Source of the DNA: Varibaculum cambriense
GTDB lineage: Bacteria > Actinomycetota > Actinomycetes > Actinomycetales > Actinomycetaceae
Direction of reading: 5' to 3'
Assembly: GCF_002848005.1 (NCBI RefSeq)
Contig: NZ_PKHX01000008.1
Span: forward strand, 52,842-116,841
Length of the DNA: 64,000 nt
The notes below the pieces were generated by a model. That model made no database searches. It was given only the letters and a program-made list of their open reading frames with translations, and had not been told where the DNA came from. A program made the translations under genes and the position numbers. This document shows positions 1-64,000 of the stretch, one piece after another. Position 1 is the first letter of the stretch, and the number at the start of each line of letters is the position of its first letter.

Positions 1-1
1 G

Positions 2-907
2 GTGAAACTGGCCAAAATTCCCGGATGGATGCGGGTACGCGGCTTAGACCAGTTACCAGCCGAGGCTGAGTTTGCCAACTGCAAACTGCTGGATAAGCCA
101 GACGGACTTTTTATCGCAATTACTTGTTACACGGACAAGGAACCCGAAGATTTTACCTCTGGAACTTCTATCGGAGTCGATATGGGGGTGAAAACTCATC
201 TGACTTTTTCTAACGGGACAAAGATTGATGCACTTGTTGAGGAAAGTGAGCACGCAAGAGGCTTGAGAAGAAAAATCTCTCGCCAAAAACCCGGCTCAAA
301 CAACAGAGCAAAAACAATGGCTCGCCTAGAGAAAGTCCTATCAAAAGATGCAAACAAAAGGGAGGACATAGCAAACAAGATAGTACATGAGTTACTAAAG
401 AATGAAGTCGTGTACTACCAAGATGAGCCAATAAAAGATTGGTTTAAGAAACAAGGACGCATTAAGTCTGGCAGGCGGTTGCAAGGTTCAATACTTGGGC
501 GAGTAAAAGAAAAGTTATCTCGTAACCCTAGGGCGGTAATGCTAGATAGATACCTAGCCACCACCGCCACCTGCATCTGCGGTCATAAAACTAAACACGA
601 GCCAGACAAACGCACTTTTGTTTGCAGTAAGTGTGGATATACCGATGATCGGGATATTCACGCGGCTAAAAACATGGCAAGACTCGGGCAGTCTCAAAAC
701 GCCTCTGCTACGGAACGTAGCAGTATTCTTGCGGACAAACACGTAAGACCAGTAGCACCAATGGACTATACATTCATTGGGAAAACAGGCGGTGTTTGGA
801 TGAAACAAGAAGCCCCAACATATTCAGTGATTGGGGTAGTTCATTTATCGGCTCGCCCGGACGTAAAAAGCATGGGCGTGGCCTTGAGGAAGGCAGGTTT
901 AATCTGA
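2..907 (+). CDS. tnpB: TnpB (IS605 OrfB-type RNA-guided nuclease), 5' part outside window
   Basis: C-terminal two thirds of an IS200/IS605 TnpB, an RNA-guided DNA nuclease that favours retention of its IS. Visible are the RuvC-like acidic motifs (IGVDMG near residue 60, QDEPI near 140, DRDIHAAKNM near 218) and between the last two a zinc finger of two CxxC pairs (CICG, CSKCG). The N-terminal part lies left of the window, so the GTG at 2 is only the first start in view. The frame runs through the IS right end and stops in TGA overlapping the next ATG (TGATG). No TnpA partner is visible on this side. The resident TnpB at 7768 is a different, diverged protein. Confidence 0.9.
   Translation: MKLAKIPGWMRVRGLDQLPAEAEFANCKLLDKPDGLFIAITCYTDKEPEDFTSGTSIGVDMGVKTHLTFSNGTKIDALVEESEHARGLRRKISRQKPGSNNRAKTMARLEKVLSKDANKREDIANKIVHELLKNEVVYYQDEPIKDWFKKQGRIKSGRRLQGSILGRVKEKLSRNPRAVMLDRYLATTATCICGHKTKHEPDKRTFVCSKCGYTDDRDIHAAKNMARLGQSQNASATERSSILADKHVRPVAPMDYTFIGKTGGVWMKQEAPTYSVIGVVHLSARPDVKSMGVALRKAGLI
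808..843 (+). mobile_element. Right-end hairpin of the left IS605-type element
   Basis: GAAGCCCCAA ... TTGGGGTAGTTCA forms the subterminal hairpin typical of IS200/IS605 right ends. It lies inside the tnpB reading frame (protein segment KQEAP), as in many OrfB elements. It marks where the IS stops and the resident conjugation operon begins. Confidence 0.7.
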
Positions 908-1485
908 TGGGTCTAGCATTTGATCCTTCTCCGATTGAGGCAGAAGATGACGGCTACGAGGACGAGGTAGAAGTAGGCGAAGACTATGACTACGGCGGGG
1001 GCGGAGGAAGCCTTAAACAAAAACTAATCGCCGCTTCCCTTAGTTTCGTGTGCGCATTTGTAGGGGCAGGACTTGGCACCTATTTGTTCTCCCCTACTAT
1101 TCCTGCCCAAGAAACCAAGATTGTAAAACAGTCTCGGCCTGCCGTGCCGGTAGGTATTTCTACTGGCACTTTGGACGTGGTTCTTTCTACCCCGCTGCAA
1201 TATCTGGATGCAGATAACGAGTTTTACTGCTTTACCGCTTCTCTTCGCTCGGGTGCAGAGGATCCGATAGAGGTAAAAGATAGCGACTTTGAAGCTAAAA
1301 GTGGTGGCAAGAAGGCAAAGTTAGCCCCTGCGTTCAACCCCATGTCTATCCCTAAGACCGTGAGCGTACCTAAAGGAGCAACCATGCCGATCATGACCTG
1401 TTTTGAAGGCAAGCTCAGCCCAGACGGGGTAGATATTTCATTCAAGGGCGAAAAAGCTCACGTAGACTCACCGGTGGGGGTTTAA
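907..1485 (+). CDS. Single-pass membrane protein next to the FtsK-like pump
   Basis: About 192 residues. An acidic, glycine-rich cytoplasmic N-terminus (many D/E, then a GGGGG run) is followed by one hydrophobic segment near residues 40-62 (IAASLSFVCAFVGAGLGTYLF) and an extracellular domain with two cysteines. I do not recognise the family. The start is taken at ATG 907, overlapping the TnpB stop, because the upstream frame is IS sequence. It lies 1 bp before the FtsK-like gene, so it is probably an accessory membrane partner of the DNA-transfer machine. The IS insertion may have replaced its original promoter and perhaps its first codons. Confidence 0.65.
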   Translation: MGLAFDPSPIEAEDDGYEDEVEVGEDYDYGGGGGSLKQKLIAASLSFVCAFVGAGLGTYLFSPTIPAQETKIVKQSRPAVPVGISTGTLDVVLSTPLQYLDADNEFYCFTASLRSGAEDPIEVKDSDFEAKSGGKKAKLAPAFNPMSIPKTVSVPKGATMPIMTCFEGKLSPDGVDISFKGEKAHVDSPVGV

Positions 1486-1486
1486 T

Positions 1487-3178
1487 ATGGCAGACGAAAC
1501 GTTAGACCGCGCGCGCGTAAAGGCTCCTCCAGGGTATAAAGACGAAGTTCCAGCCCACCGTAAAGCCCTGCTTAAGATGGTGGAAACTACTTATGGGCCA
1601 GGCTGGCATATTGAGAGCGTTGAAAAGAAAACGGACGGGACTTTTGTAAATATATCCAGGGTGCGCTCAACTACGGAAGTATCCGCCGTAGGGGCATCGA
1701 CTTTGATAGCTAGGCTGAGTGCGGGTACGAAACCTAGTGAGGGTGAAGCGGTAGCGGCCCGGCTTGAAGAACGCAACCCAGGATACCGGCTTACCGATTT
1801 TGATTTTGCTTTAGGGCGGGCAACCTTAAAGAAAATGGACGATAAAACTTACTCAGCGCGCCGCTCCATTGCCGCCGCCCTATCGGTTAAGCCGTGGGAA
1901 GTCCAAGTATCAAAGCGGAGGGGCGGGTTCGATATTGTGCTGCCTACTTCCTATACCTCTGCTAAGCATTACGACAAGCTCTTAGAGGTAGTTGAAGGCG
2001 ATATCGGCCAGGTTGGATGGGAAGTAAAAGTAGACCCCAAGACCCTAAAGGGCACGATTCTTAAGGCTGATCCGCCAAGTTTTCCGCCGATGTATCCGCT
2101 CCCGTTTGAAAAAGAGCAGGACGCAGATAACGTGCTTTTTGGTATTCAGCCAGTGCGTCCTGGCAGGGATATTCAGCCGCTATTTGTTAATTGGAATAGC
2201 GCGCATGGTTGCATGGTTGCTGGCCTTCCTGGCGGCGGTAAATCCGTGGTCATTAACGCTCTTATCGCCGGGCACCTACTTGGCGGGGGCGAGCTGGTAA
2301 TCATTGACGATAAAAACAAGGCCGTGGACTTTGACTGGTGTAAGCCGTTCGTGCGCGATCATGGTTGGGGCGCGGATTCGCTTTGGCAGTCCGTGGTAGC
2401 ACTCGCCTTGGTGCGTGAAGAAGGCCAAAGAAGAGCAGATTACCTAAAGGCTCAGGGGGTAAAGAACTGGCTAGATCTGCCGAAAGATAAACGGTTCGCA
2501 CCGCTATTAGTGGTTGTTGATGAGGGCGAAGCTATGCTTAGCGCCGGGAAGAAACCGGTAGGACTTGATAGGGATCATCCCCTGCTTATTGAGTGGCAAG
2601 ACGAGGCGGCATCTAAAGCCTACGTGGGTAGCCATATCAACCACATTATCCAAGAGCTTAGGTTCGTGGGCATCAGGATGATTCTTTCTTCTCAGGTAAC
2701 TAACGCTGCCACCGGCATCGCGCCAAGCCTAAAGAACAAGTTCGGACACCGGATGCTACTGGGAGCATCCCCCTCCCCAAATGCCCTTTCGCAGGCTTTT
2801 TCTGACCCGTCCGCTATCCCGGAGATGCCAGAAAACATTGTTAGGGACGATAAAGCATCTAAGGGTGCAGGTTTTTGCTACCTAGAGGGACAGGGTGCTT
2901 ATCTTTTTAAGGGCGCGTTCGCCTCCACTGGCGATATTGCAGATTTGTTAGAAAAGAACGGGGTGAAAAAAACTCTTTGTCCGGCTCCTACTAAAGACCA
3001 AATGATGAAGTACGGGGACGGACAGGCAGTGGACCTTCCCGATAAGGAAGAAATCAAAAAGGCGAGCCGAACTCAGGGTTTTGATCAGGGTTTGCCCGAT
3101 GATTTTGATGGCGATCTTAAAGGCGCGGCCCGTGCTAGTCACCAGCTGGCGCTAGAAGCTGCAATGAAGAACTTTTAG
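1487..3178 (+). CDS. FtsK/SpoIIIE-type DNA translocase (TraB-like conjugation ATPase)
   Basis: 563 residues. Walker A GLPGGGKS near residue 247 and Walker B LLVVVDEGE near 340, followed by the FtsK-type segment RMILSSQVTNAATGIAPSLKNKFGHR. Proteins of this family pump double-stranded DNA; in actinomycete AICEs and Streptomyces plasmids the homologue TraB is the conjugation motor. The roughly 230-residue N-terminal part is unlike FtsK and shows no membrane segment; the membrane anchor may be supplied by the preceding protein. A duplicated repeat block lies directly downstream, where Streptomyces plasmids carry clt, the TraB-binding site. The transfer role is inferred from family and context. 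Confidence 0.8.
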   Translation: MADETLDRARVKAPPGYKDEVPAHRKALLKMVETTYGPGWHIESVEKKTDGTFVNISRVRSTTEVSAVGASTLIARLSAGTKPSEGEAVAARLEERNPGYRLTDFDFALGRATLKKMDDKTYSARRSIAAALSVKPWEVQVSKRRGGFDIVLPTSYTSAKHYDKLLEVVEGDIGQVGWEVKVDPKTLKGTILKADPPSFPPMYPLPFEKEQDADNVLFGIQPVRPGRDIQPLFVNWNSAHGCMVAGLPGGGKSVVINALIAGHLLGGGELVIIDDKNKAVDFDWCKPFVRDHGWGADSLWQSVVALALVREEGQRRADYLKAQGVKNWLDLPKDKRFAPLLVVVDEGEAMLSAGKKPVGLDRDHPLLIEWQDEAASKAYVGSHINHIIQELRFVGIRMILSSQVTNAATGIAPSLKNKFGHRMLLGASPSPNALSQAFSDPSAIPEMPENIVRDDKASKGAGFCYLEGQGAYLFKGAFASTGDIADLLEKNGVKKTLCPAPTKDQMMKYGDGQAVDLPDKEEIKKASRTQGFDQGLPDDFDGDLKGAARASHQLALEAAMKNF

Positions 3179-3183
3179 GAACT

Positions 3184-3584
3184 ATTTTTAAGGCGAAAAC
3201 CGTCCCTTAACTGCTGGTCAGCCCGACTTTGGATTTTTGGAAAAACCGCTATTTTTGGGCAATTTTTGGGTGTATATTTTTTAGGGCGAAAAGTGTCCCT
3301 TATCCGCAGGTCACACCAGGTTTAAGGCTTTTAAGGTGAGGTAAGTCACGGGCGGTTTTTACGGCGGGGCGATCTTCGCCAGTACCTAAGCGGTATTTTC
3401 AGCCTATTTTTAGGGCCAATTTTTAAGGGCAAAAGTGTCCCTTAATTGCTGGTCAGGCCATGTTTAGATTTTTCAAAAAATGGCTATTTTTGAGCAATTT
3501 TTGGGCTACTATTTTTCACGGTGAAAAGTATCCCTTATCCGCAGGTCACACCAGGTTTGGGCTTTTTAAGGTGAGGTAAGTCAC
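3184..3584. repeat. Duplicated 165-bp repeat block between convergent genes (candidate transfer-pump binding site)
   Basis: Two direct copies of a roughly 165-bp unit (about 3186-3352 and 3421-3584). Each unit itself holds two versions of a shorter motif, GGCGAAAAGTGTCCCTTA followed by nYYGCWGGTCA, and each ends in TTTTAAGGTGAGGTAAGTCAC. This gives four short motifs at regular spacing. No gene is seen here. The block fills the gap between the ends of the FtsK-like and RuvC-like genes. A protein-binding array (clt-like or oriT-like) fits best; tandem attenuators are an alternative. Confidence 0.6.
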
Positions 3585-4111
3585 TACCATTGCACGCCGC
3601 GCAAAGCACTCACCCGGCCCCTGCCTTTTGTCGCAATATCGCCAAGGTGGTGCGCTCCCATACCTGCCAATGCTAGAGCATCGGAAACATCAAAGGACGG
3701 TGCGTCAAAATCCCCAAAAACATTGACCAGGCAGTCCATAACGGCCCCTTTACCGGCGTTTCCAGCCCCGCTAGCCCACTTTTTAGCCGATTTAGGGGGT
3801 GCCACCGCAAAAGGTATACCAGCGCCTAGAAAGTGCTCTAGCGCACGGTAGAAAAGCGCTGCCCGCTCCCAAGTGGAAGTAGAAACTGAGCGAAAAGACG
3901 GCCCCTCAATCACTACCAGATCAACTCCGGCACAAAAAGTGGCAATCCCGCCCGCAATATGGGCGATCCTTCCTGCACGCTCCCTATACGGCACCTCAGC
4001 CTTCCCGGAAGTCTTGATCAAAGAGGTGTCAAGTATCCGGTATCCGCTAATTTTGGCCAGCCCGGTAGAGGTGAGAGAGGGATCGACTCCGCAGACGATT
4101 CTAGGCTCCAT
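3584..4111 (-). CDS. RuvC-like Holliday junction resolvase
   Basis: 175 residues with the RuvC/RNase H-like fold signature: GVDPSLTSTG near residues 8-17, LVVIEGPSF near 67-75 and a C-terminal DVSDALALAG near 143. These supply the catalytic Asp/Glu/Asp set. The length is typical for RuvC-type resolvases of phages and plasmids, which cut branched DNA made during replication or recombination. The start is ATG 4111, exactly 20 bp from the conserved element promoter. It is transcribed divergently from the WhiB gene. Confidence 0.8.
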   Translation of the reverse strand: MEPRIVCGVDPSLTSTGLAKISGYRILDTSLIKTSGKAEVPYRERAGRIAHIAGGIATFCAGVDLVVIEGPSFRSVSTSTWERAALFYRALEHFLGAGIPFAVAPPKSAKKWASGAGNAGKGAVMDCLVNVFGDFDAPSFDVSDALALAGMGAHHLGDIATKGRGRVSALRGVQW

Positions 4112-4147
4112 GCCTGGTCATGTAGGGCGCGCCCTATATGGGCAAAT
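4112..4147. promoter_or_regulatory. Divergent element promoter shared by the ruvC-like and whiB-like genes
   Basis: Two copies of the element's CGCGCCCTACRTR signal overlap head to head through a palindromic GGGCGCGCCC core (4125-4134). Minus-strand copy: CGCGCCCTACATG, then 7 nt to ATG 4111. Plus-strand copy: CGCGCCCTATATG, then 7 nt to ATG 4148. Both spacings from the first C to the start codon are 20 bp. One factor bound here would control both genes. Confidence 0.75.
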
Positions 4148-4423
4148 ATGCACGAGAAAGACTTAAAATACTACCGCGGAATCCGCCAACCCTGGATGGA
4201 ATACGCCTCCTGCCTAGGACTGTCCTTTGCCTTCGACAAATCAGCGTGGGGAATGGGAAACAATGCCATCCGCTATCGCAAAATATGCAAACGGGTATGT
4301 AATCGCTGCCCAGTGAAAACCCAGTGCTTAAAATGGGCGCTCGATCAGGAAAAAGACCATACCCCGGTATTCCAGGTGGCGGGAGGATTAACGCGCCGGG
4401 AGCGGCTCAGCCTTGCGGACTGA
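4148..4423 (+). CDS. WhiB-like iron-sulfur transcription factor
   Basis: 91 residues, the usual WhiB size. Four cluster ligands are in the family pattern: C22, then C51-x2-C54-x5-C60. They are followed by the turn motif VAGGLTRRER and a basic tail. WhiB-like proteins bind region 4 of the primary sigma factor and act only in Actinobacteria; actinophages and plasmids carry them as regulators. The start is ATG 4148, set by the promoter spacing; the longer open frame upstream is the antisense of the ruvC-like gene. It is a good candidate for the factor that recognises the repeated 19-bp promoter, but that is inference. The end overlaps the convergent neighbour by 17 bp. Confidence 0.85.
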   Translation: MHEKDLKYYRGIRQPWMEYASCLGLSFAFDKSAWGMGNNAIRYRKICKRVCNRCPVKTQCLKWALDQEKDHTPVFQVAGGLTRRERLSLAD

Positions 4424-5285
4424 GCCTGCCGATAGCTACCGGACGCTCGCCTACTAGTGCGGCAACTATCGCGTTGCCCTTCTTATCTCCTGCCAGGCCG
4501 ATAGAATCTGCCCCTACCGCGCTAGCAAGGGAACCCCAAAATGCAAAAGCTGCCGGGTCTACCAGCGGGGGCCGGTACCCCTTAGACTTAGCGAAAAAGA
4601 ACGACGGGTATTCTGGCATATCTGAGATAGTCGCCTTATAGAGTTTGTCCGCAACATAAACCTTCCCGTTCCATGCACAAATAGCAACCCTGCCACCCTC
4701 CAAGGACAACTGATACAGGGTCTGCCGATCCAGTGCAACGGCACATTTAGGGCCAAGGGAACGCTTTGACCGCAAAGCCAAGTAAATATCTTGATCCTCG
4801 CTTTGCGCCCCGCACATAACCATCGTGCCGGTATCGAAAAATGTTATCCGGTTAGACACCGCTTCTGGCAGCATCTTTAAGGCTTTATCAATATCACCTG
4901 GCTCTAGAATCACTATCGGAATTTGCCCGCAATGAGGACACTCATGTTTTTTGACCTCATCTTTTAGCCGTGCCCGGTAAATTCTATGGCACTTAGGACA
5001 CCTAAAACGCAAAATGTGAGCTTGACCAGGCCTCATATTGGCAGGATTCTTCGGCTCGAAAGAGGGAATCCCCGTTTTCACCAAATCCCCGGCAACATGG
5101 GGGTACAAGGTCGGAAAGTCATTCTCACCCTTTTTCAGTCCAATACGGCACAGCGGACAGTTGCCTTTTTCGGCCCGTCGCACCTGCATAGCTATCCTAT
5201 GCCCTGCCTCGCACTCGAAAATCCACCGCTCCTCGCGCTCTTGGACTTCCTCTAGCGTAAGTTTTTCGATTTTCTTAAATGCCAC
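4407..5285 (-). CDS. Zinc-ribbon protein of unknown function
   Basis: 292 residues. The first third has two CxxC zinc ribbons (CPLCR near residue 43; RCPKCH and ECPHCG near 96-118) in a setting (YPHVAGDL..., NPANMRPGQ...) like the probable zinc-ribbon proteins found near mobile-element nucleases. The last 150 residues are an unrecognised alpha/beta domain. The start is GTG 5285 with an AGGGG ribosome site and an in-frame stop just upstream. The 19-bp promoter ends at 5316, leaving a 30-nt leader, which shows that the promoter signal is not merely a ribosome-binding site. Confidence 0.7.
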   Translation of the reverse strand: MAFKKIEKLTLEEVQEREERWIFECEAGHRIAMQVRRAEKGNCPLCRIGLKKGENDFPTLYPHVAGDLVKTGIPSFEPKNPANMRPGQAHILRFRCPKCHRIYRARLKDEVKKHECPHCGQIPIVILEPGDIDKALKMLPEAVSNRITFFDTGTMVMCGAQSEDQDIYLALRSKRSLGPKCAVALDRQTLYQLSLEGGRVAICAWNGKVYVADKLYKATISDMPEYPSFFFAKSKGYRPPLVDPAAFAFWGSLASAVGADSIGLAGDKKGNAIVAALVGERPVAIGRLSPQG

Positions 5286-5315
5286 TGATTGCCCCTACTT
5301 TCGTTTTTGACCAAC

Positions 5316-5334
5316 GCCACCTATGTAGGGCGCG
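5316..5334 (-). promoter_or_regulatory. 19-bp element promoter before the zinc-ribbon gene
   Basis: Minus-strand CGCGCCCTACATAGGTGGC. Predicted +1 at 5315, 30 nt before the GTG start, which has its own Shine-Dalgarno sequence. Confidence 0.65.
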
Positions 5335-5339
5335 AGGCC

Positions 5340-6047
5340 TCAACGCCTAGACGCAACCGGCCTACCTGCCCATCTAGAGGCAGTAAGGGCATTTACTTCA
5401 GGGGGCACTACTGCGTATCCGGCGCTATCGAAAGTAAGAGAGCTTGCTGCCTTGTAAGCAAAACTTACGGCTCTGTGGCAATCCCCGCGCCGTTTTGGAG
5501 GATTACAAATTCGATCAGCAAGGCTTCTTGGCGGCCTGCGAGAGGCAACCCGGCCAGACCCATCGAAAACGTGCCAGACTTCGCCGTGAGTTACCAGGCG
5601 ACCTGATAAGTCAAAAGAAGCATCCACGATCCCGGCTTTTTTACCCCCCAGGTCCCGTATAAGGCTTACCACCGGAAGTTCGCCAGGGCTTACCGGGGTA
5701 ATATCGCCTAGCACCAAAATCCCCTCAGATTTAGTGAACGGTTCACTCCTGATTGGCAAGCGGTTATTCCCGGCTACCGAAGCACAGATTTTGGCAATGG
5801 ATTCCCGAGACAAAAACGGCGGGCCTTTAACCTCTGCCCACATCTTGAGCGGATGCACATAGAAGTCCGGCACATACGCCATCGTGGGGGTTATCCGGTA
5901 GGTGCCTGGCTCATAGTCGGTATCCCACCCCAAAATGTCGAATATAAGCGCCCACTTCGCCTCCAGGTGCGAGCGGAAGATCATACCGGAGTAACTACAG
6001 TCGCCAGCAGCGCTTTTAAGCCGCTTACTAGTTACCTTACGTGCCAT
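5340..6047 (-). CDS. PD-(D/E)XK-type nuclease
   Basis: 235 residues. The N-terminal 90 residues carry the restriction-fold signature in order: FRSHLEAKWA (conserved Glu), a strand, YVPDFYV (the PD) and WAEVKG (the ExK). This is the layout of TnsA-, phage- and restriction-type nucleases. The C-terminal half is unrecognised. The start overlaps the stop of the upstream lipoprotein gene (TAATG), so the two are translationally coupled. Likely role: DNA processing or defence within the element; the exact substrate cannot be told. Confidence 0.7.
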   Translation of the reverse strand: MARKVTSKRLKSAAGDCSYSGMIFRSHLEAKWALIFDILGWDTDYEPGTYRITPTMAYVPDFYVHPLKMWAEVKGPPFLSRESIAKICASVAGNNRLPIRSEPFTKSEGILVLGDITPVSPGELPVVSLIRDLGGKKAGIVDASFDLSGRLVTHGEVWHVFDGSGRVASRRPPRSLADRICNPPKRRGDCHRAVSFAYKAASSLTFDSAGYAVVPPEVNALTASRWAGRPVASRR

Positions 6048-7330
6048 TAGGCCATTCCCGGTCCGCTGCCCCCTGCTTTGTCTGCCGACCCTGGAGCAGG
6101 TGCCGGGCTCGGAGCCGGTTTCTCGCTTGGGGAAGGCTCACTGCTCGGCTTAGTAGGGCCGTCCTTGCCCAGCAAGATATTCTTTTGTTCTTTAGTCAGC
6201 GGAATATCGAACTGGTTAACCAGCTTTGCTACCGTCTCTAGACGCTTTTCGTCTCCTCTAGCCCAAAGGAAGTAGTCATTTTCTTCCCCGCCAAGGCCGG
6301 TGATCTTTTCTTTCAAGGCGGCCAGGTCAGACACTTCTACCGCACGGGTAGCCATTAACTGAAATTGGGTAATCTCCTTGGGAGTAAAGGTCGCTTCCCT
6401 AAACGCTAGGCGATGGAACGGGAATAGCGAGAACACCTTAACGGACTTACCTTCTCCTAACGCGGAGTTATCCAGCCAAGAGAACTGACCGTAGTCGGTA
6501 AGATTCGGGGCTGCTTTTTCAAAATTCTTCAGCGAATCGAAGTTACGATTCTCCCCCACTTCTTTCGCGCCTTCAATAGCGGCCTGAACGCCAGGGAATG
6601 CCTTCTCCTTGTACACGTAGTTATCTACCGGTTCGCTAGGCTTCGGATCGGGGCTCGGATTAGGAGCCGGATCGGGATTCGGAGTAACCGGTGGATTCGG
6701 CGCAGGCGGATTCGGATTAGGTGCTGGATCGCCTCCCGGTTTTGGTTTCGGTTTTGGCTTTACTGTGGGGATTGTTTGACTAGGCACGTCTATAACCGGA
6801 GCGTCAGGTTTTGCATCCGGTTTTGTCTCCGGTTTTTCTTCTTGCTTAGCCGGGATGGCCTCAGCCGGTTTTTGTTTAGCAAAAGGTGCAAACGGGTTAG
6901 CCGTGCTCTGCTTTACTTCGGGGGCAAGCCCTGCCCGAGACGGCTTAGAAGAGTCTTTGGAACGAGTAGGGCTTTCTGCGCTCCCCCCATCTGTTTCCTC
7001 GCCGCCAGTAGAGGCTTCAGCGCCAGGATCGGTATCCATGTCCCCTGCGGGCGGTTCCTCGATCTGATTGGTAGTAGTTTCGGGGGCGGGAGACTTAATA
7101 TCTGAAGCCTCGTGGTTAGAAGCGCACCCGGCTAATACTAACGGCAAAACGGTTAGTACCAACGCTGACTTGAAAAGTCTCGATTCGGAAAAGTCTTTCA
7201 CTTGCCTGTCCTTAAATATCGGTTTTTCATCTTCCACTATTGGTAATGCGTCAAACGGGTTTTTATCTGAAAACGCCGTAAAACCCCCGGATTCATCCGT
7301 GGGGATATAAGGCGTACTAAAAGCTGGCAT
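6047..7330 (-). CDS. Lipoprotein with proline-rich stalk and unusual long N-terminus
   Basis: 427 residues from ATG 7330. A lipobox LAGC follows a hydrophobic stretch (SALVLTVLPLVLAGC) that begins only at about residue 54, so either there is an extended signal region or translation starts at the internal GTG (VKDFSESRLF) at about residue 44. After the lipid-attachment Cys come a low-complexity acidic/proline part, a KPKPKPGGDPAPNPNP stalk near 190-230, an alpha-helical domain and a second proline-rich tail. The N-terminal peptide FDALPIVE recurs as FDALPTVE in the wall-anchored protein at 23516. It is a probable surface component of the element. Confidence 0.7.
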   Translation of the reverse strand: MPAFSTPYIPTDESGGFTAFSDKNPFDALPIVEDEKPIFKDRQVKDFSESRLFKSALVLTVLPLVLAGCASNHEASDIKSPAPETTTNQIEEPPAGDMDTDPGAEASTGGEETDGGSAESPTRSKDSSKPSRAGLAPEVKQSTANPFAPFAKQKPAEAIPAKQEEKPETKPDAKPDAPVIDVPSQTIPTVKPKPKPKPGGDPAPNPNPPAPNPPVTPNPDPAPNPSPDPKPSEPVDNYVYKEKAFPGVQAAIEGAKEVGENRNFDSLKNFEKAAPNLTDYGQFSWLDNSALGEGKSVKVFSLFPFHRLAFREATFTPKEITQFQLMATRAVEVSDLAALKEKITGLGGEENDYFLWARGDEKRLETVAKLVNQFDIPLTKEQKNILLGKDGPTKPSSEPSPSEKPAPSPAPAPGSADKAGGSGPGMA

Positions 7331-7353
7331 TGGTCGTTACTGGCAAAAACTTC

Positions 7354-7372
7354 CGCGCCCTACATAGGAAGT
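7354..7372 (+). promoter_or_regulatory. 19-bp element promoter directly before tnpA
   Basis: CGCGCCCTACATAGGAAGT, then ATG 7373 of tnpA. Spacing is 19 bp as elsewhere. Its flanks ACTTCC and GGAAGT could also pair as a 6-bp hairpin, which may serve as the IS left-end structure. Confidence 0.7.
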
Positions 7373-7771
7373 ATGAAGATCAGAAGCAACAGGAACGTGG
7401 TGTTTTCTTGCACCTACCATGTTGTCTTCTGCCCAAAATACCGTCTTAACATCCTTAGAGATGGGGTGGATGAAAGATTTAAGGAAATAGCTGGGCAAGT
7501 AAGCATCGAGTCTGGTTTTGAAATAATAGAGATGGAGGTAATGCCAGACCATGCTCATTTACTGTTAAGTGTTGATCCTCAAATGGGTGTCCATAAGGTT
7601 GTCAAACAGATTAAGGGGCGCACCAGCAGAGTTTTAAGGAAAGAATTCCCACGCCTTAAGAATCTCTCCCGTACTCTTTGGGCCAGTAGCTATTTTGTAG
7701 CAACCACGGGAGGGGCAACCCTAGAAACTGTTAAGCGTTACATCGAGTCCCAAAAACGGGGGCAAGCATGA
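7373..7771 (+). CDS. tnpA: IS200-type Y1 transposase TnpA
   Basis: 132 residues, full length for the family. The HUH motif MPDHAHLLLS is near residue 58 and the catalytic tyrosine is in KRYIESQ near 124. It is a single-strand transposase that cuts and joins the IS ends at hairpins. It begins with ATG exactly at the spacing of the element promoter and overlaps tnpB by 4 bp (ATGA). Confidence 0.92.
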   Translation: MKIRSNRNVVFSCTYHVVFCPKYRLNILRDGVDERFKEIAGQVSIESGFEIIEMEVMPDHAHLLLSVDPQMGVHKVVKQIKGRTSRVLRKEFPRLKNLSRTLWASSYFVATTGGATLETVKRYIESQKRGQA

Positions 7772-8910
7772 TCCTTAACATCGAATATCGTCTTTATCCC
7801 AAGACAAAGCAAGAAAACCTTTTGCAACAAAACTTTGGTTGCTCAAGATGGGTTTACAATCACTTCCTAGAAGAGAAGATAAGATTTTTCAAAGAAACAG
7901 GTAAGTCGCTTAGTTACTGTAAATGCTCCAAGATACTGACCGCTCTTAAAACCCAGGAGGATACTGCTTGGTTGTCCGAGGCTGATTCCACGGCTCTGCA
8001 ACAATCCTTACGTAACCTAGAGGATGCTTTCAAAAACTTTTCCGAGAGAATGCACCAAGGTGTAGGTTTTCCTAGTTTTAAGAAAAAGAAATCTCGTAAA
8101 ACCTATCGCACAACTATCGCAAAGATCGTAGACGATTCCCATGTTTGGATACCCAAAGTTGGGTTGGTAAAAGCTCGGATCAGTAGACCAATACAAGGCA
8201 GAATCACCTCTGCCACCATTAAACAAACCTCGAGTGGCAAGTATTTTATTGTGTTTACTTGTTCTGATATTCCGCAGCCTCCAAAGGCTGAAACCGGTAA
8301 AGCCATTGGAATAGACCTCGGCATTAAGAGCTTAGTTACTACTTCGGACGGAGAAAAGATTGAGGGCGTAGCTGATACACGAAAGCTAGAGAAGAAACTT
8401 GCAAAAGAACAACGGAAACTGTCGAGGAAGAAGAAAGGATCGAATAACCGGAATAAACAAAAAGTAAGGGTAGCAAGAGTCCATGAGAAAATAGCGAGTA
8501 AACGTAGGGATCATTTACATAAGGTGACGGCGAAGCTAATCAGCGAGAACCAAGTGATATGCGCCGAAACCCTAGATGTGTCTGGAATGCTCAAGAACCG
8601 CTACATAGCCAAAAGTATCGCGAATCAAAGTTTCGCCACCATCCTCGGCTTTTTAGAATATAAAGCCAAGCTCAAGGGCAAGACTTTTGTTCAGGTGGGT
8701 AAGGAATTTGCATCTTCCAAAATCTGCCATGTTTGCGGGGTTAGGGAAGAGAAAATGCCTGCGTCCAAGCGCAGATGGAAGTGCAAATCCTGTGGCGCTA
8801 GGCATGACCGGGATATTAACGCAGCCGAGAACATTTTGGCTGAAGGAATAAGAATCTTAAACGGTACCGAGGGACACTCGGGAACCGCAGCAATAACTGT
8901 TGCTGCATAG
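7768..8910 (+). CDS. tnpB: TnpB RNA-guided nuclease (full length)
   Basis: 380 residues, apparently intact. It has an N-terminal helix-turn-helix OrfB domain, RuvC motifs GIDLGIKS near 188, ICAETLDV near 268 and HDRDINAAEN near 348, and a zinc finger CHVCG...CKSCG between the last two. TnpB cuts DNA next to a target-adjacent motif using a guide RNA from the IS right end. It overlaps tnpA by 4 bp. The active-site residues look complete, so it may be functional. Confidence 0.93.
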   Translation: MILNIEYRLYPKTKQENLLQQNFGCSRWVYNHFLEEKIRFFKETGKSLSYCKCSKILTALKTQEDTAWLSEADSTALQQSLRNLEDAFKNFSERMHQGVGFPSFKKKKSRKTYRTTIAKIVDDSHVWIPKVGLVKARISRPIQGRITSATIKQTSSGKYFIVFTCSDIPQPPKAETGKAIGIDLGIKSLVTTSDGEKIEGVADTRKLEKKLAKEQRKLSRKKKGSNNRNKQKVRVARVHEKIASKRRDHLHKVTAKLISENQVICAETLDVSGMLKNRYIAKSIANQSFATILGFLEYKAKLKGKTFVQVGKEFASSKICHVCGVREEKMPASKRRWKCKSCGARHDRDINAAENILAEGIRILNGTEGHSGTAAITVAA

Positions 8911-8999
8911 CTTGCGGAGTAGATGTAAGACCAAGCCCTCGGGCGAGGCAATCAACGTTGAAGCAAGAATCCCCCGGATTTATCCGTGGGGAGTGTCAA
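8911..8999 (+). ncRNA. IS right end and probable omegaRNA 3' part
   Basis: No coding frame. The terminal hairpin CCCCCGGAT/ATCCGTGGGG (about 8970-8992) is followed by TCAA. In characterised TnpB systems the omegaRNA covers the 3' end of tnpB through the right end, with the guide taken from sequence just outside it, here from about 9000. The RNA itself is inferred. Confidence 0.45.
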
Positions 9000-9063
9000 G
9001 ATGGGTTTTGGACGGATACAAGTCGCCAATCGAAGAAAACACCAAGCACTGATTCTTTGCCCT

Positions 9064-9900
9064 TAGTGGCACTTTTAGGGGTTCAAAAGTGCCAAAAGTG
9101 CCAGTCGGTGTCTTAAAAGTGCCACTTTGAGATACGGCCTAAAACCTATGGTTACCAGCTAAGACGTTTGTAAAAGTGCCTGAAGTGCCAGAAGTGCCAC
9201 TTTTGGGAAGCACTCTCCTACTTACATAGTTATTGTTTTTGTTTCTTACCCCCGTGTGGACTTAGAAAATCACCAAAACCGACTATTTAAGGCGCGAAAT
9301 CCCTCTGGGAGGGATGAAGAGTGCCATTTTTGCCCTCGATTGGCACTTGGAAGAGAAGCAAAAGTGCCAATTTTTTAAGTGAAGTGGCACTTTTAGGGGT
9401 TCAAAAGTGCCAAAAGTGCCACTCGGTTACCCAAAAGTGCCACTTTGGGATACGGTCGCAAACCTATGGTTACCAGTGTAAACGCTTGTAAAAGTGCCAA
9501 AAGTGCCAAAAGTGCCACTTTTTACAGGTACACTCCTATACTCACAGAATTATTTATTTTCTTTCCGATCCATACCGAAATTCTCTCTCACCCAAGAATT
9601 GTAGTAAATATATAGTAAAATATAAGTATAATCTATATATATAATATATAAATTTAATTTTCTTGACGAATTATATTATCTAAGGGCAGTTTCCAGTGTT
9701 TTGGCACTTATATTTCTGTATATAGGAGAGTACTTCCCAAAAGTGGCACTTTTGGCACTTCTGGCACTTTTGATTATATTACCCCAGGTCAAACCTATTT
9801 TGACGAAAAATCCAAAGTGGCACTTTTGGCACTCCGACTGGCACTTCTGGCACTTTTAGTGGCACTTTTAAGATCCAAAGTGGCACTTTTGAAGAAAATC
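9064..9900. repeat. Iteron array with AT-rich core: candidate replication origin
   Basis: About 26 copies of AGTGCCA or its complement TGGCACT, often in tandem pairs or palindromes such as AAAAGTGCCACTTTT. They form three related units of about 170 bp: two direct (from about 9066 and 9383) and one inverted (about 9715-9895). The units share AGTGGCACTTTTAGGGGTTC and a conserved CTCCTAyWtACA edge. Between units two and three lies a run of almost pure A/T (9600-9662). Iterons flanking an AT-rich unwinding region are the hallmark of plasmid-type origins; a centromere (parS-like) array for the ParA-like protein is the main alternative. No gene is seen from 9000 to 10058. Confidence 0.65.
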
Positions 9901-10059
9901 TAGCCCAAAAATGCGGAAATTTAATTCCCGACGAAGAAGTCTTGCTCCCAAAACGAACCTAGACGGTTCTTTGCCTATTTTACTTTAGTTTTGCTTTAGA
10001 GGCTGTTTTTAGCACTTTCAAAAGTGGATTTCACGCCCGGACACAAGCCAAATTCTCCC

Positions 10060-10078
10060 CGCGCCCCACATAGGAGGC
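10060..10078 (+). promoter_or_regulatory. 19-bp element promoter before RNA unit 1
   Basis: CGCGCCCCACATAGGAGGC; +1 predicted at 10079, the first base of helix A. The TACATA box is degenerate here (CACATA). Confidence 0.65.
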
Positions 10079-10192
10079 GTGGCAGGAAGATACCAAGGCG
10101 AGCGCAGTCTTGGAACCAAAAGGGGCAGGCAGTCTGCCACCGCTACCACTAACCCGGTGATAGCGCGTAAAGCTGCCTGGCCCGCGCGCAAG
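10079..10192 (+). ncRNA. Double-pseudoknot RNA, unit 1 (leader of the 10198 gene)
   Basis: Helices in order: A GTGGCAG with CTGCCAC; B CCAAGGC/GTCTTGG closing loop GAGCGCA; C GGGGCAGGCAG with CTGCCTGGCCC (10 of 11 pairs), which straddles A' and so makes a pseudoknot; D CGCTA...TAGCG between A' and C'. The 3' tail CGCGCGCAAG can pair with the B loop (GCGC/GCGC). The tail ends 5 nt before the next ATG, so folding could affect translation of that gene. Confidence 0.75.
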
Positions 10193-10197
10193 AAACG

Positions 10198-10554
10198 ATG
10201 GAAGAAAACGTATATCCAAAACAATTAACTCCCCCTCAGCAGGCGCTAGCAATCGAGCTGGGCGGGTTGCTGCTTTTTTCTTGGAAGCAGACTGAACTGA
10301 ACTTTCCAGCCTTGGTCTTGGAGGCAGTATTTACCGCCACCGAAGATGGCTTGCAAATGGACCATGGCGCGTTCTCCGAAACTGATTCGATGGAATGGGA
10401 ACTGGGCGAGCTGGAAGAAGATATTCGCGCTCTGGCAGAAAGACTTTGGAAGAAAATGGGCAGAGACTGGAAAGTACTGGTCATCTCGATCGATCCGGTG
10501 ACTAGATTCTGTGAGCAAACCTTTTTCGGAAAGAAAACCTCGCGCCCTACATAA
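10198..10554 (+). CDS. Small acidic protein of unknown function
   Basis: 118 residues. An amphipathic N-terminus (LTPPQQALAIELGGLLLFSWKQ) is followed by an acidic middle (WELGELEEDIRALAERLWKKMG) and a beta-rich C-terminus; not recognised. ATG 10198 follows the conserved tail of RNA unit 1 with no clear Shine-Dalgarno sequence. The stop TAA lies inside the next 19-bp promoter (CTACATAAG), so the last residues SRPT are encoded by the promoter motif. Expression is probably controlled through the RNA leader. Confidence 0.6.
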   Translation: MEENVYPKQLTPPQQALAIELGGLLLFSWKQTELNFPALVLEAVFTATEDGLQMDHGAFSETDSMEWELGELEEDIRALAERLWKKMGRDWKVLVISIDPVTRFCEQTFFGKKTSRPT

Positions 10555-10559
10555 GAAGC
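10541..10559 (+). promoter_or_regulatory. 19-bp element promoter before RNA units 2-3
   Basis: CGCGCCCTACATAAGAAGC; +1 at 10560. It overlaps the end of the upstream gene. Confidence 0.7.
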
Positions 10560-10672
10560 GTGGCAGAAACGGACGGGGCTTGCACGGTCCTGACCCAAGG
10601 AACACTCGGTCTGCCACGGCGGGGGTGTCACCTCCCCTCGCTTGCTATAGCCGAGCGTTCCAAGTGCGCAAG
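10560..10672 (+). ncRNA. Double-pseudoknot RNA, unit 2 (first of tandem pair)
   Basis: A GTGGCAGA/TCTGCCAC; B CGGGGC/GTCCTG with loop TTGCACG; C GGAACACTCGG/CCGAGCGTTCC; D a GC-rich hairpin GCGGGGGTG...CACCTCCCC. The tail CCAAGTGCGCAAG carries GTGC, complementary to GCAC in this unit's B loop, where other units have GCGC in both places. It runs directly into unit 3. Confidence 0.75.
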
Positions 10673-10780
10673 GTGGCAGGTTGATGCAGGGCTGCGCAGT
10701 CCTGATCCAAAGGAGTAGCTGGTCTGCCACGGCGGGGTTTCCTTTCCCCCGCTACTTGATGCCAGCTGCTTCAAGCGCAA
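10673..10780 (+). ncRNA. Double-pseudoknot RNA, unit 3 (second of tandem pair)
   Basis: A GTGGCAG/CTGCCAC; B CAGGGC/GTCCTG with loop TGCGCA; C GGAGTAGCTGG/CCAGCTGCTTC (11 pairs, two of them G-U); D GGCGGGG/CCCCCGCT; tail CAAGCGCAAG. It has no promoter of its own and is joined to unit 2; an intrinsic terminator follows immediately. Confidence 0.75.
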
Positions 10781-10837
10781 GCCGCAGGGCATGGGTTTTT
10801 GTTGACTCTTCCCGTGCCTTGCGGCATTTTCTTTTTC
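10781..10837 (+). terminator. Intrinsic terminator after RNA units 2-3
   Basis: Stem GCCGCAGGGCATGGG/CCCGTGCCTTGCGGC followed by ATTTTCTTTTT. It abuts the conserved RNA tail. Confidence 0.85.
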
Positions 10838-10848
10838 CAAATTGGCCA

Positions 10849-10867
10849 TGCGCCCTACATAGGAGGC
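10849..10867 (+). promoter_or_regulatory. 19-bp element promoter before RNA unit 4
   Basis: TGCGCCCTACATAGGAGGC; +1 at 10868. It starts 12 bp after the terminator T-run, leaving no room for a separate upstream promoter. Confidence 0.7.
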
Positions 10868-10958
10868 GTGGCGGAGGAATCCAGGGCTAGCGCGGTCCTG
10901 ATCCCAGGGGCAATCGGTCGCCACAAAACTCCAATTGCCGGTTGCCCCAAGCGCAAAG
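10868..10958 (+). ncRNA. Double-pseudoknot RNA, unit 4 (leader of the 11017 gene)
   Basis: A GTGGCG/CGCCAC; B CAGGGC/GTCCTG with loop TAGCGCG; C GGGGCAATCGG/CCGGTTGCCCC (11 pairs with one wobble); no D hairpin; tail CCAAGCGCAAAG. About 58 nt of leader follow before the next gene. Confidence 0.75.
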
Positions 10959-11016
10959 TAGTAAGCTAAAAATAAGGCCAGGGAAAAGTCCCGGCTACCT
11001 GGAGTAAGGAGAAAAC

Positions 11017-11568
11017 ATGGCTGGATATTTTGGCCACTCAATGAGCAACAATGCGGTAGCGGCATACAGCGAGGGCCTGCGCCCAATAACGAAGTGGAAC
11101 AAGAAAGACTTAATCGAGGCCGCCTTAGAAACCGACTGCTGCGCATTTTCGCGCGAGGAACTACAAAGCTGCACTCTGGCCGCCTTGAAGAAGTTCTTGT
11201 TGGAGAATAAAGAATGGCATCATACTTCCAAGCACTTTAATGAAACTGATTTTTGGGGAATAGATGAAGATCGAGTTTCCAACCGGAAAACGCTAACCAA
11301 GATGCGCTCTTTTAAGTCGCCCAAGAAACAAGCTCCGACTGTAACGCACTTGGCGAAGATTCGCTTCGAGGAATGGGTAGGCACCAGAAACAACGGGGCA
11401 TATATGGAAAAACAGTGCCTAGCGATCATCAAGGGCAAGTGGGCATACACACTGAGCGGCAAGAAACATACCACCGCGAAACATTTCCTTCGAGCCTATA
11501 AGTACAAGGAAGCCCCAGAGGGCACCGAAGAAGAGTTTGCACAAATAACCCAAAAATACGACCTTTAA
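11017..11568 (+). CDS. Mobile-element protein of unknown function (SMSNNAVAAY family)
   Basis: 183 residues. The N-terminus GYFGHSMSNNAVAAYSEGLRPITKW resembles small proteins widespread in phages and plasmids of Gram-positive bacteria with no assigned role; this is from memory. The rest is basic and helical with a conserved-looking WVGTRNNGAYMEKQCLAIIKG segment. The start is ATG 11017 after AAGGAG. It forms a pair with the HTH gene 11 bp downstream, both behind RNA unit 4. Confidence 0.65.
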   Translation: MAGYFGHSMSNNAVAAYSEGLRPITKWNKKDLIEAALETDCCAFSREELQSCTLAALKKFLLENKEWHHTSKHFNETDFWGIDEDRVSNRKTLTKMRSFKSPKKQAPTVTHLAKIRFEEWVGTRNNGAYMEKQCLAIIKGKWAYTLSGKKHTTAKHFLRAYKYKEAPEGTEEEFAQITQKYDL

Positions 11569-11579
11569 GGAGCAAAACC

Positions 11580-11912
11580 GTGTTCGCTGATTTTTCTTTG
11601 CAATCATCCATAATGGGACTTACCTCCTCCGATCTGGCGCGTCGCTACGAAGTTGGAGAGCGCACTGCCCGCCGCTGGATTAGCGGTAAAGCCATGCCTC
11701 CCGAACCAGTAGCTGAGGACGTAGCAGAACTGTTTAGGTCTTTCCTGGAATCCCTTGGTTCCATGATTGAGACGCTGGACTTTGGCGGCGAGGTTTTTGA
11801 GCACGTCCTTAGTCCAGACGATCCGAACTATAAGCATCTTCGTCCGCTCGTGCAAGCCGCGTACCTGCTTTGCTGCCTGCGGGGAATCGAAACCGATATT
11901 TCTTTTTCCTGA
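11580..11912 (+). CDS. Small helix-turn-helix protein
   Basis: 110 residues from GTG 11580 (AAGGAG 7 nt upstream). LTSSDLARRYEVGERTARRWISGKAMPP near residues 13-39 is a clear helix-turn-helix of the transposase/regulator type. The remainder is helical with a hydrophobic LVQAAYLLCCL segment. It could be a DNA-binding regulator of this RNA/gene region or a replication accessory factor. Confidence 0.65.
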   Translation: MFADFSLQSSIMGLTSSDLARRYEVGERTARRWISGKAMPPEPVAEDVAELFRSFLESLGSMIETLDFGGEVFEHVLSPDDPNYKHLRPLVQAAYLLCCLRGIETDISFS

Positions 11913-11920
11913 CAATTCTT

Positions 11921-11939
11921 CGCGCCCTACATAGGTGGC
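11921..11939 (+). promoter_or_regulatory. 19-bp element promoter before RNA units 5-6
   Basis: CGCGCCCTACATAGGTGGC; +1 at 11940. Confidence 0.7.
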
Positions 11940-12044
11940 GTGGCAGTGCAATCGGGGATAGCACATTCCCGCACCAAGGAGCAAGCAGACCGCCACAGCG
12001 AGCTGCCTGGCTCGCAGATTACCAATACGCTTGTTCCAAGTGCA
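11940..12044 (+). ncRNA. Double-pseudoknot RNA, unit 5 (first of tandem pair)
   Basis: A GTGGC/GCCAC extended past one mismatch; B CGGGGA/TTCCCG with loop TAGCACA; C GGAGCAAGC/GCTTGTTCC (9 pairs); D GCGAGC/GGCTCGC; tail CCAAGTGCA. The loop GCAC and the tail GTGC are again matched, as in unit 2. A long open frame crosses this unit, but indels between copies are not multiples of three. Confidence 0.75.
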
Positions 12045-12149
12045 TGGCGAAAAGGTACAGGGCTCGCGCAGTCCTGGAGCAAGGAATACTCGGCTCGCCA
12101 CGCGGGGGAGCGATTACCCCCGCGCAACACTGGCTATTCCAAGCGCAAC
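12045..12149 (+). ncRNA. Double-pseudoknot RNA, unit 6 (second of tandem pair)
   Basis: A TGGCGA/TCGCCA; B CAGGGC/GTCCTG with loop TCGCGCA; C GGAATACTCGG/CTGGCTATTCC (10 of 11); D GCGGGGG/CCCCCGC; tail CCAAGCGCAAC. It follows unit 5 directly, without its own promoter, and ends against a terminator. Confidence 0.75.
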
Positions 12150-12208
12150 GCCGCAAGACCTGGCGATTTTCTTCCAATTTTTTCCAGGTCTTGCGGCACT
12201 TCCTTTTC
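12150..12208 (+). terminator. Intrinsic terminator after RNA units 5-6
   Basis: GCCGCAAGACCTGG/CCAGGTCTTGCGGC (14 perfect pairs), then CTTCCTTTTCT. Its layout matches the terminator after units 2-3. Confidence 0.85.
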
Positions 12209-12221
12209 TCAAGCAAATCCT

Positions 12222-12240
12222 CGCGCCCTACATAAGGATC
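12222..12240 (+). promoter_or_regulatory. 19-bp element promoter before RNA unit 7
   Basis: CGCGCCCTACATAAGGATC; +1 at 12241; 14 bp after the terminator. Confidence 0.7.
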
Positions 12241-12338
12241 GTGGCGGACTGACACAGGGCTTGCGCGGTCCTGGGTTTCCAAAAGGGGCAATCGGTCGCC
12301 ACAAATATCTCCATGCAGCCGGTTGCCCCACGCGCATA
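12241..12338 (+). ncRNA. Double-pseudoknot RNA, unit 7 (leader of the 12354 gene)
   Basis: A GTGGCG/CGCCAC; B CAGGGC/GTCCTG with loop TTGCGCG; C GGGGCAATCGG/CCGGTTGCCCC; no D hairpin; tail CACGCGCATAG. Here six bases of the loop (TGCGCG) match the tail (CGCGCA). The tail lies 5 nt before the ribosome site of the next gene. Confidence 0.75.
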
Positions 12339-12353
12339 GACTTGGGAGGGGTT

Positions 12354-12548
12354 TTGGATACCAAAGTAGAAAAGCTGCTGGCGGGACTTAAGCAGCTAGA
12401 ACAAGAAGAGTATTCCCAGTTGTATCTGGCGATTCAGCGCAGTTTCGGGGATGGGCGCCAATCAGCGGCCCACCTTGGAGCAGCGAGAGCATACGGCAAG
12501 GCCGCAAGGCTGGCCAAAGACTATTTCGGCTCGTCCCCGGAAAAATGA
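12354..12548 (+). CDS. Small helical protein behind RNA unit 7
   Basis: 64 residues from TTG 12354, chosen because GGGAGGGG lies just upstream and because upstream sequence is structured RNA. The protein is mostly helical (TKVEKLLAGLKQLEQEEYSQLYLAIQRSFG) and of unknown function. The longer open frame reaching back to 11940 is judged non-coding. It overlaps the end of the convergent gene by 28 bp. Confidence 0.55.
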   Translation: MDTKVEKLLAGLKQLEQEEYSQLYLAIQRSFGDGRQSAAHLGAARAYGKAARLAKDYFGSSPEK

Positions 12549-12979
12549 AAAGTAGTCCCATCCCAGATGCAATCGGCCTTGGTTTTATGGCCATAACAGG
12601 TCAGCACCTTGTTTTTTGGCGGGGCTTTGGCGGTGGCAAAAAAGTTGAAGTCATCATTCTTAGTAGTGACCGCGAGTAGAGATTCTTTCATGCCTGCTTT
12701 GGTGAAGGCTGCGTCCTCATTCGGGCAGTCAGTCTTTTTACCCAGGGTTATTTTTTCGCCTTGCTTTTCGCACTTTCTGAACTCTAGGGTGTCCTTGGTA
12801 AGGCAGGTATAGTCTTTGCCCGTCTGCCAGGCTGCGACTATTGCCGGGTTGTTGGAAACTTCGATCTCTTTTTGCTTGTCCATGTAGAAGTTGGACAAAA
12901 ATGCCAGCGCGGCTAAAGCAAGAGTTACAACCACGCCAAGAATCAACGCGGGGGCTGCCAGTTCTAGTTCTTTCTTCAT
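12521..12979 (-). CDS. Membrane-anchored cysteine-containing protein (paralogue of 24733)
   Basis: 152 residues. One N-terminal membrane helix (ALILGVVVTLALAALAFL) is followed by an exported domain with five cysteines. The pattern YTCLTKDTLEFRKC...ITLGKK...VLTCYG...CIWDG matches the protein at 24733 (YSCLEKGTAKIVEC...VKLGKV...LSCLVAG...CIFDG), so the two are paralogues on one element. It is the last gene of the coupling-protein operon. A possible role as a transfer-channel or exclusion protein is inference from location. Confidence 0.7.
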   Translation of the reverse strand: MKKELELAAPALILGVVVTLALAALAFLSNFYMDKQKEIEVSNNPAIVAAWQTGKDYTCLTKDTLEFRKCEKQGEKITLGKKTDCPNEDAAFTKAGMKESLLAVTTKNDDFNFFATAKAPPKNKVLTCYGHKTKADCIWDGTTFHFSGDEPK

Positions 12980-12997
12980 CTCGCTAGGGGCTATGCG

Positions 12998-14452
12998 TCA
13001 GCCCCAAGCTCCGCTGTAAATCGTGGGTTCAATACCAAGGTTGTTGGAAAAATCCACCCCAATATCTCTAAAACCTTGGGAAGTGGCGCAAGCGGCGGTA
13101 AGCCCAAAATCTACTGTTTCATCTCTGGATTGGGCCGGCTGCATATAAAGGCCTTTTAGCCGGGCGCAAAGCGGGCCAGCATTTTCTACTGGCGGGCATA
13201 AGTCTTTAATGCTCCCCTCTTTGCCGCTAGCGCATTTAACATTTAGGTTCTCTAGGTCGGCAGTTGATTTGTAGTCGGCGGTAAAGTAGTCGGTCCAGCT
13301 GGCCATGCCGATCCGGTTCAAGGCCGGGTGGTCGCCCCATTCTTTACGGATTTCTTTGAACTGGCGGTATAGACCATCCCTCGCGATATGCTGACTGGCT
13401 CCCGCCTCTGATAGGTTCGGCCCGTACAAAAATAGGCAAAACCTGGGGGCATCGAAAAGCCCTGCCCGGTTCATTAAGCGCAAGTATCTACTTATTTTTT
13501 GGTGGGTGCGCTCTGGATTATCGGTGAGTGTAGTTTCCACCATCACCAGCCGTCCATCTTTGATAAAACCTCCGTCGGCGGTTACTGCGAACACTCCGGT
13601 GCCGTCACTTTTTGCGCCTGCCCCCGTTCCAAGCAGCATATCCATATTGCAAATGCCTTCCGGGATAACCGCGTCAAATATGGATGCTCCGCGAAGCAAG
13701 AACTCGGTGGTGGCTATATCGTGCCTAATCCCGGTGGATACTCCCCCGGCCTTTCCCAGTGGGTAGGCTCTCCAAAACGCGGGGGCTGGAATATTTTTTG
13801 CTCTTTTCATCCAACGCGAAGGCGTTCTAGCTCTAATCACCGTTAAATCTTTTGACGTAGATACCGCTTCCCCCAGCGGGTTCGGGGCAATAGAGATCAT
13901 GGTGTGGGCAAACAAGTATTTAAGGAGCGTGCCAAGATGAGGCACATAAGTTAAGGCCTTTAGTTGGCCCAGCGTTACGTTCTTGTATCCCCAAAGAACT
14001 GAGCCAACTTTGGCCACATCTAGCGCTCTAGAATCCAGGTAGCTAACGACTTCGTGGCTTTCAGCTTCTATTGGCTTCGCCATGCCACTTACCTTGCCGA
14101 TAAACCCGGAGTCCTTTAAGGCTTTTAGGTCTTTATGGGTTAGAAAAACAGTGCCCGATCCTTTAACAAACGGGGTGTATATCGGGTCGGGGCGAGTGCC
14201 CCATGCCCAATGTTTTAACCAGTAATCTTTAGGGGATGGCTCGAAAAGATCATCAAAGCCCGCGTCGGGGGCGGGAGCTTGGTCTTGCTCAACTTCGTTA
14301 CTACCGGGGGTAGCATCGGCTACGCCTGCGCTGGAGCCAGGGGCTCCAACCTGCTCGGCGCTGTCCTCAAACAGGCTGTCAAGGAAGTTTTCCTCAAACA
14401 GGTCGGAAAAGCCGTCACCGTCGCCGCCAAAAAGGCTACTGAAGCTATCCAT
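12998..14452 (-). CDS. Replication-relaxation family protein
   Basis: 484 residues from ATG 14452, overlapping the stop of the upstream coupling-protein gene (ATGGATAG). An acidic N-terminus contains the repeated linker APGSSAGVADATPGSNEVEQ. The central to C-terminal region has GIRHDIATTEFLL, then VTADGGFIKDGRLVMVE and QKISRYLRL, the order seen in the replication-relaxation family found beside conjugation genes in Actinobacteria and Firmicutes. It probably helps open or nick DNA at the origin of replication or transfer. The family call rests on motif order remembered, not on a search. Confidence 0.6.
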   Translation of the reverse strand: MDSFSSLFGGDGDGFSDLFEENFLDSLFEDSAEQVGAPGSSAGVADATPGSNEVEQDQAPAPDAGFDDLFEPSPKDYWLKHWAWGTRPDPIYTPFVKGSGTVFLTHKDLKALKDSGFIGKVSGMAKPIEAESHEVVSYLDSRALDVAKVGSVLWGYKNVTLGQLKALTYVPHLGTLLKYLFAHTMISIAPNPLGEAVSTSKDLTVIRARTPSRWMKRAKNIPAPAFWRAYPLGKAGGVSTGIRHDIATTEFLLRGASIFDAVIPEGICNMDMLLGTGAGAKSDGTGVFAVTADGGFIKDGRLVMVETTLTDNPERTHQKISRYLRLMNRAGLFDAPRFCLFLYGPNLSEAGASQHIARDGLYRQFKEIRKEWGDHPALNRIGMASWTDYFTADYKSTADLENLNVKCASGKEGSIKDLCPPVENAGPLCARLKGLYMQPAQSRDETVDFGLTAACATSQGFRDIGVDFSNNLGIEPTIYSGAWG

Positions 14453-16859
14453 TCGGAACCTCAATCTTTTGAGTACGCATGGTAAAAGATGGAAGCGGAT
14501 CGCGGTGCAAAGTAGTCTTTACCGCACACTGAAAACGCCCCAGTAACTTAAAATCATCCTTAATCCACGGGTCAGATTCTAAGGCGAATTGTTCCGCCAG
14601 GTTCTCTGCCACTTCACTGTTAGTGGTACGGAAAGCCACCAAGGTTGTTAACCCGAAGAACGAGGTTCTAACCCGCTCAGGGAGTTGTTCGGCTTGCTGA
14701 GTAGCATACGCTACGCTCACCCCGTAAGACCGGCCTTGATCCTTAAACCAAGTAATAAGAGCCGGGTCTGAGCCAGCCAAAAGACTCAACTCATCGGCAA
14801 GCAGATAGACCTTGCCTTGCTTTACCCCGCCTACGCTATCTCCATAACCGGAAAGGTTAGCGGCAATAAAAGAACGCAGGCAAAACGCGCCCATCGAAGT
14901 AATAAGTTTCGAGGTCGAATCCGCGCCCGTAGACTGCGTTTGCCCCGGCCCGGTATAAATAACCAGCACCCGAGATTTATCCACCGCCTTCTTAAACGTC
15001 ATAGCATTTTCACCTGGATAGAACGCATGGGCAAGCGGAATCAGCGCAGTAATCTTTGTGCCCGCCGAGTTCGCCCGCTCTAAGAAAGCATTACCGCGAA
15101 GATCAAACAATTCACTCATGGCTTTGACTGCCCGCTCTAGTCCTTTGTTTTCTGGGCTACGGGCAAGCCGTTCTTTTAACGCTTCAAAAAGTGCTTTGGC
15201 AGCCACCTGACCGCCTTCTCCTTGACAGGTTAGAATCCCGGCGCAATCAATTGCTGACTTGTAGGCAGAAATCTTAAACTCCAAAGACTTGTTCGCCGCT
15301 TCAATATCTTCTGGCCTAGTTTCAAAACCAAGCGCGAGTGCTGCTCGAATATCTGCGCCGTTCCTTGCCCCAATCGAGCCTTCATCCATTGCATACGTCA
15401 AGGCTTCGACCATCTGGTTTGCCCGCTCGTAAGAATCATGCGCTCCGGCAAAGAAATCAATCTGTTCAGCACCTGGGAAAGTTGGCGCAATATAAGACAC
15501 GTCCCAACCGGCGTTCTTTGCCAGCAGGTACAAAATCCTTGCACCATCGTTTAGTTTCGGCTCGAAAATAATGATCGTGGTGCGCCCATCATTCTTGGAA
15601 AGCAAGTGCGCGTAGTATTGGCGAAGCAGCTCAGACTTACCACTACCCGCGTCCCCAAGTAGGGCAAGACCTCCTTGCATATCATCACTCGATAAATAAA
15701 CCGGCGACCCATCTTCGCTAATACCTGCCATAAAACCATTGGCCGGGTTCTTTAACACCTGGGGCACCGCACGTTCAGCAGTCTTCGATCCTTTAGCTTT
15801 AGAACCTTTCGGCGGCACAATCAGTTGGCACATTTGCGCACAAGTAAGCATAAGGGTGCGTTTTCTAAACGGGTAAGCATTAAGCAAGGAAGAATCTCTT
15901 GCTTGCACCATCATCCCGTTTTCGCCTTCTTCCATCGTGGTGCCGCCTTTTGGTTTTATTAGCGGCGGAGTCCTGTATGGTGGCCTCGGCAAAAATCCCC
16001 TAGCTGCACACCTTTTAATCCGGGACAAGTGGGTTGGTAAAAACCCAAAATAGGCAAGGGCTAAGGCTAAGGCGCTAAGGAGCGCGGCGGCTATCTGGAT
16101 TTTAATATCAGCCCCGAGTCGGTACGGGAAAGAAAGCAGGGAAAATAAATAGTTGAGAGACGGAATGCCCGCTAACCAGGCAAGGCTAGCGACAAACGGC
16201 ACCCACCAATAAGACACCCTGGTTGGTCGCTTGGCTTCTACCCTAAAAGAAAAACCAGGAAGCGAAGATATAACCTGGGTACAAAGATTCTTCAAGTCTT
16301 CGGTTGATCCATAGCCCCCGGCATAGACAGTTACCATGAAGTTAGTTCGAGAAGTATCAAGTGCGCTTTTCATGCGGTGCCCAATAAAGTTTCCCTCCCA
16401 CCTATCACGCAAGGTAGTTTCAAACGGACGCGGGGCGCGGAAAGAAAACGCCACCCAATCCCCCTCCTCTAAGGCCGGGGCAATCGCAGAGATCATGGCC
16501 GCAAAGTCCACCCCGCCTTGCGGGTTAGCACTCATAGCTCCTTTACGGGCGGGCGTAAAGCCGTGAGCATAGTAGGGCCTAGATAAATCAAGACCGTCTG
16601 TAACTTCGCACCTAGCCCCAATAAGTTCACAGGTGGAAGTTACGGCGCGAGCAGATTTTTTCGACCCGCAAACAATATAGGATGTAACGCCTTCTTTTTC
16701 TTTTGCCACCACGAAAGCGCCCGCGCCTGCGTGACTGTACGCGCCTGGCAATTTGGTTTGCACTAGGTTGCGGGTAGCACCCGAGAGAGCGGAGGCTACT
16801 TGAGAGTAGTCCTCGATCTGTCCACCAGTGGGTGAAAGAATAAAAGTCTGGTTTTGCAC
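14445..16859 (-). CDS. Conjugative coupling protein / VirD4-TraG-like ATPase
   Basis: 804 residues. A cytoplasmic N-terminal domain is followed by two membrane segments near residues 225-285 (WWVPFVASLAWLAGI; IQIAAALLSALALALAYFG), Walker A GDAGSGKS near 415, Walker B VYLLADELSLL near 697, and the motif VSVAYATQQAEQLPERVRTSFFGL typical of TraD/VirD4/TraG. Coupling proteins bring DNA to the conjugation channel. The GTG start has AAGGAG 5 nt upstream. It leads a four-gene operon with the replication-relaxation protein and the small membrane protein. Confidence 0.82.
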   Translation of the reverse strand: MQNQTFILSPTGGQIEDYSQVASALSGATRNLVQTKLPGAYSHAGAGAFVVAKEKEGVTSYIVCGSKKSARAVTSTCELIGARCEVTDGLDLSRPYYAHGFTPARKGAMSANPQGGVDFAAMISAIAPALEEGDWVAFSFRAPRPFETTLRDRWEGNFIGHRMKSALDTSRTNFMVTVYAGGYGSTEDLKNLCTQVISSLPGFSFRVEAKRPTRVSYWWVPFVASLAWLAGIPSLNYLFSLLSFPYRLGADIKIQIAAALLSALALALAYFGFLPTHLSRIKRCAARGFLPRPPYRTPPLIKPKGGTTMEEGENGMMVQARDSSLLNAYPFRKRTLMLTCAQMCQLIVPPKGSKAKGSKTAERAVPQVLKNPANGFMAGISEDGSPVYLSSDDMQGGLALLGDAGSGKSELLRQYYAHLLSKNDGRTTIIIFEPKLNDGARILYLLAKNAGWDVSYIAPTFPGAEQIDFFAGAHDSYERANQMVEALTYAMDEGSIGARNGADIRAALALGFETRPEDIEAANKSLEFKISAYKSAIDCAGILTCQGEGGQVAAKALFEALKERLARSPENKGLERAVKAMSELFDLRGNAFLERANSAGTKITALIPLAHAFYPGENAMTFKKAVDKSRVLVIYTGPGQTQSTGADSTSKLITSMGAFCLRSFIAANLSGYGDSVGGVKQGKVYLLADELSLLAGSDPALITWFKDQGRSYGVSVAYATQQAEQLPERVRTSFFGLTTLVAFRTTNSEVAENLAEQFALESDPWIKDDFKLLGRFQCAVKTTLHRDPLPSFTMRTQKIEVPNG

Positions 16860-16925
16860 GCTCGCTCCTTGTCTTTTACCGGCCTTTTCTATCGTTGGCT
16901 ATGCGTCAAGGCCGTTTTCTGGGAG

Positions 16926-16972
16926 TTTTAGGGGCATAAATATGCGGTTTTTTGCATAAAAATGCCCTAAAA
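16926..16972. promoter_or_regulatory. Inverted repeat upstream of the coupling-protein operon
   Basis: TTTTAGGGGCAT ... ATGCCCTAAAA with an inner TATGC/GCATA pair around a T6 loop. It sits about 65 bp before the GTG start and has no 19-bp promoter nearby; it could be an operator or an attenuator. The flanking stretch 16973-17390 holds no gene I can support. Confidence 0.5.
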
Positions 16973-17389
16973 CACCCCAATAAAGGTTTTCGCGAGCCCA
17001 GAGAGTTATTCCTCCCCGCTACATAACCCTGGCTAAGTGTTTTCGATTCTCTCAAAGGGCCAGGGATTATTTTTGTTGTAGCTTTGGTCGGAAGTGCCGC
17101 TGAAGCGTCACAAGCAAAAAGCTAGGTATTGAACCAATCTTTTTGCAAAATCTATAAGAATCATTGGCATGATCCATATAGATTTTATCGCACTGCTTCC
17201 TTACGGAGAGCATTGCCAGCCCTGCGGGCTGAAAGTAATCGGGCAGAACGTGCAAAGCACAAGGAGCAGCGCTCGGGCTACAAGGTAGCGGGCGGATAGC
17301 CATAGCCTGTAAGGCTAAAAGATATTTTCGATGCGTAGCATCTACAAGTTTTATTTATTTATTTATTTATGCAATTTTTCAAGAATAGG

Positions 17390-17570
17390 GGGGGGTTAGG
17401 GGTTGGCAGCGTGGCTGGGTTGGCAGCGCATCTCACCTTGGCAGCGTAGTCGGTTTTGCTGCAAGTGAGCGACAAGCGAACGATAAGCAAAACCAGTTAC
17501 GACTGCAAGTGAGTAGGCGAGCCGAACAGGCAAGGGGCGAAGCCCCTAAGGGTTAGCTATTTTGATAAAA
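17390..17570. other. Candidate origin of transfer (direct plus inverted repeats)
   Basis: Three copies of TTGGCAGCG (from about 17404, 17418 and 17438), then a 9-bp inverted repeat GGTTTTGCT/AGCAAAACC with about 30 nt between the arms, two copies of CTGCAAGTGAG, and a hairpin AGGGGCGAAGCCCCT. A TTTA microsatellite and a G-run precede it (17350-17395). It lies in the gap between the coupling-protein operon and the ParA/mIHF operon. Such repeat clusters are typical of oriT, but no nic site can be identified by eye. Confidence 0.45.
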
Positions 17571-17744
17571 ATTGTAATTAATACCCTTTAGCAGGCTACC
17601 GCCATGCCCGGCCTTGGCTACCGCCATACCCGAACGGTTACCGTTCTGGTTTTTGGCTTTTGGGATTTCTGCTTGCCCCACCTTTGGTGTCGGCTTCGCT
17701 GGAGCCGGGGGCTCCATCCTATTTTTGTTCCGGGCTAGCGCCAT
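17553..17744 (-). CDS. Possible small protein at the operon end
   Basis: 63 residues starting at ATG 17744, 3 bp after the stop of the preceding gene (TAGGGGATG). Composition is low-complexity (Pro, Lys, Gly, Asn) and part is encoded by the palindromic linker sequence GGAGCCGGGGGCTCC found in three other genes here. It may be a real small protein or a by-product of the repeat; no family recognised. Confidence 0.35.
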   Translation of the reverse strand: MALARNKNRMEPPAPAKPTPKVGQAEIPKAKNQNGNRSGMAVAKAGHGGSLLKGINYNFYQNS

Positions 17745-17747
17745 CCC

Positions 17748-18482
17748 CTAGCCGAGTACTGCGCGCAGTATTTTTTCGGTCACCGTCTGGTCTGCTCCTA
17801 TTTTTTTGCATAGGTGGGGAAAGTTTAAGGGTTCTTTGGTGATGATTTTTTGGGTGGCGATTAGGGCGGCGGCGAACTCGATAAGACTTTCCTCCAAGAA
17901 GTCCAGTGCGGGGGTGAAGTCGATTTTTTCCTTATGCTTTCCTGTAGTTTTTTCTGGCAGTTCACCGCTAGCTTCGGAGAACGCGATTAGGTCATCCCAT
18001 GAAACGGCCTTGCCGATCCGGGATTTATCTTTCCGGCTTGCTAGTTGGCGCGCTCTAGCCAGGGATAGTACTTGGTCTTTATCTAGCGGGGTGCCTTGTT
18101 TGGCAAGGTCGGCTAGTACGGCTTTGATGATTAGGGCCCGCCTGTAGGTTGATACCATGCCGGATGCGGGGGTGGTGGCTTTTTCTACGAAGGCTTTGAG
18201 GGCGGTTTTGGTTTGCATGAAGATCATGGCTTCTAGGTTTATTATGCTTTTTAGTTTTTCGGGGTCCTCTTTGAGAGCCATGATGTATTCAGTTTCAGCT
18301 AGCAGCACTTCGCTGTAGGCTTCGTCTTCTAGGCCGCGCCTTACAATTTCGGGATAGTACCGCAAGATTACTTTTAGGTTTTTGTTTCGCTTGGCTTTTC
18401 TGCCAGCGATGTATAGCCCGAGTTGGTGGTCTAGTTCTTTTTCGGGCAGGGCAAAGATTTCGGCAAGTCTATCTTTTGACAC
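17748..18482 (-). CDS. Helical protein of unknown function in the ParA operon
   Basis: 244 residues from GTG 18482, overlapping the stop of the mIHF-like gene; the open frame further upstream is shadow of that gene. The protein is mainly helical and charged (LYIAGRKAKRNKNLKVILRYYPEIVRRGLEDEAYSEVL), with no clear motif or membrane segment. Tight overlap suggests it works with the mIHF-like and ParA-like proteins. Confidence 0.65.
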   Translation of the reverse strand: MSKDRLAEIFALPEKELDHQLGLYIAGRKAKRNKNLKVILRYYPEIVRRGLEDEAYSEVLLAETEYIMALKEDPEKLKSIINLEAMIFMQTKTALKAFVEKATTPASGMVSTYRRALIIKAVLADLAKQGTPLDKDQVLSLARARQLASRKDKSRIGKAVSWDDLIAFSEASGELPEKTTGKHKEKIDFTPALDFLEESLIEFAAALIATQKIITKEPLNFPHLCKKIGADQTVTEKILRAVLG

Positions 18483-18891
18483 TGTTGGCTCCGTCGTAGA
18501 TGTTCCAGGTTTCTTGGATTTTTTGGGGTGGGTCTGCAAACGGATAGCCAGCCCAAGGCGTACCAACAGGTTCGGTAAGTAGGGTCGCGAGCAGGCCGAG
18601 CCTAGCGCTAGAAGATTTAGCGTCGTATAGCCATTCGACGGTGGGGTTTTGTTTCCCGGTCGCGCTGGCCTCAAGTAGCCTGTCCGTGATCCAGGTCGCG
18701 CGGGCGGGGCCTACTGCTGCCTTAAGTAGTACTTTGAGGCGGCATTTAGCTAAGGGGCGGGAGGTTTTGGATTTTTCGATGAACTCCCAAAGACTCATGT
18801 CCCCGCTAGCAATCTTTGCTAGGGCCCCGCCTCTTTGCGCCCGCGCGTTTGCTAGAGCGGAGCGGATTTTGGTGGTGTCTTTGTCAGCCAA
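18469..18891 (-). CDS. mIHF-like nucleoid protein
   Basis: 140 residues. The segment GGALAKIASGDMSLWEFIEKSK...PLAKCRLKVLLKAAVGPARATWITDRLLE follows the actinobacterial integration host factor pattern (helical body, then a helix-two-turns-helix). mIHF bends DNA and is needed by some actinophage integrases; in conjugation, IHF-type proteins shape oriT. A C-terminal extension of about 60 residues is unusual. The TTG start overlaps the preceding gene's stop (TTGGCTGA). Confidence 0.6.
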   Translation of the reverse strand: MADKDTTKIRSALANARAQRGGALAKIASGDMSLWEFIEKSKTSRPLAKCRLKVLLKAAVGPARATWITDRLLEASATGKQNPTVEWLYDAKSSSARLGLLATLLTEPVGTPWAGYPFADPPQKIQETWNIYDGANSVKR

Positions 18892-19864
18892 GGTACACCT
18901 CGCGTTCTATGGCGTTGATCTGTTCGGAGGAGGCAACCGCAAAATCTAGGGCTTTGCGGATTGCTGCTAGCCCGGTGTTGTCGGAGGGGTAGCGGGTACG
19001 TAGTTCCTCATAGATTTCCCCGATATTTTCTGTGCCGAGTTCTCTTGCAACCCGGCGTATCTTCCATCCCTTTTGGGTATCTCCTAGCTGAAGGCGCATT
19101 ACTTCTAGGGCGGTGCGCCTTATTTCGGTGCTGATTACCCTTAAGGGGTCTGCTCCGGTAAATCCGGGGTTTTCCGGGTCACAGATTTGGCCAAGTATTT
19201 TCTTCATCGGGTTCCTTGGCCCGGTTTCGATCTCGGTGGCGGCGATTTCTAGGTCGGTGCTCGATATTTTGATTCCGGGGATTTCGGCATAGATTTTGTT
19301 TAACGCATCGCTTGTCTTTGCCCTTGTCCAGCGGCGGATTCTTTCGTAGAGTTCCCAATAGGCTAGTTCTCCTTTTTCTAGTAGGTCCTCGCGAGTGGTT
19401 ATGAGGGCGGGTGAAAATGAGTCCGTCCCGGATATGGCACCGCCTGGTCCTATTTCGGCTATTCCTTCCTCGGAGTTTCCTAGCGCATCTATTGACCAGG
19501 TGGCCGCGGTTGGCCCGTCGAAGGTGGTAACGATGGGGGTTCCCCACCTGATTTTTAAGGGGAATAGGTAGCCGCGTTTAGTTTTGGGCATTTGGATTTT
19601 TGGTTTCCGCCATGCCCACACCGGTAGGGCTAGTACCTCGCCGCCGGTGTCTAGATTTTCGGCGGCTTTGTACCAGCAGGCGGCTTGTCCCCATTTGGAG
19701 AACTCTAAGCTCCATTCGTGGGGGGTAAGGTCGGGGCTGCCGGGGGCAGCATATTGCTCGGCTACGCCTGTGCTACTGCCAGGGGCAGCATAGACTGCGT
19801 TGCCGCCGGGGGCAGCATCCCATATTGGTTCGTCAAAGAAACGTTCGTACAGGTTTTTAGCCAA
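18884..19864 (-). CDS. Unknown protein with palindromic linker, ParA operon
   Basis: 326 residues from TTG 19864 with GGAGG 8 nt upstream and the ParA stop 1 nt before it. The N-terminus carries two linker copies (AAPGSSTGVAEQY, AAPGSPD); the rest is a globular alpha/beta domain with a helical C-terminus. The family is not recognised. Position between ParA-like and mIHF-like genes suggests a DNA-segregation or transfer complex. Confidence 0.65.
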   Translation of the reverse strand: MAKNLYERFFDEPIWDAAPGGNAVYAAPGSSTGVAEQYAAPGSPDLTPHEWSLEFSKWGQAACWYKAAENLDTGGEVLALPVWAWRKPKIQMPKTKRGYLFPLKIRWGTPIVTTFDGPTAATWSIDALGNSEEGIAEIGPGGAISGTDSFSPALITTREDLLEKGELAYWELYERIRRWTRAKTSDALNKIYAEIPGIKISSTDLEIAATEIETGPRNPMKKILGQICDPENPGFTGADPLRVISTEIRRTALEVMRLQLGDTQKGWKIRRVARELGTENIGEIYEELRTRYPSDNTGLAAIRKALDFAVASSEQINAIEREVYLG

Positions 19865-19865
19865 G

Positions 19866-22034
19866 TTAGCGCCTCCGGGGCTTGCGGGTTTTGGATTTGC
19901 CGAAGCGACGTTTTTTCTTTTTTGCCTCCGGTTCTTTTCTGGTGATGAATGCGTTCTTTCCGGTGACGGCGTAAAGTATCCGATCTAAGGGTTCGGCTAC
20001 CGGGGGCAAGCCTTCACATAGGATTCCGCTTGATAGCCGGTTGTAAATGGTTTTGTTGTAGGGCACGGCACCGGCAAAAGTTGATGCTTGGTCAAACATT
20101 TCCTCGAAGTCTCTTAGGTCCTCGGGGGTGTTATGAGCGTGTGATTGAGCGATTAGGGTAAAGATTTTTGCTGCCTTTACCCCTCTGGCTCGGTATTGGT
20201 GTAGCCGTTCCAGCAAGTTGTTGATAGATTCTGGTGAATCCTCGGTGGCTCCTACTCCCCAAATGTTCTCGTCTTTGATTAGCAAGGGGATCAGGAAGTT
20301 TTCAAACAGCTTGGTGGTGTCGTATTTTTCTGAAATTTGCGTATCGACTATCACCAGGTCGGATACTTCTCTGGCCTCACTGAGCGCGTTTTGGTAAACC
20401 TCGGGGGTTACCTGGGTGGGATCGGATAGCTCGGAAGGCGGTGCGGCGATTAGCGCGAACGCTAACGGCTCTAAGTGTGGTGGCCGGTCTTTGTCGAGGG
20501 CTGGCGGGGTGATGATTGCGCCTCTGCCCCCTTCAGGTAGGGCATCAAAAATGGTGGGTACATTTAGGGTGCGCAGTTTGGTGCGTATGTCGCCTTGTCC
20601 CCGGTTCGCATCTATTAGGGTGATGCGCATATCGGGGCATAGCCTGCCTGCACGTTGGGCTAAATGTATGGAGGTGGTAGTTTTGCCTACTCCCCCCTTG
20701 GCTCCGAACACGATGATGGTAGGACACCCGCCGTTTGTAGTATGCGCTATGGCAGCGGGAGCTATGGGTGGGCCAGGAGCGGGGCGTGCCGGCTCGGCTG
20801 CCTCCATCGTGGGCTTCCAGTTAGTCTCGGCTGGCTGTTCTTCCCAACTTGGCACGTTCTCAGGTTCGCTGGCAGGTTCGGGGTCCCACTTCGGGGCCTG
20901 CTCGGGGGCTTCATATTGCTCGGCACCCCCTGCGCCAGGGACGGGGTCTCCATATCCCGGCTCGGGAAGGCTTAGGTCTATATCGTCATAAAGATTGCCT
21001 TGCGGGGCAGGGCTAGAAAACGGCATTGCGTCGGTGGGTAGATCGAAGCTGGCCGGGTTTGGCACGGGGGCGGGGGCCTGATATTGCTCGGCGCCCCCTG
21101 CGCTGGAGCCGGGGGCTCCATCTCGCTCGGCTGCGTCTACACCAGGTAGGTCGAAGCCGGTTTGTCCGGGCAGCAGGCTGTCGTTTTGAGGCTGACCTAT
21201 TCCGGGCAGGTCATAGCCAGATTGGCTTGTTTCTTGCTCGGCTAAGCCTGCGCTACTGCCAGGGGCAGTATTTGGAGGAAGGTCATAGCCAGATTGAGTT
21301 GGAACTTGCGCGGGGGCTGGCACGTCGTTTACACCAGGAAGGCCGAAGCTAGATTGACTGCCAGCAGGTGCAACCGATCCGGGCATGGCTGATCCTTCTG
21401 GTGCGGGCAAGGGGCTTAGCTCCGGCTGCGTAACTGGCAGCGTGGCGGTAGGGGCTTCGCTACTAACACTGCCGGGGGTGCCTATTCCTGGAAGGTCAAA
21501 ACCAGTTGCCGGGGCCGTCTCGGGGGTGTCTACGCCAGGCAGCTCAAAACCGGTTGCCGGGGTAGGTTCTTGCTCAACTTCGTTACTACCGGGGGTAGCA
21601 TCGGCTACGCCTGCGCTGGAGTCGGGGACTTGGGCTTGCTCGTCTATTCCAGGCAGGGCAAAGTTATCTTCGGCTACAAACAGGCCGGAAAAGTCTTCAC
21701 TTGGCTTTAGCGCGTCTACTTCAATACCCATTTCGGAAAGTGCGCCGTGGATTTCTTCTTCACCCTCGCGATAGGTAGCACCCTCAATGCCAGATAGACT
21801 GCCGGAGCCTACGATCAGTACCGGGCCAAGTTTTTCTACCGCGAGTTTCACCCATTTATCAGCCGGGAAACCATAAGTCTCTTGGTTTTTGATGATCGAG
21901 AACGCTAAAGCATCGGTTAGCGGAGGGGATGCTTTGCGGGCCGTGTCCTTAAAACTATTCCCGCTAATAACTTCGTAGTCTGCCTGTAGTTTTTGGGCTA
22001 TCTCGGGCAGGTTGAAAATAAAAACTTTGTCCAT
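19866..22034 (-). CDS. ParA/MinD-like ATPase with long repetitive linker
   Basis: 722 residues. The N-terminal domain (about 1-130) is unknown. A linker of some 280 residues repeats GFDLPG-type peptides (at least eight, such as GFELPGV, GYDLPGI, FGLPGV) interleaved with APGSSAGxAEQ units. The C-terminal ATPase has deviant Walker A KGGVGKTTT near 435, DANRGQGD, and VIVDTQ for Walker B, then a very basic tail (KKKKRRFGKSKTRKPRRR). ParA-type ATPases position DNA or secretion/conjugation machinery. The start is ATG 22034, 19 bp from the element promoter; it heads a six-gene operon. Confidence 0.75.
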   Translation of the reverse strand: MDKVFIFNLPEIAQKLQADYEVISGNSFKDTARKASPPLTDALAFSIIKNQETYGFPADKWVKLAVEKLGPVLIVGSGSLSGIEGATYREGEEEIHGALSEMGIEVDALKPSEDFSGLFVAEDNFALPGIDEQAQVPDSSAGVADATPGSNEVEQEPTPATGFELPGVDTPETAPATGFDLPGIGTPGSVSSEAPTATLPVTQPELSPLPAPEGSAMPGSVAPAGSQSSFGLPGVNDVPAPAQVPTQSGYDLPPNTAPGSSAGLAEQETSQSGYDLPGIGQPQNDSLLPGQTGFDLPGVDAAERDGAPGSSAGGAEQYQAPAPVPNPASFDLPTDAMPFSSPAPQGNLYDDIDLSLPEPGYGDPVPGAGGAEQYEAPEQAPKWDPEPASEPENVPSWEEQPAETNWKPTMEAAEPARPAPGPPIAPAAIAHTTNGGCPTIIVFGAKGGVGKTTTSIHLAQRAGRLCPDMRITLIDANRGQGDIRTKLRTLNVPTIFDALPEGGRGAIITPPALDKDRPPHLEPLAFALIAAPPSELSDPTQVTPEVYQNALSEAREVSDLVIVDTQISEKYDTTKLFENFLIPLLIKDENIWGVGATEDSPESINNLLERLHQYRARGVKAAKIFTLIAQSHAHNTPEDLRDFEEMFDQASTFAGAVPYNKTIYNRLSSGILCEGLPPVAEPLDRILYAVTGKNAFITRKEPEAKKKKRRFGKSKTRKPRRR

Positions 22035-22053
22035 GCCCCTTACGTAGGGCGCG
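22035..22053 (-). promoter_or_regulatory. 19-bp element promoter of the ParA operon
   Basis: Minus strand CGCGCCCTACGTAAGGGGC then ATG 22034. Confidence 0.7.
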
Positions 22054-22091
22054 GAAACTACGGGTAAAAACGCGGGCGGGTAGGTTTTGCG

Positions 22092-22110
22092 CGCGCCCTA
22101 CATGGGGAGG
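22092..22110 (+). promoter_or_regulatory. 19-bp element promoter before the first ArdA-like gene
   Basis: CGCGCCCTACATGGGGAGG. The start codon is 28 nt downstream of the predicted +1 and has its own AAGGAG, again favouring a promoter over a ribosome-binding role. Confidence 0.65.
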
Positions 22111-22138
22111 CGTAGGTAGCCAAAACCGAAGGAGAAAA

Positions 22139-22972
22139 ATGGACAGCAAACAAACCCCGCCAACAATACAAGGCATGAGCAATTTCGAGGCGAAGCATCC
22201 GCGCGCAAAAGACGGCAAATTTGCTGAAAAGTATCGGGCTGAGTCCGGGCTGACTTTGGAGCTGGAAAAACGTTTAGAAGATCTAGATACCCCGAAAGTG
22301 TTTGTGGACTGCGTAGATTGCAGGCGCAAAGGTATAGTCACCGGCGAGTGGGTGAATATTACCGACACCGAAGGGCTTACACCGGTTGATGTTTGTCTGA
22401 TCCGCGAGCACGAAAATCTGGAAGTATCCGATACTGACGGAGAGCTATATATCGCTCCGAAAACCGTTGAGGAAGCGAGCCAGTGGGGCAAGGCTTATAG
22501 CCAGGCCAAAGAAAATGGACATGAGAAACCTTTTAAGGCTTGGGTAAATGAATGCGGGATTGTTGATCCGAAAGAAGCCCTAGAGTTCGAGAGCCGTTAC
22601 CAAGGCGAATACGATTCCTGGGAAGACTTCGCCTCCGAATACGCGTACCAGTCTGACGGGCTCGACGTTTTGACCCGCTATTTTGACTATGACAGTTTCG
22701 CCCGCGACCTAAAACTCAACTGTGAGGTTGAGAAAACCGCTGATGGGGTTGTTGTTCGTAACTTCGATGATGACCCGGACGGCAAGGTAGCAGTTAAGGC
22801 GAGTAGTTTTGAGGACTATGCACGGAGCGTAGCTCAAGAAACCGTTATCGAGCCGGAACACTACAACTGGTTGGACGCTTACTGCGACTACGGAAAACTT
22901 GGTGAGGACTTAAAGAACGACTATTCTTCAGCCGAATCGGAAAACGGCGTGTACGTGTTCCGCGACTATTAA
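22139..22972 (+). CDS. ardA: Tagged ArdA-type antirestriction protein
   Basis: 277 residues, strongly acidic. Residues 13-38 are the shared tag (MSNFEAKHPRAKDGKFAEK..ESGL). The C-terminal half has the ArdA pattern ESRYQGEYDSWEDFASEYAY and YFDYDSFARDL, then WLDAYCDYGKLGEDL. ArdA mimics bent DNA and blocks type I restriction enzymes, which protects an element entering a new host. ATG 22139 has AAGGAG; the second ATG at 22175 is where related tag proteins begin. It is followed by a second ArdA-like gene. Confidence 0.75.
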   Translation: MDSKQTPPTIQGMSNFEAKHPRAKDGKFAEKYRAESGLTLELEKRLEDLDTPKVFVDCVDCRRKGIVTGEWVNITDTEGLTPVDVCLIREHENLEVSDTDGELYIAPKTVEEASQWGKAYSQAKENGHEKPFKAWVNECGIVDPKEALEFESRYQGEYDSWEDFASEYAYQSDGLDVLTRYFDYDSFARDLKLNCEVEKTADGVVVRNFDDDPDGKVAVKASSFEDYARSVAQETVIEPEHYNWLDAYCDYGKLGEDLKNDYSSAESENGVYVFRDY

Positions 22973-22974
22973 CC

Positions 22975-22993
22975 CGCGCCACACGAGGTAGGC
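22975..22993 (+). promoter_or_regulatory. 19-bp element promoter before the second ArdA-like gene
   Basis: CGCGCCACACGAGGTAGGC then ATG 22994; the weakest match to the TACRTR box, but the spacing is exact. Confidence 0.55.
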
Positions 22994-23494
22994 ATGAGCG
23001 TAGAGAACTTTGGACCTTCCCCGGCAGAAAAGGCTGAATCTGAGCGTCAGACGGCACTAAGTGCCTACAGGGTAGCGCGTGGGATTAAAGACGGCGAGGA
23101 TGTGGAAGATTTTGACCTGATTTATCAAGGCCGGTATGACAGTTGGATCCACTTTGCCGAGGCTTACGCGTACCTTTACGAGGACTTCCAAGCGATGATA
23201 GACCATTTCGATTATGGCGCGTTCGAGGAAGAACTACGCAGCTTGTGCGAGGTAGAGGAAACCAATACCGGCGTAACTATCCGCGACTTTGACCTGGACG
23301 GCGGGAAGAAGCCTATCCACGCCAAGAGCTTTTCTGACTACGCGCGAAAGATAGCCAAAGAAACCATCATCCGTCCAATGGACTACTTGCAGTTGGATTC
23401 CTATTGCGACTACGAAGCGCTGGCCGAGGACTTAAAGAAAAGCTATTTTTCGTGCCCGGCAGAAAGCGGCATTTTCATTTTCTGGGATATTTAA
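22994..23494 (+). CDS. ardA: ArdA-type antirestriction protein (untagged)
   Basis: 166 residues, the usual ArdA size, and acidic. LIYQGRYDSWIHFAEAYAYLYEDF, HFDYGAFEEEL and YLQLDSYCDYEALAEDLKKSYF parallel the C-terminal half of the preceding protein, so the two arose by duplication and diverged. It lacks the NFEAKHPR tag. Two ArdA versions could cover different restriction enzymes. Confidence 0.75.
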   Translation: MSVENFGPSPAEKAESERQTALSAYRVARGIKDGEDVEDFDLIYQGRYDSWIHFAEAYAYLYEDFQAMIDHFDYGAFEEELRSLCEVEETNTGVTIRDFDLDGGKKPIHAKSFSDYARKIAKETIIRPMDYLQLDSYCDYEALAEDLKKSYFSCPAESGIFIFWDI

Positions 23495-23495
23495 C

Positions 23496-23515
23496 CGCGC
23501 CCTACAAAGTCGCCG
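23496..23515 (+). promoter_or_regulatory. 20-bp element promoter before the wall-anchored protein
   Basis: CGCGCCCTACAAAGTCGCCG then ATG 23516. Confidence 0.6.
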
Positions 23516-24547
23516 ATGCGCTTTGACGCATTACCAACAGTGGAAGCACCAAAGTCGACGAAAAAGGTGGTTAAGAATATGCTTCTGAAGAAAGTTGTAC
23601 CGACTCTTGCGGTAGGTCTTGCCCTCTCTATGGGGGTAGCCGCACCGGCGATTGCAGCGACCAATGATCCTGCCCCGGTATCTCAAGAACAAAATACTAA
23701 ATGCCACGATAAGGCATTCTTTGAAAATCTTGGTAAGCAGGTGGCCGATAAGGTTGGCGATATGCCTAAGGGCACCGCCCTGGACACCAAGAAACTGATG
23801 GAGATGAAAGACTTCCTGGCTAAGGAGGCACCAGAACTTGACGCAACTAAAGCGGCAACCGGTCTATATGGCGAGTTCCAAAAGAACGGTCTTACTAAGC
23901 AGGCTATTGCTGAGGCAGTAGTTAAGGCCGCGACCGATCAGGGCATAATCAAGGATTGCGGCCCGGCCCCGACCCCCGGCGATAACCAAAATCCGGGCGA
24001 TAAGACCGAGCCAGGAAACGACGCAGCGCCCAGTGAAAAGGCTGAGCCTGCCGATCCGGGAATCGAAAAGGAAGTAAAGGATGAATGCCACGACAAGGCG
24101 TTCTACGAGGGCAAGATTAAGGAACTGATTGATTCTTGGGGGCAAAAGGTTACTTTCGGAAACTTTGGTTCTGAAGAAGCCAAAGCCGACGTGAAGGCCG
24201 GATTTGATGAGTTCTTGCCGGGAGCTAACTTCGATAAAGCCTACAAGTACATTAAGGGAGCTTTCGAGGCTAAAACTTGGTCTAACTCTGCCAACCTTGA
24301 GGCCGCGATCATGGATGCCCTAAATGAGCAGGGCCTGGTGAGTGATTCTTGCGAGGTGCCAGGAGTAGCTAAGGCAGATAACGCCTCTATGCCTAATGCC
24401 GGTGACCAGACCGTGCTAGAAGGCCAAGATGGCGAGGGGCTAGCTCAAACTGGTTCGGTTATCGGACTTTCCGCGCTCGGAGCACTTGCTTGCGGAGCTA
24501 GCGCTGCCGGTGCTTTCGCCGTGGCCCGTCGCAAGAGCGAGGATTAA
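23516..24547 (+). CDS. Wall-anchored surface protein with LAQTG sorting signal
   Basis: 343 residues. An extended N-terminus FDALPTVEAPKSTKKVV is followed by a signal peptide (LAVGLALSMGVAAPAIAA, cleavage near residue 45). Two homologous domains, each starting with a CHDKAF motif (about residues 60 and 190), are split by a proline-rich hinge. The C-terminus has LAQTG, a hydrophobic stretch and RRKSED, a class E-type sortase signal common in Actinobacteria. A likely role is in cell-cell contact or adhesion during transfer. Confidence 0.8.
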   Translation: MRFDALPTVEAPKSTKKVVKNMLLKKVVPTLAVGLALSMGVAAPAIAATNDPAPVSQEQNTKCHDKAFFENLGKQVADKVGDMPKGTALDTKKLMEMKDFLAKEAPELDATKAATGLYGEFQKNGLTKQAIAEAVVKAATDQGIIKDCGPAPTPGDNQNPGDKTEPGNDAAPSEKAEPADPGIEKEVKDECHDKAFYEGKIKELIDSWGQKVTFGNFGSEEAKADVKAGFDEFLPGANFDKAYKYIKGAFEAKTWSNSANLEAAIMDALNEQGLVSDSCEVPGVAKADNASMPNAGDQTVLEGQDGEGLAQTGSVIGLSALGALACGASAAGAFAVARRKSED

Positions 24548-24552
24548 AAGCT

Positions 24553-24593
24553 GGCAACAGCCACGCAACTAATAGATTGCTTCCGCTGTTGCC
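24553..24593. repeat. Hairpin after the surface-protein gene
   Basis: GGCAACAGC/GCTGTTGCC, nine perfect pairs around a 23-nt loop, directly before the terminator. Confidence 0.5.
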
Positions 24594-24599
24594 TTACCG

Positions 24600-24643
24600 C
24601 CAGGGGTAAGGGGTTCTTCGGGATTCCTTGCCCCTGGCTTTTT
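24600..24643 (+). terminator. Intrinsic terminator of the surface-protein gene
   Basis: CCAGGGGTAAGG/CCTTGCCCCTGG followed by CTTTTT. The next element promoter begins 3 bp later. Confidence 0.85.
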
Positions 24644-24645
24644 CA

Positions 24646-24664
24646 CGCGCCCTACGTGGTAGGC
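24646..24664 (+). promoter_or_regulatory. 19-bp element promoter before a 21-codon frame
   Basis: CGCGCCCTACGTGGTAGGC then ATG 24665. It is identical to the copy 68 bp downstream. Confidence 0.65.
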
Positions 24665-24730
24665 ATGGCAGGTATCTATACCGCTGCCGGAACTTGTATT
24701 AAACGCTCTCGCCCGCGCCCTACGTGGTAG
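24665..24730 (+). CDS. Possible 21-residue peptide between two promoters
   Basis: ATG at the exact promoter spacing; reads MAGIYTAAGTCIKRSRPRPTW and stops within the next 19-bp motif. The final RPRPTW is encoded by that motif. It could be a leader peptide for the next gene or a chance frame left between duplicated promoters. Confidence 0.3.
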   Translation: MAGIYTAAGTCIKRSRPRPTW

Positions 24731-24732
24731 GC
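24714..24732 (+). promoter_or_regulatory. 19-bp element promoter before the 24733 gene
   Basis: CGCGCCCTACGTGGTAGGC then ATG 24733. Confidence 0.7.
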
Positions 24733-25167
24733 ATGACTGATAAACGGATCCGATTTTTTACTATTTTCTTCGTGGTGGCCGGATTGCTAGTAGCTATAAC
24801 GGTGGGGCTTTCTTCTGCCCAGTCGCAGCGTCAAGTCCCGCGAGTATTGGCTGGCGACCCAAAAGTGGAAGCTGTATTTGATGAGGGTGATAGTTATTCC
24901 TGCTTAGAAAAAGGGACCGCAAAGATCGTGGAATGTTCTTTGCAGGGCGGGGCGGTAAAGCTCGGCAAAGTCGTTGATAGCAAGAACGAGTCTGCCCGGT
25001 TTATTAAAGCGGCCCGTAGCGCCGACATTAAAGCCGTGAAAGATAAAGCCGGTAAGGACTATTTGAAGGCTCTCAAGGCACCAAAGCCGAAAGAGAAACT
25101 TTCTTGCCTGGTGGCGGGGGAAAACATTGACTGCATTTTTGACGGCAAAAACTTGGTGACTTGGTGA
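24733..25167 (+). CDS. Membrane-anchored cysteine-containing protein (paralogue of 12521)
   Basis: 144 residues with an N-terminal membrane helix (FFTIFFVVAGLLVAITVGL) and an exported domain with four cysteines in the same order as the 12521 protein. The two are about the same size and share spaced motifs (YxCLxKxT, LGK, LxC, CIxDG). Function unknown. ATG 24733 is chosen from promoter spacing rather than the upstream GTG. Confidence 0.7.
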   Translation: MTDKRIRFFTIFFVVAGLLVAITVGLSSAQSQRQVPRVLAGDPKVEAVFDEGDSYSCLEKGTAKIVECSLQGGAVKLGKVVDSKNESARFIKAARSADIKAVKDKAGKDYLKALKAPKPKEKLSCLVAGENIDCIFDGKNLVTW

Positions 25168-25183
25168 TGAATGAAAAACACCC

Positions 25184-25202
25184 CGCGCCCTACATGGGAA
25201 GT
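25184..25202 (+). promoter_or_regulatory. 19-bp element promoter before the excisionase-like gene
   Basis: CGCGCCCTACATGGGAAGT then ATG 25203. GGAAGT before the start is the same as at tnpA. Confidence 0.7.
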
Positions 25203-25379
25203 ATGGGTAAAAAAGAAGAAATCTATACCGCGAAAGAAATAGCGGAAATGTTCAAAGTCTCTGTCTATGCAGTCCGCACTTGGGCGGCTAGAGGATTGCC
25301 AGGGGCTGTAAAGATCGGGAAGTCATGGCGGTTTACCACCGAAACCGTGGACTACCTAAAGTTTTCGGGGGTGGTATAA
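25203..25379 (+). CDS. Excisionase-like helix-turn-helix protein
   Basis: 58 residues: EIYTAKEIAEMFKVSVYAVRTWAARGLPGAVKIGKSWRF is the winged MerR/Xis-type (HTH_17) fold used by recombination directionality factors and small regulators. The size is typical of Xis. The tyrosine integrase 5 kb away makes an excisionase role plausible; a plain regulator is possible. The next gene starts immediately after its stop. Confidence 0.7.
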   Translation: MGKKEEIYTAKEIAEMFKVSVYAVRTWAARGLPGAVKIGKSWRFTTETVDYLKFSGVV

Positions 25380-26084
25380 ATGCGCGCAAAAATCATTAGT
25401 GCAGTAAACGATCCGGCACTTTATCCGTGGTCGCCGCCCTCTGAGGATGTGTTCGTAAGCGGGAAAGTAGTTGTGCCTTTCAAAGGTAAGGTCGCCCGCG
25501 TACCACACCGATACCCGGTTGTAGCGGTAGGATCGAACGCTTGCGTGGATGTGATGAAAAACAAGTTTAATCAGCGGTTAGAGGGAATCCAGATGCCGTG
25601 GGTTGCCTTGCGCGCCACCGTAAGAAACATGGCTATCGGGGCTATGCCGCTCATGTCGCCTAGAGGGTATGTGCCTGCTACCCCGTTTGAGAAGACTGAT
25701 GCGGTAACTAAAGTTTGGGTGTCATTTTTCGACCAGGCACACCTTGACGCTTTGGATTCTACTGAGCCGGGATATACCAGGCTAAAACTTAGTAGTGATA
25801 AATATTTGCTCACCTTAGACCGTGACGGGCAAAAGATAGATGAGTTCTTTGTGTACGAAGCGGATAAAGGTTACTTGACGGATGGGCTATCCCCTATTGA
25901 GTTTCCGATTACCCAACGCCAGATTTTTGAGTATCTAAAGAGCATAGAGAACATTGCTCCGTTACTTCCTCTCAAGTATAGCTGGCGGGCTTTGGCAAGT
26001 AACCATACAAAAATCACCAACCGGATCGCTAAGAACACTTGGATGTACCGCGAGCCGAATCTGGAAGGAGAAAAATGTGAATGA
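25380..26084 (+). CDS. Unknown protein, possibly gamma-glutamylcyclotransferase-like fold
   Basis: 234 residues. YPVVAVGSNACVDVM near residue 45 and FDQAHLDALDSTEPGYTRLKL near 120-140 recall the YGSN and LDxxEG..Y elements of the GGCT/AIG2 fold, but this is a weak resemblance. It is adjacent to the excisionase-like gene without a gap and overlaps the next small gene. No other clue to function. Confidence 0.5.
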   Translation: MRAKIISAVNDPALYPWSPPSEDVFVSGKVVVPFKGKVARVPHRYPVVAVGSNACVDVMKNKFNQRLEGIQMPWVALRATVRNMAIGAMPLMSPRGYVPATPFEKTDAVTKVWVSFFDQAHLDALDSTEPGYTRLKLSSDKYLLTLDRDGQKIDEFFVYEADKGYLTDGLSPIEFPITQRQIFEYLKSIENIAPLLPLKYSWRALASNHTKITNRIAKNTWMYREPNLEGEKCE

Positions 26085-26319
26085 GGAAAAACTGCGCCTG
26101 TTATTTAGCGTGCGAGATAGCGGGCTAGGGGTAGCCTGCCAGGGCAAGACGCTGCGTAATACCTGCGCCGGGCTATACGGATTCAAGGACAACTATTTTG
26201 TGTATAACAAGGATGAATGGGTGGAGCGGCTAGATAAGGTTTTGGATGAAATGAATACCCTTCGTATCCAGCTGGATCAGATGGAAGAAACCATTTGCGA
26301 CCTCAGAAAGATTATCTAG
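26077..26319 (+). CDS. Small protein with C-terminal coiled coil
   Basis: 80 residues from GTG 26077 (GGAG 7 nt upstream), overlapping the previous stop by 8 bp. The C-terminal 35 residues (ERLDKVLDEMNTLRIQLDQMEETICDLRKII) form a coiled coil; the N-terminal half contains three cysteines. Unknown. The last 25 nt are partly repeated about 84 bp downstream (26377-26408). Confidence 0.5.
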   Translation: MNEEKLRLLFSVRDSGLGVACQGKTLRNTCAGLYGFKDNYFVYNKDEWVERLDKVLDEMNTLRIQLDQMEETICDLRKII

Positions 26320-26410
26320 TTTCGGACAAGTCGCAACCCCACAGATTTTAAGCCACCAGGGCTTGAAACCCACCGTTTACGACCTCAGAAAATTGATCTA
26401 GTCCCGAATG

Positions 26411-26446
26411 TAAAACAACCCTAAGCTGAGCTTAGGGTTGTTTTAC
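26411..26446. terminator. Bidirectional intrinsic terminator
   Basis: AAAACAACCCTAAG, CTGA loop region and CTTAGGGTTGTTTT form a long perfect stem with A and T runs on either side. It separates the + strand xis-like operon from the convergent minus genes. Confidence 0.85.
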
Positions 26447-26482
26447 TGTAACGTACTCTAACATTGTTACAGTTACAGTACG

Positions 26483-26749
26483 CTACCCCAGGTACTGCCC
26501 CCAAGGGCTACTTTCCGTGCGACGGCGAGCGTATTGTTCCGGAGCGCGAAAAGCATTGATCGCGGTCTTTAAGTCCCGCACCCGCACCTTAAACAACGCT
26601 GCCAGATCGGTAAGAGTCTGCCCATCTATTTGTGCCTCGCCCCCGCTCCGCAGCCCATAGCAATCTATCACCGCCTGCATATGTGCTTGCCAGCGGGAGA
26701 GTTCTTCGTCCAGTTCTTCGATACGCGCATCCAAGTCTTCGTTAGCCAT
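26483..26749 (-). CDS. Small helical protein coupled to the Panacea-like gene
   Basis: 88 residues from ATG 26749, overlapping the upstream stop by 8 bp. The N-terminal coiled coil (ANEDLDARIEELDEELSRWQAH) is followed by a segment like a helix-turn-helix (QTLTDLAALFKVRVRDLKTAI). With the Panacea-like neighbour it may form a two-gene toxin-antitoxin or regulatory unit; neither part is proved. Confidence 0.55.
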   Translation of the reverse strand: MANEDLDARIEELDEELSRWQAHMQAVIDCYGLRSGGEAQIDGQTLTDLAALFKVRVRDLKTAINAFRAPEQYARRRTESSPWGQYLG

Positions 26750-27509
26750 TTTGCGCCGCCAGGTATGCCCGCTCGATTTGGCGCAGCCGAATCCGCTCTT
26801 CCTGCTTTTTGAGGTTGTTACGCTCCCTAATTTCCGGGGTGAATCGCCGCCTAGCATTGTAGGGCTTGTAGTATCCCATAGCTACGGCAACCCCTGCCCA
26901 GTCTTCACGATCTAGGCCGTCTACTAGCTCGTCTTGCATGAGCGGGATTTGCTGCTCTAGGGCGCGAATTATCGCTAGGGTGCCAAGCGGGCTGCCCTCC
27001 CCAACTGCTTCACCTAACCTGCTTACAAGTTCGGTTACTTCTTCCATGTTTTCGCTGAGCACGTCTTGGGCGTTGGCAAGGGAGGTATCGTGATCCTTAA
27101 AGATTAGCCGGGTAAAAGCCTCACCGAATGCTCCGTATCCTACGGTGCCAGATTTAAGACCATCCAAGCGGGCTAAAACTTCCTTCAGTCCGTCTACGTC
27201 TTGCAGGCTGTGCGCGTCCAGTACGGTATCTAGCGTGGCCTTGCGGTCTTCGCCTAGACAGTCATTATCAAAGTCCCGGATTAGCGGGTAGAAGCCTTTC
27301 TTGCCTTCGATATAGGTCCAAAACTTCGGTATCCGGTAGCCATCCTTAGATTTAGTCACCGGGTAGTCGAACATCGGTACCCAGTCCCAGGCCAGCGAGT
27401 AACCTTGGGCAAGAATAAGTAGTTGTTCTAGTCGATAAATATCGGTTTCCGGCAGTTTTTCTAAAATGTAACTTGCACCGCTTAACGGTGAGATTTTATT
27501 TTTGCTCAT
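26742..27509 (-). CDS. Panacea (DUF4065)-like protein
   Basis: 255 residues. The N-terminal region ASYILEKLPETDIYRLEQLLILAQGYSLAWDWVPMFD has the layout of the Panacea/SocA domain (helix, KLQKLLYYAQ-like helix, then a GxPLF-like turn). Panacea domains serve as antitoxins for diverse toxins and occur widely on phages and plasmids. The C-terminal part is helical and ends in a basic coiled stretch. It begins with ATG 27509 at the element promoter; a copy of the structured RNA lies just upstream. Confidence 0.5.
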   Translation of the reverse strand: MSKNKISPLSGASYILEKLPETDIYRLEQLLILAQGYSLAWDWVPMFDYPVTKSKDGYRIPKFWTYIEGKKGFYPLIRDFDNDCLGEDRKATLDTVLDAHSLQDVDGLKEVLARLDGLKSGTVGYGAFGEAFTRLIFKDHDTSLANAQDVLSENMEEVTELVSRLGEAVGEGSPLGTLAIIRALEQQIPLMQDELVDGLDREDWAGVAVAMGYYKPYNARRRFTPEIRERNNLKKQEERIRLRQIERAYLAAQNG

Positions 27510-27528
27510 GCCTACTATGTAGGGCGCG
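27510..27528 (-). promoter_or_regulatory. 19-bp element promoter of the Panacea-like gene
   Basis: Minus strand CGCGCCCTACATAGTAGGC then ATG 27509. Confidence 0.7.
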
Positions 27529-27550
27529 GGGATTTTGCGTGGAAAAGAAA

Positions 27551-27649
27551 ATGCGCCTTGGGTATGCCCGCAACTTTGTCAGGATCGTGGCGAACGGGCA
27601 CCCCCCTTGGGTCAGGACCAGCGCTTAGCCCTGGTCTAGGTACCGCCAC
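27551..27649 (-). ncRNA. Double-pseudoknot RNA, unit 8 (minus strand)
   Basis: A GTGGCG/CGCCAC; B CAGGGC/GTCCTG with loop TAAGCGCTG; C GGGGGTGCCCG/CGGGCATACCC (10 of 11); tail CCAAGGCGCA followed by TTTTCTTTT. The separate location 15 kb from the other copies, with all helices kept, is strong evidence for function. It lies between two element promoters, upstream of the Panacea-like gene. Confidence 0.75.
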
Positions 27650-27668
27650 GTGTCCTATGTAGGGCGCG
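27650..27668 (-). promoter_or_regulatory. 19-bp element promoter before RNA unit 8
   Basis: Minus strand CGCGCCCTACATAGGACAC; +1 at 27649, the first base of helix A. Confidence 0.7.
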
Positions 27669-27707
27669 CGGTGTTGCCACAAAAAAGCCCCGCCAACAAT
27701 ACTAGGC

Positions 27708-28466
27708 ATGGGCAATAATTTTGAAGCTAAGCATCCTCGCGCAGGGGATGGCAAATTTACTGAGAAAACGCGCAAAGAATCTGGACTGGAGCTAGCCCTG
27801 TCCGACTACCACGGCAGCGAAGTCTATTCTCTTGTCCCTGATGAGGGGCGAGAAAAGATAGAGGAAGTCTACGGTGATGACCCTGATAGTTACGGCTACG
27901 GGGAATTGCTATACGTAGAGTATAAGAACCCTGCCGCCGATAAGGGATGCACAGACGCGGCTTATACACACGAGTATTACTATCCGAACGGGGGCGTGGA
28001 AGAACGCCGCTACCTGGACTCTAACCACAAGGTAATACGAAACAAGGTAGATACTCCCGCGTCAGAAGAATTTTTCGAGTCTGGGGCTACCCGCAAGATC
28101 AATTACGACATTGATAAAGCATATGCTTTTGAGTTCATTAACCGGTACGGAGGGAAAGTACCGACAGAAAAGAATTTCTACCCCAACGGTAAGACTTCCT
28201 CCTGGGTCTATTGGACTAAATGTGAGGACGGGAAGTTCCGTGAGGTTATTGAGCTTTTCAGGCAAGACGGATCACTGAAGAAAAAGATAACCCACAACGA
28301 CAAGGGAGCCGCAGATAATCCTCCGGGCGGCTTTGCTACTGAAGTTTATGACGAGGAAGGTCGAATTGTGCATACCGAGGACGTTCGCGGTGGTCACAAG
28401 GTTAGGGAAGACAGCTTTTATGAATATTGGCGGAGAAAAGACCTAGAGAATTGGGGAAGAAAATGA
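27708..28466 (+). CDS. Tagged YwqK/MORN-like repeat protein
   Basis: 252 residues. The first 28 are the shared tag (NNFEAKHPRAGDGKFTEK..KESGLEL). The rest has repeats of the YPNG type (YYYPNGGVEERRYL, NFYPNGKTSSWVYW, LFRQDGSLKKKI, VYDEEGRIVHTED), like YwqK-family antitoxins and MORN-like repeats. The DNA around its start (CCCGCCAACAATAC..AGGCATG) matches that at the tagged ArdA gene, so tag and upstream DNA were copied together. ATGA overlap with the next gene. Confidence 0.65.
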   Translation: MGNNFEAKHPRAGDGKFTEKTRKESGLELALSDYHGSEVYSLVPDEGREKIEEVYGDDPDSYGYGELLYVEYKNPAADKGCTDAAYTHEYYYPNGGVEERRYLDSNHKVIRNKVDTPASEEFFESGATRKINYDIDKAYAFEFINRYGGKVPTEKNFYPNGKTSSWVYWTKCEDGKFREVIELFRQDGSLKKKITHNDKGAADNPPGGFATEVYDEEGRIVHTEDVRGGHKVREDSFYEYWRRKDLENWGRK

Positions 28467-29140
28467 GCAATTTTGAGGCGAAGCACCCGCGTAGTGCTGA
28501 TGGCAAGTTTACTGAAAAGACGCGCAAAGAATCCGGCCTGGAACTCACCTTAGGGCCTAGCGATTGGGAAGAAGAAGATACCGTCCTGGTTAAAGGTAGT
28601 ATCCCCGCCGGTACCGGCGCGGCGGGCGATAAAGTTTTAGAACAGATGGCCGAGGATAAACCGGACGTTGAAGAAGGACTATACGGTCACGCTGGCTGGA
28701 CAAAGAAAACTGGGGCGGCGGGAATCATTTCAGGCTACCTGGACGGCGACGAAGATACCGGGAACTATCGCCGGTTCTCTACCCTAGATAGTGAGGGGGC
28801 GAGCAGGCTACTTGAAGCCCTGCCGTCTATTGCTCACCAGGATCGGCAAAATGATGCCCCCACTTTGGGCACGATGCTTGCTGCTTGCGCCGCTAACCCT
28901 GGGAAAGTGTCGCTTTCTGGTTACACGATTGACCAGACTCGCTGGGATGAGCGGGTAAGTGTAGACACCATCCATGTCGCTGATCCAAGCGCTAAGGAGG
29001 GCGCTCGGCTTTCTGGTCAACAAGCTCGGGATAAGTGGCATGAGTATCAAGAAAAACTGGGTTTGGATGCTCGGGAAGCACCTGACGAGATTTATAGCAC
29101 CGGCGGAGAAAAACCCGGATGGGAGATGTGGTGGGATTAA
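28463..29140 (+). CDS. Tagged protein, tandem paralogue 1
   Basis: 225 residues from ATG 28463, overlapping the previous stop. Tag MSNFEAKHPRSADGKFTEK, then an acidic domain whose motifs (GWTKKTG, DRQNDAPTLGTMLAACAANP, RWDERVSVDTIHVAD, WHEYQEKLGLD, final EMWWD) recur in the next gene. The domain is not recognised. It is probably an accessory or anti-defence factor like the other tag carriers; that is inference. Confidence 0.65.
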   Translation: MSNFEAKHPRSADGKFTEKTRKESGLELTLGPSDWEEEDTVLVKGSIPAGTGAAGDKVLEQMAEDKPDVEEGLYGHAGWTKKTGAAGIISGYLDGDEDTGNYRRFSTLDSEGASRLLEALPSIAHQDRQNDAPTLGTMLAACAANPGKVSLSGYTIDQTRWDERVSVDTIHVADPSAKEGARLSGQQARDKWHEYQEKLGLDAREAPDEIYSTGGEKPGWEMWWD

Positions 29141-29141
29141 A

Positions 29142-29819
29142 ATGAACAATTTTGAAGCAAAGCATCCTAGAAGCGCGGATGGAAAATTTACTGAAAAGGC
29201 ACGCAAAGAATCCGGGCTATCGCTAGGGCTAGACGCGATGGAAACAGATACCGACCTGATTAAACCGGCTATTCCAGCGGATCTTGGCAGGGCTGGGGAC
29301 GAAGCAATAGCGAAAATGCGCGAAGATAATCCTGATTTGCCTAACGGCTATTACGGCCCGGAAGGCTGGACGAAGAAAACCGGGGTTACAGACGTTATGG
29401 AAAAGTATGTTAACCCCGGCATGAGCATTGGCGATCTTAAGCGCTTTCATAACCTGGGCGGCGAGGATGCCGAAAAGCTCCTTAAAATACTGCCAACAAA
29501 AGCCCTAGAAGATCGGCAAAACGATTCCCCGTCGCTAGGATCGCTGCTTTCTGCTTGCGCGGCTAACCCTGAAAAAGTTTATCTATCCGGTTACATGATT
29601 GGTGATTCCCGCGTGGATGAGCGAATCAGCGTAGACGCTATTCTTATCGCCGACAGCCAGGCTAGCGAATATCGCCAGCTCCAAGACGGTGAGGCATTTA
29701 ATATCTGGCGTGGGTACCAAGAAAAACTGGGTCTGGATAGTGACTGCCCACCTGATGAAGTCTACGGAGTTGAGGAAAGCGCGAATCACCCCCGCAGCTG
29801 GGTCATGTGGTGGGATTAA
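29142..29819 (+). CDS. Tagged protein, tandem paralogue 2
   Basis: 225 residues, the same length as its upstream paralogue, with tag MNNFEAKHPRSADGKFTEK and matching motifs (GWTKKTG, DRQNDSPSLGSLLSACAANP, RVDERISVDAILIAD, WRGYQEKLGLD, final VMWWD). A 1-bp gap from the paralogue and a 4-bp overlap with the convergent integrase gene. It arose by tandem duplication. Confidence 0.65.
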   Translation: MNNFEAKHPRSADGKFTEKARKESGLSLGLDAMETDTDLIKPAIPADLGRAGDEAIAKMREDNPDLPNGYYGPEGWTKKTGVTDVMEKYVNPGMSIGDLKRFHNLGGEDAEKLLKILPTKALEDRQNDSPSLGSLLSACAANPEKVYLSGYMIGDSRVDERISVDAILIADSQASEYRQLQDGEAFNIWRGYQEKLGLDSDCPPDEVYGVEESANHPRSWVMWWD

Positions 29820-30910
29820 CCCTTCCGCCGCCCTTCCATCACCTCACTTAACGCACTAAGCGTTGCTTTCTGGTACGAGATAGACACCTGGGTGGAGGTG
29901 TGGCCAAGTAAGGCCATTACTTCACGCTCGGTTGCGCCCTTCTTGACGAACTCAGTCCCGGCGTACCCGCGAAGATCGTGAAAATGCAGCTCAGGGTTGA
30001 CTCCCGCGTCCTTTCTGGCTTTGTTCCACTGAGCACGGAACACGTCTGTACTTATAGGGAAGTCGCCTTCATTGGGGAACATCACCTCGCCTGTCGCAAA
30101 CTTAGATACGTGTTCGTTCCATTTTTTCACTAGCCAATCCGGCACTGGCACGTCACGGTTAGACCCTTCAGTCTTCGTGGATTTATAGTCCAACACGCCT
30201 TTAGATACTTCCCCCCAAGCTCGGCGGATACGGAGCACCCCGTCTTTTAGGTCGGAGACTTTAAGACCAAGTACCTCGCCCCTGCGAAGCCCTAGCACTG
30301 CGCCAAGATAGATAGGTAGCCTAAAACTTTCCTTGCTCACCGCGATGAGTTTTTCTAGTTCGCCGTCCTCTAAGGTGTAATCGGCACGTGTTTTAGTGCC
30401 GCCTTTGGGAATTAGCGAGGCTTTGACTGGGTTTTTAGGAATAATTCCCTTATCTACCGCCAAGTCAAGGACTCCTTTTAGTGTCACAACGTATTGCAAT
30501 ACCGTTTGTTTACTGACTCGCTCCACCTGAGCGTTTATAAATGCTCTTACAGCCTTTTCGTCTATCTGGCGGATAGTCTTGGCTTCAAAATAGCGACTAA
30601 GTGTATTACGTTTCGATTTGGCTTGCTTGTAACTGGAATACGCTAATTCTTTTTTCTTAATCTCTAACCACTCGCCCGCAAGATCGTCAAAAGGTACATC
30701 TCCTGCTTGTGTTGATTCTTTGTAGGCGATTTTGTTTAGCGTTAGGTCGCCGGTAAGTATCGCTGCTTTTTGCAAAGTCAGCCAGTCTTCGGCTGCTTTT
30801 TTACTATCGAAAGTAAGCGGAGCTTTTACTGGGTAAGATTTATAGGTGTAGCGGGCTTGGTAGCGTCCACTAGGAAGTTTTCTGATAGACCCGAATCCAC
30901 TTCTTGCCAC
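29816..30910 (-). CDS. int: Tyrosine recombinase (integrase) of the element
   Basis: 364 residues, the full length for phage/ICE integrases. N-terminal AP2-like arm-binding region (GSIRKLPSGRYQARYTY), SAM-like core-binding domain, and catalytic set: LGLRRGE Arg near 207, HFHDLRG His/Arg near 315, LLGHTS His near 337 and Tyr in SISYQKA near 348. It integrates and excises the element by attP x attB recombination. It lies at the right edge; the next genes are chromosomal, so attR should be within about 30,911-31,186. Confidence 0.93.
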   Translation of the reverse strand: MARSGFGSIRKLPSGRYQARYTYKSYPVKAPLTFDSKKAAEDWLTLQKAAILTGDLTLNKIAYKESTQAGDVPFDDLAGEWLEIKKKELAYSSYKQAKSKRNTLSRYFEAKTIRQIDEKAVRAFINAQVERVSKQTVLQYVVTLKGVLDLAVDKGIIPKNPVKASLIPKGGTKTRADYTLEDGELEKLIAVSKESFRLPIYLGAVLGLRRGEVLGLKVSDLKDGVLRIRRAWGEVSKGVLDYKSTKTEGSNRDVPVPDWLVKKWNEHVSKFATGEVMFPNEGDFPISTDVFRAQWNKARKDAGVNPELHFHDLRGYAGTEFVKKGATEREVMALLGHTSTQVSISYQKATLSALSEVMEGRRKG

Positions 30911-31061
30911 GAAAACAGCCTATCTTTTCGTGCCACAAAATGCCACATCTATCACTCGCTATCACTCGCTAACGCTCGTTACCTCTACGTATGAAGGAGC
31001 GCTCATAACCCCTGTTCGCTCATTAAAAAGGCTGCTAGCTGCAGGTTTAAGGCAGGGGAGC

Positions 31062-31067
31062 TATAAT
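31062..31067 (+). promoter_or_regulatory. Likely -10 box of the permease gene
   Basis: TATAAT with a weak CTGCAG 17 bp upstream. The stretch 30911-31186 holds no gene. It contains short direct repeats (ATCACTCGCT twice, 30950-30970), a candidate attachment-site area, and a hairpin ATGCTC..GAGCAT at 31142-31160 just before the ribosome site. Confidence 0.45.
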
Positions 31068-31186
31068 CCCTGATATAAACGCCTGATTCCAAATGCTGAC
31101 TGCCCTCATTACCTTTCCCCGGCCTCACCTATACTCCCTATATGCTCTGATATCGAGCATAAAAGGTAAAACTTAGGAGAAATCTA

Positions 31187-32674
31187 ATGAGCGAAACTCA
31201 ACCGTCGGCAGCGGGGTTAGCAACCCACCGCGACAAATCCGATGTGGGATACCGCAAAGGGTTAAAGTCTCGCCACATGCGTATGATTGCGCTGGGCGGG
31301 GCCATTGGGTCCGGCCTGTTTTTTGGGGCTTCCGGACGTATTTCCGAGGGCGGGCCCTCGGTAGCCATTGTTTATGCGATCTGTGGCGCCGTAGCCTATA
31401 TGATGCTGCGCGCCCTCGCGGAACTAAGCCTGTATCGTCCCTCCTCAGGAGGGTTTATTTCCCACGCCCGCGAGTTTATGGGCGAACGGGGCGCCTATTT
31501 CACCGGTTGGTTCGCTTTTATTACCTATTCTTCGGCGCTAATGGCCGATATCACCGCCATCGCTAACTATATGCATTACTGGGAAATATTTCGGGTGATC
31601 CCCCAGTGGGGCTGGGCTTTTATCGCCCTAGCATTGATGGTGATCGTGAATCTCGCTTCCGTTAAGTTCTTCGGGGAGTTCGAGTTCTGGTTCGCGATGA
31701 TTAAGGTCGCGGCGATTGTAGTGTTCATGATTTTGGCGATCATTGTTTTGATTCTGGGAATCAACCTGACGGTGGGCGGCCAGGTTTACCATCCGGGAGT
31801 GGGCGCGATTACCAATCATGGCGGCCTGTTCCCCAAGGGCGCTTTCACCATGGTGACTATGTCACTCGGGGTGCTATTCGCTTACGGTGGCACCGAATAC
31901 TTGGGCGCCGCCGCCGGAGAAGCGGAAGATCCGCAAAAAGAAATGCCGAAGGCAGTTAACTCTATGATGTGGCGTATTTTGCTGTTCTACGTGGGCTGCA
32001 TCGTGCTCTTCACTTTGCTGTTACCGCACAACGTTTACGACAAGAACGAATCTCCTTTCGTAACTTTCTTTACTGCGATTGGTATTCCCGCCGCCGGCAC
32101 CATTATGAATATCGTGGTGATGCTCGCGGCAGCCAGTGCGATTAACGCCGAACTTTATACCTGTGGTCGCGGTCTGCGTTCGCTAGCGGTTTCGGGCTCG
32201 GCTCCTCGTTTTCTGGCAGGTATGAACCGCAACGCGGTACCTTACGCGGCCATTGTGGCTGCAGGCACCGTGGGCTTGGTGGGGGTAATCATCAATATGA
32301 TCCACCCCTCCGAGGCGTTCGACGTCATCGCCTATATGGCAGGTATCGGGATTTGCTCTATGTGGGGTTCGGTGATGATTTCGAATATTTTGTTCGTGCG
32401 TCACTGCCGGCGCACCGGGCTGGAGCGTCCGAAGTTCCATGTTCCCTGGGCGCCTTACACCAACTATGTAGTGCTAGCGGTGTTTGCCTCGATGATTGTT
32501 TTAATGTGGTTCGAGGGCGGTCTGGGGCCGGCAGCGATTATCGCTTTCGCTTCCGTGACCGTAGTGTTGGCACTGGCCTGGTTGGTGGTGCGCAACCACG
32601 TTGACCATGACATGTTTACCTCTGAGGCAATTTCCGAAGCAGTCGCAGAAACCGAAGCTCCTGATAACCAGTAA
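31187..32674 (+). CDS. APC-family amino acid permease
   Basis: 495 residues, 12 predicted membrane helices. KGLKSRHMRMIALGGAIGSGLFFGASG is the AAT-subfamily signature (first helix and substrate site), followed by the family motif GGTEYLGAAAGEAEDPQKEMPKA near residue 235. The group includes transporters for asparagine, aromatic and small neutral amino acids; substrate cannot be told. It is the first clear chromosomal gene past the integrated element, with AGGAGA before ATG 31187. Confidence 0.9.
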   Translation: MSETQPSAAGLATHRDKSDVGYRKGLKSRHMRMIALGGAIGSGLFFGASGRISEGGPSVAIVYAICGAVAYMMLRALAELSLYRPSSGGFISHAREFMGERGAYFTGWFAFITYSSALMADITAIANYMHYWEIFRVIPQWGWAFIALALMVIVNLASVKFFGEFEFWFAMIKVAAIVVFMILAIIVLILGINLTVGGQVYHPGVGAITNHGGLFPKGAFTMVTMSLGVLFAYGGTEYLGAAAGEAEDPQKEMPKAVNSMMWRILLFYVGCIVLFTLLLPHNVYDKNESPFVTFFTAIGIPAAGTIMNIVVMLAAASAINAELYTCGRGLRSLAVSGSAPRFLAGMNRNAVPYAAIVAAGTVGLVGVIINMIHPSEAFDVIAYMAGIGICSMWGSVMISNILFVRHCRRTGLERPKFHVPWAPYTNYVVLAVFASMIVLMWFEGGLGPAAIIAFASVTVVLALAWLVVRNHVDHDMFTSEAISEAVAETEAPDNQ

Positions 32675-32714
32675 TTAGCCGTTCAGGGCGCAGGAAAGCG
32701 CTCTGAACGCCGGT

Positions 32715-32761
32715 GTCAATAGCGCGAGGGAGGGATTTTTAGCCTCCCTCGCGCTATTGAC
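32715..32761. terminator. Strong hairpin after the permease gene
   Basis: GTCAATAGCGCGAGGGAGG/CCTCCCTCGCGCTATTGAC, 19 perfect pairs with a T-rich loop. Confidence 0.7.
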
Positions 32762-32835
32762 GCGTTATTAACATAGAGAGATTTCAGAACCGGGCGTGGG
32801 GGAAAGTTTTATCCGAGTCGGCTAGGCGGGCGCAA

Positions 32836-32870
32836 AATTTGGAAAACGCCGCCACGTTTTCCAAATTTTT
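32836..32870. terminator. Bidirectional terminator hairpin between convergent genes
   Basis: AAATTTGGAAAAC/GTTTTCCAAATTT with GCCGCC loop and T-run. Confidence 0.6.
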
Positions 32871-32933
32871 GGGCAGGAGGAAAAACTTTCTTCCGCGCCC
32901 TCTCCAAACCTTCCTGCCTGTGGTTTAGTGCGC

Positions 32934-34133
32934 TTAGCGGGCGCGGACTTTCCAGCCTTTGACTCCGCTCTTATGCAGGGATTTGTCTACGAAGTGCCCG
33001 GGGTCAAGCGGCTCCCCCGCCTCCATTTCCGCCATTAGGAAGGCAACTACTGCTTCATAGGAGTTGGTATGTTCAAAAATGGTGCGTTGCCGTTGATAGC
33101 CGACACCGAGTTTCACCATCTCTAGGATTGACCAAAGTTCTTCCGCGCAATCTAAATCTTCGGCGGCAGGGGTCAGTTCCTCTAGCCAAGACGGTAGAGA
33201 GTCGGTAAGTAGGCTTTCTTCTCCCTGCGCGTCCTCGATCAAGATGGCCTCCATCCCGTAGCGGGCAGCGCGCCACCGGTTTTCGCGCACGAACCAATCG
33301 GGCATCACTGGTAAATCTTTACCAGCGTCTAGCTGCCGCGAAGCAGTCTCTACCAAGGATTGCGTAAGTGCCGCACAGGCTGCGACCTCTTTCAAAGTGG
33401 AGGAAGCGTCGGCTACCCGCGCTTCGATGGTCCCAAACTTGGGCGAAGGGCGGATATCCCAGCGCACCTCATCGAAGGAATCAATCACCCCGGTTTTTAA
33501 CATCCCGGAGGTGAACTCTTCCAGCTGTTCCCAGGTTTCAAATTGGTACGGTTTTCCCGCGGTGGGCAGCTGTTGGAACACCATTGCCCGGTTGTCGCAG
33601 TACCCGGTGTCGACTCCCGCCCAGTAGGGCGAGGAAGCGAATAGCGCCTGAAGATGTCCAAGTTTACTGGTCAAATAGTTTTGTATCGGCAGCACCTTAT
33701 CGCGATCCTCTACCCCCACATGTACATGGGTGCCAAAAAGCAGCATCTGGCGCCCCCAATATTGGGTGCGATTGACCAGCTCTTCATAGCGTTTGTTATC
33801 GGTGACCTGCTGATAGCTGGGATTAGCGAAGGGGTGGGATCCGGCAGAAGCTAGCTCCACTCGCAACGCCGAAGTAACCGGACGCACCAGATTGATACCC
33901 TCGGTTAAATCCATGACGCAGTCACGGACGCTGCGGCGAGGACGGGAAATAACTTCCACCGTATTGAGCAGCATTTCTCGATGCACCAGGGAGTTTTGGG
34001 GGTGAAGTCGCTCCACTTCCTCCATCACCGCGCTCGCGCATTGCCGCAGGTCGAACGAATCTTTGTCGATTAGTTGTAGTTCCCATTCGATACCGATGGT
34101 GGAACGCTCAGATTTTGAAAATTCGATACCCAT
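32934..34133 (-). CDS. Glutamate-cysteine ligase-like carboxylate-amine ligase (GCS2 family)
   Basis: 399 residues. STIGIEWELQLID near the start, the metal/ATP motif MLLFGTHVHVGV near 130 and RWDIRPSPKFGTIEARVAD near 225 identify the GCS2/YbdK family, which forms a gamma-glutamyl amide bond using ATP. Actinobacteria generally use mycothiol, so the true amine substrate is uncertain. Ten bp downstream of a class I glutamine amidotransferase gene, in one operon. Confidence 0.8.
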   Translation of the reverse strand: MGIEFSKSERSTIGIEWELQLIDKDSFDLRQCASAVMEEVERLHPQNSLVHREMLLNTVEVISRPRRSVRDCVMDLTEGINLVRPVTSALRVELASAGSHPFANPSYQQVTDNKRYEELVNRTQYWGRQMLLFGTHVHVGVEDRDKVLPIQNYLTSKLGHLQALFASSPYWAGVDTGYCDNRAMVFQQLPTAGKPYQFETWEQLEEFTSGMLKTGVIDSFDEVRWDIRPSPKFGTIEARVADASSTLKEVAACAALTQSLVETASRQLDAGKDLPVMPDWFVRENRWRAARYGMEAILIEDAQGEESLLTDSLPSWLEELTPAAEDLDCAEELWSILEMVKLGVGYQRQRTIFEHTNSYEAVVAFLMAEMEAGEPLDPGHFVDKSLHKSGVKGWKVRAR

Positions 34134-34143
34134 CAGGTGTCTC

Positions 34144-34899
34144 CTAACGGCGGTAATGTTCAGTAAAAGCGGACAGCAACCGATGTGAGCTGGTCACATC
34201 TTGGGTCATGCAGCGGGCAATCACCGCTTCGCGTTCTGCGGCCGCATAATATGCGTCCCCGTACTGGTCGATGCGGATTTGCATTCCCGCAGTAGTGATT
34301 TCCGGATGAAACTGGGTGCCATACAGATTATTTTTAAAACGAAGTAGCTGGTAGTGGCAATGGTTCCCGCTGCCAAGCAAAGTTGCACCCTCCGGCAGAT
34401 TCGCGAGCGAATCCCCATGCCCGGTATAGCCGCGGATTACCGGATCTAGCTGCCCGGTTACCGGGTCACAGCGCCCGTCATCGGTCAAAGTAACCTCTAC
34501 TGCCTGTAGGTCTTCCCCGGTGCGGTCGGTCAAAGTGGCGCCAGCCGCTTGCCCCAACATTTGCATTCCGTAGCACAGCCCTAAGGTGGGAAAATCGCCA
34601 TCCAACAGGTAATGCATCAATGGTATTAGCTGGTTATATAGCTGCCCTTGCATGGGAGCTTCGGAGCCAGTTGGCTGCTGCGCCCGAAAGGGAGATCCGG
34701 AAATAATGACTGCGCTATACCCGCCCACAACATCTAGGTCGCGCACCAGGTCGAGGCCGGTTTCTTCTGGCAGCAGGTAGGAATGTAGTTCCTGGCCAAT
34801 CTTTAGTCCGGTGACCTCGGCTATGGTTTGCAGCTCGTCACGCGCTATTTTTCCGGCGGGACGGCATTGGATAAATAAAAACGGCAGCCTTTCTCGCAT
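34144..34899 (-). CDS. Class I glutamine amidotransferase
   Basis: 251 residues. Nucleophile elbow GLCYGMQ near residue 136 and the catalytic pair in YGTQFHPEIT near 210 define the triad; ISGSPFRAQ resembles the GMP-synthase-type N-terminal loop. Stand-alone domain proteins of this type hydrolyse glutamine or gamma-glutamyl compounds. Coupling to the ligase gene suggests a shared gamma-glutamyl pathway. Confidence 0.8.
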   Translation of the reverse strand: MRERLPFLFIQCRPAGKIARDELQTIAEVTGLKIGQELHSYLLPEETGLDLVRDLDVVGGYSAVIISGSPFRAQQPTGSEAPMQGQLYNQLIPLMHYLLDGDFPTLGLCYGMQMLGQAAGATLTDRTGEDLQAVEVTLTDDGRCDPVTGQLDPVIRGYTGHGDSLANLPEGATLLGSGNHCHYQLLRFKNNLYGTQFHPEITTAGMQIRIDQYGDAYYAAAEREAVIARCMTQDVTSSHRLLSAFTEHYRR

Positions 34900-34931
34900 G
34901 GGTTATAGCTTACGGGTTAGCGCGCCATCCG

Positions 34932-36026
34932 TCATGCCAAGATCTTCAGGTTGTTAGCACTTTCATAGCCTTTTGCCCAGGTGGGGGTGGGAGCAGTGAC
35001 GGTTATGAGGTTTGCGGGGTTATCCGGATCAGGAAATTGCAGCTCTTGGGCGTGCAGGCACAGCTGCGGCTCAACATTTTCTACCGCATCTGCGGGCAAA
35101 ACTTCCGGATAGAGGGGATCTCCCAACAGGGGATACCCAAAATGCGCCAAGGTGGCGCGCAGCTGATGAGTAAACCCGGTTTCTGGCTCTAACTGCCACA
35201 ACAGTTCTTCTTCTGGCACGGATTTCTGGCTGCCCGGGTTTGCATTCCCCTCTCCTTCCGGCTTTTCTGTCTTTTTGGGGAGGGGGAATTTTCCGAGGAC
35301 GAGGCCGCGGGCTCGGCTTTGGCAGCGGGTCACCTTCCGCCCAACCGGGGGCTGTCCAATCGACACTGTCAACGAGCCAGTTTCTTTATACATAGGTAGC
35401 TGGAAATCAAAACTCTCCCCCACCCTGGGAATAGCGCCTGCTCTCCGGCAGTCACCGTCGCGGCTGCGTGCCAGGTAGATTTTCTTTACTTGACGGCGGT
35501 CAAATAGTTGCTGGTAACGCGCCCGATACTTCGAATCTAGGGTCAGTAATAAACAGCCGGTAGTGAGGCGATCTAGGCGATGCGCGGCGGTTATTTCGTC
35601 GTTTCCAAATTGGCGGCGGGCCGCCACCACCACCGAGCGGGTAATCCAGGAGCCGCGGGGAATAGTCGCCAGGCAAGCGGGTTTATTTACTACGATTGCG
35701 CCCTCGCCCTCCCAAAGCACCTGCAGCTTCGGTAAGGGAGCGTCTTCATCGGGGGCTGCTCGATGCAGGTAGTAGCGTTGCCCCTCAAAAAGCTCGCTGT
35801 CCGGGGATAAAGCGATCCCTAAGGGAGACACCACATCCCCCGCCGCGAACGCTTTCGCGACAAAATTCGAAATCTCGGCAGCAGGCAGCGATAGTTTGCG
35901 TTCCAGCTGGGCTTGTAACTGCTGACCCAACGAGCCCTTACCATTAGCGGTAAACCCCACCGGGTCGATTCCGCCTCGCGCAGGCGGGCGCGTCCCCGCC
36001 CTGCGCTTGCTACGTCTTCCCACCAC
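34932..36026 (-). CDS. RluA-type pseudouridine synthase
   Basis: 364 residues. AAHRLDRLTTGCLLLT carries the catalytic Asp of the RluA family; GFTHQLRATLAHFGYPLLGDPLY is the second signature. An N-terminal S4-like region precedes. It converts uridine to pseudouridine in ribosomal or transfer RNA. A proline/charged insert near 245-270 is unusual. The start at 36026 (GTG) gives a basic N-terminus; a later start is possible. Confidence 0.85.
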   Translation of the reverse strand: MVGRRSKRRAGTRPPARGGIDPVGFTANGKGSLGQQLQAQLERKLSLPAAEISNFVAKAFAAGDVVSPLGIALSPDSELFEGQRYYLHRAAPDEDAPLPKLQVLWEGEGAIVVNKPACLATIPRGSWITRSVVVAARRQFGNDEITAAHRLDRLTTGCLLLTLDSKYRARYQQLFDRRQVKKIYLARSRDGDCRRAGAIPRVGESFDFQLPMYKETGSLTVSIGQPPVGRKVTRCQSRARGLVLGKFPLPKKTEKPEGEGNANPGSQKSVPEEELLWQLEPETGFTHQLRATLAHFGYPLLGDPLYPEVLPADAVENVEPQLCLHAQELQFPDPDNPANLITVTAPTPTWAKGYESANNLKILA

Positions 36027-36116
36027 ACCCCGCCTATATCCGAGATTTTTCCGTCAGCCCCCTACTGTATATCGCACCTGTACGCATATTCCTTTCATAT
36101 TGGTAGGCACGCCCAG

Positions 36117-37061
36117 TCAGCGCAATCGGGCACCTTTGACTCCGACAACCCGCGCTCCACAGTCTAACGCCTGGGAAATACACCGTTCGAAAGAATAATT
36201 TTTCGCTAAACCAGCTACTAATCCTGCGATAAAAGCATCGCCTGCTCCCGTAGGATCCACAACCGTAGCTGGAGTTACTTTCCACCGGTGCCACTCACCT
36301 CGGTAAGTCCATACCCCCTTTTCTGCCCCGGTAATAATTAACGTAATATCTGAATCAGCAAAAAAAGATGAAACATCTAGTGGTTGGTTTGGTAATCTCG
36401 AAGGTAGCTGTTCCCAGTTCATACCGAATAAACGCTCAACCCCGAACTCGTTCATGATTATCACGTTGGCGGCTTGTTCTAGAGGATTACCCGGATTGAA
36501 CTCTGCACCGGTATCTATATCAAGTACCAGTTGCCCTCCAGAAGACTTCAGTTTTCGAATTACTCTGAGAAAATCATCCTTATTACTTATCCTTCGTAGC
36601 TTCTCAGGTGTTGAACACACAACTTTCGACCTCGAAATATTTTCAAGGCTTTCCGGATTCAGTAACAACTTTTCCATTGAACGATCTGGATACGCTGCGA
36701 CGTTACTACCTTCAGTTAAAAATACGTAGCATAGCGGCTCAGGAGCATCAGGAACCATGTCAATAAGATTTGCGCTAACGCCGTGTGCGCTTAAATCAGC
36801 TACAAGTTGCTCGCTGATTTCTCCAGCTTTTAACCTGCCAACCATGCAAGTCTTCAGTCCCAGCCAGGAAGTGTCGACCGCCATGTTAGCTACGGTTCCC
36901 CCGGGAAGGTTTTCTTGATTCAACAAGCACGCTTTGTCCCCAAGTTTTGGCCAATGGTCAAGGGCGACATATACGTCAAGAACAGGCTCCCCAATGAAAC
37001 AGATATCAACTTGGTTCTCTAAATCAGGTTCAGGCGCCCCCTTTAACTCGCTAAAAGACAT
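36117..37061 (-). CDS. PfkB-family sugar/nucleoside kinase
   Basis: 314 residues. GGTVANMAVDTSWLG near 55 and VVDPTGAGDAFIAGL near 275 are the two PfkB signatures; the latter holds the catalytic Asp. It phosphorylates a sugar, nucleoside or related alcohol. Last gene of an operon with an ECF transporter, BtpA-like and cupin-like proteins; the start overlaps the previous gene by 11 bp. Confidence 0.85.
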   Translation of the reverse strand: MSFSELKGAPEPDLENQVDICFIGEPVLDVYVALDHWPKLGDKACLLNQENLPGGTVANMAVDTSWLGLKTCMVGRLKAGEISEQLVADLSAHGVSANLIDMVPDAPEPLCYVFLTEGSNVAAYPDRSMEKLLLNPESLENISRSKVVCSTPEKLRRISNKDDFLRVIRKLKSSGGQLVLDIDTGAEFNPGNPLEQAANVIIMNEFGVERLFGMNWEQLPSRLPNQPLDVSSFFADSDITLIITGAEKGVWTYRGEWHRWKVTPATVVDPTGAGDAFIAGLVAGLAKNYSFERCISQALDCGARVVGVKGARLR

Positions 37062-37554
37062 TATGGTTACTTTCCGTCTCTGCGCGAGTCTCTAAGCCGC
37101 CTCCTTCTAACGGTACCCACTCCGATGGGAAGCGCGGATCCGAGGTAGCAATCCAGTAGTACTGGGTTGCTTTTCTTAACCCAAAACATGGAGAATGCCA
37201 AGTGCCCTTATCCATAACTAGAGAAGTACCACAAGGAATTTCTAGTAACACGCATTCAGCAGCCACCGGGATTTCAAATTCCTTTGCGCATACACCCAGC
37301 ACTATTGAGTGGTCCGTCGGGCACAGAGTTTCCTGAGTGTGATCGTGCCGCTCCATTTTTTCAATCTGTTTTGGCAGGACATCAACCCGCGTCATGGCTA
37401 AATTTACTGCCGTATCGGAAATTTTCTTTTCACTCTTATAATCATTCCATCCACTGCCGTTGGTTACCACCACAGACTTGCTTCCCTGTTTAAAGCTTAG
37501 TGCTGTTCCCCATGCGGAAATATCATCGCGTCCCACGACCAGTCTCTTAGTCAT
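37051..37554 (-). CDS. Ureidoglycolate lyase-like cupin protein
   Basis: 167 residues. MERHDHTQETLCPTDHSIVLGV followed by CVLLEIPCGTSLVMDKGTWHSPCFGL resembles the AllA/ureidoglycolate lyase cupin fold (HxHxxE-like metal site, then the xxGxWHxP turn). Its job in this operon is unknown; an epimerase or lyase for the imported compound is plausible. Confidence 0.6.
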   Translation of the reverse strand: MTKRLVVGRDDISAWGTALSFKQGSKSVVVTNGSGWNDYKSEKKISDTAVNLAMTRVDVLPKQIEKMERHDHTQETLCPTDHSIVLGVCAKEFEIPVAAECVLLEIPCGTSLVMDKGTWHSPCFGLRKATQYYWIATSDPRFPSEWVPLEGGGLETRAETESNHNVF

Positions 37555-38314
37555 TTGTATTCTCCTTTCCCGTCAGCGACCTCACTACTGACACCAATCG
37601 TCTTACCCTGTCTATTTCTAAATCCCCTGTCGCTTTGCCGCCCTGCTTCAGAGAAGATCCGATAATCGCACCATCAGCTATCGACAGCTGCTGAGCGCAA
37701 TTATTCTCATTGACTCCAGCGCCTACTATCAGAGGAAAGTCTCCTATAATTTCTCGAAACTGTTTTATCTTTTTTAGTTCGGTCTCTACGCCAGTATCTA
37801 CCCCTGTAACGATGATTCCATCACCGCGTTTTTTAGCCAGTTGTAAATCGACTTCGAGTGAATTTCCGCTCAACACTGGCTGGTTCTTTAGACGCACCCC
37901 ACCTAGAATAACCGTAGATGTTTTCTCTTGGCACCAGCGAATGCGCTTCTCAAAAGCGGGCTCATCTTCTGGAGAAAGTTGTCCCGAAAGCGAGTCCAAC
38001 TGAATAAATGGCAGCTGATGTTCAACAGCTAAATCGAAACTTTTATCGTTATCCCAAATAATATCCACGCCAACAAACAACTGTGGAAATTTATCCTTTA
38101 ATCGCGGAAGACAATAACGTACGTCTTCAATAGAGCCGAAATAGTTTTCCACTACCACTCCATCGAAGCCGCCTGTCGAATATATTTCACACTCTCTTAT
38201 TGCTCTAGAATATATATCCTCAATTCCGTCACCTTTAAGGTGGATCATACCCAGCAGCAGTTTCTCGCCGTTTCCCGGCCACCCTTTAAGTAGATTTAGA
38301 CTATCTTTTATCAT
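37547..38314 (-). CDS. BtpA/SgcQ-family TIM-barrel protein
   Basis: 255 residues. LLGMIHLKGDG at the start, GGFDGVVVENYF near 48, DGIIVTGVDTG near 165 and VGAGVNENN near 195 match the BtpA/SgcQ family. Members occur in sugar or nucleoside operons and in cyanobacterial photosystem I assembly; the reaction is not known. Here it sits between ECF transporter and kinase genes. Confidence 0.75.
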   Translation of the reverse strand: MIKDSLNLLKGWPGNGEKLLLGMIHLKGDGIEDIYSRAIRECEIYSTGGFDGVVVENYFGSIEDVRYCLPRLKDKFPQLFVGVDIIWDNDKSFDLAVEHQLPFIQLDSLSGQLSPEDEPAFEKRIRWCQEKTSTVILGGVRLKNQPVLSGNSLEVDLQLAKKRGDGIIVTGVDTGVETELKKIKQFREIIGDFPLIVGAGVNENNCAQQLSIADGAIIGSSLKQGGKATGDLEIDRVRRLVSVVRSLTGKENTND

Positions 38315-38350
38315 TTTATAAACGCCTTCTCCAATAAAAATAACGATTTA

Positions 38351-39154
38351 TTACTTTAAAAAATCTTTATACCAATGGTGAATATGGCTCATTTTCAATA
38401 GATCTTTGGGGGCACCTGTATATCGAGCCAGCTCTACCGCTGGAGGAACATTTAGGTTAGCGTCCGCCAATACTTGATCATCTGAAAATGCCTCTGCAAC
38501 CGAGCTATCACAGATAACTCTTCCTTTACTCATCACCACTATTCGGGGGAAATTCTCAATTACAAAACGCATGTCATGAGAAACTGCAATAACGCTTTTC
38601 CCTGACTGTGAAGCCCATTGCATAATTTGGGTTAAATCCTGTCGACCGACCTCATCCAATCCTGCAGTAGGCTCATCTAGAATTACATACTTGGGGTTCA
38701 TCGCTAAAACAGCAGCGATTGCCACAAACTTACGTTGCGCAAGCGGCAAGTCCAACGGATTTGTCTCACTTTGATTCGACAAGTCACAGACTGATAGAGC
38801 TTCTTCTATTCTTCTGTTTCTCTCCGTTGCATCAATTCCTATACGTTTCAGCGCATATTCACATTCCTCTTTAACAGTTTTCGAAAATATTTGATCATCA
38901 GGATTCTGAAATACATATCCCACTTGCCGCGCTATTTCATCGGTTCGATACTCCGCAGTATCTTTACCTTCTAAGAGAATAGATCCTGCAGTAGGCCTTA
39001 ACAGCCCATTCAGAAGTTTTGATAAAGTGCTTTTTCCTGCTCCATTTTGCCCTATCAACGCTAAACGCTCTTGCGGCTCTACCGTTAACGACACCCCACT
39101 AAGAGCAGTCACTCCACCTGGATACTCAAATTCGACTTCATCGCAAGTTATCAT
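38351..39154 (-). CDS. ECF transporter ATPase (EcfA-type, second copy)
   Basis: 267 residues. Walker A GQNGAGKST near 36, Q-loop VFQNPDDQIFS near 80, Walker B YVILDEPTAGLDEVG near 160 and His switch SHD. The ABC signature reads LPLAQRK instead of LSGGQ, which suggests one asymmetric ATP site. It pairs with the neighbouring EcfA and overlaps it by 17 bp. Confidence 0.87.
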   Translation of the reverse strand: MITCDEVEFEYPGGVTALSGVSLTVEPQERLALIGQNGAGKSTLSKLLNGLLRPTAGSILLEGKDTAEYRTDEIARQVGYVFQNPDDQIFSKTVKEECEYALKRIGIDATERNRRIEEALSVCDLSNQSETNPLDLPLAQRKFVAIAAVLAMNPKYVILDEPTAGLDEVGRQDLTQIMQWASQSGKSVIAVSHDMRFVIENFPRIVVMSKGRVICDSSVAEAFSDDQVLADANLNVPPAVELARYTGAPKDLLKMSHIHHWYKDFLK

Positions 39155-39992
39155 TTTTTCCCTTTAAAATTGTATTAACAGTGGTTTGAGCCTGAGCAAA
39201 CGTTATCCATCGAGGATCTAAATTTAACCAGTTTGATAGGGTAAAAAGCTCAGGAAACCCGCAGCGAATTTCATCATTTTGAGCTTGTGCAAGGATGTCT
39301 CTAGCAATACCTACCGCATAGACTTTCCCTTTATCGAGTATCACTAATTCATCTGCGATTTCCACCAATTGATCAATTTTATTTTCGCTTACTAAAACAG
39401 TTTTCCCTTCCTGTTTCATTTTTGTAATAGCTGAAAAAATCATTTCCGTAGTCGCGGGATCAAGTTGTGAAGTTGGCTCATCAATCACAATAATTGACGT
39501 ATCCATCGCCATAACTGATGCGACTGACACCCTTTGTCGCTGCCCACCCGACAACTCCAATGGATCGCGAAATGCTAAATCTTTTAGATCCATTTCGTCA
39601 ATCACATGTGCGGTTCGGCTAATTATACGTTCCCGTTGCCAACCTAAATTCTCAAGCCCGAAAGCAATTTCTTCAACTACAGTTTGACAGGTCCCAGTTA
39701 GCTGAGTGTAAGGATTTTCGAATACCAAGGCAACATTTTCAACAAGCTCCCGTTGTGAGAACTCCTCAATATTTTTTCCAAATATCTCTATCGTACCTTC
39801 AAGCTCGCCTCCGAGAACCCCTGGAATCAGACCTTTGAGAGTGTTGCATAGAGTCGTTTTCCCTGACCCATTAGCTCCAATCAACCCATAGACTTTCCCA
39901 GACTCTAAATTGAGATTTACGTTTTCCAGTGCCCAGCTCTTTGCCAGGGGATGTTTAACCCCTAGATTTAAAGTCTTTATTGCTGCTACCAA
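39138..39992 (-). CDS. ECF transporter ATPase (EcfA-type, first copy)
   Basis: 284 residues from TTG 39992, which overlaps the EcfT stop (TTGGTAG) and has GGAGGG upstream; the longer frame is shadow of ecfT. Walker A GANGSGKTT, Q-loop VFENPYTQLTG, intact signature LSGGQRQRVSV and Walker B IIVIDEPTSQLDP. With the second ATPase and EcfT it forms the energising module of an ECF vitamin/nucleoside-type importer. Confidence 0.87.
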   Translation of the reverse strand: MVAAIKTLNLGVKHPLAKSWALENVNLNLESGKVYGLIGANGSGKTTLCNTLKGLIPGVLGGELEGTIEIFGKNIEEFSQRELVENVALVFENPYTQLTGTCQTVVEEIAFGLENLGWQRERIISRTAHVIDEMDLKDLAFRDPLELSGGQRQRVSVASVMAMDTSIIVIDEPTSQLDPATTEMIFSAITKMKQEGKTVLVSENKIDQLVEIADELVILDKGKVYAVGIARDILAQAQNDEIRCGFPELFTLSNWLNLDPRWITFAQAQTTVNTILKGKNDNLR

Positions 39993-40795
39993 AGAAGTCG
40001 CCCTCCGATTCCTATAAATATTGAAAGAAAAGCCGCGACGAAAATAGCACCATAGCCCAGCCATGAGAGAGTTTGCTGAGGGATTAACCGCGATCCTTTT
40101 ATTTCTGTGATGCTGGCTCCTCTAACTTCCATCGCGACAGCTCTTTCTTCAACACTAGAAAGCGAGGACAAGACCAGAGGGGCAACAGTCGGTAGCACTG
40201 CCTTCAGCTTCACCATCCGATTTCCCTCTACTTGAATCCCTCGGGAACGTTGCGCATCACGAACGGCTTTACCCCTATCAGCCAGTTCAGGAATCAGCCT
40301 TGCTGAATTCATAACTACGTAACATACCTGCCGCCTCGCACCCAACTGTTCCAAAGCGTTAGACAGGTCTTGTAGAGACAGAATTGAAGTCAGTAGAACC
40401 AGAGGAGCACACACTGCTAGCAGCATTGCTATATACCAGTTAGCTGATACCAACCCTTCCGTAGTAACAGACAGGGGCCCGACAGTGAAAACTATGTGAT
40501 TTCCGTATTCAAAAAAAGCTCTTACCCCCAGAGTAAATATAGATACCGTTAATCCAATTTTCCAGAAACGCGACCAAAAGACCTTAAATACTTGGAGAAT
40601 GACCGCAACAAGTAAGTTAACGGTTGTGAAGGCATAGAAGATCGTGGCATTTCCACAAGCAAGAACTCCAAACATCAAGATCAGTGGGACAGTAAATCTC
40701 ACTAAGGGATTGATTCTCTGATAGCGTCGATCTTGTCTCGGGTGAAACACAAACCTGTTAATATCTTTTTCGATTTCTTCAGCTTGTCCCATCAC
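39986..40795 (-). CDS. ecfT: ECF transporter transmembrane subunit EcfT
   Basis: 269 residues with several hydrophobic helices (FTVPLILMFGVLACGNATIFY; MLLAVCAPLVLLTSILSL) and the EcfT coupling motifs AxRSRGIQ (DAQRSRGIQ near 187) and a second near VEERAVAMEVRGAS (near 220). EcfT joins the two ATPases to the substrate-binding S component encoded just upstream. Confidence 0.85.
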   Translation of the reverse strand: MMGQAEEIEKDINRFVFHPRQDRRYQRINPLVRFTVPLILMFGVLACGNATIFYAFTTVNLLVAVILQVFKVFWSRFWKIGLTVSIFTLGVRAFFEYGNHIVFTVGPLSVTTEGLVSANWYIAMLLAVCAPLVLLTSILSLQDLSNALEQLGARRQVCYVVMNSARLIPELADRGKAVRDAQRSRGIQVEGNRMVKLKAVLPTVAPLVLSSLSSVEERAVAMEVRGASITEIKGSRLIPQQTLSWLGYGAIFVAAFLSIFIGIGGRLLW

Positions 40796-40801
40796 TAAAA
40801 C

Positions 40802-41416
40802 CTATTTCAAATCGCCTTTTATTTGCTTTTTTTCGCGGGTAAGGAGATAGGCTTCTCCCCGAGGGAATTTTGCAAGGGTACGCTGCGGCAGAGCAATCAA
40901 AATATAAAAAACGATCAAAGCGGTTAATATTTTATCGGTAATATCACCAGACACTCCTGCCGCCATAGCTGCAGACCAGTTTGGAGCTCCTAGCTGCCGT
41001 AGCACCCCGGCGATAATCCCAGTTCCAGTAGACGAAAGGCCACCATAAACCATAATTGTAATTAAAGACCCAGTGATTCCGGTCGCTAAACCATTAATGA
41101 TTCCTGACAGCAACGAGCGCAAGAAAGAAGAGTAGCCATTTTTACGGGTCAATAGTGCTGCCACACCTGCCGTTACAACAAACAATGGAATATAAAAAAT
41201 ATTAGATGGATTAGTTATCAAGGAGGCAGCTCCTGTTAGTAGCCCCACGATAGTTGCCGGCCAAAAACCAGCGATTACCGCAGTAAGTACCACTCCTATT
41301 GAATCCAGCCAAATAGGAAGCTTCAGAGCAAACACAATCTGCGACACCACAATATTTAATGCGATTGCTACCGGTATTAAATAGATCGTCATTTTATTCA
41401 TACTTTTTGCGGACAT
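40802..41416 (-). CDS. ECF transporter substrate-binding (S) component
   Basis: 204 residues, about six membrane helices: LIPVAIALNIVVSQIVFALKLPIWLDSIGVVLTA, GFWPATIVGLLTGAAS, FYIPLFVVTAGVAALLT, LLSGIINGLATGITG, and ISGDITDKILTALIVFYIL-like end. It shares the layout of S components with a conserved LDSIG substrate loop. Ligand unknown; the BtpA, cupin and kinase genes suggest a sugar- or nucleoside-like molecule. The start overlaps the regulator stop (TAATG). Confidence 0.75.
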   Translation of the reverse strand: MSAKSMNKMTIYLIPVAIALNIVVSQIVFALKLPIWLDSIGVVLTAVIAGFWPATIVGLLTGAASLITNPSNIFYIPLFVVTAGVAALLTRKNGYSSFLRSLLSGIINGLATGITGSLITIMVYGGLSSTGTGIIAGVLRQLGAPNWSAAMAAGVSGDITDKILTALIVFYILIALPQRTLAKFPRGEAYLLTREKKQIKGDLK

Positions 41417-42153
41417 TATTTAACTCCTTTTTCTAGTGGTTTTGTATATCCATTAATATGATCAATTTGCATAATCGCCTGCACACGAGAAGAATAAGTT
41501 ATCTCACTTTCTTCAATGCAGGCATAGTGTTCGTCATAAGTAGTTCCACTTGCATGTAATAAGCAACGAGTACTTGGCAATTCTTTTAAAATTCTTTTTG
41601 TTTCTCTATCTACCATTCTTGTTTTAAGAGAAACAACAGATCTGACTGGATTTCTATGATATTTTTCTCGCAGAATTTCATAAATAGATTCGTCATTAAA
41701 ATTATAAGTGTCGATGGCAGGGAATAAATCTAGAGGTAGAAATGAAATATCCAAACTTATAGGTATAACGCCACTGGGGGTCTCCATCGCCCTTAGTCTC
41801 TTCAACCGCAACATTCTCCGATTCTCACGTACTATGACAGCCTGCTCTAACACCTTAGCGAGTGCTCGTTCATCAGTACCTTTTAAACGATCAGTCAAAG
41901 ATCCAAAATTCCATAAGAGAGTTTTACTCTCTGGCGAGGACACAAAAGTTCCTTTACCTTTTTTAGATTCAAGGATACCTTCTGCAATTAGCCCATTTAT
42001 GGACCGCCGTATAGTCCCGCGCGCTACATTATAAATTTCGCAAAGGTCATTTTCCGAAGGTAGTTTCTCACCTACAAGATAGTCTCCATCATGAATCTGT
42101 CTACGTATTATCTCAGCAATCTGCTCATAAACTGGTGGTGAACTATTAAGCAT
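41416..42153 (-). CDS. GntR/HutC-type regulator of the ECF operon
   Basis: 245 residues. The N-terminal winged HTH VYEQIAEIIRRQIHDGDYLVGEKLPSENDLCEIYNVARGTIRRSINGL is of the GntR class; the C-terminal UTRA domain binds a small ligand. First gene of the operon, so it likely controls its own transcription and the transporter in response to the imported compound. Confidence 0.87.
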   Translation of the reverse strand: MLNSSPPVYEQIAEIIRRQIHDGDYLVGEKLPSENDLCEIYNVARGTIRRSINGLIAEGILESKKGKGTFVSSPESKTLLWNFGSLTDRLKGTDERALAKVLEQAVIVRENRRMLRLKRLRAMETPSGVIPISLDISFLPLDLFPAIDTYNFNDESIYEILREKYHRNPVRSVVSLKTRMVDRETKRILKELPSTRCLLHASGTTYDEHYACIEESEITYSSRVQAIMQIDHINGYTKPLEKGVK

Positions 42154-42220
42154 TTTTGCCCCTTTACAAAAACCGTGTTGTAAAGAAAATACTTCCAGCC
42201 GATATACAAGTCAAGACTTT

Positions 42221-42250
42221 TGCTGTACAGCATTTGTGTACAGCATTTGA
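42221..42250. promoter_or_regulatory. Candidate GntR operator
   Basis: GTACAGCATTTG occurs twice, 15 bp apart, and the first copy is part of the palindrome GCTGTACAGC. It lies about 70 bp before the regulator start. The rest of 42251-42485 shows no gene. Confidence 0.55.
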
Positions 42251-42485
42251 ATTCACTTGTTAACTGTATATATGTCTATGAATTTGAGTTTTAGCTTTTG
42301 TATACCACTCACTTGTCCATAGGCAGTCTCAACCGCAGAAAATTCATATTAAGATACGCAATTTAGATTTAGAGACAATAATAGATGGCAAAAATTAGCA
42401 GCTCACCCTGAATTACAAGTCGAGGTAAATCCAACCATGACATTGCACAGTTCCGTTACATGTGCGGACATTCATCCTGGAACAT

Positions 42486-42642
42486 TACATACCGCTGCGT
42501 CAAAAATGCCCCAAGCGCAAGCGCTTGGGGCCACACACCAAGCACAACAGACCCCAACAAACACCTTGCGGTATTAGTAAAACCGCTACGCAGTTTTACA
42601 TACCGCTGCGTCAAAAATGCCCCAAGCGCAAGCGCTTGGGGC
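42486..42642. repeat. 44-bp direct repeat next to tRNA-Ser
   Basis: TACATACCGCTGCGTCAAAA through the GCCCCAAGCGC hairpin occurs at 42486-42530 and again at 42597-42641. A short piece, CCTTGCGGTA, also repeats (42563 and 42651); the second copy is at the tRNA 3' end. It looks like duplication of the tRNA terminator region, possibly a scar of past integration. Confidence 0.6.
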
Positions 42643-42648
42643 ATTTTT
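42613..42648 (-). terminator. Terminator of tRNA-Ser
   Basis: AAAAATGCCCCAAGCGC/GCGCTTGGGGCATTTTT; on the minus strand it follows the tRNA and ends in a T-run. Confidence 0.85.
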
Positions 42649-42655
42649 CTCCTTG

Positions 42656-42740
42656 CGGTAGCGGTGGGATTTGAACCCACGGTGGGTTGCCCCACACAGC
42701 ATTTCGAGTGCTGCACCTTCGGCCGCTCGGACACGCTACC
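42656..42740 (-). tRNA. tRNA-Ser(CGA)
   Basis: 85 nt on the minus strand. Acceptor stem GGTAGCG/CGCTACC, anticodon stem CAGCA/TGCTG with loop CTCGAAA (anticodon CGA, codon UCG), long variable arm GTGGGGCAACCCAC and T arm GTGGGTTCAAATCCCAC. The long variable arm is characteristic of tRNA-Ser. CCA is not encoded. Confidence 0.92.
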
Positions 42741-43074
42741 AGGTACTGTATTCAGTTGTTGGTATGGTTACTCGCGGCCGAAGGCACCGAAGGTACCTGA
42801 GGCAAAAAGCGAGAAAACGCCACCTATTCATTGGTTGCGGAATCTCGCGAAGCGCGAGGAACCGCTAACAACATCTGAGTTAACAGACCTTCAAAAGTTT
42901 AGCGGATTTGTCCGCCAGAACTAAACTTTGGGCGCGAAATGTGATCACTCCCGCGGCTAGACCCTTCGCGTTGCCGCCGCGGCAAAACAATCACCGCCGT
43001 GTAACCTCGCCAATCCTCGACAAACAGAGCCGCCAGCACGCTGCCGCGCAACCGCGCTATACGGCTCCGCGCTA

Positions 43075-43716
43075 CTACTGATCTACGATCCCGTATAAAC
43101 GATCGCCAGCATCGCCCAGACCCGGGCGAATATAAGCCTGCGGGGTAAGCCCTTCATCCAGAGCCGCCACCACCACGGTAACGTCCGCTCGCTGGCCGAT
43201 ATGCTCTTCTACGTGCTTAACTCCCTCGGGTGCCGCCACCAGGCAGATGCAGGTAACATCCCGCGCGCCTCGCTCCAGAGCGTAATCTATGGCCGCTACC
43301 AAGGTGCCGCCGGTAGCCAGCATGGGATCGACCAGGAACACTTGCCGATCAGTTAAATCCTGAGGCAGACGATTCGCATAGGTTTCGATCGCCAAAGTTT
43401 CTTCGTCCCGCTTCATCCCCAGGAAACCGACCTCTGCCGTGGGTAGCAGGGCAGTCATGCCGGACAGCATCCCCAGTCCGGCTCGTAGAATCGGAATCAC
43501 GATCGGGCGAGGCGTCGAGATTACCGCGCCTTCCATCGGCTGAATCGGGGTTTCGATTTGCTTGGGAGTTACCCGCACGTGCCGGGTTGCCTCATAGGCG
43601 AGCAGGGTAACCAGTTCATCAACCAGTTGCCGAAACACCGAAGAGGGGGTGTCTTTATCTCTAAGAATGGTCAGTTTATGTTTCACCAGCGGATGGTCAA
43701 TGACTTTAAATTCCAT
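43075..43716 (-). CDS. upp: Uracil phosphoribosyltransferase
   Basis: 213 residues, the standard length. [14 protein letters not shown] near 76, the PRPP-binding [14 protein letters not shown] near 125 and [11 protein letters not shown] at the end are UPRT signatures. It makes UMP from uracil and PRPP. The gap 42741-43074 before it shows no gene I can support. Confidence 0.95.
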
Positions 43717-43852
43717 ACTTTAAAACTAGCTTGTTTTCCCTTCGCCTGCCTACTCTTTCCCACTCCTTCCTAAAAAATATTTTTCCCGTTTCACACCCAC
43801 ACAGCGCGCCCCTGATCTACGCTAAGAATTACCGCCGAACCAGGAGATATCG

Positions 43853-44764
43853 ATGAAGCAAAGCGAACATGGGATTAGTGAAGCCGACGAAATCAAAGTG
43901 CAGAAAATCCCCAATAAAGTTTATGAGGCCGAGCTCTACCGTTTACAGGGCGAATTAGGCAAGCTACAAACCTGGGTGAAAGCTACCGGAGCCCGGATCG
44001 TAGTTATTTTTGAAGGTCGCGATGCGGCCGGTAAAGGCGGCACTATTAAACGGATGACCGAATATCTCTCCCCGCGGGTCGCTCGGATCGTGGCGCTACC
44101 TAAACCGACGGAGCGGCAAGAAACCCAATGGTATTTCCAGCGCTATATCGAGCATCTGCCCGCAGCCGGCGAAATCGTCCTCTTCGATCGTTCCTGGTAC
44201 AACCGCGCCGGGGTGGAAAAAGTGATGGGATTTGCCCGCCCTGACCAGGTGCAACTGTTCATGCGCCAATGCCCCATCTTCGAACAAATGCTAGTCGAGG
44301 ATGGGATCTACCTGCGTAAATATTGGTTCAGCGTGTCAGATAAAGTACAGTACAAGCGTTTCAAATCTCGCCTCGGTGATCCTTTACGCCAGTGGAAACT
44401 CTCCCCCATGGATTTAGAATCCATCACTCGCTGGGAAGACTACTCGCGCGCTAAAGACGACATGATGGTGCATACGGACACTTCGGTGGCGCCTTGGCAT
44501 CATGTGCTTTCTGATTCCAAGAAGCAGGCGCGACTAAATATGATCCATCATTTCCTTAGCTCGATCCCCTATACGGAGATTCAAAGCGATGCGGAGCCGA
44601 TCCAACTGCCTCCGCGTCCTAACTCCAGTGGTTATGTCCGCCCTTCGGTAGCAGTATCCAAATACGTGCCGGACTTTGCGGGAGAAGCGGCGCGTATACA
44701 CAAGAAGAAGAAGCTTGAGGGTACCGAGGAAGATTTAAAGAAGTACCGCGATAACGAGAATTGA
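43853..44764 (+). CDS. ppk2: Polyphosphate kinase 2
   Basis: 303 residues. Walker A-like FEGRDAAGKGGTIKRM near 53, the lid region PRVARIVALPKPTERQETQWYFQRY and Walker B-like LFDRSWYNRAGVE near 105 define PPK2 class I. It moves phosphate between polyphosphate and nucleotides. The start is ATG 43853 after AGGAGA. Confidence 0.92.
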   Translation: MKQSEHGISEADEIKVQKIPNKVYEAELYRLQGELGKLQTWVKATGARIVVIFEGRDAAGKGGTIKRMTEYLSPRVARIVALPKPTERQETQWYFQRYIEHLPAAGEIVLFDRSWYNRAGVEKVMGFARPDQVQLFMRQCPIFEQMLVEDGIYLRKYWFSVSDKVQYKRFKSRLGDPLRQWKLSPMDLESITRWEDYSRAKDDMMVHTDTSVAPWHHVLSDSKKQARLNMIHHFLSSIPYTEIQSDAEPIQLPPRPNSSGYVRPSVAVSKYVPDFAGEAARIHKKKKLEGTEEDLKKYRDNEN

Positions 44765-44794
44765 TTTCCGGGCAATAGCCGCTAGGGTGGCGGC

Positions 44795-45481
44795 ATGGAC
44801 AAAGTAGCATTGGTAACTGGCGGTTCCCGCGGAATTGGCGCTGCCATCTGTAAAGAGCTTTCTCGTGACCATCACGTTTTGGTGGGGGCAACTACTGAAG
44901 AGGGGGCGCGGGCAGTAGCCGAGTCCCTTCCTTCGGCCGAGCCTTGGGTGGTTGATATTTGCGACGAGGACGCCCTCGCCGCGAAAGCCGCCCAGCTTAG
45001 TCACCTGGATGTTCTGGTGAATAATGCCGGGCGGCTGCGCAATGGAAATGTTGCTGATGCTTGCCGTCAGGATTGGCGCGATGACCTGGAGTTAAACCTG
45101 GTAGCTCCGATGGATTTAACCCGTCTATGTATTCCTTTGCTGCGCGCCAGCAAGGGGCAGGTTATTTTCATGAACTCCGGATCGGGATTCGATTCCCGTC
45201 TAGGTTCCGCGATTTATGGAGCTAGCAAGTTCGGTTTGCGCGCCCTCGCCGATCGCCTCCGCGAGGAAGAGCGCGGCAAGATCCGGGTCACCTCTATCCA
45301 CCCCGGGCGAGTCGATACCGATATGCAACATATTTTGCAGGAGGACGCGGGCTACTATGATCCGGAAGATCATATGACGGTGGAATCTATCGCCAGAGCG
45401 GTTCGTTTCGCTATTGATTCTCCCGAAAACGCGATGGTGGAAATGGTATCGATTCGCCCGGTGCGGCAGGTGCGGCGCTAG
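44795..45481 (+). CDS. Short-chain dehydrogenase/reductase
   Basis: 228 residues. Cofactor site VTGGSRGIG near 7, VNNAGRLRNG near 74, catalytic Ser in FMNSGSG near 128 and YGASKFG near 142 (Tyr and Lys). NAD(P)-dependent oxidoreductase; the substrate is unknown. It stands alone downstream of ppk2. Confidence 0.88.
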   Translation: MDKVALVTGGSRGIGAAICKELSRDHHVLVGATTEEGARAVAESLPSAEPWVVDICDEDALAAKAAQLSHLDVLVNNAGRLRNGNVADACRQDWRDDLELNLVAPMDLTRLCIPLLRASKGQVIFMNSGSGFDSRLGSAIYGASKFGLRALADRLREEERGKIRVTSIHPGRVDTDMQHILQEDAGYYDPEDHMTVESIARAVRFAIDSPENAMVEMVSIRPVRQVRR

Positions 45482-45525
45482 GCCGCTGCCACCTCAGACG
45501 GACGCGGCGCTAGGACGGTTTCTGT

Positions 45526-46524
45526 CTAGGAGCGGTCGGCAGCGATCAGGTTTTCTGCCCCGAGGCGGATGCCTTCTAGCTGGTCGTAGGCGGCATCCTC
45601 GTGCTCGATGTTGATGTTCATTTCCGGATCGATCTTGGCGATCGCGGCTAGGAACTCGCTCCACCAAGGCACGTCATGACCTTCGCCGATGGCAACGAAG
45701 CGCCAGGCGGGATCAGAGGGCCAGGAGGAGCAGTAGTGATCCATCCCTACGGGGGTGCGCGCGGATTCGTCCTCGGGAACCGGTCCGAAGGAAGGATCGA
45801 GTACCCCGCGAGTGGCTACTCCCGGCTCAATCTTGGTGTCTTTGGCGTGCACGTGCACGATCTTGTCCCCGAGCAGTTCAATGGATTTCATAATGTCCAT
45901 CCCCTGCCACATCAGGTGGGAAGGATCCATATTTACCCCGATGTTCTTGAAGCCTCCGACCCGTTCCTCGAACTCAAGGAACTGGGTGGGGGTGAACACG
46001 GTGTTGGTGGGATGCAATTCCCAAGCCAGTTTCACTCCCGCGTCTTGAGCGCGCTGGTCCATTTCTTTCCAGAATTTCTCTAGCACCGAGTACTGGTATT
46101 CCAGGACTTCTAGCTGTTCACCATTCCAGGGGTTAACTACCCATGCCGGATATTTGGCGTCCGGGTCGGTGCCGGGCAGCCCAGACATACACACGATTTC
46201 CCCTACCCCGAGTTTTCCGGCCAGTTCGATGGCGCGCTTGAGGTCATAGGTGTGGCGGGGCCCCACATCGGGCAGCGGGTCCAGTACGTTACCGGAGGTG
46301 TTCAGGCCGGCGAGCCGCATTCCTTTTTCTTCGAAAATCCCCAGGTAATCTTCACGGGCAGTTTTCGAACCAATCAGCAAATCAACCGGGCAGTGCGGGG
46401 AGGGAATGAAGCCTCCCACGTTTACTTCCGCGCCGGTTAGCCCAAAGGATTTCAAATGATCGAGTGCCTCGGGCAGGGTGAAGTTATGTAGACAAGCGGT
46501 GTAAGCACCTATATTCATAGCCAT
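45526..46524 (-). CDS. Sugar phosphate isomerase/epimerase-like TIM barrel
   Basis: 332 residues from ATG 46524 (AAGGAG upstream); earlier codons lie in the intergenic region. Family features: MNIGAYTACLHNFTLPEALDHLKSFGLTGAEVN, KLAWELHPTN, NIGVNMDPSHLMWQG, KIVHVHAKDTK and NINIEHEDAAY, giving a metal site of Glu/His/Asp residues. Such enzymes act on inosose or keto-sugars. Pairs with the dehydrogenase upstream. Confidence 0.82.
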   Translation of the reverse strand: MAMNIGAYTACLHNFTLPEALDHLKSFGLTGAEVNVGGFIPSPHCPVDLLIGSKTAREDYLGIFEEKGMRLAGLNTSGNVLDPLPDVGPRHTYDLKRAIELAGKLGVGEIVCMSGLPGTDPDAKYPAWVVNPWNGEQLEVLEYQYSVLEKFWKEMDQRAQDAGVKLAWELHPTNTVFTPTQFLEFEERVGGFKNIGVNMDPSHLMWQGMDIMKSIELLGDKIVHVHAKDTKIEPGVATRGVLDPSFGPVPEDESARTPVGMDHYCSSWPSDPAWRFVAIGEGHDVPWWSEFLAAIAKIDPEMNINIEHEDAAYDQLEGIRLGAENLIAADRS

Positions 46525-46550
46525 GGTTTTTCTCCTTTTCGTTATTTTGG

Positions 46551-47735
46551 TTATTTGATTTCCATTTCGACGCCACCGTTGGCTGCGCATTTGGCAATAG
46601 TGTCGAGGATTCGCATGGAGCGGTATCCATAGGCAAAGTCCGGCGTGGGAGTCAATCCGTCTTTAACCCCGGCTACCTGCTCTAAGAAAGCGTGAGCCTG
46701 GTAAACGAACTGCTGGATTTGGGTAACGCCTACTCCCCCGAAGTCCATCGAGGATCCGCCCTTGAAGTAGGGGAAGTCAGGGTTGACGAGGACGCGGCGC
46801 GGCCCGCCTAGTCCGGCAGGAGAGCTTTGGTCATCAACCATGATTTCGCCGGCGCGCGCCATATCGAAGGAGACCATTCCTTTGGTGCCATTAACGGTGA
46901 TTTGCATCGAGTTCGGGGATCCGAACGCTACCCGGGAAACCGAGAAAGTCCCAATAATCCCATTTTCAAATTTCAGGGTACAGGTAGCGACGTCATCATT
47001 TTCTACGATTTCGGTCGCTTCTGCCTGCGAGGATGCGCCGCGTCCTCCTGCAACTCCTTCTAGAGCCGGGGGACGCTTCTTAATAACCGTAGACAGTTGA
47101 GCACCAGCGACCGCCTTCAGAGGACCACAAATAAATTCTGAGGTATCAACTAGATGGCTGCCCACATCTCCCAGAGCGCCCGAGCCCATCGGTCCCTTAT
47201 AGCGCCAAGCGATCGGGGTGTTCGGGTCACAGCCATAGTCACACCAGTAACGCGCGTCAAAATGGGTGATTTCCCCCAGCTGTCCGCTTTGCACCATTTC
47301 CGCAATTTTTGCCAGACCGGGATTGCGGCGATAGCAGTAGCCCAGACCGGTTGCTACTTTGTCGGTTGCCCCAAACTCTGCCATCGCTTTGGCATCTTCT
47401 AGGTTGTCGGTCAAAGGCTTTTCACACAGGACATGCTTGCCGGCTTTCACCAATGCTTCTGCCATTTCGCGGTGTAACTTGTTGCCCACCACAATGGAGA
47501 CAATGTCAATATCGGGATCATTTACAATATCTTTCCAGTTATCAGTAGCTTTTTCATACCCGTAGTCACGGGCGGCAGCCTCCGCGAAAGGAAGATAGGC
47601 GTCCGCGATAGTAGCTAGACGCAGCCGTGGTAAGTCTGAGGCAAACACAGTGTTGGCTTGCCGCCAACCATCTGCGTGGGTCCGCCCGGCCATACCCGCA
47701 CCGATCACCGCCACCGATAGAGTTTCTTTAGTCAT
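46551..47735 (-). CDS. Gfo/Idh/MocA-family dehydrogenase
   Basis: 394 residues from ATG 47735 (GGAGAAAAA upstream). Rossmann motif VAVIGAGMAGRTHADGW, the EKP motif (HVLCEKPLTDN near 115) and DVGSHLVD near 195 are typical. NAD-dependent oxidation of an inositol or sugar is likely, working with the isomerase downstream. The palindromic LacI-type operator lies about 64 bp upstream. Confidence 0.86.
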   Translation of the reverse strand: MTKETLSVAVIGAGMAGRTHADGWRQANTVFASDLPRLRLATIADAYLPFAEAAARDYGYEKATDNWKDIVNDPDIDIVSIVVGNKLHREMAEALVKAGKHVLCEKPLTDNLEDAKAMAEFGATDKVATGLGYCYRRNPGLAKIAEMVQSGQLGEITHFDARYWCDYGCDPNTPIAWRYKGPMGSGALGDVGSHLVDTSEFICGPLKAVAGAQLSTVIKKRPPALEGVAGGRGASSQAEATEIVENDDVATCTLKFENGIIGTFSVSRVAFGSPNSMQITVNGTKGMVSFDMARAGEIMVDDQSSPAGLGGPRRVLVNPDFPYFKGGSSMDFGGVGVTQIQQFVYQAHAFLEQVAGVKDGLTPTPDFAYGYRSMRILDTIAKCAANGGVEMEIK

Positions 47736-47798
47736 TTTTTCTCCTCTTTGAGTTCCGTAGTACCGAGAACGCTTGGACGGCCACCACAACGAACCGGC

Positions 47799-47814
47799 GT
47801 TAACACGTGTTAAC
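47799..47814. promoter_or_regulatory. Perfect 16-bp palindrome, likely LacI operator
   Basis: GTTAACACGTGTTAAC lies between the dehydrogenase operon and the LacI-type gene; it has the central CG and size of LacI-family sites. Confidence 0.7.
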
Positions 47815-47974
47815 TACTGTCCATAGTAAAGGAGGTTGTACCAGAAAGCAAGGGTTAATTCCATAAATAATTATTTATTTTATTTTTGGGGTTATTCCCC
47901 TATCTACGAGCGCAGATTTTTCCTGAAGTTCACAGCAAGGCAACAATTAGCGCGCGTTATTTTATACTTGGGCT

Positions 47975-48985
47975 ATGAGTTTTCGCCCCACGCAAGCAGA
48001 TGTAGCCCGCAAGGCGGGAGTGTCACGCGGGTTAGTTTCCCTGGCGTTATCTGATTCCCCGCGGGTTAATGCGGAAACTAAAGCCAACATTCTGCGCGTT
48101 GCCTCTGATATGGGATACGTACGCAATCAAAATGCCGCGTTCTTATCGACCTCCGGAACCGATCTCCTCGGGGTAATCCTGCCCGACCTGCAAAATCCTT
48201 TTTTCGAAGAGGTAGAGGACGCGTTGCGGCTTTCAGCAGAAGAAAACAAATTTTTATCTCTGGTTTCAACTGCACGTCAGGATCCGGAAAAAGAATGGAA
48301 CCTGATAAACCGCTACCAAGAGATGCAAACTATCGGGGTCATTTTGATCTCCCCTGCCTCTTCGCAAGAGCGCCTGGCGCACCTATCGGAAACCTTCCCC
48401 CTGGCGGTGCTGGGGTTAAAGTACGTGGCAGGAAAAATAGACTCTATCCATATGGACGAGGAAGCAGCAGCCCGGCTAGCGATCACTCACCTAGCCGAGT
48501 GTGGATACGACCGTATCTTTTCTTTATCCAGTCCGGAAAGCGTTGATCAAGCAGTAGTGACCCGCCGCAAAGTGCAGCGAGCAGCTTTTGAGAGCCTCCG
48601 CAAAAAGAAAAAGAATTTCCCGGGATTTCAAGCTCTGGTACCAGATCTGGAACCGGGTGAACAGATTCGCCAATGTCTAGAAGGATCGGTGGCCAAGCGG
48701 CCAGCGTTTATTGCCCATAACAACCTGATAGCGATTGAAGCCTGTACCGCGCTGCGCGCCCTGGGAATGGAACCAGGTAAAGACTGTGGGTTAATCACCT
48801 ATGACGACACCTATTTGGGACAGTTAGAAGAGTTTTCGATTACTTCGATCGACCAACATGCAGATCAGTTGGGTGCGCAAGCCGTTACCGCCTTGGCTAA
48901 GCGCTACGCCGCCCCGGGGGATCCCGGACAAGAAATCGCGATTCGTCCCTCTTTGCTGCAACGCGCCACCACCTGTAAAAAGTAG
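47975..48985 (+). CDS. LacI-family repressor
   Basis: 336 residues. The N-terminal HTH QADVARKAGVSRGLVSLALSDSPRVNAET is followed by the periplasmic-binding-like ligand domain (LLGVILPDLQNPFFEEVEDAL). Likely controls the flanking permease/dehydrogenase/isomerase genes through the 16-bp palindrome 160 bp upstream. Inducer probably an inositol or sugar. Confidence 0.88.
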   Translation: MSFRPTQADVARKAGVSRGLVSLALSDSPRVNAETKANILRVASDMGYVRNQNAAFLSTSGTDLLGVILPDLQNPFFEEVEDALRLSAEENKFLSLVSTARQDPEKEWNLINRYQEMQTIGVILISPASSQERLAHLSETFPLAVLGLKYVAGKIDSIHMDEEAAARLAITHLAECGYDRIFSLSSPESVDQAVVTRRKVQRAAFESLRKKKKNFPGFQALVPDLEPGEQIRQCLEGSVAKRPAFIAHNNLIAIEACTALRALGMEPGKDCGLITYDDTYLGQLEEFSITSIDQHADQLGAQAVTALAKRYAAPGDPGQEIAIRPSLLQRATTCKK

Positions 48986-49130
48986 CGCTAAGCGATCCAG
49001 AAGCCAGGGTCCGACTTCCGCCCTCTCCGATTACAAAAAGAAACGTACCCTGATGAGGAGATCGCGCTCAGCCCCGCTCCCAAAAGAACCTCGCGCTCGC
49101 CCTCGTAAATTTGGAAATAAACCCGAATAA

Positions 49131-49183
49131 TAAAAACCCTGGCCTGCCAGCGAACTAACGAATAGTTTGCCGACAGGCCAGGG
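49131..49183 (-). terminator. Terminator of the permease operon
   Basis: Long stem CCCTGGCCTG/CAGGCCAGGG with inner AACTA/TAGTT pairing; the minus strand ends in TTTTTATT. Confidence 0.8.
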
Positions 49184-49204
49184 CGGTAGCTGGGTATATA
49201 GCTA

Positions 49205-50866
49205 TTACTTGGAGTACTTAGCCTCCAGGTTCTGTTCCACCTCTTCCAAGGTGTAGATCTTGGTTTCCGGAACGAACTTAATGTAGAAGCACAACGCAAT
49301 CACGTTGATAATTCCGAAGACCAAGTAGGTACCGGAGCCACCCAGGTTCTCGATCATCCAGGGGAAAGTTCCCGCTACGATGGCGTTGAAAATCCAGAGG
49401 GCGCAAACCGAGATTCCCTGCGAGACCCCGCGGATCTTCGCCGGGAAGATTTCAGACAGCAGCACCCAGTGAATGGTTCCCGACTGTTTGATGAACAGGA
49501 ATACTGATACCAAAATCAGCACCAACCACGGCAAGAAGTTGGGAATATCGCTGGCCACGTTACCGTGGGCATCCATATGGGGCTCAATACCCCAGTAGAA
49601 CACTCCGGCCAGTACCAACAGGGAAATCGCGACCCCGGTTTCTTGGTAGATACCCACGGTACGGCGGTAGAGTTTGGCAATCAGCAAGAAGCCCACTGCG
49701 GATCCAACTGCGGAGAAAGTACCGGTTACCACGTTGAGCATAATGCCTTGACCAGTATCGAAACCGGCGGCGGTTAGGATCTTGGGCATGTACCACATAG
49801 CGGTGTTAATCCCGGTGGTCTGATCGAAGATTCCCAGGAATACCCCGATGATTAGCACTTTACGGGTCCAGGGGGTACTCCAGATCCGGGAGAAGTTCCA
49901 CTGTTCTTCTTCCTCTTCTTTACGGTGCAGTTCGATCATTTCGTTAGTTTCGAACTCTACTTCTTGATCGGTGTCACGCACGCGTTTCAAAGCGCCAATG
50001 GCTTCATAGTAACGCTGGTTAGCGGCATACCAACGGGGAGATTCCGGCATGACCCGCATACCTACCCAGAGGCAGATGGCGGGGATAGTAGCGATTACCA
50101 ACATCCAACGCCAGGCGTTACCGTTACCGCCAGAGAGCACCATGGTTTCGCGGACGGTATCGGAGAGGCCTGATAGACAGTCCCAAGTGTAGGTGCCACC
50201 GGCTTGCACGGCCTTACCGGCATCCGGGGAGCCTTTAGGACAAATAACGCCGGCGCTAATGGCTTTCACGGTTGCTTCGGGTGCGTTATGCGCCTGCGAG
50301 AGGGCGGCGTTACAAATATAGGCAACTAGCTGCCCAAACACGATCATGAACTGGTCTACTGCTACCAGCGGACCGCGGATTCGTTTCGGAGCAGTTTCCG
50401 CTAGATAGAGCGGAACTGAGGAGGACGCGCCGCCTACTGCCCAACCGAGAATGAAGCGGAAGGGGTAAATCACCCATACGTTGGGGCTGAAAGTACAGCC
50501 CAGGGTGCCAACCAGGAAGATGACCGCCAAGACCATAATGTTGGTGCGGCGCCCGATCCGGTCGGTGAGCCAGCCGCCGATTAAGGCACCGAAGGCTGCA
50601 CCGATGGCGAGCATGGCGTTGACCCAACCCTCGTGCAGGGCATCTAGCCCCAGCCCTCCGGCTATATTGTCCATATACATATAGGGCAAAGCGCCGGCGA
50701 TTACTCCGGTGTCATACCCAAATAGCAGCGACCCGAAAGTGGCGGTAGCCGCCAGAATTATGGTGCCGCGATGCGGCCCGGACATGGGGGTCTTGGCCAC
50801 CATCTCTTTAACTTTTTCGGGAGAGGGCGGGGTTGCCAGTTTCTCCTTATAAGCATCATTGCTCAT
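49205..50866 (-). CDS. MFS sugar porter (probable inositol/sugar permease)
   Basis: 553 residues, 12 membrane helices. Sugar-porter motifs: FGYDTGVIAGALPY, GGWLTDRIGRRTNI, PESPRWYAANQRYYEA and the final PETK. A long external loop (about 190-240) with two cysteines is unusual. It shares the locus with inositol-type dehydrogenases, so inositol or a related polyol is the likely substrate. Start ATG 50866. Confidence 0.85.
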   Translation of the reverse strand: MSNDAYKEKLATPPSPEKVKEMVAKTPMSGPHRGTIILAATATFGSLLFGYDTGVIAGALPYMYMDNIAGGLGLDALHEGWVNAMLAIGAAFGALIGGWLTDRIGRRTNIMVLAVIFLVGTLGCTFSPNVWVIYPFRFILGWAVGGASSSVPLYLAETAPKRIRGPLVAVDQFMIVFGQLVAYICNAALSQAHNAPEATVKAISAGVICPKGSPDAGKAVQAGGTYTWDCLSGLSDTVRETMVLSGGNGNAWRWMLVIATIPAICLWVGMRVMPESPRWYAANQRYYEAIGALKRVRDTDQEVEFETNEMIELHRKEEEEEQWNFSRIWSTPWTRKVLIIGVFLGIFDQTTGINTAMWYMPKILTAAGFDTGQGIMLNVVTGTFSAVGSAVGFLLIAKLYRRTVGIYQETGVAISLLVLAGVFYWGIEPHMDAHGNVASDIPNFLPWLVLILVSVFLFIKQSGTIHWVLLSEIFPAKIRGVSQGISVCALWIFNAIVAGTFPWMIENLGGSGTYLVFGIINVIALCFYIKFVPETKIYTLEEVEQNLEAKYSK

Positions 50867-50897
50867 ATTATGTTTTCTCCTTTAAGAGCGATCCAGG

Positions 50898-51908
50898 TTA
50901 TTTGTAGAACTCGGGCTGTTCAATTAATTCCACGGAGACCAGTTTGGACTCCCGTGATTCTAAGGATTCCAGGGCGGCATCCACTACGCAGGTGGCAGCG
51001 TATCCGTCCCAAGAGCTGGAACCGGTGTGGCGATCCTCGCTGGCGGCGTTAATCCACTGCTGCACCTCGCGGTTGAAGGCATCGTGGAAACGGTCGATAT
51101 GGGACTGGCAGATGGCGTTGGCGCGTTCTTGGCTAGAGCGCACATACACTTTTTCTTGATCCCCCAGGTAGGCGGTACCCTGTTCCATTACCGCTTCGCA
51201 CTGAATGTCGTAGCCGTAGCCGATGTTGACGTTTACTTCGTCATCAATCCGGATCCCGGATTCGGTGTACATGACCACTACGATCGGGTCGGTCAGGTGC
51301 TCAAACTTGTAGCTGGTGGAGCGGGGAATATCTACCCGCACGTTCACGATTTCTTCCCCGGTTAGCCAGCGGCAAGTATCGATTTCGTGGATGGCGGTGT
51401 CATCAATCGCCATGGAAGACAGGTAGTTTTCCGGAACTGTGGGGTTGCGGTGACGGCAGTGCACCATGGTGGTTTCGCCCAGCTCTTTGGAGTCCATCTT
51501 GGCTTTCAAAATGCCATAAGACTGGTCAAAGCGACGCATGAACCCAACGGTTACTAGTTTCTTCCCGGCTTTTTGTTCGGCCTCCATAATTTCGCGGCAA
51601 TCTTCTGCCGTGGTTGCCAGCGGCTTTTCGCAAAGCACGTATTTTCCGGCCTCAATCGCCCGGATTACATCGGGCTTGTGTACCCGACCGAAGGTGGCGA
51701 TCAGGACGGCATCTACGTTCGGATCGGCGATTAGTTCTTCGCCGGAGCCGTAGGCTTTACCGCCAACTTTTTCCGCTACTTCTTTGGCGGCATCTAGGTT
51801 CAGATCGGCGACCGCTACAATCTTGCCGCCGGTCAGTTCGTTTTCGATCCGTTCCACGTGAGCACGTCCCATGCCCCCCGCACCGATCAAGCCAATATTT
51901 AATGTCAT
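50898..51908 (-). CDS. Inositol 2-dehydrogenase-like Gfo/Idh oxidoreductase
   Basis: 336 residues. GLIGAGGMGRAHVERI, YVLCEKPLATT near 96 and DDTAIHEIDTCRWLTGEE near 170 match the myo-inositol dehydrogenase (IolG) group, including the DxxxHxxD active-site pattern. It oxidises inositol to inosose with NAD. In the same direction as the permease and the isomerase, with short gaps. Confidence 0.82.
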   Translation of the reverse strand: MTLNIGLIGAGGMGRAHVERIENELTGGKIVAVADLNLDAAKEVAEKVGGKAYGSGEELIADPNVDAVLIATFGRVHKPDVIRAIEAGKYVLCEKPLATTAEDCREIMEAEQKAGKKLVTVGFMRRFDQSYGILKAKMDSKELGETTMVHCRHRNPTVPENYLSSMAIDDTAIHEIDTCRWLTGEEIVNVRVDIPRSTSYKFEHLTDPIVVVMYTESGIRIDDEVNVNIGYGYDIQCEAVMEQGTAYLGDQEKVYVRSSQERANAICQSHIDRFHDAFNREVQQWINAASEDRHTGSSSWDGYAATCVVDAALESLESRESKLVSVELIEQPEFYK

Positions 51909-52040
51909 TTTTCTCCCCTATGAGTGATTTGCCTGGTGGCTTCAGTGCGCCCAGGCGCGACTTCACAGCCGCTGAATGGAGATGCCGGCGGGAGCGGAAT
52001 AATCACTCCGCTCCCGCGGCATCGGGTAAGTGATGGATAG

Positions 52041-52976
52041 TTACTTCAGACCCAGCCCGCAGCTGGCCAGGTATTCCCGCATGTTAATGGCGTTCTGCTT
52101 CGGGAATGAGGGCTCGCACGGGTAGCAGTCCTGCTCGCAAATGCAGTAGATTTCGCGATCTAATTCCGCGAGCGCGTCCACGAACTCATGCATTTCCGGC
52201 AGCCCGGCAGGAGGACATACCGATGCGCCTTTAGCCACGGCCTCGCCGAAGGGCCAGTCCTTTTCGTGCGCCTCTTTGGTGATGGCTTCATCGAAAGCCT
52301 TGATATGTACGTAGGTGATCCGCTCCGGGTATTTCTTGATCAGTTCTACCGGGTCGCCGCCGCCGTAAACCACGTGACCGGAATCGAGGCAGAGGTTTAC
52401 GTACTTGGGGTCAGTAGCGTCAAAGATACGCGCGATTTCCTCGGGGGTTTCGATATGGGAATCGCCGTGGGGGTGCAGCACCATCTTCAGGCCGTATTCA
52501 TCCAACAGCATTTGCCCGAGGGCGTTGGCGTGCTCTACATAGAGCTTCCAGGCATCATCGGACAGGACTCGGTCATCTGTCCATTCCCAGGTCTTGTCGT
52601 CGCGGTATAGCGGGGGGAGGTGCACGATGTATTCGGCGCCGACTGCCGCGTGGGTTTCGGCGATGGCGCGGAAGGTTTTCAAAGTTTCCGGCCAGGCTTC
52701 GGCCTTGTGGAGAATCCCCCAGCCAGTGCCGGCGACTACCTTCATTCCGAATTCATCGCACCATTTTTGTAGTTCTTTGGGATCGGTGGGGAAATAACCG
52801 AATGGCCCGGTTTCGATGATCTCGAAGCCGGCTTCTGCCATTTCTTCCCAGGCTTGCCGAGGATCCATTTGCTTTTCGTCCTCGGGGAACCATACTCCCC
52901 ACTGGTCGGGGCAGACCCCGATGAACAATTTGGAATATTTGGGATCGTTGGTATTTATTGCTTTACTCTGCGCCAT
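52041..52976 (-). CDS. Sugar isomerase/epimerase (IolE-like)
   Basis: 311 residues. FIGVCPDQWGVWF, GFEIIETGPFGYFP, MVLHPHGDSHIET, VNLCLDSGHVVYGGGD and RITYVHIKAFD give the metal-binding TIM-barrel pattern shared with inosose dehydratase (IolE). It probably takes the dehydrogenase product onward. First gene of the operon with permease and dehydrogenase. Confidence 0.8.
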   Translation of the reverse strand: MAQSKAINTNDPKYSKLFIGVCPDQWGVWFPEDEKQMDPRQAWEEMAEAGFEIIETGPFGYFPTDPKELQKWCDEFGMKVVAGTGWGILHKAEAWPETLKTFRAIAETHAAVGAEYIVHLPPLYRDDKTWEWTDDRVLSDDAWKLYVEHANALGQMLLDEYGLKMVLHPHGDSHIETPEEIARIFDATDPKYVNLCLDSGHVVYGGGDPVELIKKYPERITYVHIKAFDEAITKEAHEKDWPFGEAVAKGASVCPPAGLPEMHEFVDALAELDREIYCICEQDCYPCEPSFPKQNAINMREYLASCGLGLK

Positions 52977-53085
52977 CGCAGTGTCCTTTCCTCCGCCTTA
53001 CCAGCTGCTCCGCCGGCGTATTTGGCTGCAGGATCGCCGATAGTGCTACCGGTCTCCTGCTATCTACTCATTTACCAAAAACCTT

Positions 53086-53101
53086 ACCGAATCGGTTCGG
53101 T
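53086..53101. promoter_or_regulatory. Imperfect palindrome upstream of the isomerase operon
   Basis: ACCGAATCGGTTCGGT: arms ACCGAA/TTCGGT around TCGG. Candidate LacI-type site 110 bp before the isomerase start. The rest of 52977-53371 holds no gene I can support. Confidence 0.5.
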
Positions 53102-53371
53102 ACTGCCACGATAGCCGACAAAATCGTTTCGGTCAAGAGGCTCAGCGAAATTGTCCCGACAATTATTTGAGCAGGTGAACTGACATTAGAACACCTTTGT
53201 AAGCTTCCGCAGGTAGCTCGGGATAGATTGGGGGGCGGTTGGTGGCTCGCCGGTTTAGCGGCGTGAAACGGAAGCGGGTAGGGCTAAATAGAAGCGGGCG
53301 GAGTCAATGTTTTTGTGGGTTGCTGCCCGAGCGGTAGACCAGCTTTACCCATTTGGCTTTATTCATTAGGG

Positions 53372-53806
53372 TTAGCTGTTCTCGCTTGGCTGCTGAGGTG
53401 CGTTATCACCGCTGACGCGGGTAACGGTTTCAGTGGGGTTACCACTTACAGCGGAGGGAACTCGTTTCTCGTCCTCCCCGAGAACGGTATGGGTGATTGC
53501 TACTTCCCGGGCGAGCTTTGTCAGGCGCCGCTCCGCGGCATTACGCTGCTTAGCCTGCATCAACATATTGTAAAGAACCACTATTACCAGCCCGTACAGC
53601 AGAAGGTCAGCGCCACGTCCAACCCCTACAAAGCGTGCAACCGTAGTGGTAATCCCGGGAAAAATCACCACTACTACTGCGGCAACCGCAAAAAGTAGAA
53701 TCCCCAGGCGACGCCAAGCGGTCTGTTTTGCCCCCAAGTTGGCCTTAAACATATAGAGGGAAAGAAGCAACACCAAAATAATCAGCAGGATTTTTATTAG
53801 CATCAT
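53372..53806 (-). CDS. DUF2304 membrane protein
   Basis: 144 residues with two to three helices (ILLIILVLLLSLYMF; LGILLFAVAAVVVVIF; LLLYGLVIVVLYNML) and a short helix RNAAERRLTKLAREVAI. This is the DUF2304 layout; members sit beside GT2 glycosyltransferases in polysaccharide loci. Six bp downstream of the GT2 gene. The C-terminal tail is low-complexity. Confidence 0.82.
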   Translation of the reverse strand: MMLIKILLIILVLLLSLYMFKANLGAKQTAWRRLGILLFAVAAVVVVIFPGITTTVARFVGVGRGADLLLYGLVIVVLYNMLMQAKQRNAAERRLTKLAREVAITHTVLGEDEKRVPSAVSGNPTETVTRVSGDNAPQQPSENS

Positions 53807-53812
53807 TCGCCC

Positions 53813-54487
53813 CTATTTGATCAGCAACTCGGTGAGGATATTTATGGAGTTAAGCAGGGATTGCCCCTTGGCTTTGGAGTAATCGGTATAGCGGATAAAT
53901 ACGCTGTGCTCTGCCCACGGCAGTCCGGTTTTCGCCAGTTGCGCCACAATTTCAGAAGCATGCGCCATCCGATTTTGCAGCAGGTTTACTTGCTCGAAGG
54001 CATCTCGGCGCAGCACCCGCAGCCCGTTATGAGCATCGGTGAGCTGCAATCCGGTGCGGCGGGCAGTCACCCGCGCCGCAGTTTTTAGCACCAGGCGTTT
54101 CATCCAACCGACCTGGGTTTGGGAAGATAAAAACCGCGACCCGAAAACTATCGCCAAGTTTTCTTTTTCGGCTTGCTCCACCATCGCCAGTCCGTCCTCT
54201 ACCCGGTGTTGCCCGTCGGCGTCAAAAGTCAGCAAGTATTTCGCCGGAGTGAATCCCCGCACGTACTCGATTCCGGTTTGCAGTCCCGCACCTTGCCCTA
54301 GATTCACGGGGTGGCGGATAACCGTGGCACCGGCAGCCGCCGCGACCGCGGCTGATCTATCCCGAGAACCGTCATCTATGCAGACCACACGGGGAAAGGT
54401 GGGGAGCAGATCTTTAACTACTTGCCCGATCACCTGGTCTTCGTTATAAACGGGAATGATGACCCAGGTGTCATCTCTAGCTGTCAT
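53813..54487 (-). CDS. GT2 glycosyltransferase (dolichyl-phosphate mannose synthase-like)
   Basis: 224 residues. VIIPVYNEDQVIGQVVKDLL, the nucleotide-sugar-binding VCIDDGSRD and the metal-binding LLTFDADGQH are GT-A signatures. It likely loads a lipid carrier or extends a glycan; the DUF2304 partner may anchor it. Confidence 0.87.
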   Translation of the reverse strand: MTARDDTWVIIPVYNEDQVIGQVVKDLLPTFPRVVCIDDGSRDRSAAVAAAAGATVIRHPVNLGQGAGLQTGIEYVRGFTPAKYLLTFDADGQHRVEDGLAMVEQAEKENLAIVFGSRFLSSQTQVGWMKRLVLKTAARVTARRTGLQLTDAHNGLRVLRRDAFEQVNLLQNRMAHASEIVAQLAKTGLPWAEHSVFIRYTDYSKAKGQSLLNSINILTELLIK

Positions 54488-54581
54488 AGTCTGCTATTAC
54501 CTTTTCCGCGAGGATTCGTTGCTTCTCCTAGAATAGCAAGCATTCAGGACTTTTCTTATAGGCGCCAGGTACACTCGCGCT

Positions 54582-54587
54582 TATAAT
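54582..54587 (+). promoter_or_regulatory. Likely -10 box of the aminotransferase operon
   Basis: TATAAT 82 bp before the aminotransferase ATG; no convincing -35. Confidence 0.45.
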
Positions 54588-54669
54588 GAGATTGGATCAA
54601 GGGAAGCCAGCCGATGATCATCAGGCGTGAAGAGCTATCCCACACCAGACCCAGGAGGTTACTTAACTA

Positions 54670-55776
54670 ATGACTGCAGAGTTTATTCCCGCCGCGAAAC
54701 CCATTATTGGCGATAAAGAACGCGCCGCGGTAGATGCGGTTCTAAAATCCGGCATGGTGGCGCAAGGCCCGCGGGTTGCAGAATTCGAAGAAAAGTTCAC
54801 CGCCCAAATGGCAAGTGGTAATGGCCAACAGTCAGTAATGGTTAACTCGGGCACTTCCGCTTTGCATGTGGGACAGCTGGCTGCCGGGATTAAACCTGGC
54901 GACGAAGTAATCGTTCCCTCCTTTACTTTCGCGGCCACCGGGAACTCGGTAGCGATTATTGGAGCCACCCCGGTTTTCGCCGATATTGAGGATGACTATT
55001 TCTGCCTGGATCCCGAATCGATTGAAGCCTCCATCACCCCGAAGACCCGCGCTATCTTGCCGGTGCACCTTTACGGACACCCGGCAAACATGACCGCCAT
55101 CATGGATATTGCTAAGCGTCACGACCTCCTAGTTTTCGAGGACGCCTGCCAAGCTCACGGCGCTACTTGGAACGGACAGCAGGTAGGTACTTTCGGGGCT
55201 TTCGGAGCCTTCAGCTTCTACCCCACCAAGAATATGACCGCCGGCGAGGGCGGGGCGATCACCACTGGAGATGCCGAACTCGCCCGTGAAGCCCGGATGA
55301 TTCGTAACCAGGGCATGGAAAAGCGCTATGCGAACGAACTGGTGGGACTGAACAACCGGATGACCGATATTAACGCCGCCATCGGCCTAGCGCAGCTGTC
55401 TCAAGTTGCAGGTTGGATGGAAAAGCGCCGCGCCAACGCCAAGTTCCTAAACGAAAACCTGCAGGGAGTTAAGGTTCCGCCAGTAGCCCCAGAAGCTGAG
55501 CACGTGTATCACCAGTACACTATCCGGGTAAGCGAAGACCGCGACGGTTTTGCGGCTGCTCTGAAAGATGAATACCAGGTTGGTTCCGGCGTGTACTACC
55601 CGATTCCTAACCACCGCCTGCCCTCTCTCGCTCCCTACGCCAAAGGTTTGGAACTTCCCCACACCGAAAAGGCCGCGAAAGAATGCCTATCCCTACCGGT
55701 GCACCCCTCCCTCTCGCAAGACGATCTGGAGCGCATTGTGGAAGCAGTCAACAAACTGGCCAAGGCGGGTGCATAA
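54670..55776 (+). CDS. DegT/DnrJ/EryC1 aminotransferase (WbpE-like)
   Basis: 368 residues. PLP-enzyme features: SGTSALHVGQLA, FEDACQAHGATWNGQQVGTFG and FSFYPTKNMTAGEGG with the Schiff-base lysine. It transfers an amino group to a keto-sugar nucleotide. With the following dehydrogenase and epimerase and the acetyltransferase at 61949 it fits the UDP-ManNAc3NAcA pathway. ATG 54670 after AGGAGG. Confidence 0.88.
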   Translation: MTAEFIPAAKPIIGDKERAAVDAVLKSGMVAQGPRVAEFEEKFTAQMASGNGQQSVMVNSGTSALHVGQLAAGIKPGDEVIVPSFTFAATGNSVAIIGATPVFADIEDDYFCLDPESIEASITPKTRAILPVHLYGHPANMTAIMDIAKRHDLLVFEDACQAHGATWNGQQVGTFGAFGAFSFYPTKNMTAGEGGAITTGDAELAREARMIRNQGMEKRYANELVGLNNRMTDINAAIGLAQLSQVAGWMEKRRANAKFLNENLQGVKVPPVAPEAEHVYHQYTIRVSEDRDGFAAALKDEYQVGSGVYYPIPNHRLPSLAPYAKGLELPHTEKAAKECLSLPVHPSLSQDDLERIVEAVNKLAKAGA

Positions 55777-55779
55777 AGC

Positions 55780-56748
55780 ATGGCGAACCTGCGATACGGA
55801 ATTATCGGTATCGGCTCGATGGGCCGGCACCACGTACGTAATATCCGCGAACTGCCCGGCGTTGACCTGGTAGCGATGGCCGACCCGGCTGGGGACAAGT
55901 TCGGGGTTTCCAAAGGGATGGAAGTCCTCCCCAACATTGATGCCCTGATTGCCCAAGGGCTGGACGCATGCGTAGTAGCAGTCCCAACCGTTTTCCACGA
56001 GGAAACCGCGTTGAAACTAGCCGAGGCCGGGGTACATACCATGGTAGAAAAACCGCTTTCGACCGACGCAGAATCCGGGGAACGGATCGTGAAAGCGTTC
56101 GCGGATGCCTCTTTAATCGGAGCCGTAGGGTACGTGGAACGCTGCAACCCCGCCCTCCTAGAAATGAAGAAACGGATCTCTGCGGGACAATTGGGAGAGG
56201 TTTACCAGATTTCCACCCGCCGCCAGTCCCCGTTCCCGGCCCGAATCTCGGATGTGGGGGTAGTCAAAGACTTAGCTACCCACGATGTGGATTTAACTGC
56301 TTGGGTAGCCGGATCAAACTATGCGTCAGTTTCCGCGGTAACCGCTTACCGGTCAGGCCGCGAAAATGAAGACATGGTCAATGTGGTTGGCAAACTGAAA
56401 AACGGAGTACTGGTAAACAACCTGGTGAACTGGCTTTGCCCTTTCAAAGATCGCAAAACTATTGTGATTGGCGAAAAGGGCGCCCTGGTGGCCGACACTA
56501 TGATGGGTGACCTCACCTTCTACCGAAACGGGTCGATTCCGGTGGAATGGACCCAGGTTGCTAACTTCCGGGGAGTTTCCGAAGGCGAAATGACCCGCTA
56601 CGAGCTCACCAAACGGGAGCCACTACGAGTAGAACACGAACACTTCCGGGACGCCATTTTAGGCAAAGGCAACGAGCATGTCTCCATGTCTGAGGCGCTA
56701 CAAGCCCTGAAAGTCGTGGAAGAAATCCTGGAGTCAGCTCGGCGGTAA
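55780..56748 (+). CDS. Gfo/Idh dehydrogenase (WbpB/WlbA-like)
   Basis: 322 residues. GIIGIGSMGRHHVRNI Rossmann motif, HTMVEKPLSTDAESG and DLATHDVDLTAW. In the WbpB/E system this enzyme oxidises UDP-GlcNAcA at C3 for the aminotransferase. It starts 3 bp after the aminotransferase stop and ends against the epimerase start (TAAATG). Confidence 0.82.
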   Translation: MANLRYGIIGIGSMGRHHVRNIRELPGVDLVAMADPAGDKFGVSKGMEVLPNIDALIAQGLDACVVAVPTVFHEETALKLAEAGVHTMVEKPLSTDAESGERIVKAFADASLIGAVGYVERCNPALLEMKKRISAGQLGEVYQISTRRQSPFPARISDVGVVKDLATHDVDLTAWVAGSNYASVSAVTAYRSGRENEDMVNVVGKLKNGVLVNNLVNWLCPFKDRKTIVIGEKGALVADTMMGDLTFYRNGSIPVEWTQVANFRGVSEGEMTRYELTKREPLRVEHEHFRDAILGKGNEHVSMSEALQALKVVEEILESARR

Positions 56749-57828
56749 ATGGATAAGGATATGAAAGTTATTTCGGTAGTTGGTGCCCGCCCCCAGTTCG
56801 TTAAACTTGCCCCCATCGCAAAAGCGATGGAAAAACAGGGTGTGGAACACATCATTGTCCACACCGGGCAACATTATGACCCGATGCTATCGGACGTGTT
56901 CTTCCGTGACCTAGGTATCCCCTCTCCTGATGAGCATTTGGGGATAGGCAGCGGAAACCACGGAGAACAAACCGGAAAAATGTTGATCGCAATCGAACCG
57001 ATCTTGCAGAAATATCAACCGGATTGGGTTTTAGTTTACGGAGACACTAACTCTACTCTCGCTGCCGCCGTGGCAGCAGTAAAGCTACACCTACCGCTCG
57101 CCCATTTAGAGGCAGGGCTGCGCTCTTTTAATCGCCGGATGCCCGAAGAACACAACCGAGTATTAACCGACCACGCCGCTGACCTGTTACTAGCTCCCAC
57201 AGCGGTTGCCGCCGAACATTTACATCACGAAGGGCTAGCGGAGCGCACCGTAGTAGTCGGAGACGTAATGACCGACGTAGTTCTGCAGGTGAAAGAACAG
57301 GTCAAAGATAAGCCCTCCCCGATTATGGAAGAGTTTGGTTTTCCTGAGGGTGCCTATCGGCTCGCCACCATTCACCGCCCCGATAACACTGACGATAAAG
57401 CCCGCCTTGAACAGATCCTTAATTCCTTGGCTGACCTAGATTTACCGACAGTTATTTTGGCGCACCCGCGGCTGGTAGCAAAATGCAAAGAACACGGTAT
57501 TGAACTGGGACGCAGGAATTTACTTGCACATCGCCCTCTCGCCTATCCGGAGCTGGTAGCCTCTGCCCTGCATTCGGCGGGCGTAGTAACAGATTCGGGG
57601 GGGCTGCAAAAAGAAGCGTTCTTGCTGGGAACCATGTGTACTACGGTGCGTCCGGAAACTGAATGGGTAGAGACCGTAGAACTTGGGTGGAACCAGCTAG
57701 TTGAGCCAGGAGACGCCCTAGTAAAAGCTGCCCAGCGTCCCCAGGCGAAAACCACAAACAAAACCCCTTATGGTGATGGTAAAGCGGCCGAAAAAGTTGC
57801 AGCTACACTTTTAACTCATTTGTTTTAG
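56749..57828 (+). CDS. UDP-GlcNAc-type 2-epimerase (WecB/WbpI-like)
   Basis: 359 residues. GARPQFVKLAPIAKAM, HTGQHYDPMLSDVFFRDL, VYGDTNSTLAAAVAA, HLEAGLRSFNRRMPEEHNR and VVTDSGGLQKEAFLLG are the family signatures. It inverts C2 of a UDP-HexNAc sugar; in this context the acetylated diamino-uronic acid is a likely substrate. A second ATG lies 12 nt in. Confidence 0.9.
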   Translation: MDKDMKVISVVGARPQFVKLAPIAKAMEKQGVEHIIVHTGQHYDPMLSDVFFRDLGIPSPDEHLGIGSGNHGEQTGKMLIAIEPILQKYQPDWVLVYGDTNSTLAAAVAAVKLHLPLAHLEAGLRSFNRRMPEEHNRVLTDHAADLLLAPTAVAAEHLHHEGLAERTVVVGDVMTDVVLQVKEQVKDKPSPIMEEFGFPEGAYRLATIHRPDNTDDKARLEQILNSLADLDLPTVILAHPRLVAKCKEHGIELGRRNLLAHRPLAYPELVASALHSAGVVTDSGGLQKEAFLLGTMCTTVRPETEWVETVELGWNQLVEPGDALVKAAQRPQAKTTNKTPYGDGKAAEKVAATLLTHLF

Positions 57829-57938
57829 TGTCTATATTTGTCGTTTACGTAGTTGTTTTAAGGAAAGTAAGTGGACTACACCCTACGACTCGCAGCAGTA
57901 GCATCCTTTGATTAAATAGGTTCGATATATTTGAGAAT

Positions 57939-59078
57939 ATGAGCGAAAAACAGATACTGGTAATTTCCTTTTCAAATATTGCCAAAGACGCCCGGGTATT
58001 GCGCGAGCTTAGCGCTATACAACCGTTCGGTCATGTGACCTCTATTGGTTATGGCTCCAAACCAGAATTTGTTGATGAACACCTACAGATCGATGACCAG
58101 TATCCCTCACTACCGCAAACGCCGCTTGGTGTATTTAAAATAGCCTTTCACCTACATAAAGCAGCGGAACTAGCAGCTCCTGGTAATAAAGAGGCAATTC
58201 GTCTATTAGGGGATCGCACTTTTGATGCTGTGGTAGCCAATGATGCTCGAGCGCTGCCTTTAGCCTTTCACGTAGCTCGCGGAAAGCCCGTTTGGGCGGA
58301 TATGCATGAGTGGGCTCCGGCAGAACGCACGCACGTTACCTCTTGGCGACTGTTAGTGGCTCCACTAATGACTCACATTTGTAAGAAATATCTTCCCAAG
58401 TGCCAGGCAGTTAGCACTGTTGGCCAAGAGATCGTTAAGTTATATGACAAAAATTTCGGAGTACAACCAACTCTAGTTCGAAACGCGGCACCTTTTGCAG
58501 ACTTAACTCCCTCACAAAACCCGAGCGATGGTCCAATCCGACTGGTTCACTCAGGTGGTGCGGTTGCCGGACGAAACATCGAAAATATGATTGCGGCTGT
58601 TAAAGAAGCAGGGGAAAGGTTTACCCTCGACCTTTATCTGGTACCTGGTAACGATAAAGGAAAGTACCTCGCACAGTTAAAGGAACAAGCGAAGGATTGC
58701 CCACGCATAAAGTTCAATCACCCAGTAGAACCTGCTGAACTTCCCGCGACCTTGAACCAATATGATGTAGGAATTTACTGGATTCCGCCTTACTCCATAA
58801 ACGCCGAACTCGCCTTGCCAAATAAGATTTTTGACTTCATTCAAGCACGTCTGGCTATTGCGGTCGGTCCCACAAAAGAAATGGCAAACATCGTACAGGA
58901 ATTCCAGGTAGGCGTAGTATCTTCCGGATTCTCTAACAAAAATATTGTCGAGACGCTTCGCTCGCTTGAGCGAGACCAGATTATTAGGTTTAAACAGAAT
59001 ACGAATGCTGCTGCCCAGACCCTTTGTTTCGAAAATGAAGCGAAAAACATTGGACAGATTATGAAATCGCTACTCTAG
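57939..59078 (+). CDS. GT4-type glycosyltransferase
   Basis: 379 residues with a GT-B layout: N-terminal ILVISFSNIAKDARVLRELSA, a middle ADMHEWAPAERTH, then LVHSGGAVAGRNIENMIAAVKEAG and PYSINAELALPNKIFDFIQARLAIAVGP. The last matches the donor-binding region of GT4 enzymes. It adds a sugar to the surface glycan. It begins 110 bp after the epimerase gene. Confidence 0.75.
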   Translation: MSEKQILVISFSNIAKDARVLRELSAIQPFGHVTSIGYGSKPEFVDEHLQIDDQYPSLPQTPLGVFKIAFHLHKAAELAAPGNKEAIRLLGDRTFDAVVANDARALPLAFHVARGKPVWADMHEWAPAERTHVTSWRLLVAPLMTHICKKYLPKCQAVSTVGQEIVKLYDKNFGVQPTLVRNAAPFADLTPSQNPSDGPIRLVHSGGAVAGRNIENMIAAVKEAGERFTLDLYLVPGNDKGKYLAQLKEQAKDCPRIKFNHPVEPAELPATLNQYDVGIYWIPPYSINAELALPNKIFDFIQARLAIAVGPTKEMANIVQEFQVGVVSSGFSNKNIVETLRSLERDQIIRFKQNTNAAAQTLCFENEAKNIGQIMKSLL

Positions 59079-59098
59079 GCGCATCTAAGGATATTTAC

Positions 59099-60583
59099 AT
59101 GACTTTGCAAACTTTAACCCAAAAAGATTTACTCTCCAAAGCGGTTTTCACCTATTCAATAACGCCTAGCTCCGACCCAGATTTTTCGCGTCACCAAACA
59201 ATATCCGATAAAGCAGTCCTAAATTACACGCCGAACACTTCGGTACTGACTGGTGCAGATGAGAAAAATGGAATAAAGGTTTTCATTGTCGGGTTATGTA
59301 TAGATTCGCGTGCACAACTGTCACGTGAAGAAATTCCCAGTTACCTGGCGAAGATTTCCTCCGAAAAATCGGTTGAAAAAATGTATGCCGTTGCGGGGCG
59401 CTTCGCTGGTAAATACATTGTCATCGTAAAAATTGACAACAGGCTCTGGATGTGGGGGGATGCTTCTTGTACGCTAGCAGCCTATTATGCAACCGAACCC
59501 AACTCTTTAGCGATTGCGGTTACGAAACCACTGGTAGAGCGACAGGTCGCACCATTAAGTGATGCGAAATGGAATGAGCTTTCCGCCGGTGTCGCATCTG
59601 GTCAGCCCTATCCCGCAGATACCACCGGTGCAAAAAATATCAAGGTTCTGTTACCAAACCACCTATTAGATTTACAAACTATGCGAGCATGGCGCCAACC
59701 CTGGCCGCATAAGCCAGACCAAAATGCCCCAGAAAAGATAATTACGAACACCTTTTTAACCGCCCAAAATATTTTCAAGGAATATGCTCGCCACTATGAC
59801 CTGGTATGTCCCTTAACTGCTGGTTACGACAGTCGAACAAATATGGCGATAGGGAAAACAGTAAATCCACACCTTTCTTGTTTCACTTTCCTCCATGACG
59901 GGTTCACCGCAAATACCCCCGATCTGCTGCGACCGCAACAGCTGTGCGCAAAGTACAGCTTGTCACACAAGGTCCTGCACGATGAGATTATGCCGGTTGA
60001 ACAGCGAAACGTTATAAGTAGCCTTATTGGATCTGATGCCAGCGACTACGTGCTTTCTTTGGCTCACACCTATCAGAAGCACTTTGGTTCCAGAGCCCTA
60101 ATAAATGGAAACATCATTGACCAAGTCGGCAAAAGCATAACCGGAAACGCTATTCCAATATCGCTGTCTACTCCCCGGTTTTTGCGCGCTCGCATATACA
60201 ACTCCAGTAAAATGAGTTTGCAGGTACTAGCAAAGTATTTAGATGCTATTCCTCAGCCTATGCGGCAATATACTTTCGATTTAGTAGCTCTCGAAAACGA
60301 TTGCTGCCGCTGGGGAGTACAGAGCGATATCGCCTACGGTCTAGCTGGAGTAAACATGCTAAATATTTTCAACTGCCGCGATCTCATTGCATCATGGTCA
60401 GGGATTCCCAGGAAGACTCGGGTAAACAAAGCGATTCAAACAGGAATACTGGCTCGAGTCGATAAGCAACTGCTCAGCATCCCATTCACTCCCGAAAGCA
60501 CTGTGAAACGCTTAGTGAGGATGCACTGGCCTTTATTTTACTTAGCTTCATTCGCATATGCCCGGTATTTGCGATATCGGTAA
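59099..60583 (+). CDS. Asparagine-synthetase-like protein of the glycan locus
   Basis: 494 residues. The middle contains PLTAGYDSRTNMAI, the ATP-pyrophosphatase loop (SGGxDS-like) of asparagine synthetase, after an N-terminal Ntn-like domain (GLCIDSR..., GRFAGKYIVIV..LWMWGDASCTLAAYY). There is no Cys at position 2, so glutaminase activity is not expected. Similar stand-alone proteins occur in polysaccharide loci, where they may amidate sugar acids. That role is inference. Confidence 0.65.
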   Translation: MTLQTLTQKDLLSKAVFTYSITPSSDPDFSRHQTISDKAVLNYTPNTSVLTGADEKNGIKVFIVGLCIDSRAQLSREEIPSYLAKISSEKSVEKMYAVAGRFAGKYIVIVKIDNRLWMWGDASCTLAAYYATEPNSLAIAVTKPLVERQVAPLSDAKWNELSAGVASGQPYPADTTGAKNIKVLLPNHLLDLQTMRAWRQPWPHKPDQNAPEKIITNTFLTAQNIFKEYARHYDLVCPLTAGYDSRTNMAIGKTVNPHLSCFTFLHDGFTANTPDLLRPQQLCAKYSLSHKVLHDEIMPVEQRNVISSLIGSDASDYVLSLAHTYQKHFGSRALINGNIIDQVGKSITGNAIPISLSTPRFLRARIYNSSKMSLQVLAKYLDAIPQPMRQYTFDLVALENDCCRWGVQSDIAYGLAGVNMLNIFNCRDLIASWSGIPRKTRVNKAIQTGILARVDKQLLSIPFTPESTVKRLVRMHWPLFYLASFAYARYLRYR

Positions 60584-60737
60584 TTATCTGTGTTTTTCAC
60601 ATAACCAATATTCTCTGCCACTTAGGAAGAGCAGATGCGATTCCGCTGGGGATTTGGGGTTAGCAGTTTCACACATAACGCAACGAGAGGGCAACTAGTT
60701 GCTGGTGTGCCAACTTAACTGTACGGATGAGTTACTT

Positions 60738-61937
60738 TTAGTTATGCATCCTTGCCTGATTATGAAGGTTCTGTAAGAGAACTTGCACCACTTCCTCACT
60801 GCTAGCGGACAAAGACTTGTTCTCCAGAACCCATGTCCGCAGTTTCTTAATGCTGCTTTCAGGAAAACCCTCAGCTGCTAGTCTTTCCATTGCTTTAGCA
60901 ACCCCAAGGACTGAGTAATCAACGCAAATTCCAAGGCTATGCGCTTCAATATCTTCACGTGCGGGCCCGGGACCCGTATAAATCACCGGAGTTCCACACG
61001 CTAAAGTAGAGAGCACTTTCGTGGGGTAGGCATGGTCGTATCCAGCACCCGCTTTTATAGATACAAGCCCAGCGTCTGCTCCGGCTATCCAGCGCGCAGT
61101 TTCACCTGGAGGAAGCGTCTCCAAGACATGTACCCGGCCTTTTAGTTCCGGTTTCGCTGCCTGTTCTTTAAGTAAATCCCAGTCACTACCTTTACCAAGG
61201 AACACCAGGTGGTGAGGAATTTTGTCGATAACCTGAGCCAGAGCAGAGATAAAGATGCTGGCACCTTGCCACTCGGAAGCGGTGCCGGTGTAAATAAAAT
61301 AGGGCGCGTCTGCCAAGCCAATATCTTCTCTCTCAAGGTGGGACAACGGCTTAACTTCGTTGGTAAAGGTATCAGTATCTATTCCATTCGGAATCAGATG
61401 CACCGATTTTGCACCCATTGCTCGCGCAGTCTCAGCGATCTCTTCATTTACCGCGATTACTGCGGCAGCACCCCGAACCGCGAACGCCTCTAAGGCTTTT
61501 ACTGCTCTAACTACTATTTTGGGAGCAAAGGATGCACTGGCCGCCCCCCACAGATCTGGCAGGTAATACACGTAGGGCACGCCCAAAAGTTTATTAGCTA
61601 TCCGCATGAAAAACCCGGTAGTAGGGGGAGGTTCCACTAAGGTAACGGTAGCGCGAGGTGAAAATAAAACTCGAAAAAATGCGGGAATATCAAAGCTGAG
61701 ATACTGCAGGTACCCGCGTATGTAACCTTCTTTATCACGCAGTACCGGAAAGCGCCGTACCCGATCTTGATCAGAAGCTTGCAACCCTGGCGGGGGTGTG
61801 GTGGTAACTACTTCGACTTCTACGCCTTTTTCCCGTAGCGCCTTGGCAACTCCCGCTAAACGGAAAGAGGCCGCAGCCGCCTCCGGCAAATAAATCCGAG
61901 AAACTATCCGCACGAAACCGCGACGCTCGCCCACCAC
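60738..61937 (-). CDS. GT4 glycosyltransferase (WbuB-like)
   Basis: 399 residues. RIVSRIYLPEAAAASFRLAGVAKALREKG, DLWGAASASFAPK, FIYTGTASEWQGASIFISAL and YPTKVLSTLACGTPVIYTGPGPAREDI are the WbuB/GT4 pattern. It transfers a sugar, probably the amino-uronic acid, to the lipid-linked glycan. The start is uncertain: GTG 61937 or the inner GTG before RIVSR. Confidence 0.83.
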   Translation of the reverse strand: MVGERRGFVRIVSRIYLPEAAAASFRLAGVAKALREKGVEVEVVTTTPPPGLQASDQDRVRRFPVLRDKEGYIRGYLQYLSFDIPAFFRVLFSPRATVTLVEPPPTTGFFMRIANKLLGVPYVYYLPDLWGAASASFAPKIVVRAVKALEAFAVRGAAAVIAVNEEIAETARAMGAKSVHLIPNGIDTDTFTNEVKPLSHLEREDIGLADAPYFIYTGTASEWQGASIFISALAQVIDKIPHHLVFLGKGSDWDLLKEQAAKPELKGRVHVLETLPPGETARWIAGADAGLVSIKAGAGYDHAYPTKVLSTLACGTPVIYTGPGPAREDIEAHSLGICVDYSVLGVAKAMERLAAEGFPESSIKKLRTWVLENKSLSASSEEVVQVLLQNLHNQARMHN

Positions 61938-61948
61938 AAATACCTCGC

Positions 61949-62545
61949 CTAGATTTCCTCTAACTTATTTTCAGCGACTTGACGGAAACGCTTACCGGAC
62001 TGGGGGCACTCAAATATGCCCTCTTCGCCCGGAACTGGCTTTAGTCTTACTCCCGCTGGCCCTACCCAGCCAATGCGGCGCGCCGGAACCCCGGCTACCA
62101 GGGCATATTCGGGAACATTTTTGGTGACTACTGAACCTGCCGCCACCAGTGACCAGGCGCCGATGGTTACTGGTGCTACGCAAACTGAGCGCGCACCAAT
62201 CGCCGCTCCCCGCTTAATAGTGACCCCCACCTGTTCCCAGTCGGAGGCAGACTTAATCGAGCCGTCCTCGTTAATCGCCCGGGGGAAATGATCATTGGTC
62301 AGCACCACTGCCGGCCCAATAAACACTCCGTCCTCTATCGATGCCGGTTCATAAACCAGGGCATAGTTTTGCACTTTGCAGTTATCGCCCATATGCACGC
62401 CCTCGCCAATATAGGCGCCGCGCCCAATGATGCAGTTCTTACCTAGCTGAGCATGCTCACGTACCTGAGCCAAATGCCAAACGCTAGAACCCTCCCCAAT
62501 CCGGGCTTCGGGAGAAACATCTGCGCTGTCAACTATGCGAGTCAT
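61949..62545 (-). CDS. Hexapeptide-repeat N-acetyltransferase (WbpD/WlbB-like)
   Basis: 198 residues. A left-handed beta-helix with hexapeptide turns (IGEGSSVWH, LGKNCIIGRGAYIGEGV, IEDGVFIGPAVVLTNDHFPRA, IKRGAAIGARSVCVAPVTIG) matches the enzyme that acetylates UDP-2-acetamido-3-amino-2,3-dideoxy-glucuronate. A C-terminal extension of about 30 residues with one Cys is present. It completes the set with the 54670-57828 genes, though on the other strand. Confidence 0.85.
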   Translation of the reverse strand: MTRIVDSADVSPEARIGEGSSVWHLAQVREHAQLGKNCIIGRGAYIGEGVHMGDNCKVQNYALVYEPASIEDGVFIGPAVVLTNDHFPRAINEDGSIKSASDWEQVGVTIKRGAAIGARSVCVAPVTIGAWSLVAAGSVVTKNVPEYALVAGVPARRIGWVGPAGVRLKPVPGEEGIFECPQSGKRFRQVAENKLEEI

Positions 62546-62767
62546 AAATCCTCCAATACTGAGTTTTCTTTCTCTACCCTACCTGAATGGAATCCGGTGC
62601 AATTCGCGACCAATGCACCAAGCAACTGGTTTTCACGCGCATCAACAAAGCCATTGATTTATTCTTTTTACCGGTAAACCCCGAAAATGGCATAGGATTA
62701 GGACTGTACTTCTCCATTCCGATAAGCGCATTTATAGTGTGCCCCAGTATTTTTAGGGGGAACGCCA

Positions 62768-64000
62768 GTGTCCAACAATAAACCGCTTACCATCCTAGTT
62801 GCTATGGTTATAGGTCTGGGATTGTTGCTCCCAACTTACTCGCTTGCCTCCGCTAAAGAGACAGACAGTAAAGATCAAGTTGAAGTGGTCAACCAGATTC
62901 CTCAGCAAACCCCCGTTAAGGTTTCCGCGACAGAAGAAACAGCCACTACCGCTGAGGGCGAAGTAGAAAACGTAGTATCTGCCAAGGTTAGCTCTGAACT
63001 GGCGATTGTGGGGGTTACCTGGTCGAAATCTTTGTCAGAAACTCCGCAGGTAAAATATCGTACCTGGGGTAAAGATCAGATTTGGAGTCAGTGGCAGGAT
63101 ATTGATGCCGAAAAAGGAGAGGACGAACAACGCGCTTCAGGAACCGAGCCGATTGTACTCGCAGAGACTTCTAAGGTTCAGGTGCAGGCCACTATTCCGG
63201 ATGGCTCAACTGTGGAGGGGCTGAAAGTTACAGTCATTAATCCGGGAGTCGGAGCCGGCGATAGCCAAGCCAACCCGAATCAGGGCTTCGCGCGACTTAG
63301 ATCAGTAGAGGATGCACGCGGGGTAGCTATTCATTCTCGCTCAGATTGGGGCGCAGACGAGAAACTGATGACATGGCCTCCAAAACCAATTAAACCACAG
63401 GGAGTGGCCATTCACCACACCGCTGGCACTAATAATTATTCTGCTGCCCAAGTTCCGGGAATTTTGCGAGGAATCTATTATTTTCATGCCGTAACTCGAA
63501 ACTGGGGAGATATCGGCTACAACGTGCTGGTAGACAAGTACGGAAGAGCCTGGCAAGGACGCAGAGGAACCTTCCAGAACCCCAGTGAAGGTGCGCACGC
63601 CCGCAGTGTGAATAGGGTGACCTTCGGTATTTCAGTATTAGGCACTTATGAGACGCAGGCACCGCCTTGGGCAGCTCAAGACACCGTCACCCGCTTAGCT
63701 GCCGCCCAGCTGAAACTGCGCGGCCTCAACCCCCTGGGAACTTTCACCTTCCGGGGACATACTTTCAACCGTATTTCCGGGCATCGCGACTTTGTGGTGT
63801 TGGGTACCGGTAATAACACTGCTTGCCCGGGAAATGCATTTTATCGGCAGCTCGGTGCAATCAGGCAACGGGCTGCCACCCTGGCAGCCGGATGGGCGTC
63901 GGGTTCTTCCTCTGCTTCCGACAATCGGTCGCCTCAGGTATCGCGTTCTGATGTTTCTCGGTTGGGTGGTAAAGATAGGGTGGAGACTTCTGTTGCCATT
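62768..64000 (+). CDS. N-acetylmuramoyl-L-alanine amidase with CWB2 repeats (truncated by window)
   Basis: 411 codons seen, from GTG 62768 (AGGGGG upstream) to the window end. Signal peptide (ILVAMVIGLGLLLPTYSLASA), then an Ig-like region (about 80-165), then a PGRP/amidase_2 domain: SRSDWGADE, GVAIHHTAGTNNYS, WGDIGYNVLVDKYGRAWQGR and GHRDF carry the zinc ligands and catalytic residues. The last residues SRLGGKDRVETSVAI begin a cell-wall-binding repeat 2. A secreted peptidoglycan hydrolase. Confidence 0.87.
   Translation, partial: MSNNKPLTILVAMVIGLGLLLPTYSLASAKETDSKDQVEVVNQIPQQTPVKVSATEETATTAEGEVENVVSAKVSSELAIVGVTWSKSLSETPQVKYRTWGKDQIWSQWQDIDAEKGEDEQRASGTEPIVLAETSKVQVQATIPDGSTVEGLKVTVINPGVGAGDSQANPNQGFARLRSVEDARGVAIHSRSDWGADEKLMTWPPKPIKPQGVAIHHTAGTNNYSAAQVPGILRGIYYFHAVTRNWGDIGYNVLVDKYGRAWQGRRGTFQNPSEGAHARSVNRVTFGISVLGTYETQAPPWAAQDTVTRLAAAQLKLRGLNPLGTFTFRGHTFNRISGHRDFVVLGTGNNTACPGNAFYRQLGAIRQRAATLAAGWASGSSSASDNRSPQVSRSDVSRLGGKDRVETSVAI

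What the first reader, a model, noticed from the sequence alone, without database searches (positions are those of the whole stretch)
10079..27649. A new-looking family of double-pseudoknot RNAs, eight copies in one mobile element
Seven copies lie between 10079 and 12338 and one on the minus strand at 27551-27649. Each is about 90-115 nt with the order A-B-B'-C-A'-(D-D')-C'-tail. Helix A (GTGGCR with YGCCAC) and helix C (about 11 bp) interlock as an H-type pseudoknot. Helix C pairs in all eight although its sequence differs: GGGGCAATCGG/CCGGTTGCCCC, GGAACACTCGG/CCGAGCGTTCC, GGAGTAGCTGG/CCAGCTGCTTC, GGAATACTCGG/CTGGCTATTCC, GGAGCAAGC/GCTTGTTCC. Such co-change is what selection on RNA structure produces. 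Indels between copies break any reading frame. I cannot match it to a family I know.
Basis: partly seen in the sequence, partly recalled or inferred. Interest (0 to 1): 0.95.

Follow-up and report, generated by a model that had tools for sequence, protein, structure and literature searches.

The report
New pseudoknotted RNAs in a mobile element
A mobile piece of DNA, probably from a human-associated bacterium, appears to encode eight copies of an undescribed, knotted RNA, some as free small RNAs and some at the front of messenger RNAs; the fold looks well supported, but what it does is not known.

Summary
In all, 216 of 224 helix cells pair; for helix C only 2 of 40320 pairings of the strands score as high as the real one, itself included. 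A model of seven units finds the eighth at E = 9.5e-9. No Rfam family reaches its threshold. Public protein calls that read through unit-1 DNA of relatives are compatible with helix C, with changed letters.

New anatomy: a shared box, GCGCCCTACATA, begins exactly 18 nt before six units and 18-19 nt before nine ATGs, so RNAs should start at helix A. Units occur as terminated tandem pairs and as single leaders. One downstream gene pair occurs elsewhere without box or unit. The host is probably Varibaculum. Searched genomes gave no second DNA copy, without a positive control. Function is unproven; I favour a binding module, leaders acting in cis and free pairs in trans. No expression data were available.

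The parts
10061..10072 (+). promoter-like box GCGCCCCACATA; begins 18 nt before u1
10079..10192 (+). unit u1, leader of the 118-aa gene; D hairpin present; loop GCGC with tail GCGC
   Evidence: relatives read through it in protein calls
10198..10554 (+). 118-aa gene after u1; relatives named Varibaculum; its last codons overlap the box of u2
10542..10553 (+). box of u2
10560..10672 (+). unit u2, first of tandem pair 1; loop GCAC with tail GTGC
10673..10783 (+). unit u3, second of tandem pair 1, no box of its own
10781..10837 (+). terminator-like stem of tandem pair 1: 15 bp, then a T-rich run
   Evidence: -31.9 kcal/mol, z -7.15
10850..10861 (+). box of u4
10868..10958 (+). unit u4, leader without D
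11017..11568 (+). 183-aa gene, first of a pair that occurs elsewhere without unit or box
11580..11912 (+). 110-aa gene with a weak helix-turn-helix match (below Pfam cut-off), second of the pair
11922..11933 (+). box of u5
11940..12043 (+). unit u5, first of tandem pair 2; loop GCAC with tail GTGC
12044..12151 (+). unit u6, second of tandem pair 2, no box
   Evidence: not listed, I think because its hit overlaps that of u5
12149..12212 (+). terminator-like stem of tandem pair 2: 14 bp plus 2, then a moderately T-rich run
   Evidence: -28.9 kcal/mol, z -7.63
12223..12234 (+). box of u7
12241..12338 (+). unit u7, leader without D; nearest relative of u4 (92% over 65 core positions)
12354..12548 (+). 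small gene after u7; TTG start behind GGGAGGGG inferred by eye
   Evidence: 12357-12548 scanned, no family
27548..27649 (-). unit u8, without D; followed by a T-rich stretch
   Evidence: found by the model built without it, E = 9.5e-9
27656..27667 (-). box of u8
27516..27527 (-). same box before the leaderless-type 255-aa gene 26742-27509

Best explanation
This is a new family of structured RNAs carried by a conjugation-type mobile element of a Varibaculum-like actinomycete. Box-bearing units start at the predicted first transcribed base of an element-specific promoter and fold into an A/C H-type pseudoknot, locked further by pairing the B-hairpin loop with the 3' tail. I think the fold is a binding module for a trans-acting factor (protein or ribonucleoprotein). 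Single units at the 5' ends of mRNAs (u1, u4, u7) act in cis as tags for that factor. The terminated tandem pairs (u2-u3, u5-u6), which contain almost nothing but units, act in trans by binding or titrating the same factor. Shown: the repeats, the fold by comparison, the box and its fixed spacing, the terminator-like stems. Inferred: transcription, the start site, the binding, the factor and the titration.
For: Fold; relatives. The box begins exactly 18 nt before GTGGC in 6 of 6 box-bearing units, and 18-19 nt before an ATG-started ORF at 9 further sites, so transcripts should begin at helix A. The two tandem pairs end in strong stems with T-rich tails and contain little but units, so the unit itself should be the payload. 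One downstream gene pair occurs in two other genomes without unit or exact box; the shared DNA begins 16 nt after u4, so the unit is a separable module, not part of that gene's own control. Unpaired bases are mostly variable apart from A-rich joints, while hairpin B, with a G-U pair in 7 of 7 aligned units, is the more conserved in sequence; that fits recognition of B better than a metabolite pocket (inference).
Against: No RNA data were available. No candidate factor was identified. The model found no convincing copy in 34 GTDB pattern loci, in 213, 396 and 6 genomes (overlapping sets), in 6 genomes or plasmids or in 41 viral loci that encode relatives of the 183-aa protein; none of these had a positive control. 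u8 is a single unit before a gene that has its own box, which fits neither class cleanly. The loop-tail change (GCAC:GUGC) occurs only in u2 and u5, nearest neighbours, so it may be one event. For helix A alone the swap test is weak: 2304 of 40320 re-pairings do as well.
Confidence: 0.4

Rival explanations
1. 5'-end shield: the knot at the very first base blocks 5'-end-dependent decay (pyrophosphohydrolase, RNase J or E) and so stabilises the transcripts; tandem copies add protection, as tandem exonuclease-resistant RNAs do in flaviviruses (recalled).
For: 6 of 6 box-bearing units lie at the predicted +1; the gap from the tail pairing to the next start codon varies from 10 nt (u1) to 62 nt (u4), so 5' position, not distance to the ribosome site, is the common feature (counted); the fold varies more in sequence than in pairing.
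Against: The tandem small RNAs hold little but units, so they would be shields with nothing to shield; u3 and u6 are internal; nine other box sites lead into an ORF and carry no unit.
Confidence: 0.25
2. Cis-acting processive antiterminator or leader switch of the kind of HK022 put or the EAR element (recalled).
For: Leader position; strong terminator-like stems after the tandem pairs, upstream of the next gene.
Against: No + strand terminator-like site between u1, u4 or u7 and its gene in the scan; u4 and u7, after the stems, have boxes of their own, so readthrough is not needed.
Confidence: 0.12
3. Anti-defence or decoy RNA expressed early after transfer, beside the ArdA genes.
For: Boxes of the same kind lie near two ArdA-like genes at 22139-23494; terminated pairs suit a free decoy.
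Against: No known defence-linked RNA was matched in Rfam; PADLOC gave only two weak hits (E 0.0009 and 0.006) in the 10 element proteins tested.
Confidence: 0.1
4. Riboswitch or self-cleaving ribozyme.
For: Compact pseudoknot of about 100 nt; tandem and leader positions occur in both kinds (recalled).
Against: Few conserved unpaired bases; no Rfam match at E <= 5 to a riboswitch or ribozyme; strand order differs from the HDV fold, where the 5' strand of P2 precedes hairpin P3 (recalled).
Confidence: 0.08
5. Structured DNA rather than RNA: recombination sites, single-strand promoters or cassette ends.
For: The units lie between genes in a mobile element.
Against: 20 of 224 helix cells are G-T on the unit's strand against 4 A-C (many cells share columns, so this is a lean, not a proof); one G-T pair in B is in 7 of 7 aligned units. 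Six units sit at a fixed distance from a box, and boxes lie on both strands.
Confidence: 0.05

Closest known systems
Exonuclease-resistant RNAs (xrRNA) of flaviviruses and plant viruses
   Same: compact pseudoknots, loop-to-tail pairing, sometimes in tandem (recalled)
   Different: viral RNAs of eukaryotes, different junction (recalled); here 5'-terminal by prediction and bacterial; compared only through Rfam
Leader and decoy-RNA circuits (EutV with EutX/Rli55, CsrA with CsrB)
   Same: the same RNA module in mRNA leaders and in free small RNAs (recalled)
   Different: simple hairpins there; no factor is known here
HDV-like ribozymes
   Same: about 90 nt, pseudoknotted, with an optional hairpin (recalled)
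   Different: strand order differs from the recalled HDV order, and no HDV family match in Rfam
Type III toxin-antitoxin RNAs (ToxI, TenpI, CptI)
   Same: tandem pseudoknotted repeats before a gene (recalled)
   Different: their repeats are far shorter (recalled); no toxin family among the downstream proteins tested
TnpB omega-RNA
   Same: structured RNA near an IS200/IS605 pair (7373-8910)
   Different: eight copies, six with their own boxes, over 1 kb past the tnpB end, one copy some 15 kb beyond the others on the other strand

Membership tests
Any Rfam 15 family | score at or above the family's gathering threshold | tested here: not met
   (whole window): only a tRNA at 42656-42740; (E <= 5): five and one weak hits, all below gathering scores; the best two lie on the terminator stems
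HDV-like ribozyme | nested double pseudoknot with the P2 5' strand before hairpin P3 (definition recalled) | tested here: not met
   strand order of the units read; no Rfam match
Type III toxin-antitoxin | short repeat RNA followed by a ToxN/TenpN/CptN-type toxin (recalled) | tested here: not met
   no toxin family in the proteins after u1, u4, u7 and u8 in Pfam and PHROGs or, except the small protein after u7, which was not given, in PADLOC
TnpB omega-RNA | overlaps the 3' end of tnpB and the element end (recalled) | tested here: not met
   tnpB ends at 8910 and the first unit starts at 10079
Riboswitch | ligand-dependent change of structure | not testable with these tools
   needs in-line probing
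Exonuclease-resistant RNA | stops a 5'-3' exonuclease | not testable with these tools
   needs an RNase J assay
Leader/decoy RNA circuit | leader and free RNA bind the same factor | not testable with these tools
   the anatomy fits; binding was not tested

The most novel reading that the evidence does not exclude
A new class of mobile-element RNA: an interlocked knot formed from the first transcribed base, driven by an element-wide promoter box, used both as a free tandem regulator and as a plug-in 5' module placed before unrelated cargo genes, so that the element controls its genes by RNA titration of one factor.
Probability: 0.2. Interest if true: 0.85.

Novelty: new variant of a known kind. 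Interest (0 to 1): 0.6.

Why it matters
A repeated RNA with a defined fold, predicted start sites, terminators and a shared promoter-like box is ready for direct test (RNA-seq, SHAPE, pull-down). If the leader-plus-free-copy circuit is real, it would show a mobile element running its own RNA-based control network with one interchangeable part. My impression, not searched, is that conjugation-type elements of human-associated Actinomycetaceae are little studied.

Tried and rejected
Viral contigs: a box-plus-unit pattern gave 0, a leaderless-box pattern 0, the 804-aa ATPase no relative, the 118-aa protein 0. A unit pattern gave 36 stretches; the best reached 21.1 bits with only local matches, taken as chance because they had been selected for those letters. 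The 183-aa family gave 41 viral loci; none has a model match at E <= 1. GTDB contigs: 34 loci with the unit pattern, best 20.2 bits, against 83-97 bits for the six training units listed and 37 bits for the held-out u8; taken as chance. RNA model in genomes: 0 of 213 at E <= 0.001, 0 of 396 at E <= 1e-4, 0 of 6 at E <= 0.05 and 0 of 6 genomes or plasmids at E <= 0.1; the sets overlap. In one search, 2 of 3 genomes gave E 0.014 and 0.088, taken as chance. None had a positive control, and the two large runs used stricter filters. Distantly related conjugation elements gave nothing below E = 0.48. No DNA match in plasmids or phages (one search used other element DNA, not units). The exact box occurs in 3 of 165 loci held (L093, L159, L161; L159 and L161 overlap); the one in L093 was not followed.

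Considered and rejected: coding sequence (no common peptide by eye, stops in u3 and u7), recombination sites, type III antitoxin, omega-RNA, HDV ribozyme.

Papers: five searches, listings and abstract openings only; no paper was opened. 'Not described' rests on those five searches and on Rfam.
Full report
The finding. Eight repeats were described as double-pseudoknot RNAs. I read the sequence and found all eight where stated, with the stated strand order.

Structure. MAFFT aligned u1-u7 usably; with u8 included its ends were misaligned (in one search I had also given u8 a wrong range), so u8 was held out. On u1-u7 the structure A (columns 1-7 with 58-64), B (16-21 with 29-34), C (46-56 with 98-108) and L-L' (24-27 with 111-114) gave 96.4% of 194 cells paired. 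Of 28 pairs, 13 change on both sides; the covariation score was 0.367 against 0.181 shuffled, with 0 of 500 shuffles as high; further pair types were 21 against 17.6 (17 of 500 as high); partners slid by 1-3 columns paired at 33-41%. L-L' is new here: the B loop GCRC pairs with the tail GYGC after C'. Its only variants are u2 and u5 (GCAC with GTGC), each other's nearest relatives at 77%, so this may be one event; and GCGC is its own complement, so the unvaried copies prove nothing.

All eight. By segments set by hand, 216 of 224 cells pair: 20 are G-T, and 8 do not pair (4 A-C, 2 G-A, 1 G-G, 1 C-C). Re-pairing the strands of different units in all 40320 ways reaches the observed total in 2304 (A), 720 (B), 2 (C) and 1440 (L) cases. 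So C carries most of the evidence and A the least. These controls ignore relatedness. A covariance model of u1-u7, with only B and C as pairs, finds u8 at E = 9.5e-9, the next, non-unit, hit being at 0.13. u8 also keeps A (7 of 7) and L-L' (4 of 4), which that model did not contain as pairs.

Outside the window. The protein search with the 118-aa gene gave 20 relatives. In 3 of 20 (P0053, P0056, P0059) the predicted protein starts upstream and reads through the unit-1 DNA. Back-translation leaves degenerate letters. At the place expected for helix C from the codons, certain/possible/impossible pairs are 3/8/0 in P0053, 6/5/0 in P0056 and 6/5/0 in P0059. This place ranks first of 3325 registers in P0056 (96 have no impossible pair) and first of 2125 in P0059 (3 have none); P0053 does not discriminate (30 of 3175 have none, and the five listed at the top are others). 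One position is G-G in the window, G with C or T in P0053, and T-A in P0056, a change on both sides between relatives. So unit 1 exists in other genomes, and its helix C is compatible with the fold there; the DNA itself was not seen.

Promoter box. GCGCCCYACATA with up to 2 mismatches occurs 28 times on the two strands, against 9.6 expected; all 14 with at most one mismatch lie within 4119-27667. One search lists 21 sites within 2 mismatches of the T form. In 6 it begins 18 nt before the GTGGC of a unit. In 6 it begins 18 nt before the ATG of an ORF (7373, 22034-, 24665, 24733, 25203, 27509-), and in 3 it begins 19 nt before one (4111-, 4148, 23516). In 6 neither holds (5333-, 9295-, 22093, 29004-, 42019, 52530); the sites at 22093 and 5333- match the box well and lie before genes, so the rule is not without exception. 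Of 12 relatives of the 255-aa protein, the four with N-terminal extensions all read APYI(G/V)GM there, which is what the box and spacer encode in that frame. Of 20 relatives of the 118-aa protein, 14 end in RPT, which is what the box of u2 encodes at that place; 4 end in NER, 1 in VAG and 1 in RHI; this is suggestive only. G207 has two exact boxes on one contig without a unit. The simple scan found no sigma-70-type -35/-10 pair in 9900-12700, so a special factor may read the box (inference).

Modules. u2-u3 and u5-u6 are tandem pairs with one box, each followed by a 14-15 bp stem and a T-rich tail. u4 and u7 (92% alike) precede genes, so the region reads twice as box-unit-unit-terminator-box-unit-gene. 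In both pairs the first unit uses GCAC:GUGC and the second GCGC:GCGC, which would limit wrong pairing between neighbours (inference; two cases only).

Separable from its gene. The 183-aa and 110-aa genes after u4 have relatives side by side in G208 and G207 (about 55% and 64% identity), 2 of the 5 genomes with a match to the 183-aa family among 213 searched. The shared DNA begins at window 10974, 16 nt past u4. In the six stretches fetched there is no model match below E = 1.9 and no exact box; the upstream DNA was read for G208. The unit is thus a plug-in, not this operon's own leader.

Element and host. The window holds a conjugation-type ATPase (14445-16859; 25-29% identical to plasmid proteins, many annotated as conjugative transfer, of Arthrobacter, Curtobacterium, Bifidobacterium and others), a protein with a ParA-type domain (19866-22034), two ArdA-like proteins and a tyrosine integrase (29816-30910). 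The 118-aa gene's relatives include proteins named from Varibaculum cambriense and uncultured Varibaculum. A gene outside the element (32934-34133) is closest, at 58-60%, to five genomes that were also among the 213 of the Actinomyces israelii genome's family. So the host is probably Varibaculum. No whole genome was held for the window.

Mechanism. The free pairs contain little but units, so the unit itself should do the work; the leaders stand at the predicted 5' end but at varied distances from the start codon (10 nt for u1, 62 nt for u4; counted). I therefore favour a binding module with cis copies in leaders and trans copies in the tandem RNAs (0.4), over a 5'-end shield (0.25). No step after transcription is shown, and transcription itself is inferred.

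Noticed in passing
window 9032-9900: Dense direct and inverted repeats of TGGCACTTTT / AAAAGTGCCA (two 189-nt copies at 79%, many inverted pairs), flanking an AT-rich stretch; looks like iterons of a replication or partition site just upstream of the RNA units.
   Followed up: partly
window 4119-27667: Element-wide box GCGCCCTACATA driving apparently leaderless genes on both strands, including two divergent boxes that share GGGCGCGCCC at 4119-4140.
   Followed up: partly
window 7355-8910: IS200/IS605-type TnpA and TnpB pair; the same box begins 18 nt before the tnpA start. A second TnpB-like gene lies at 2-907.
   Followed up: no
window 24647-24732: Two boxes 68 nt apart; the first would drive a leaderless 21-codon ORF.
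   Followed up: no
window 11940-12548: A 202-codon frame opens at the 5' GTG of u5 and runs through u6, the terminator and u7 into the small gene; probably chance.
   Followed up: no
P0047 (relative of the 118-aa gene): Its C-terminus seems to run from the start of the u2 box straight into letters matching the u2 tail and u3 start, suggesting a relative with most of u2 missing, or an assembly collapse (by eye).
   Followed up: no
L145 7253-8195 and L148: The 183-aa and 110-aa gene pair sits in other genomic surroundings in G208 and G207; in L145 a GGTCAGGGAAAAGTCCCGG stretch like that of the window (10974 on) is kept before the ribosome site.
   Followed up: partly
L093 839-850: One exact GCGCCCYACATA in a contig of G043, which also carries a distant relative of the transfer ATPase.
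   Followed up: no
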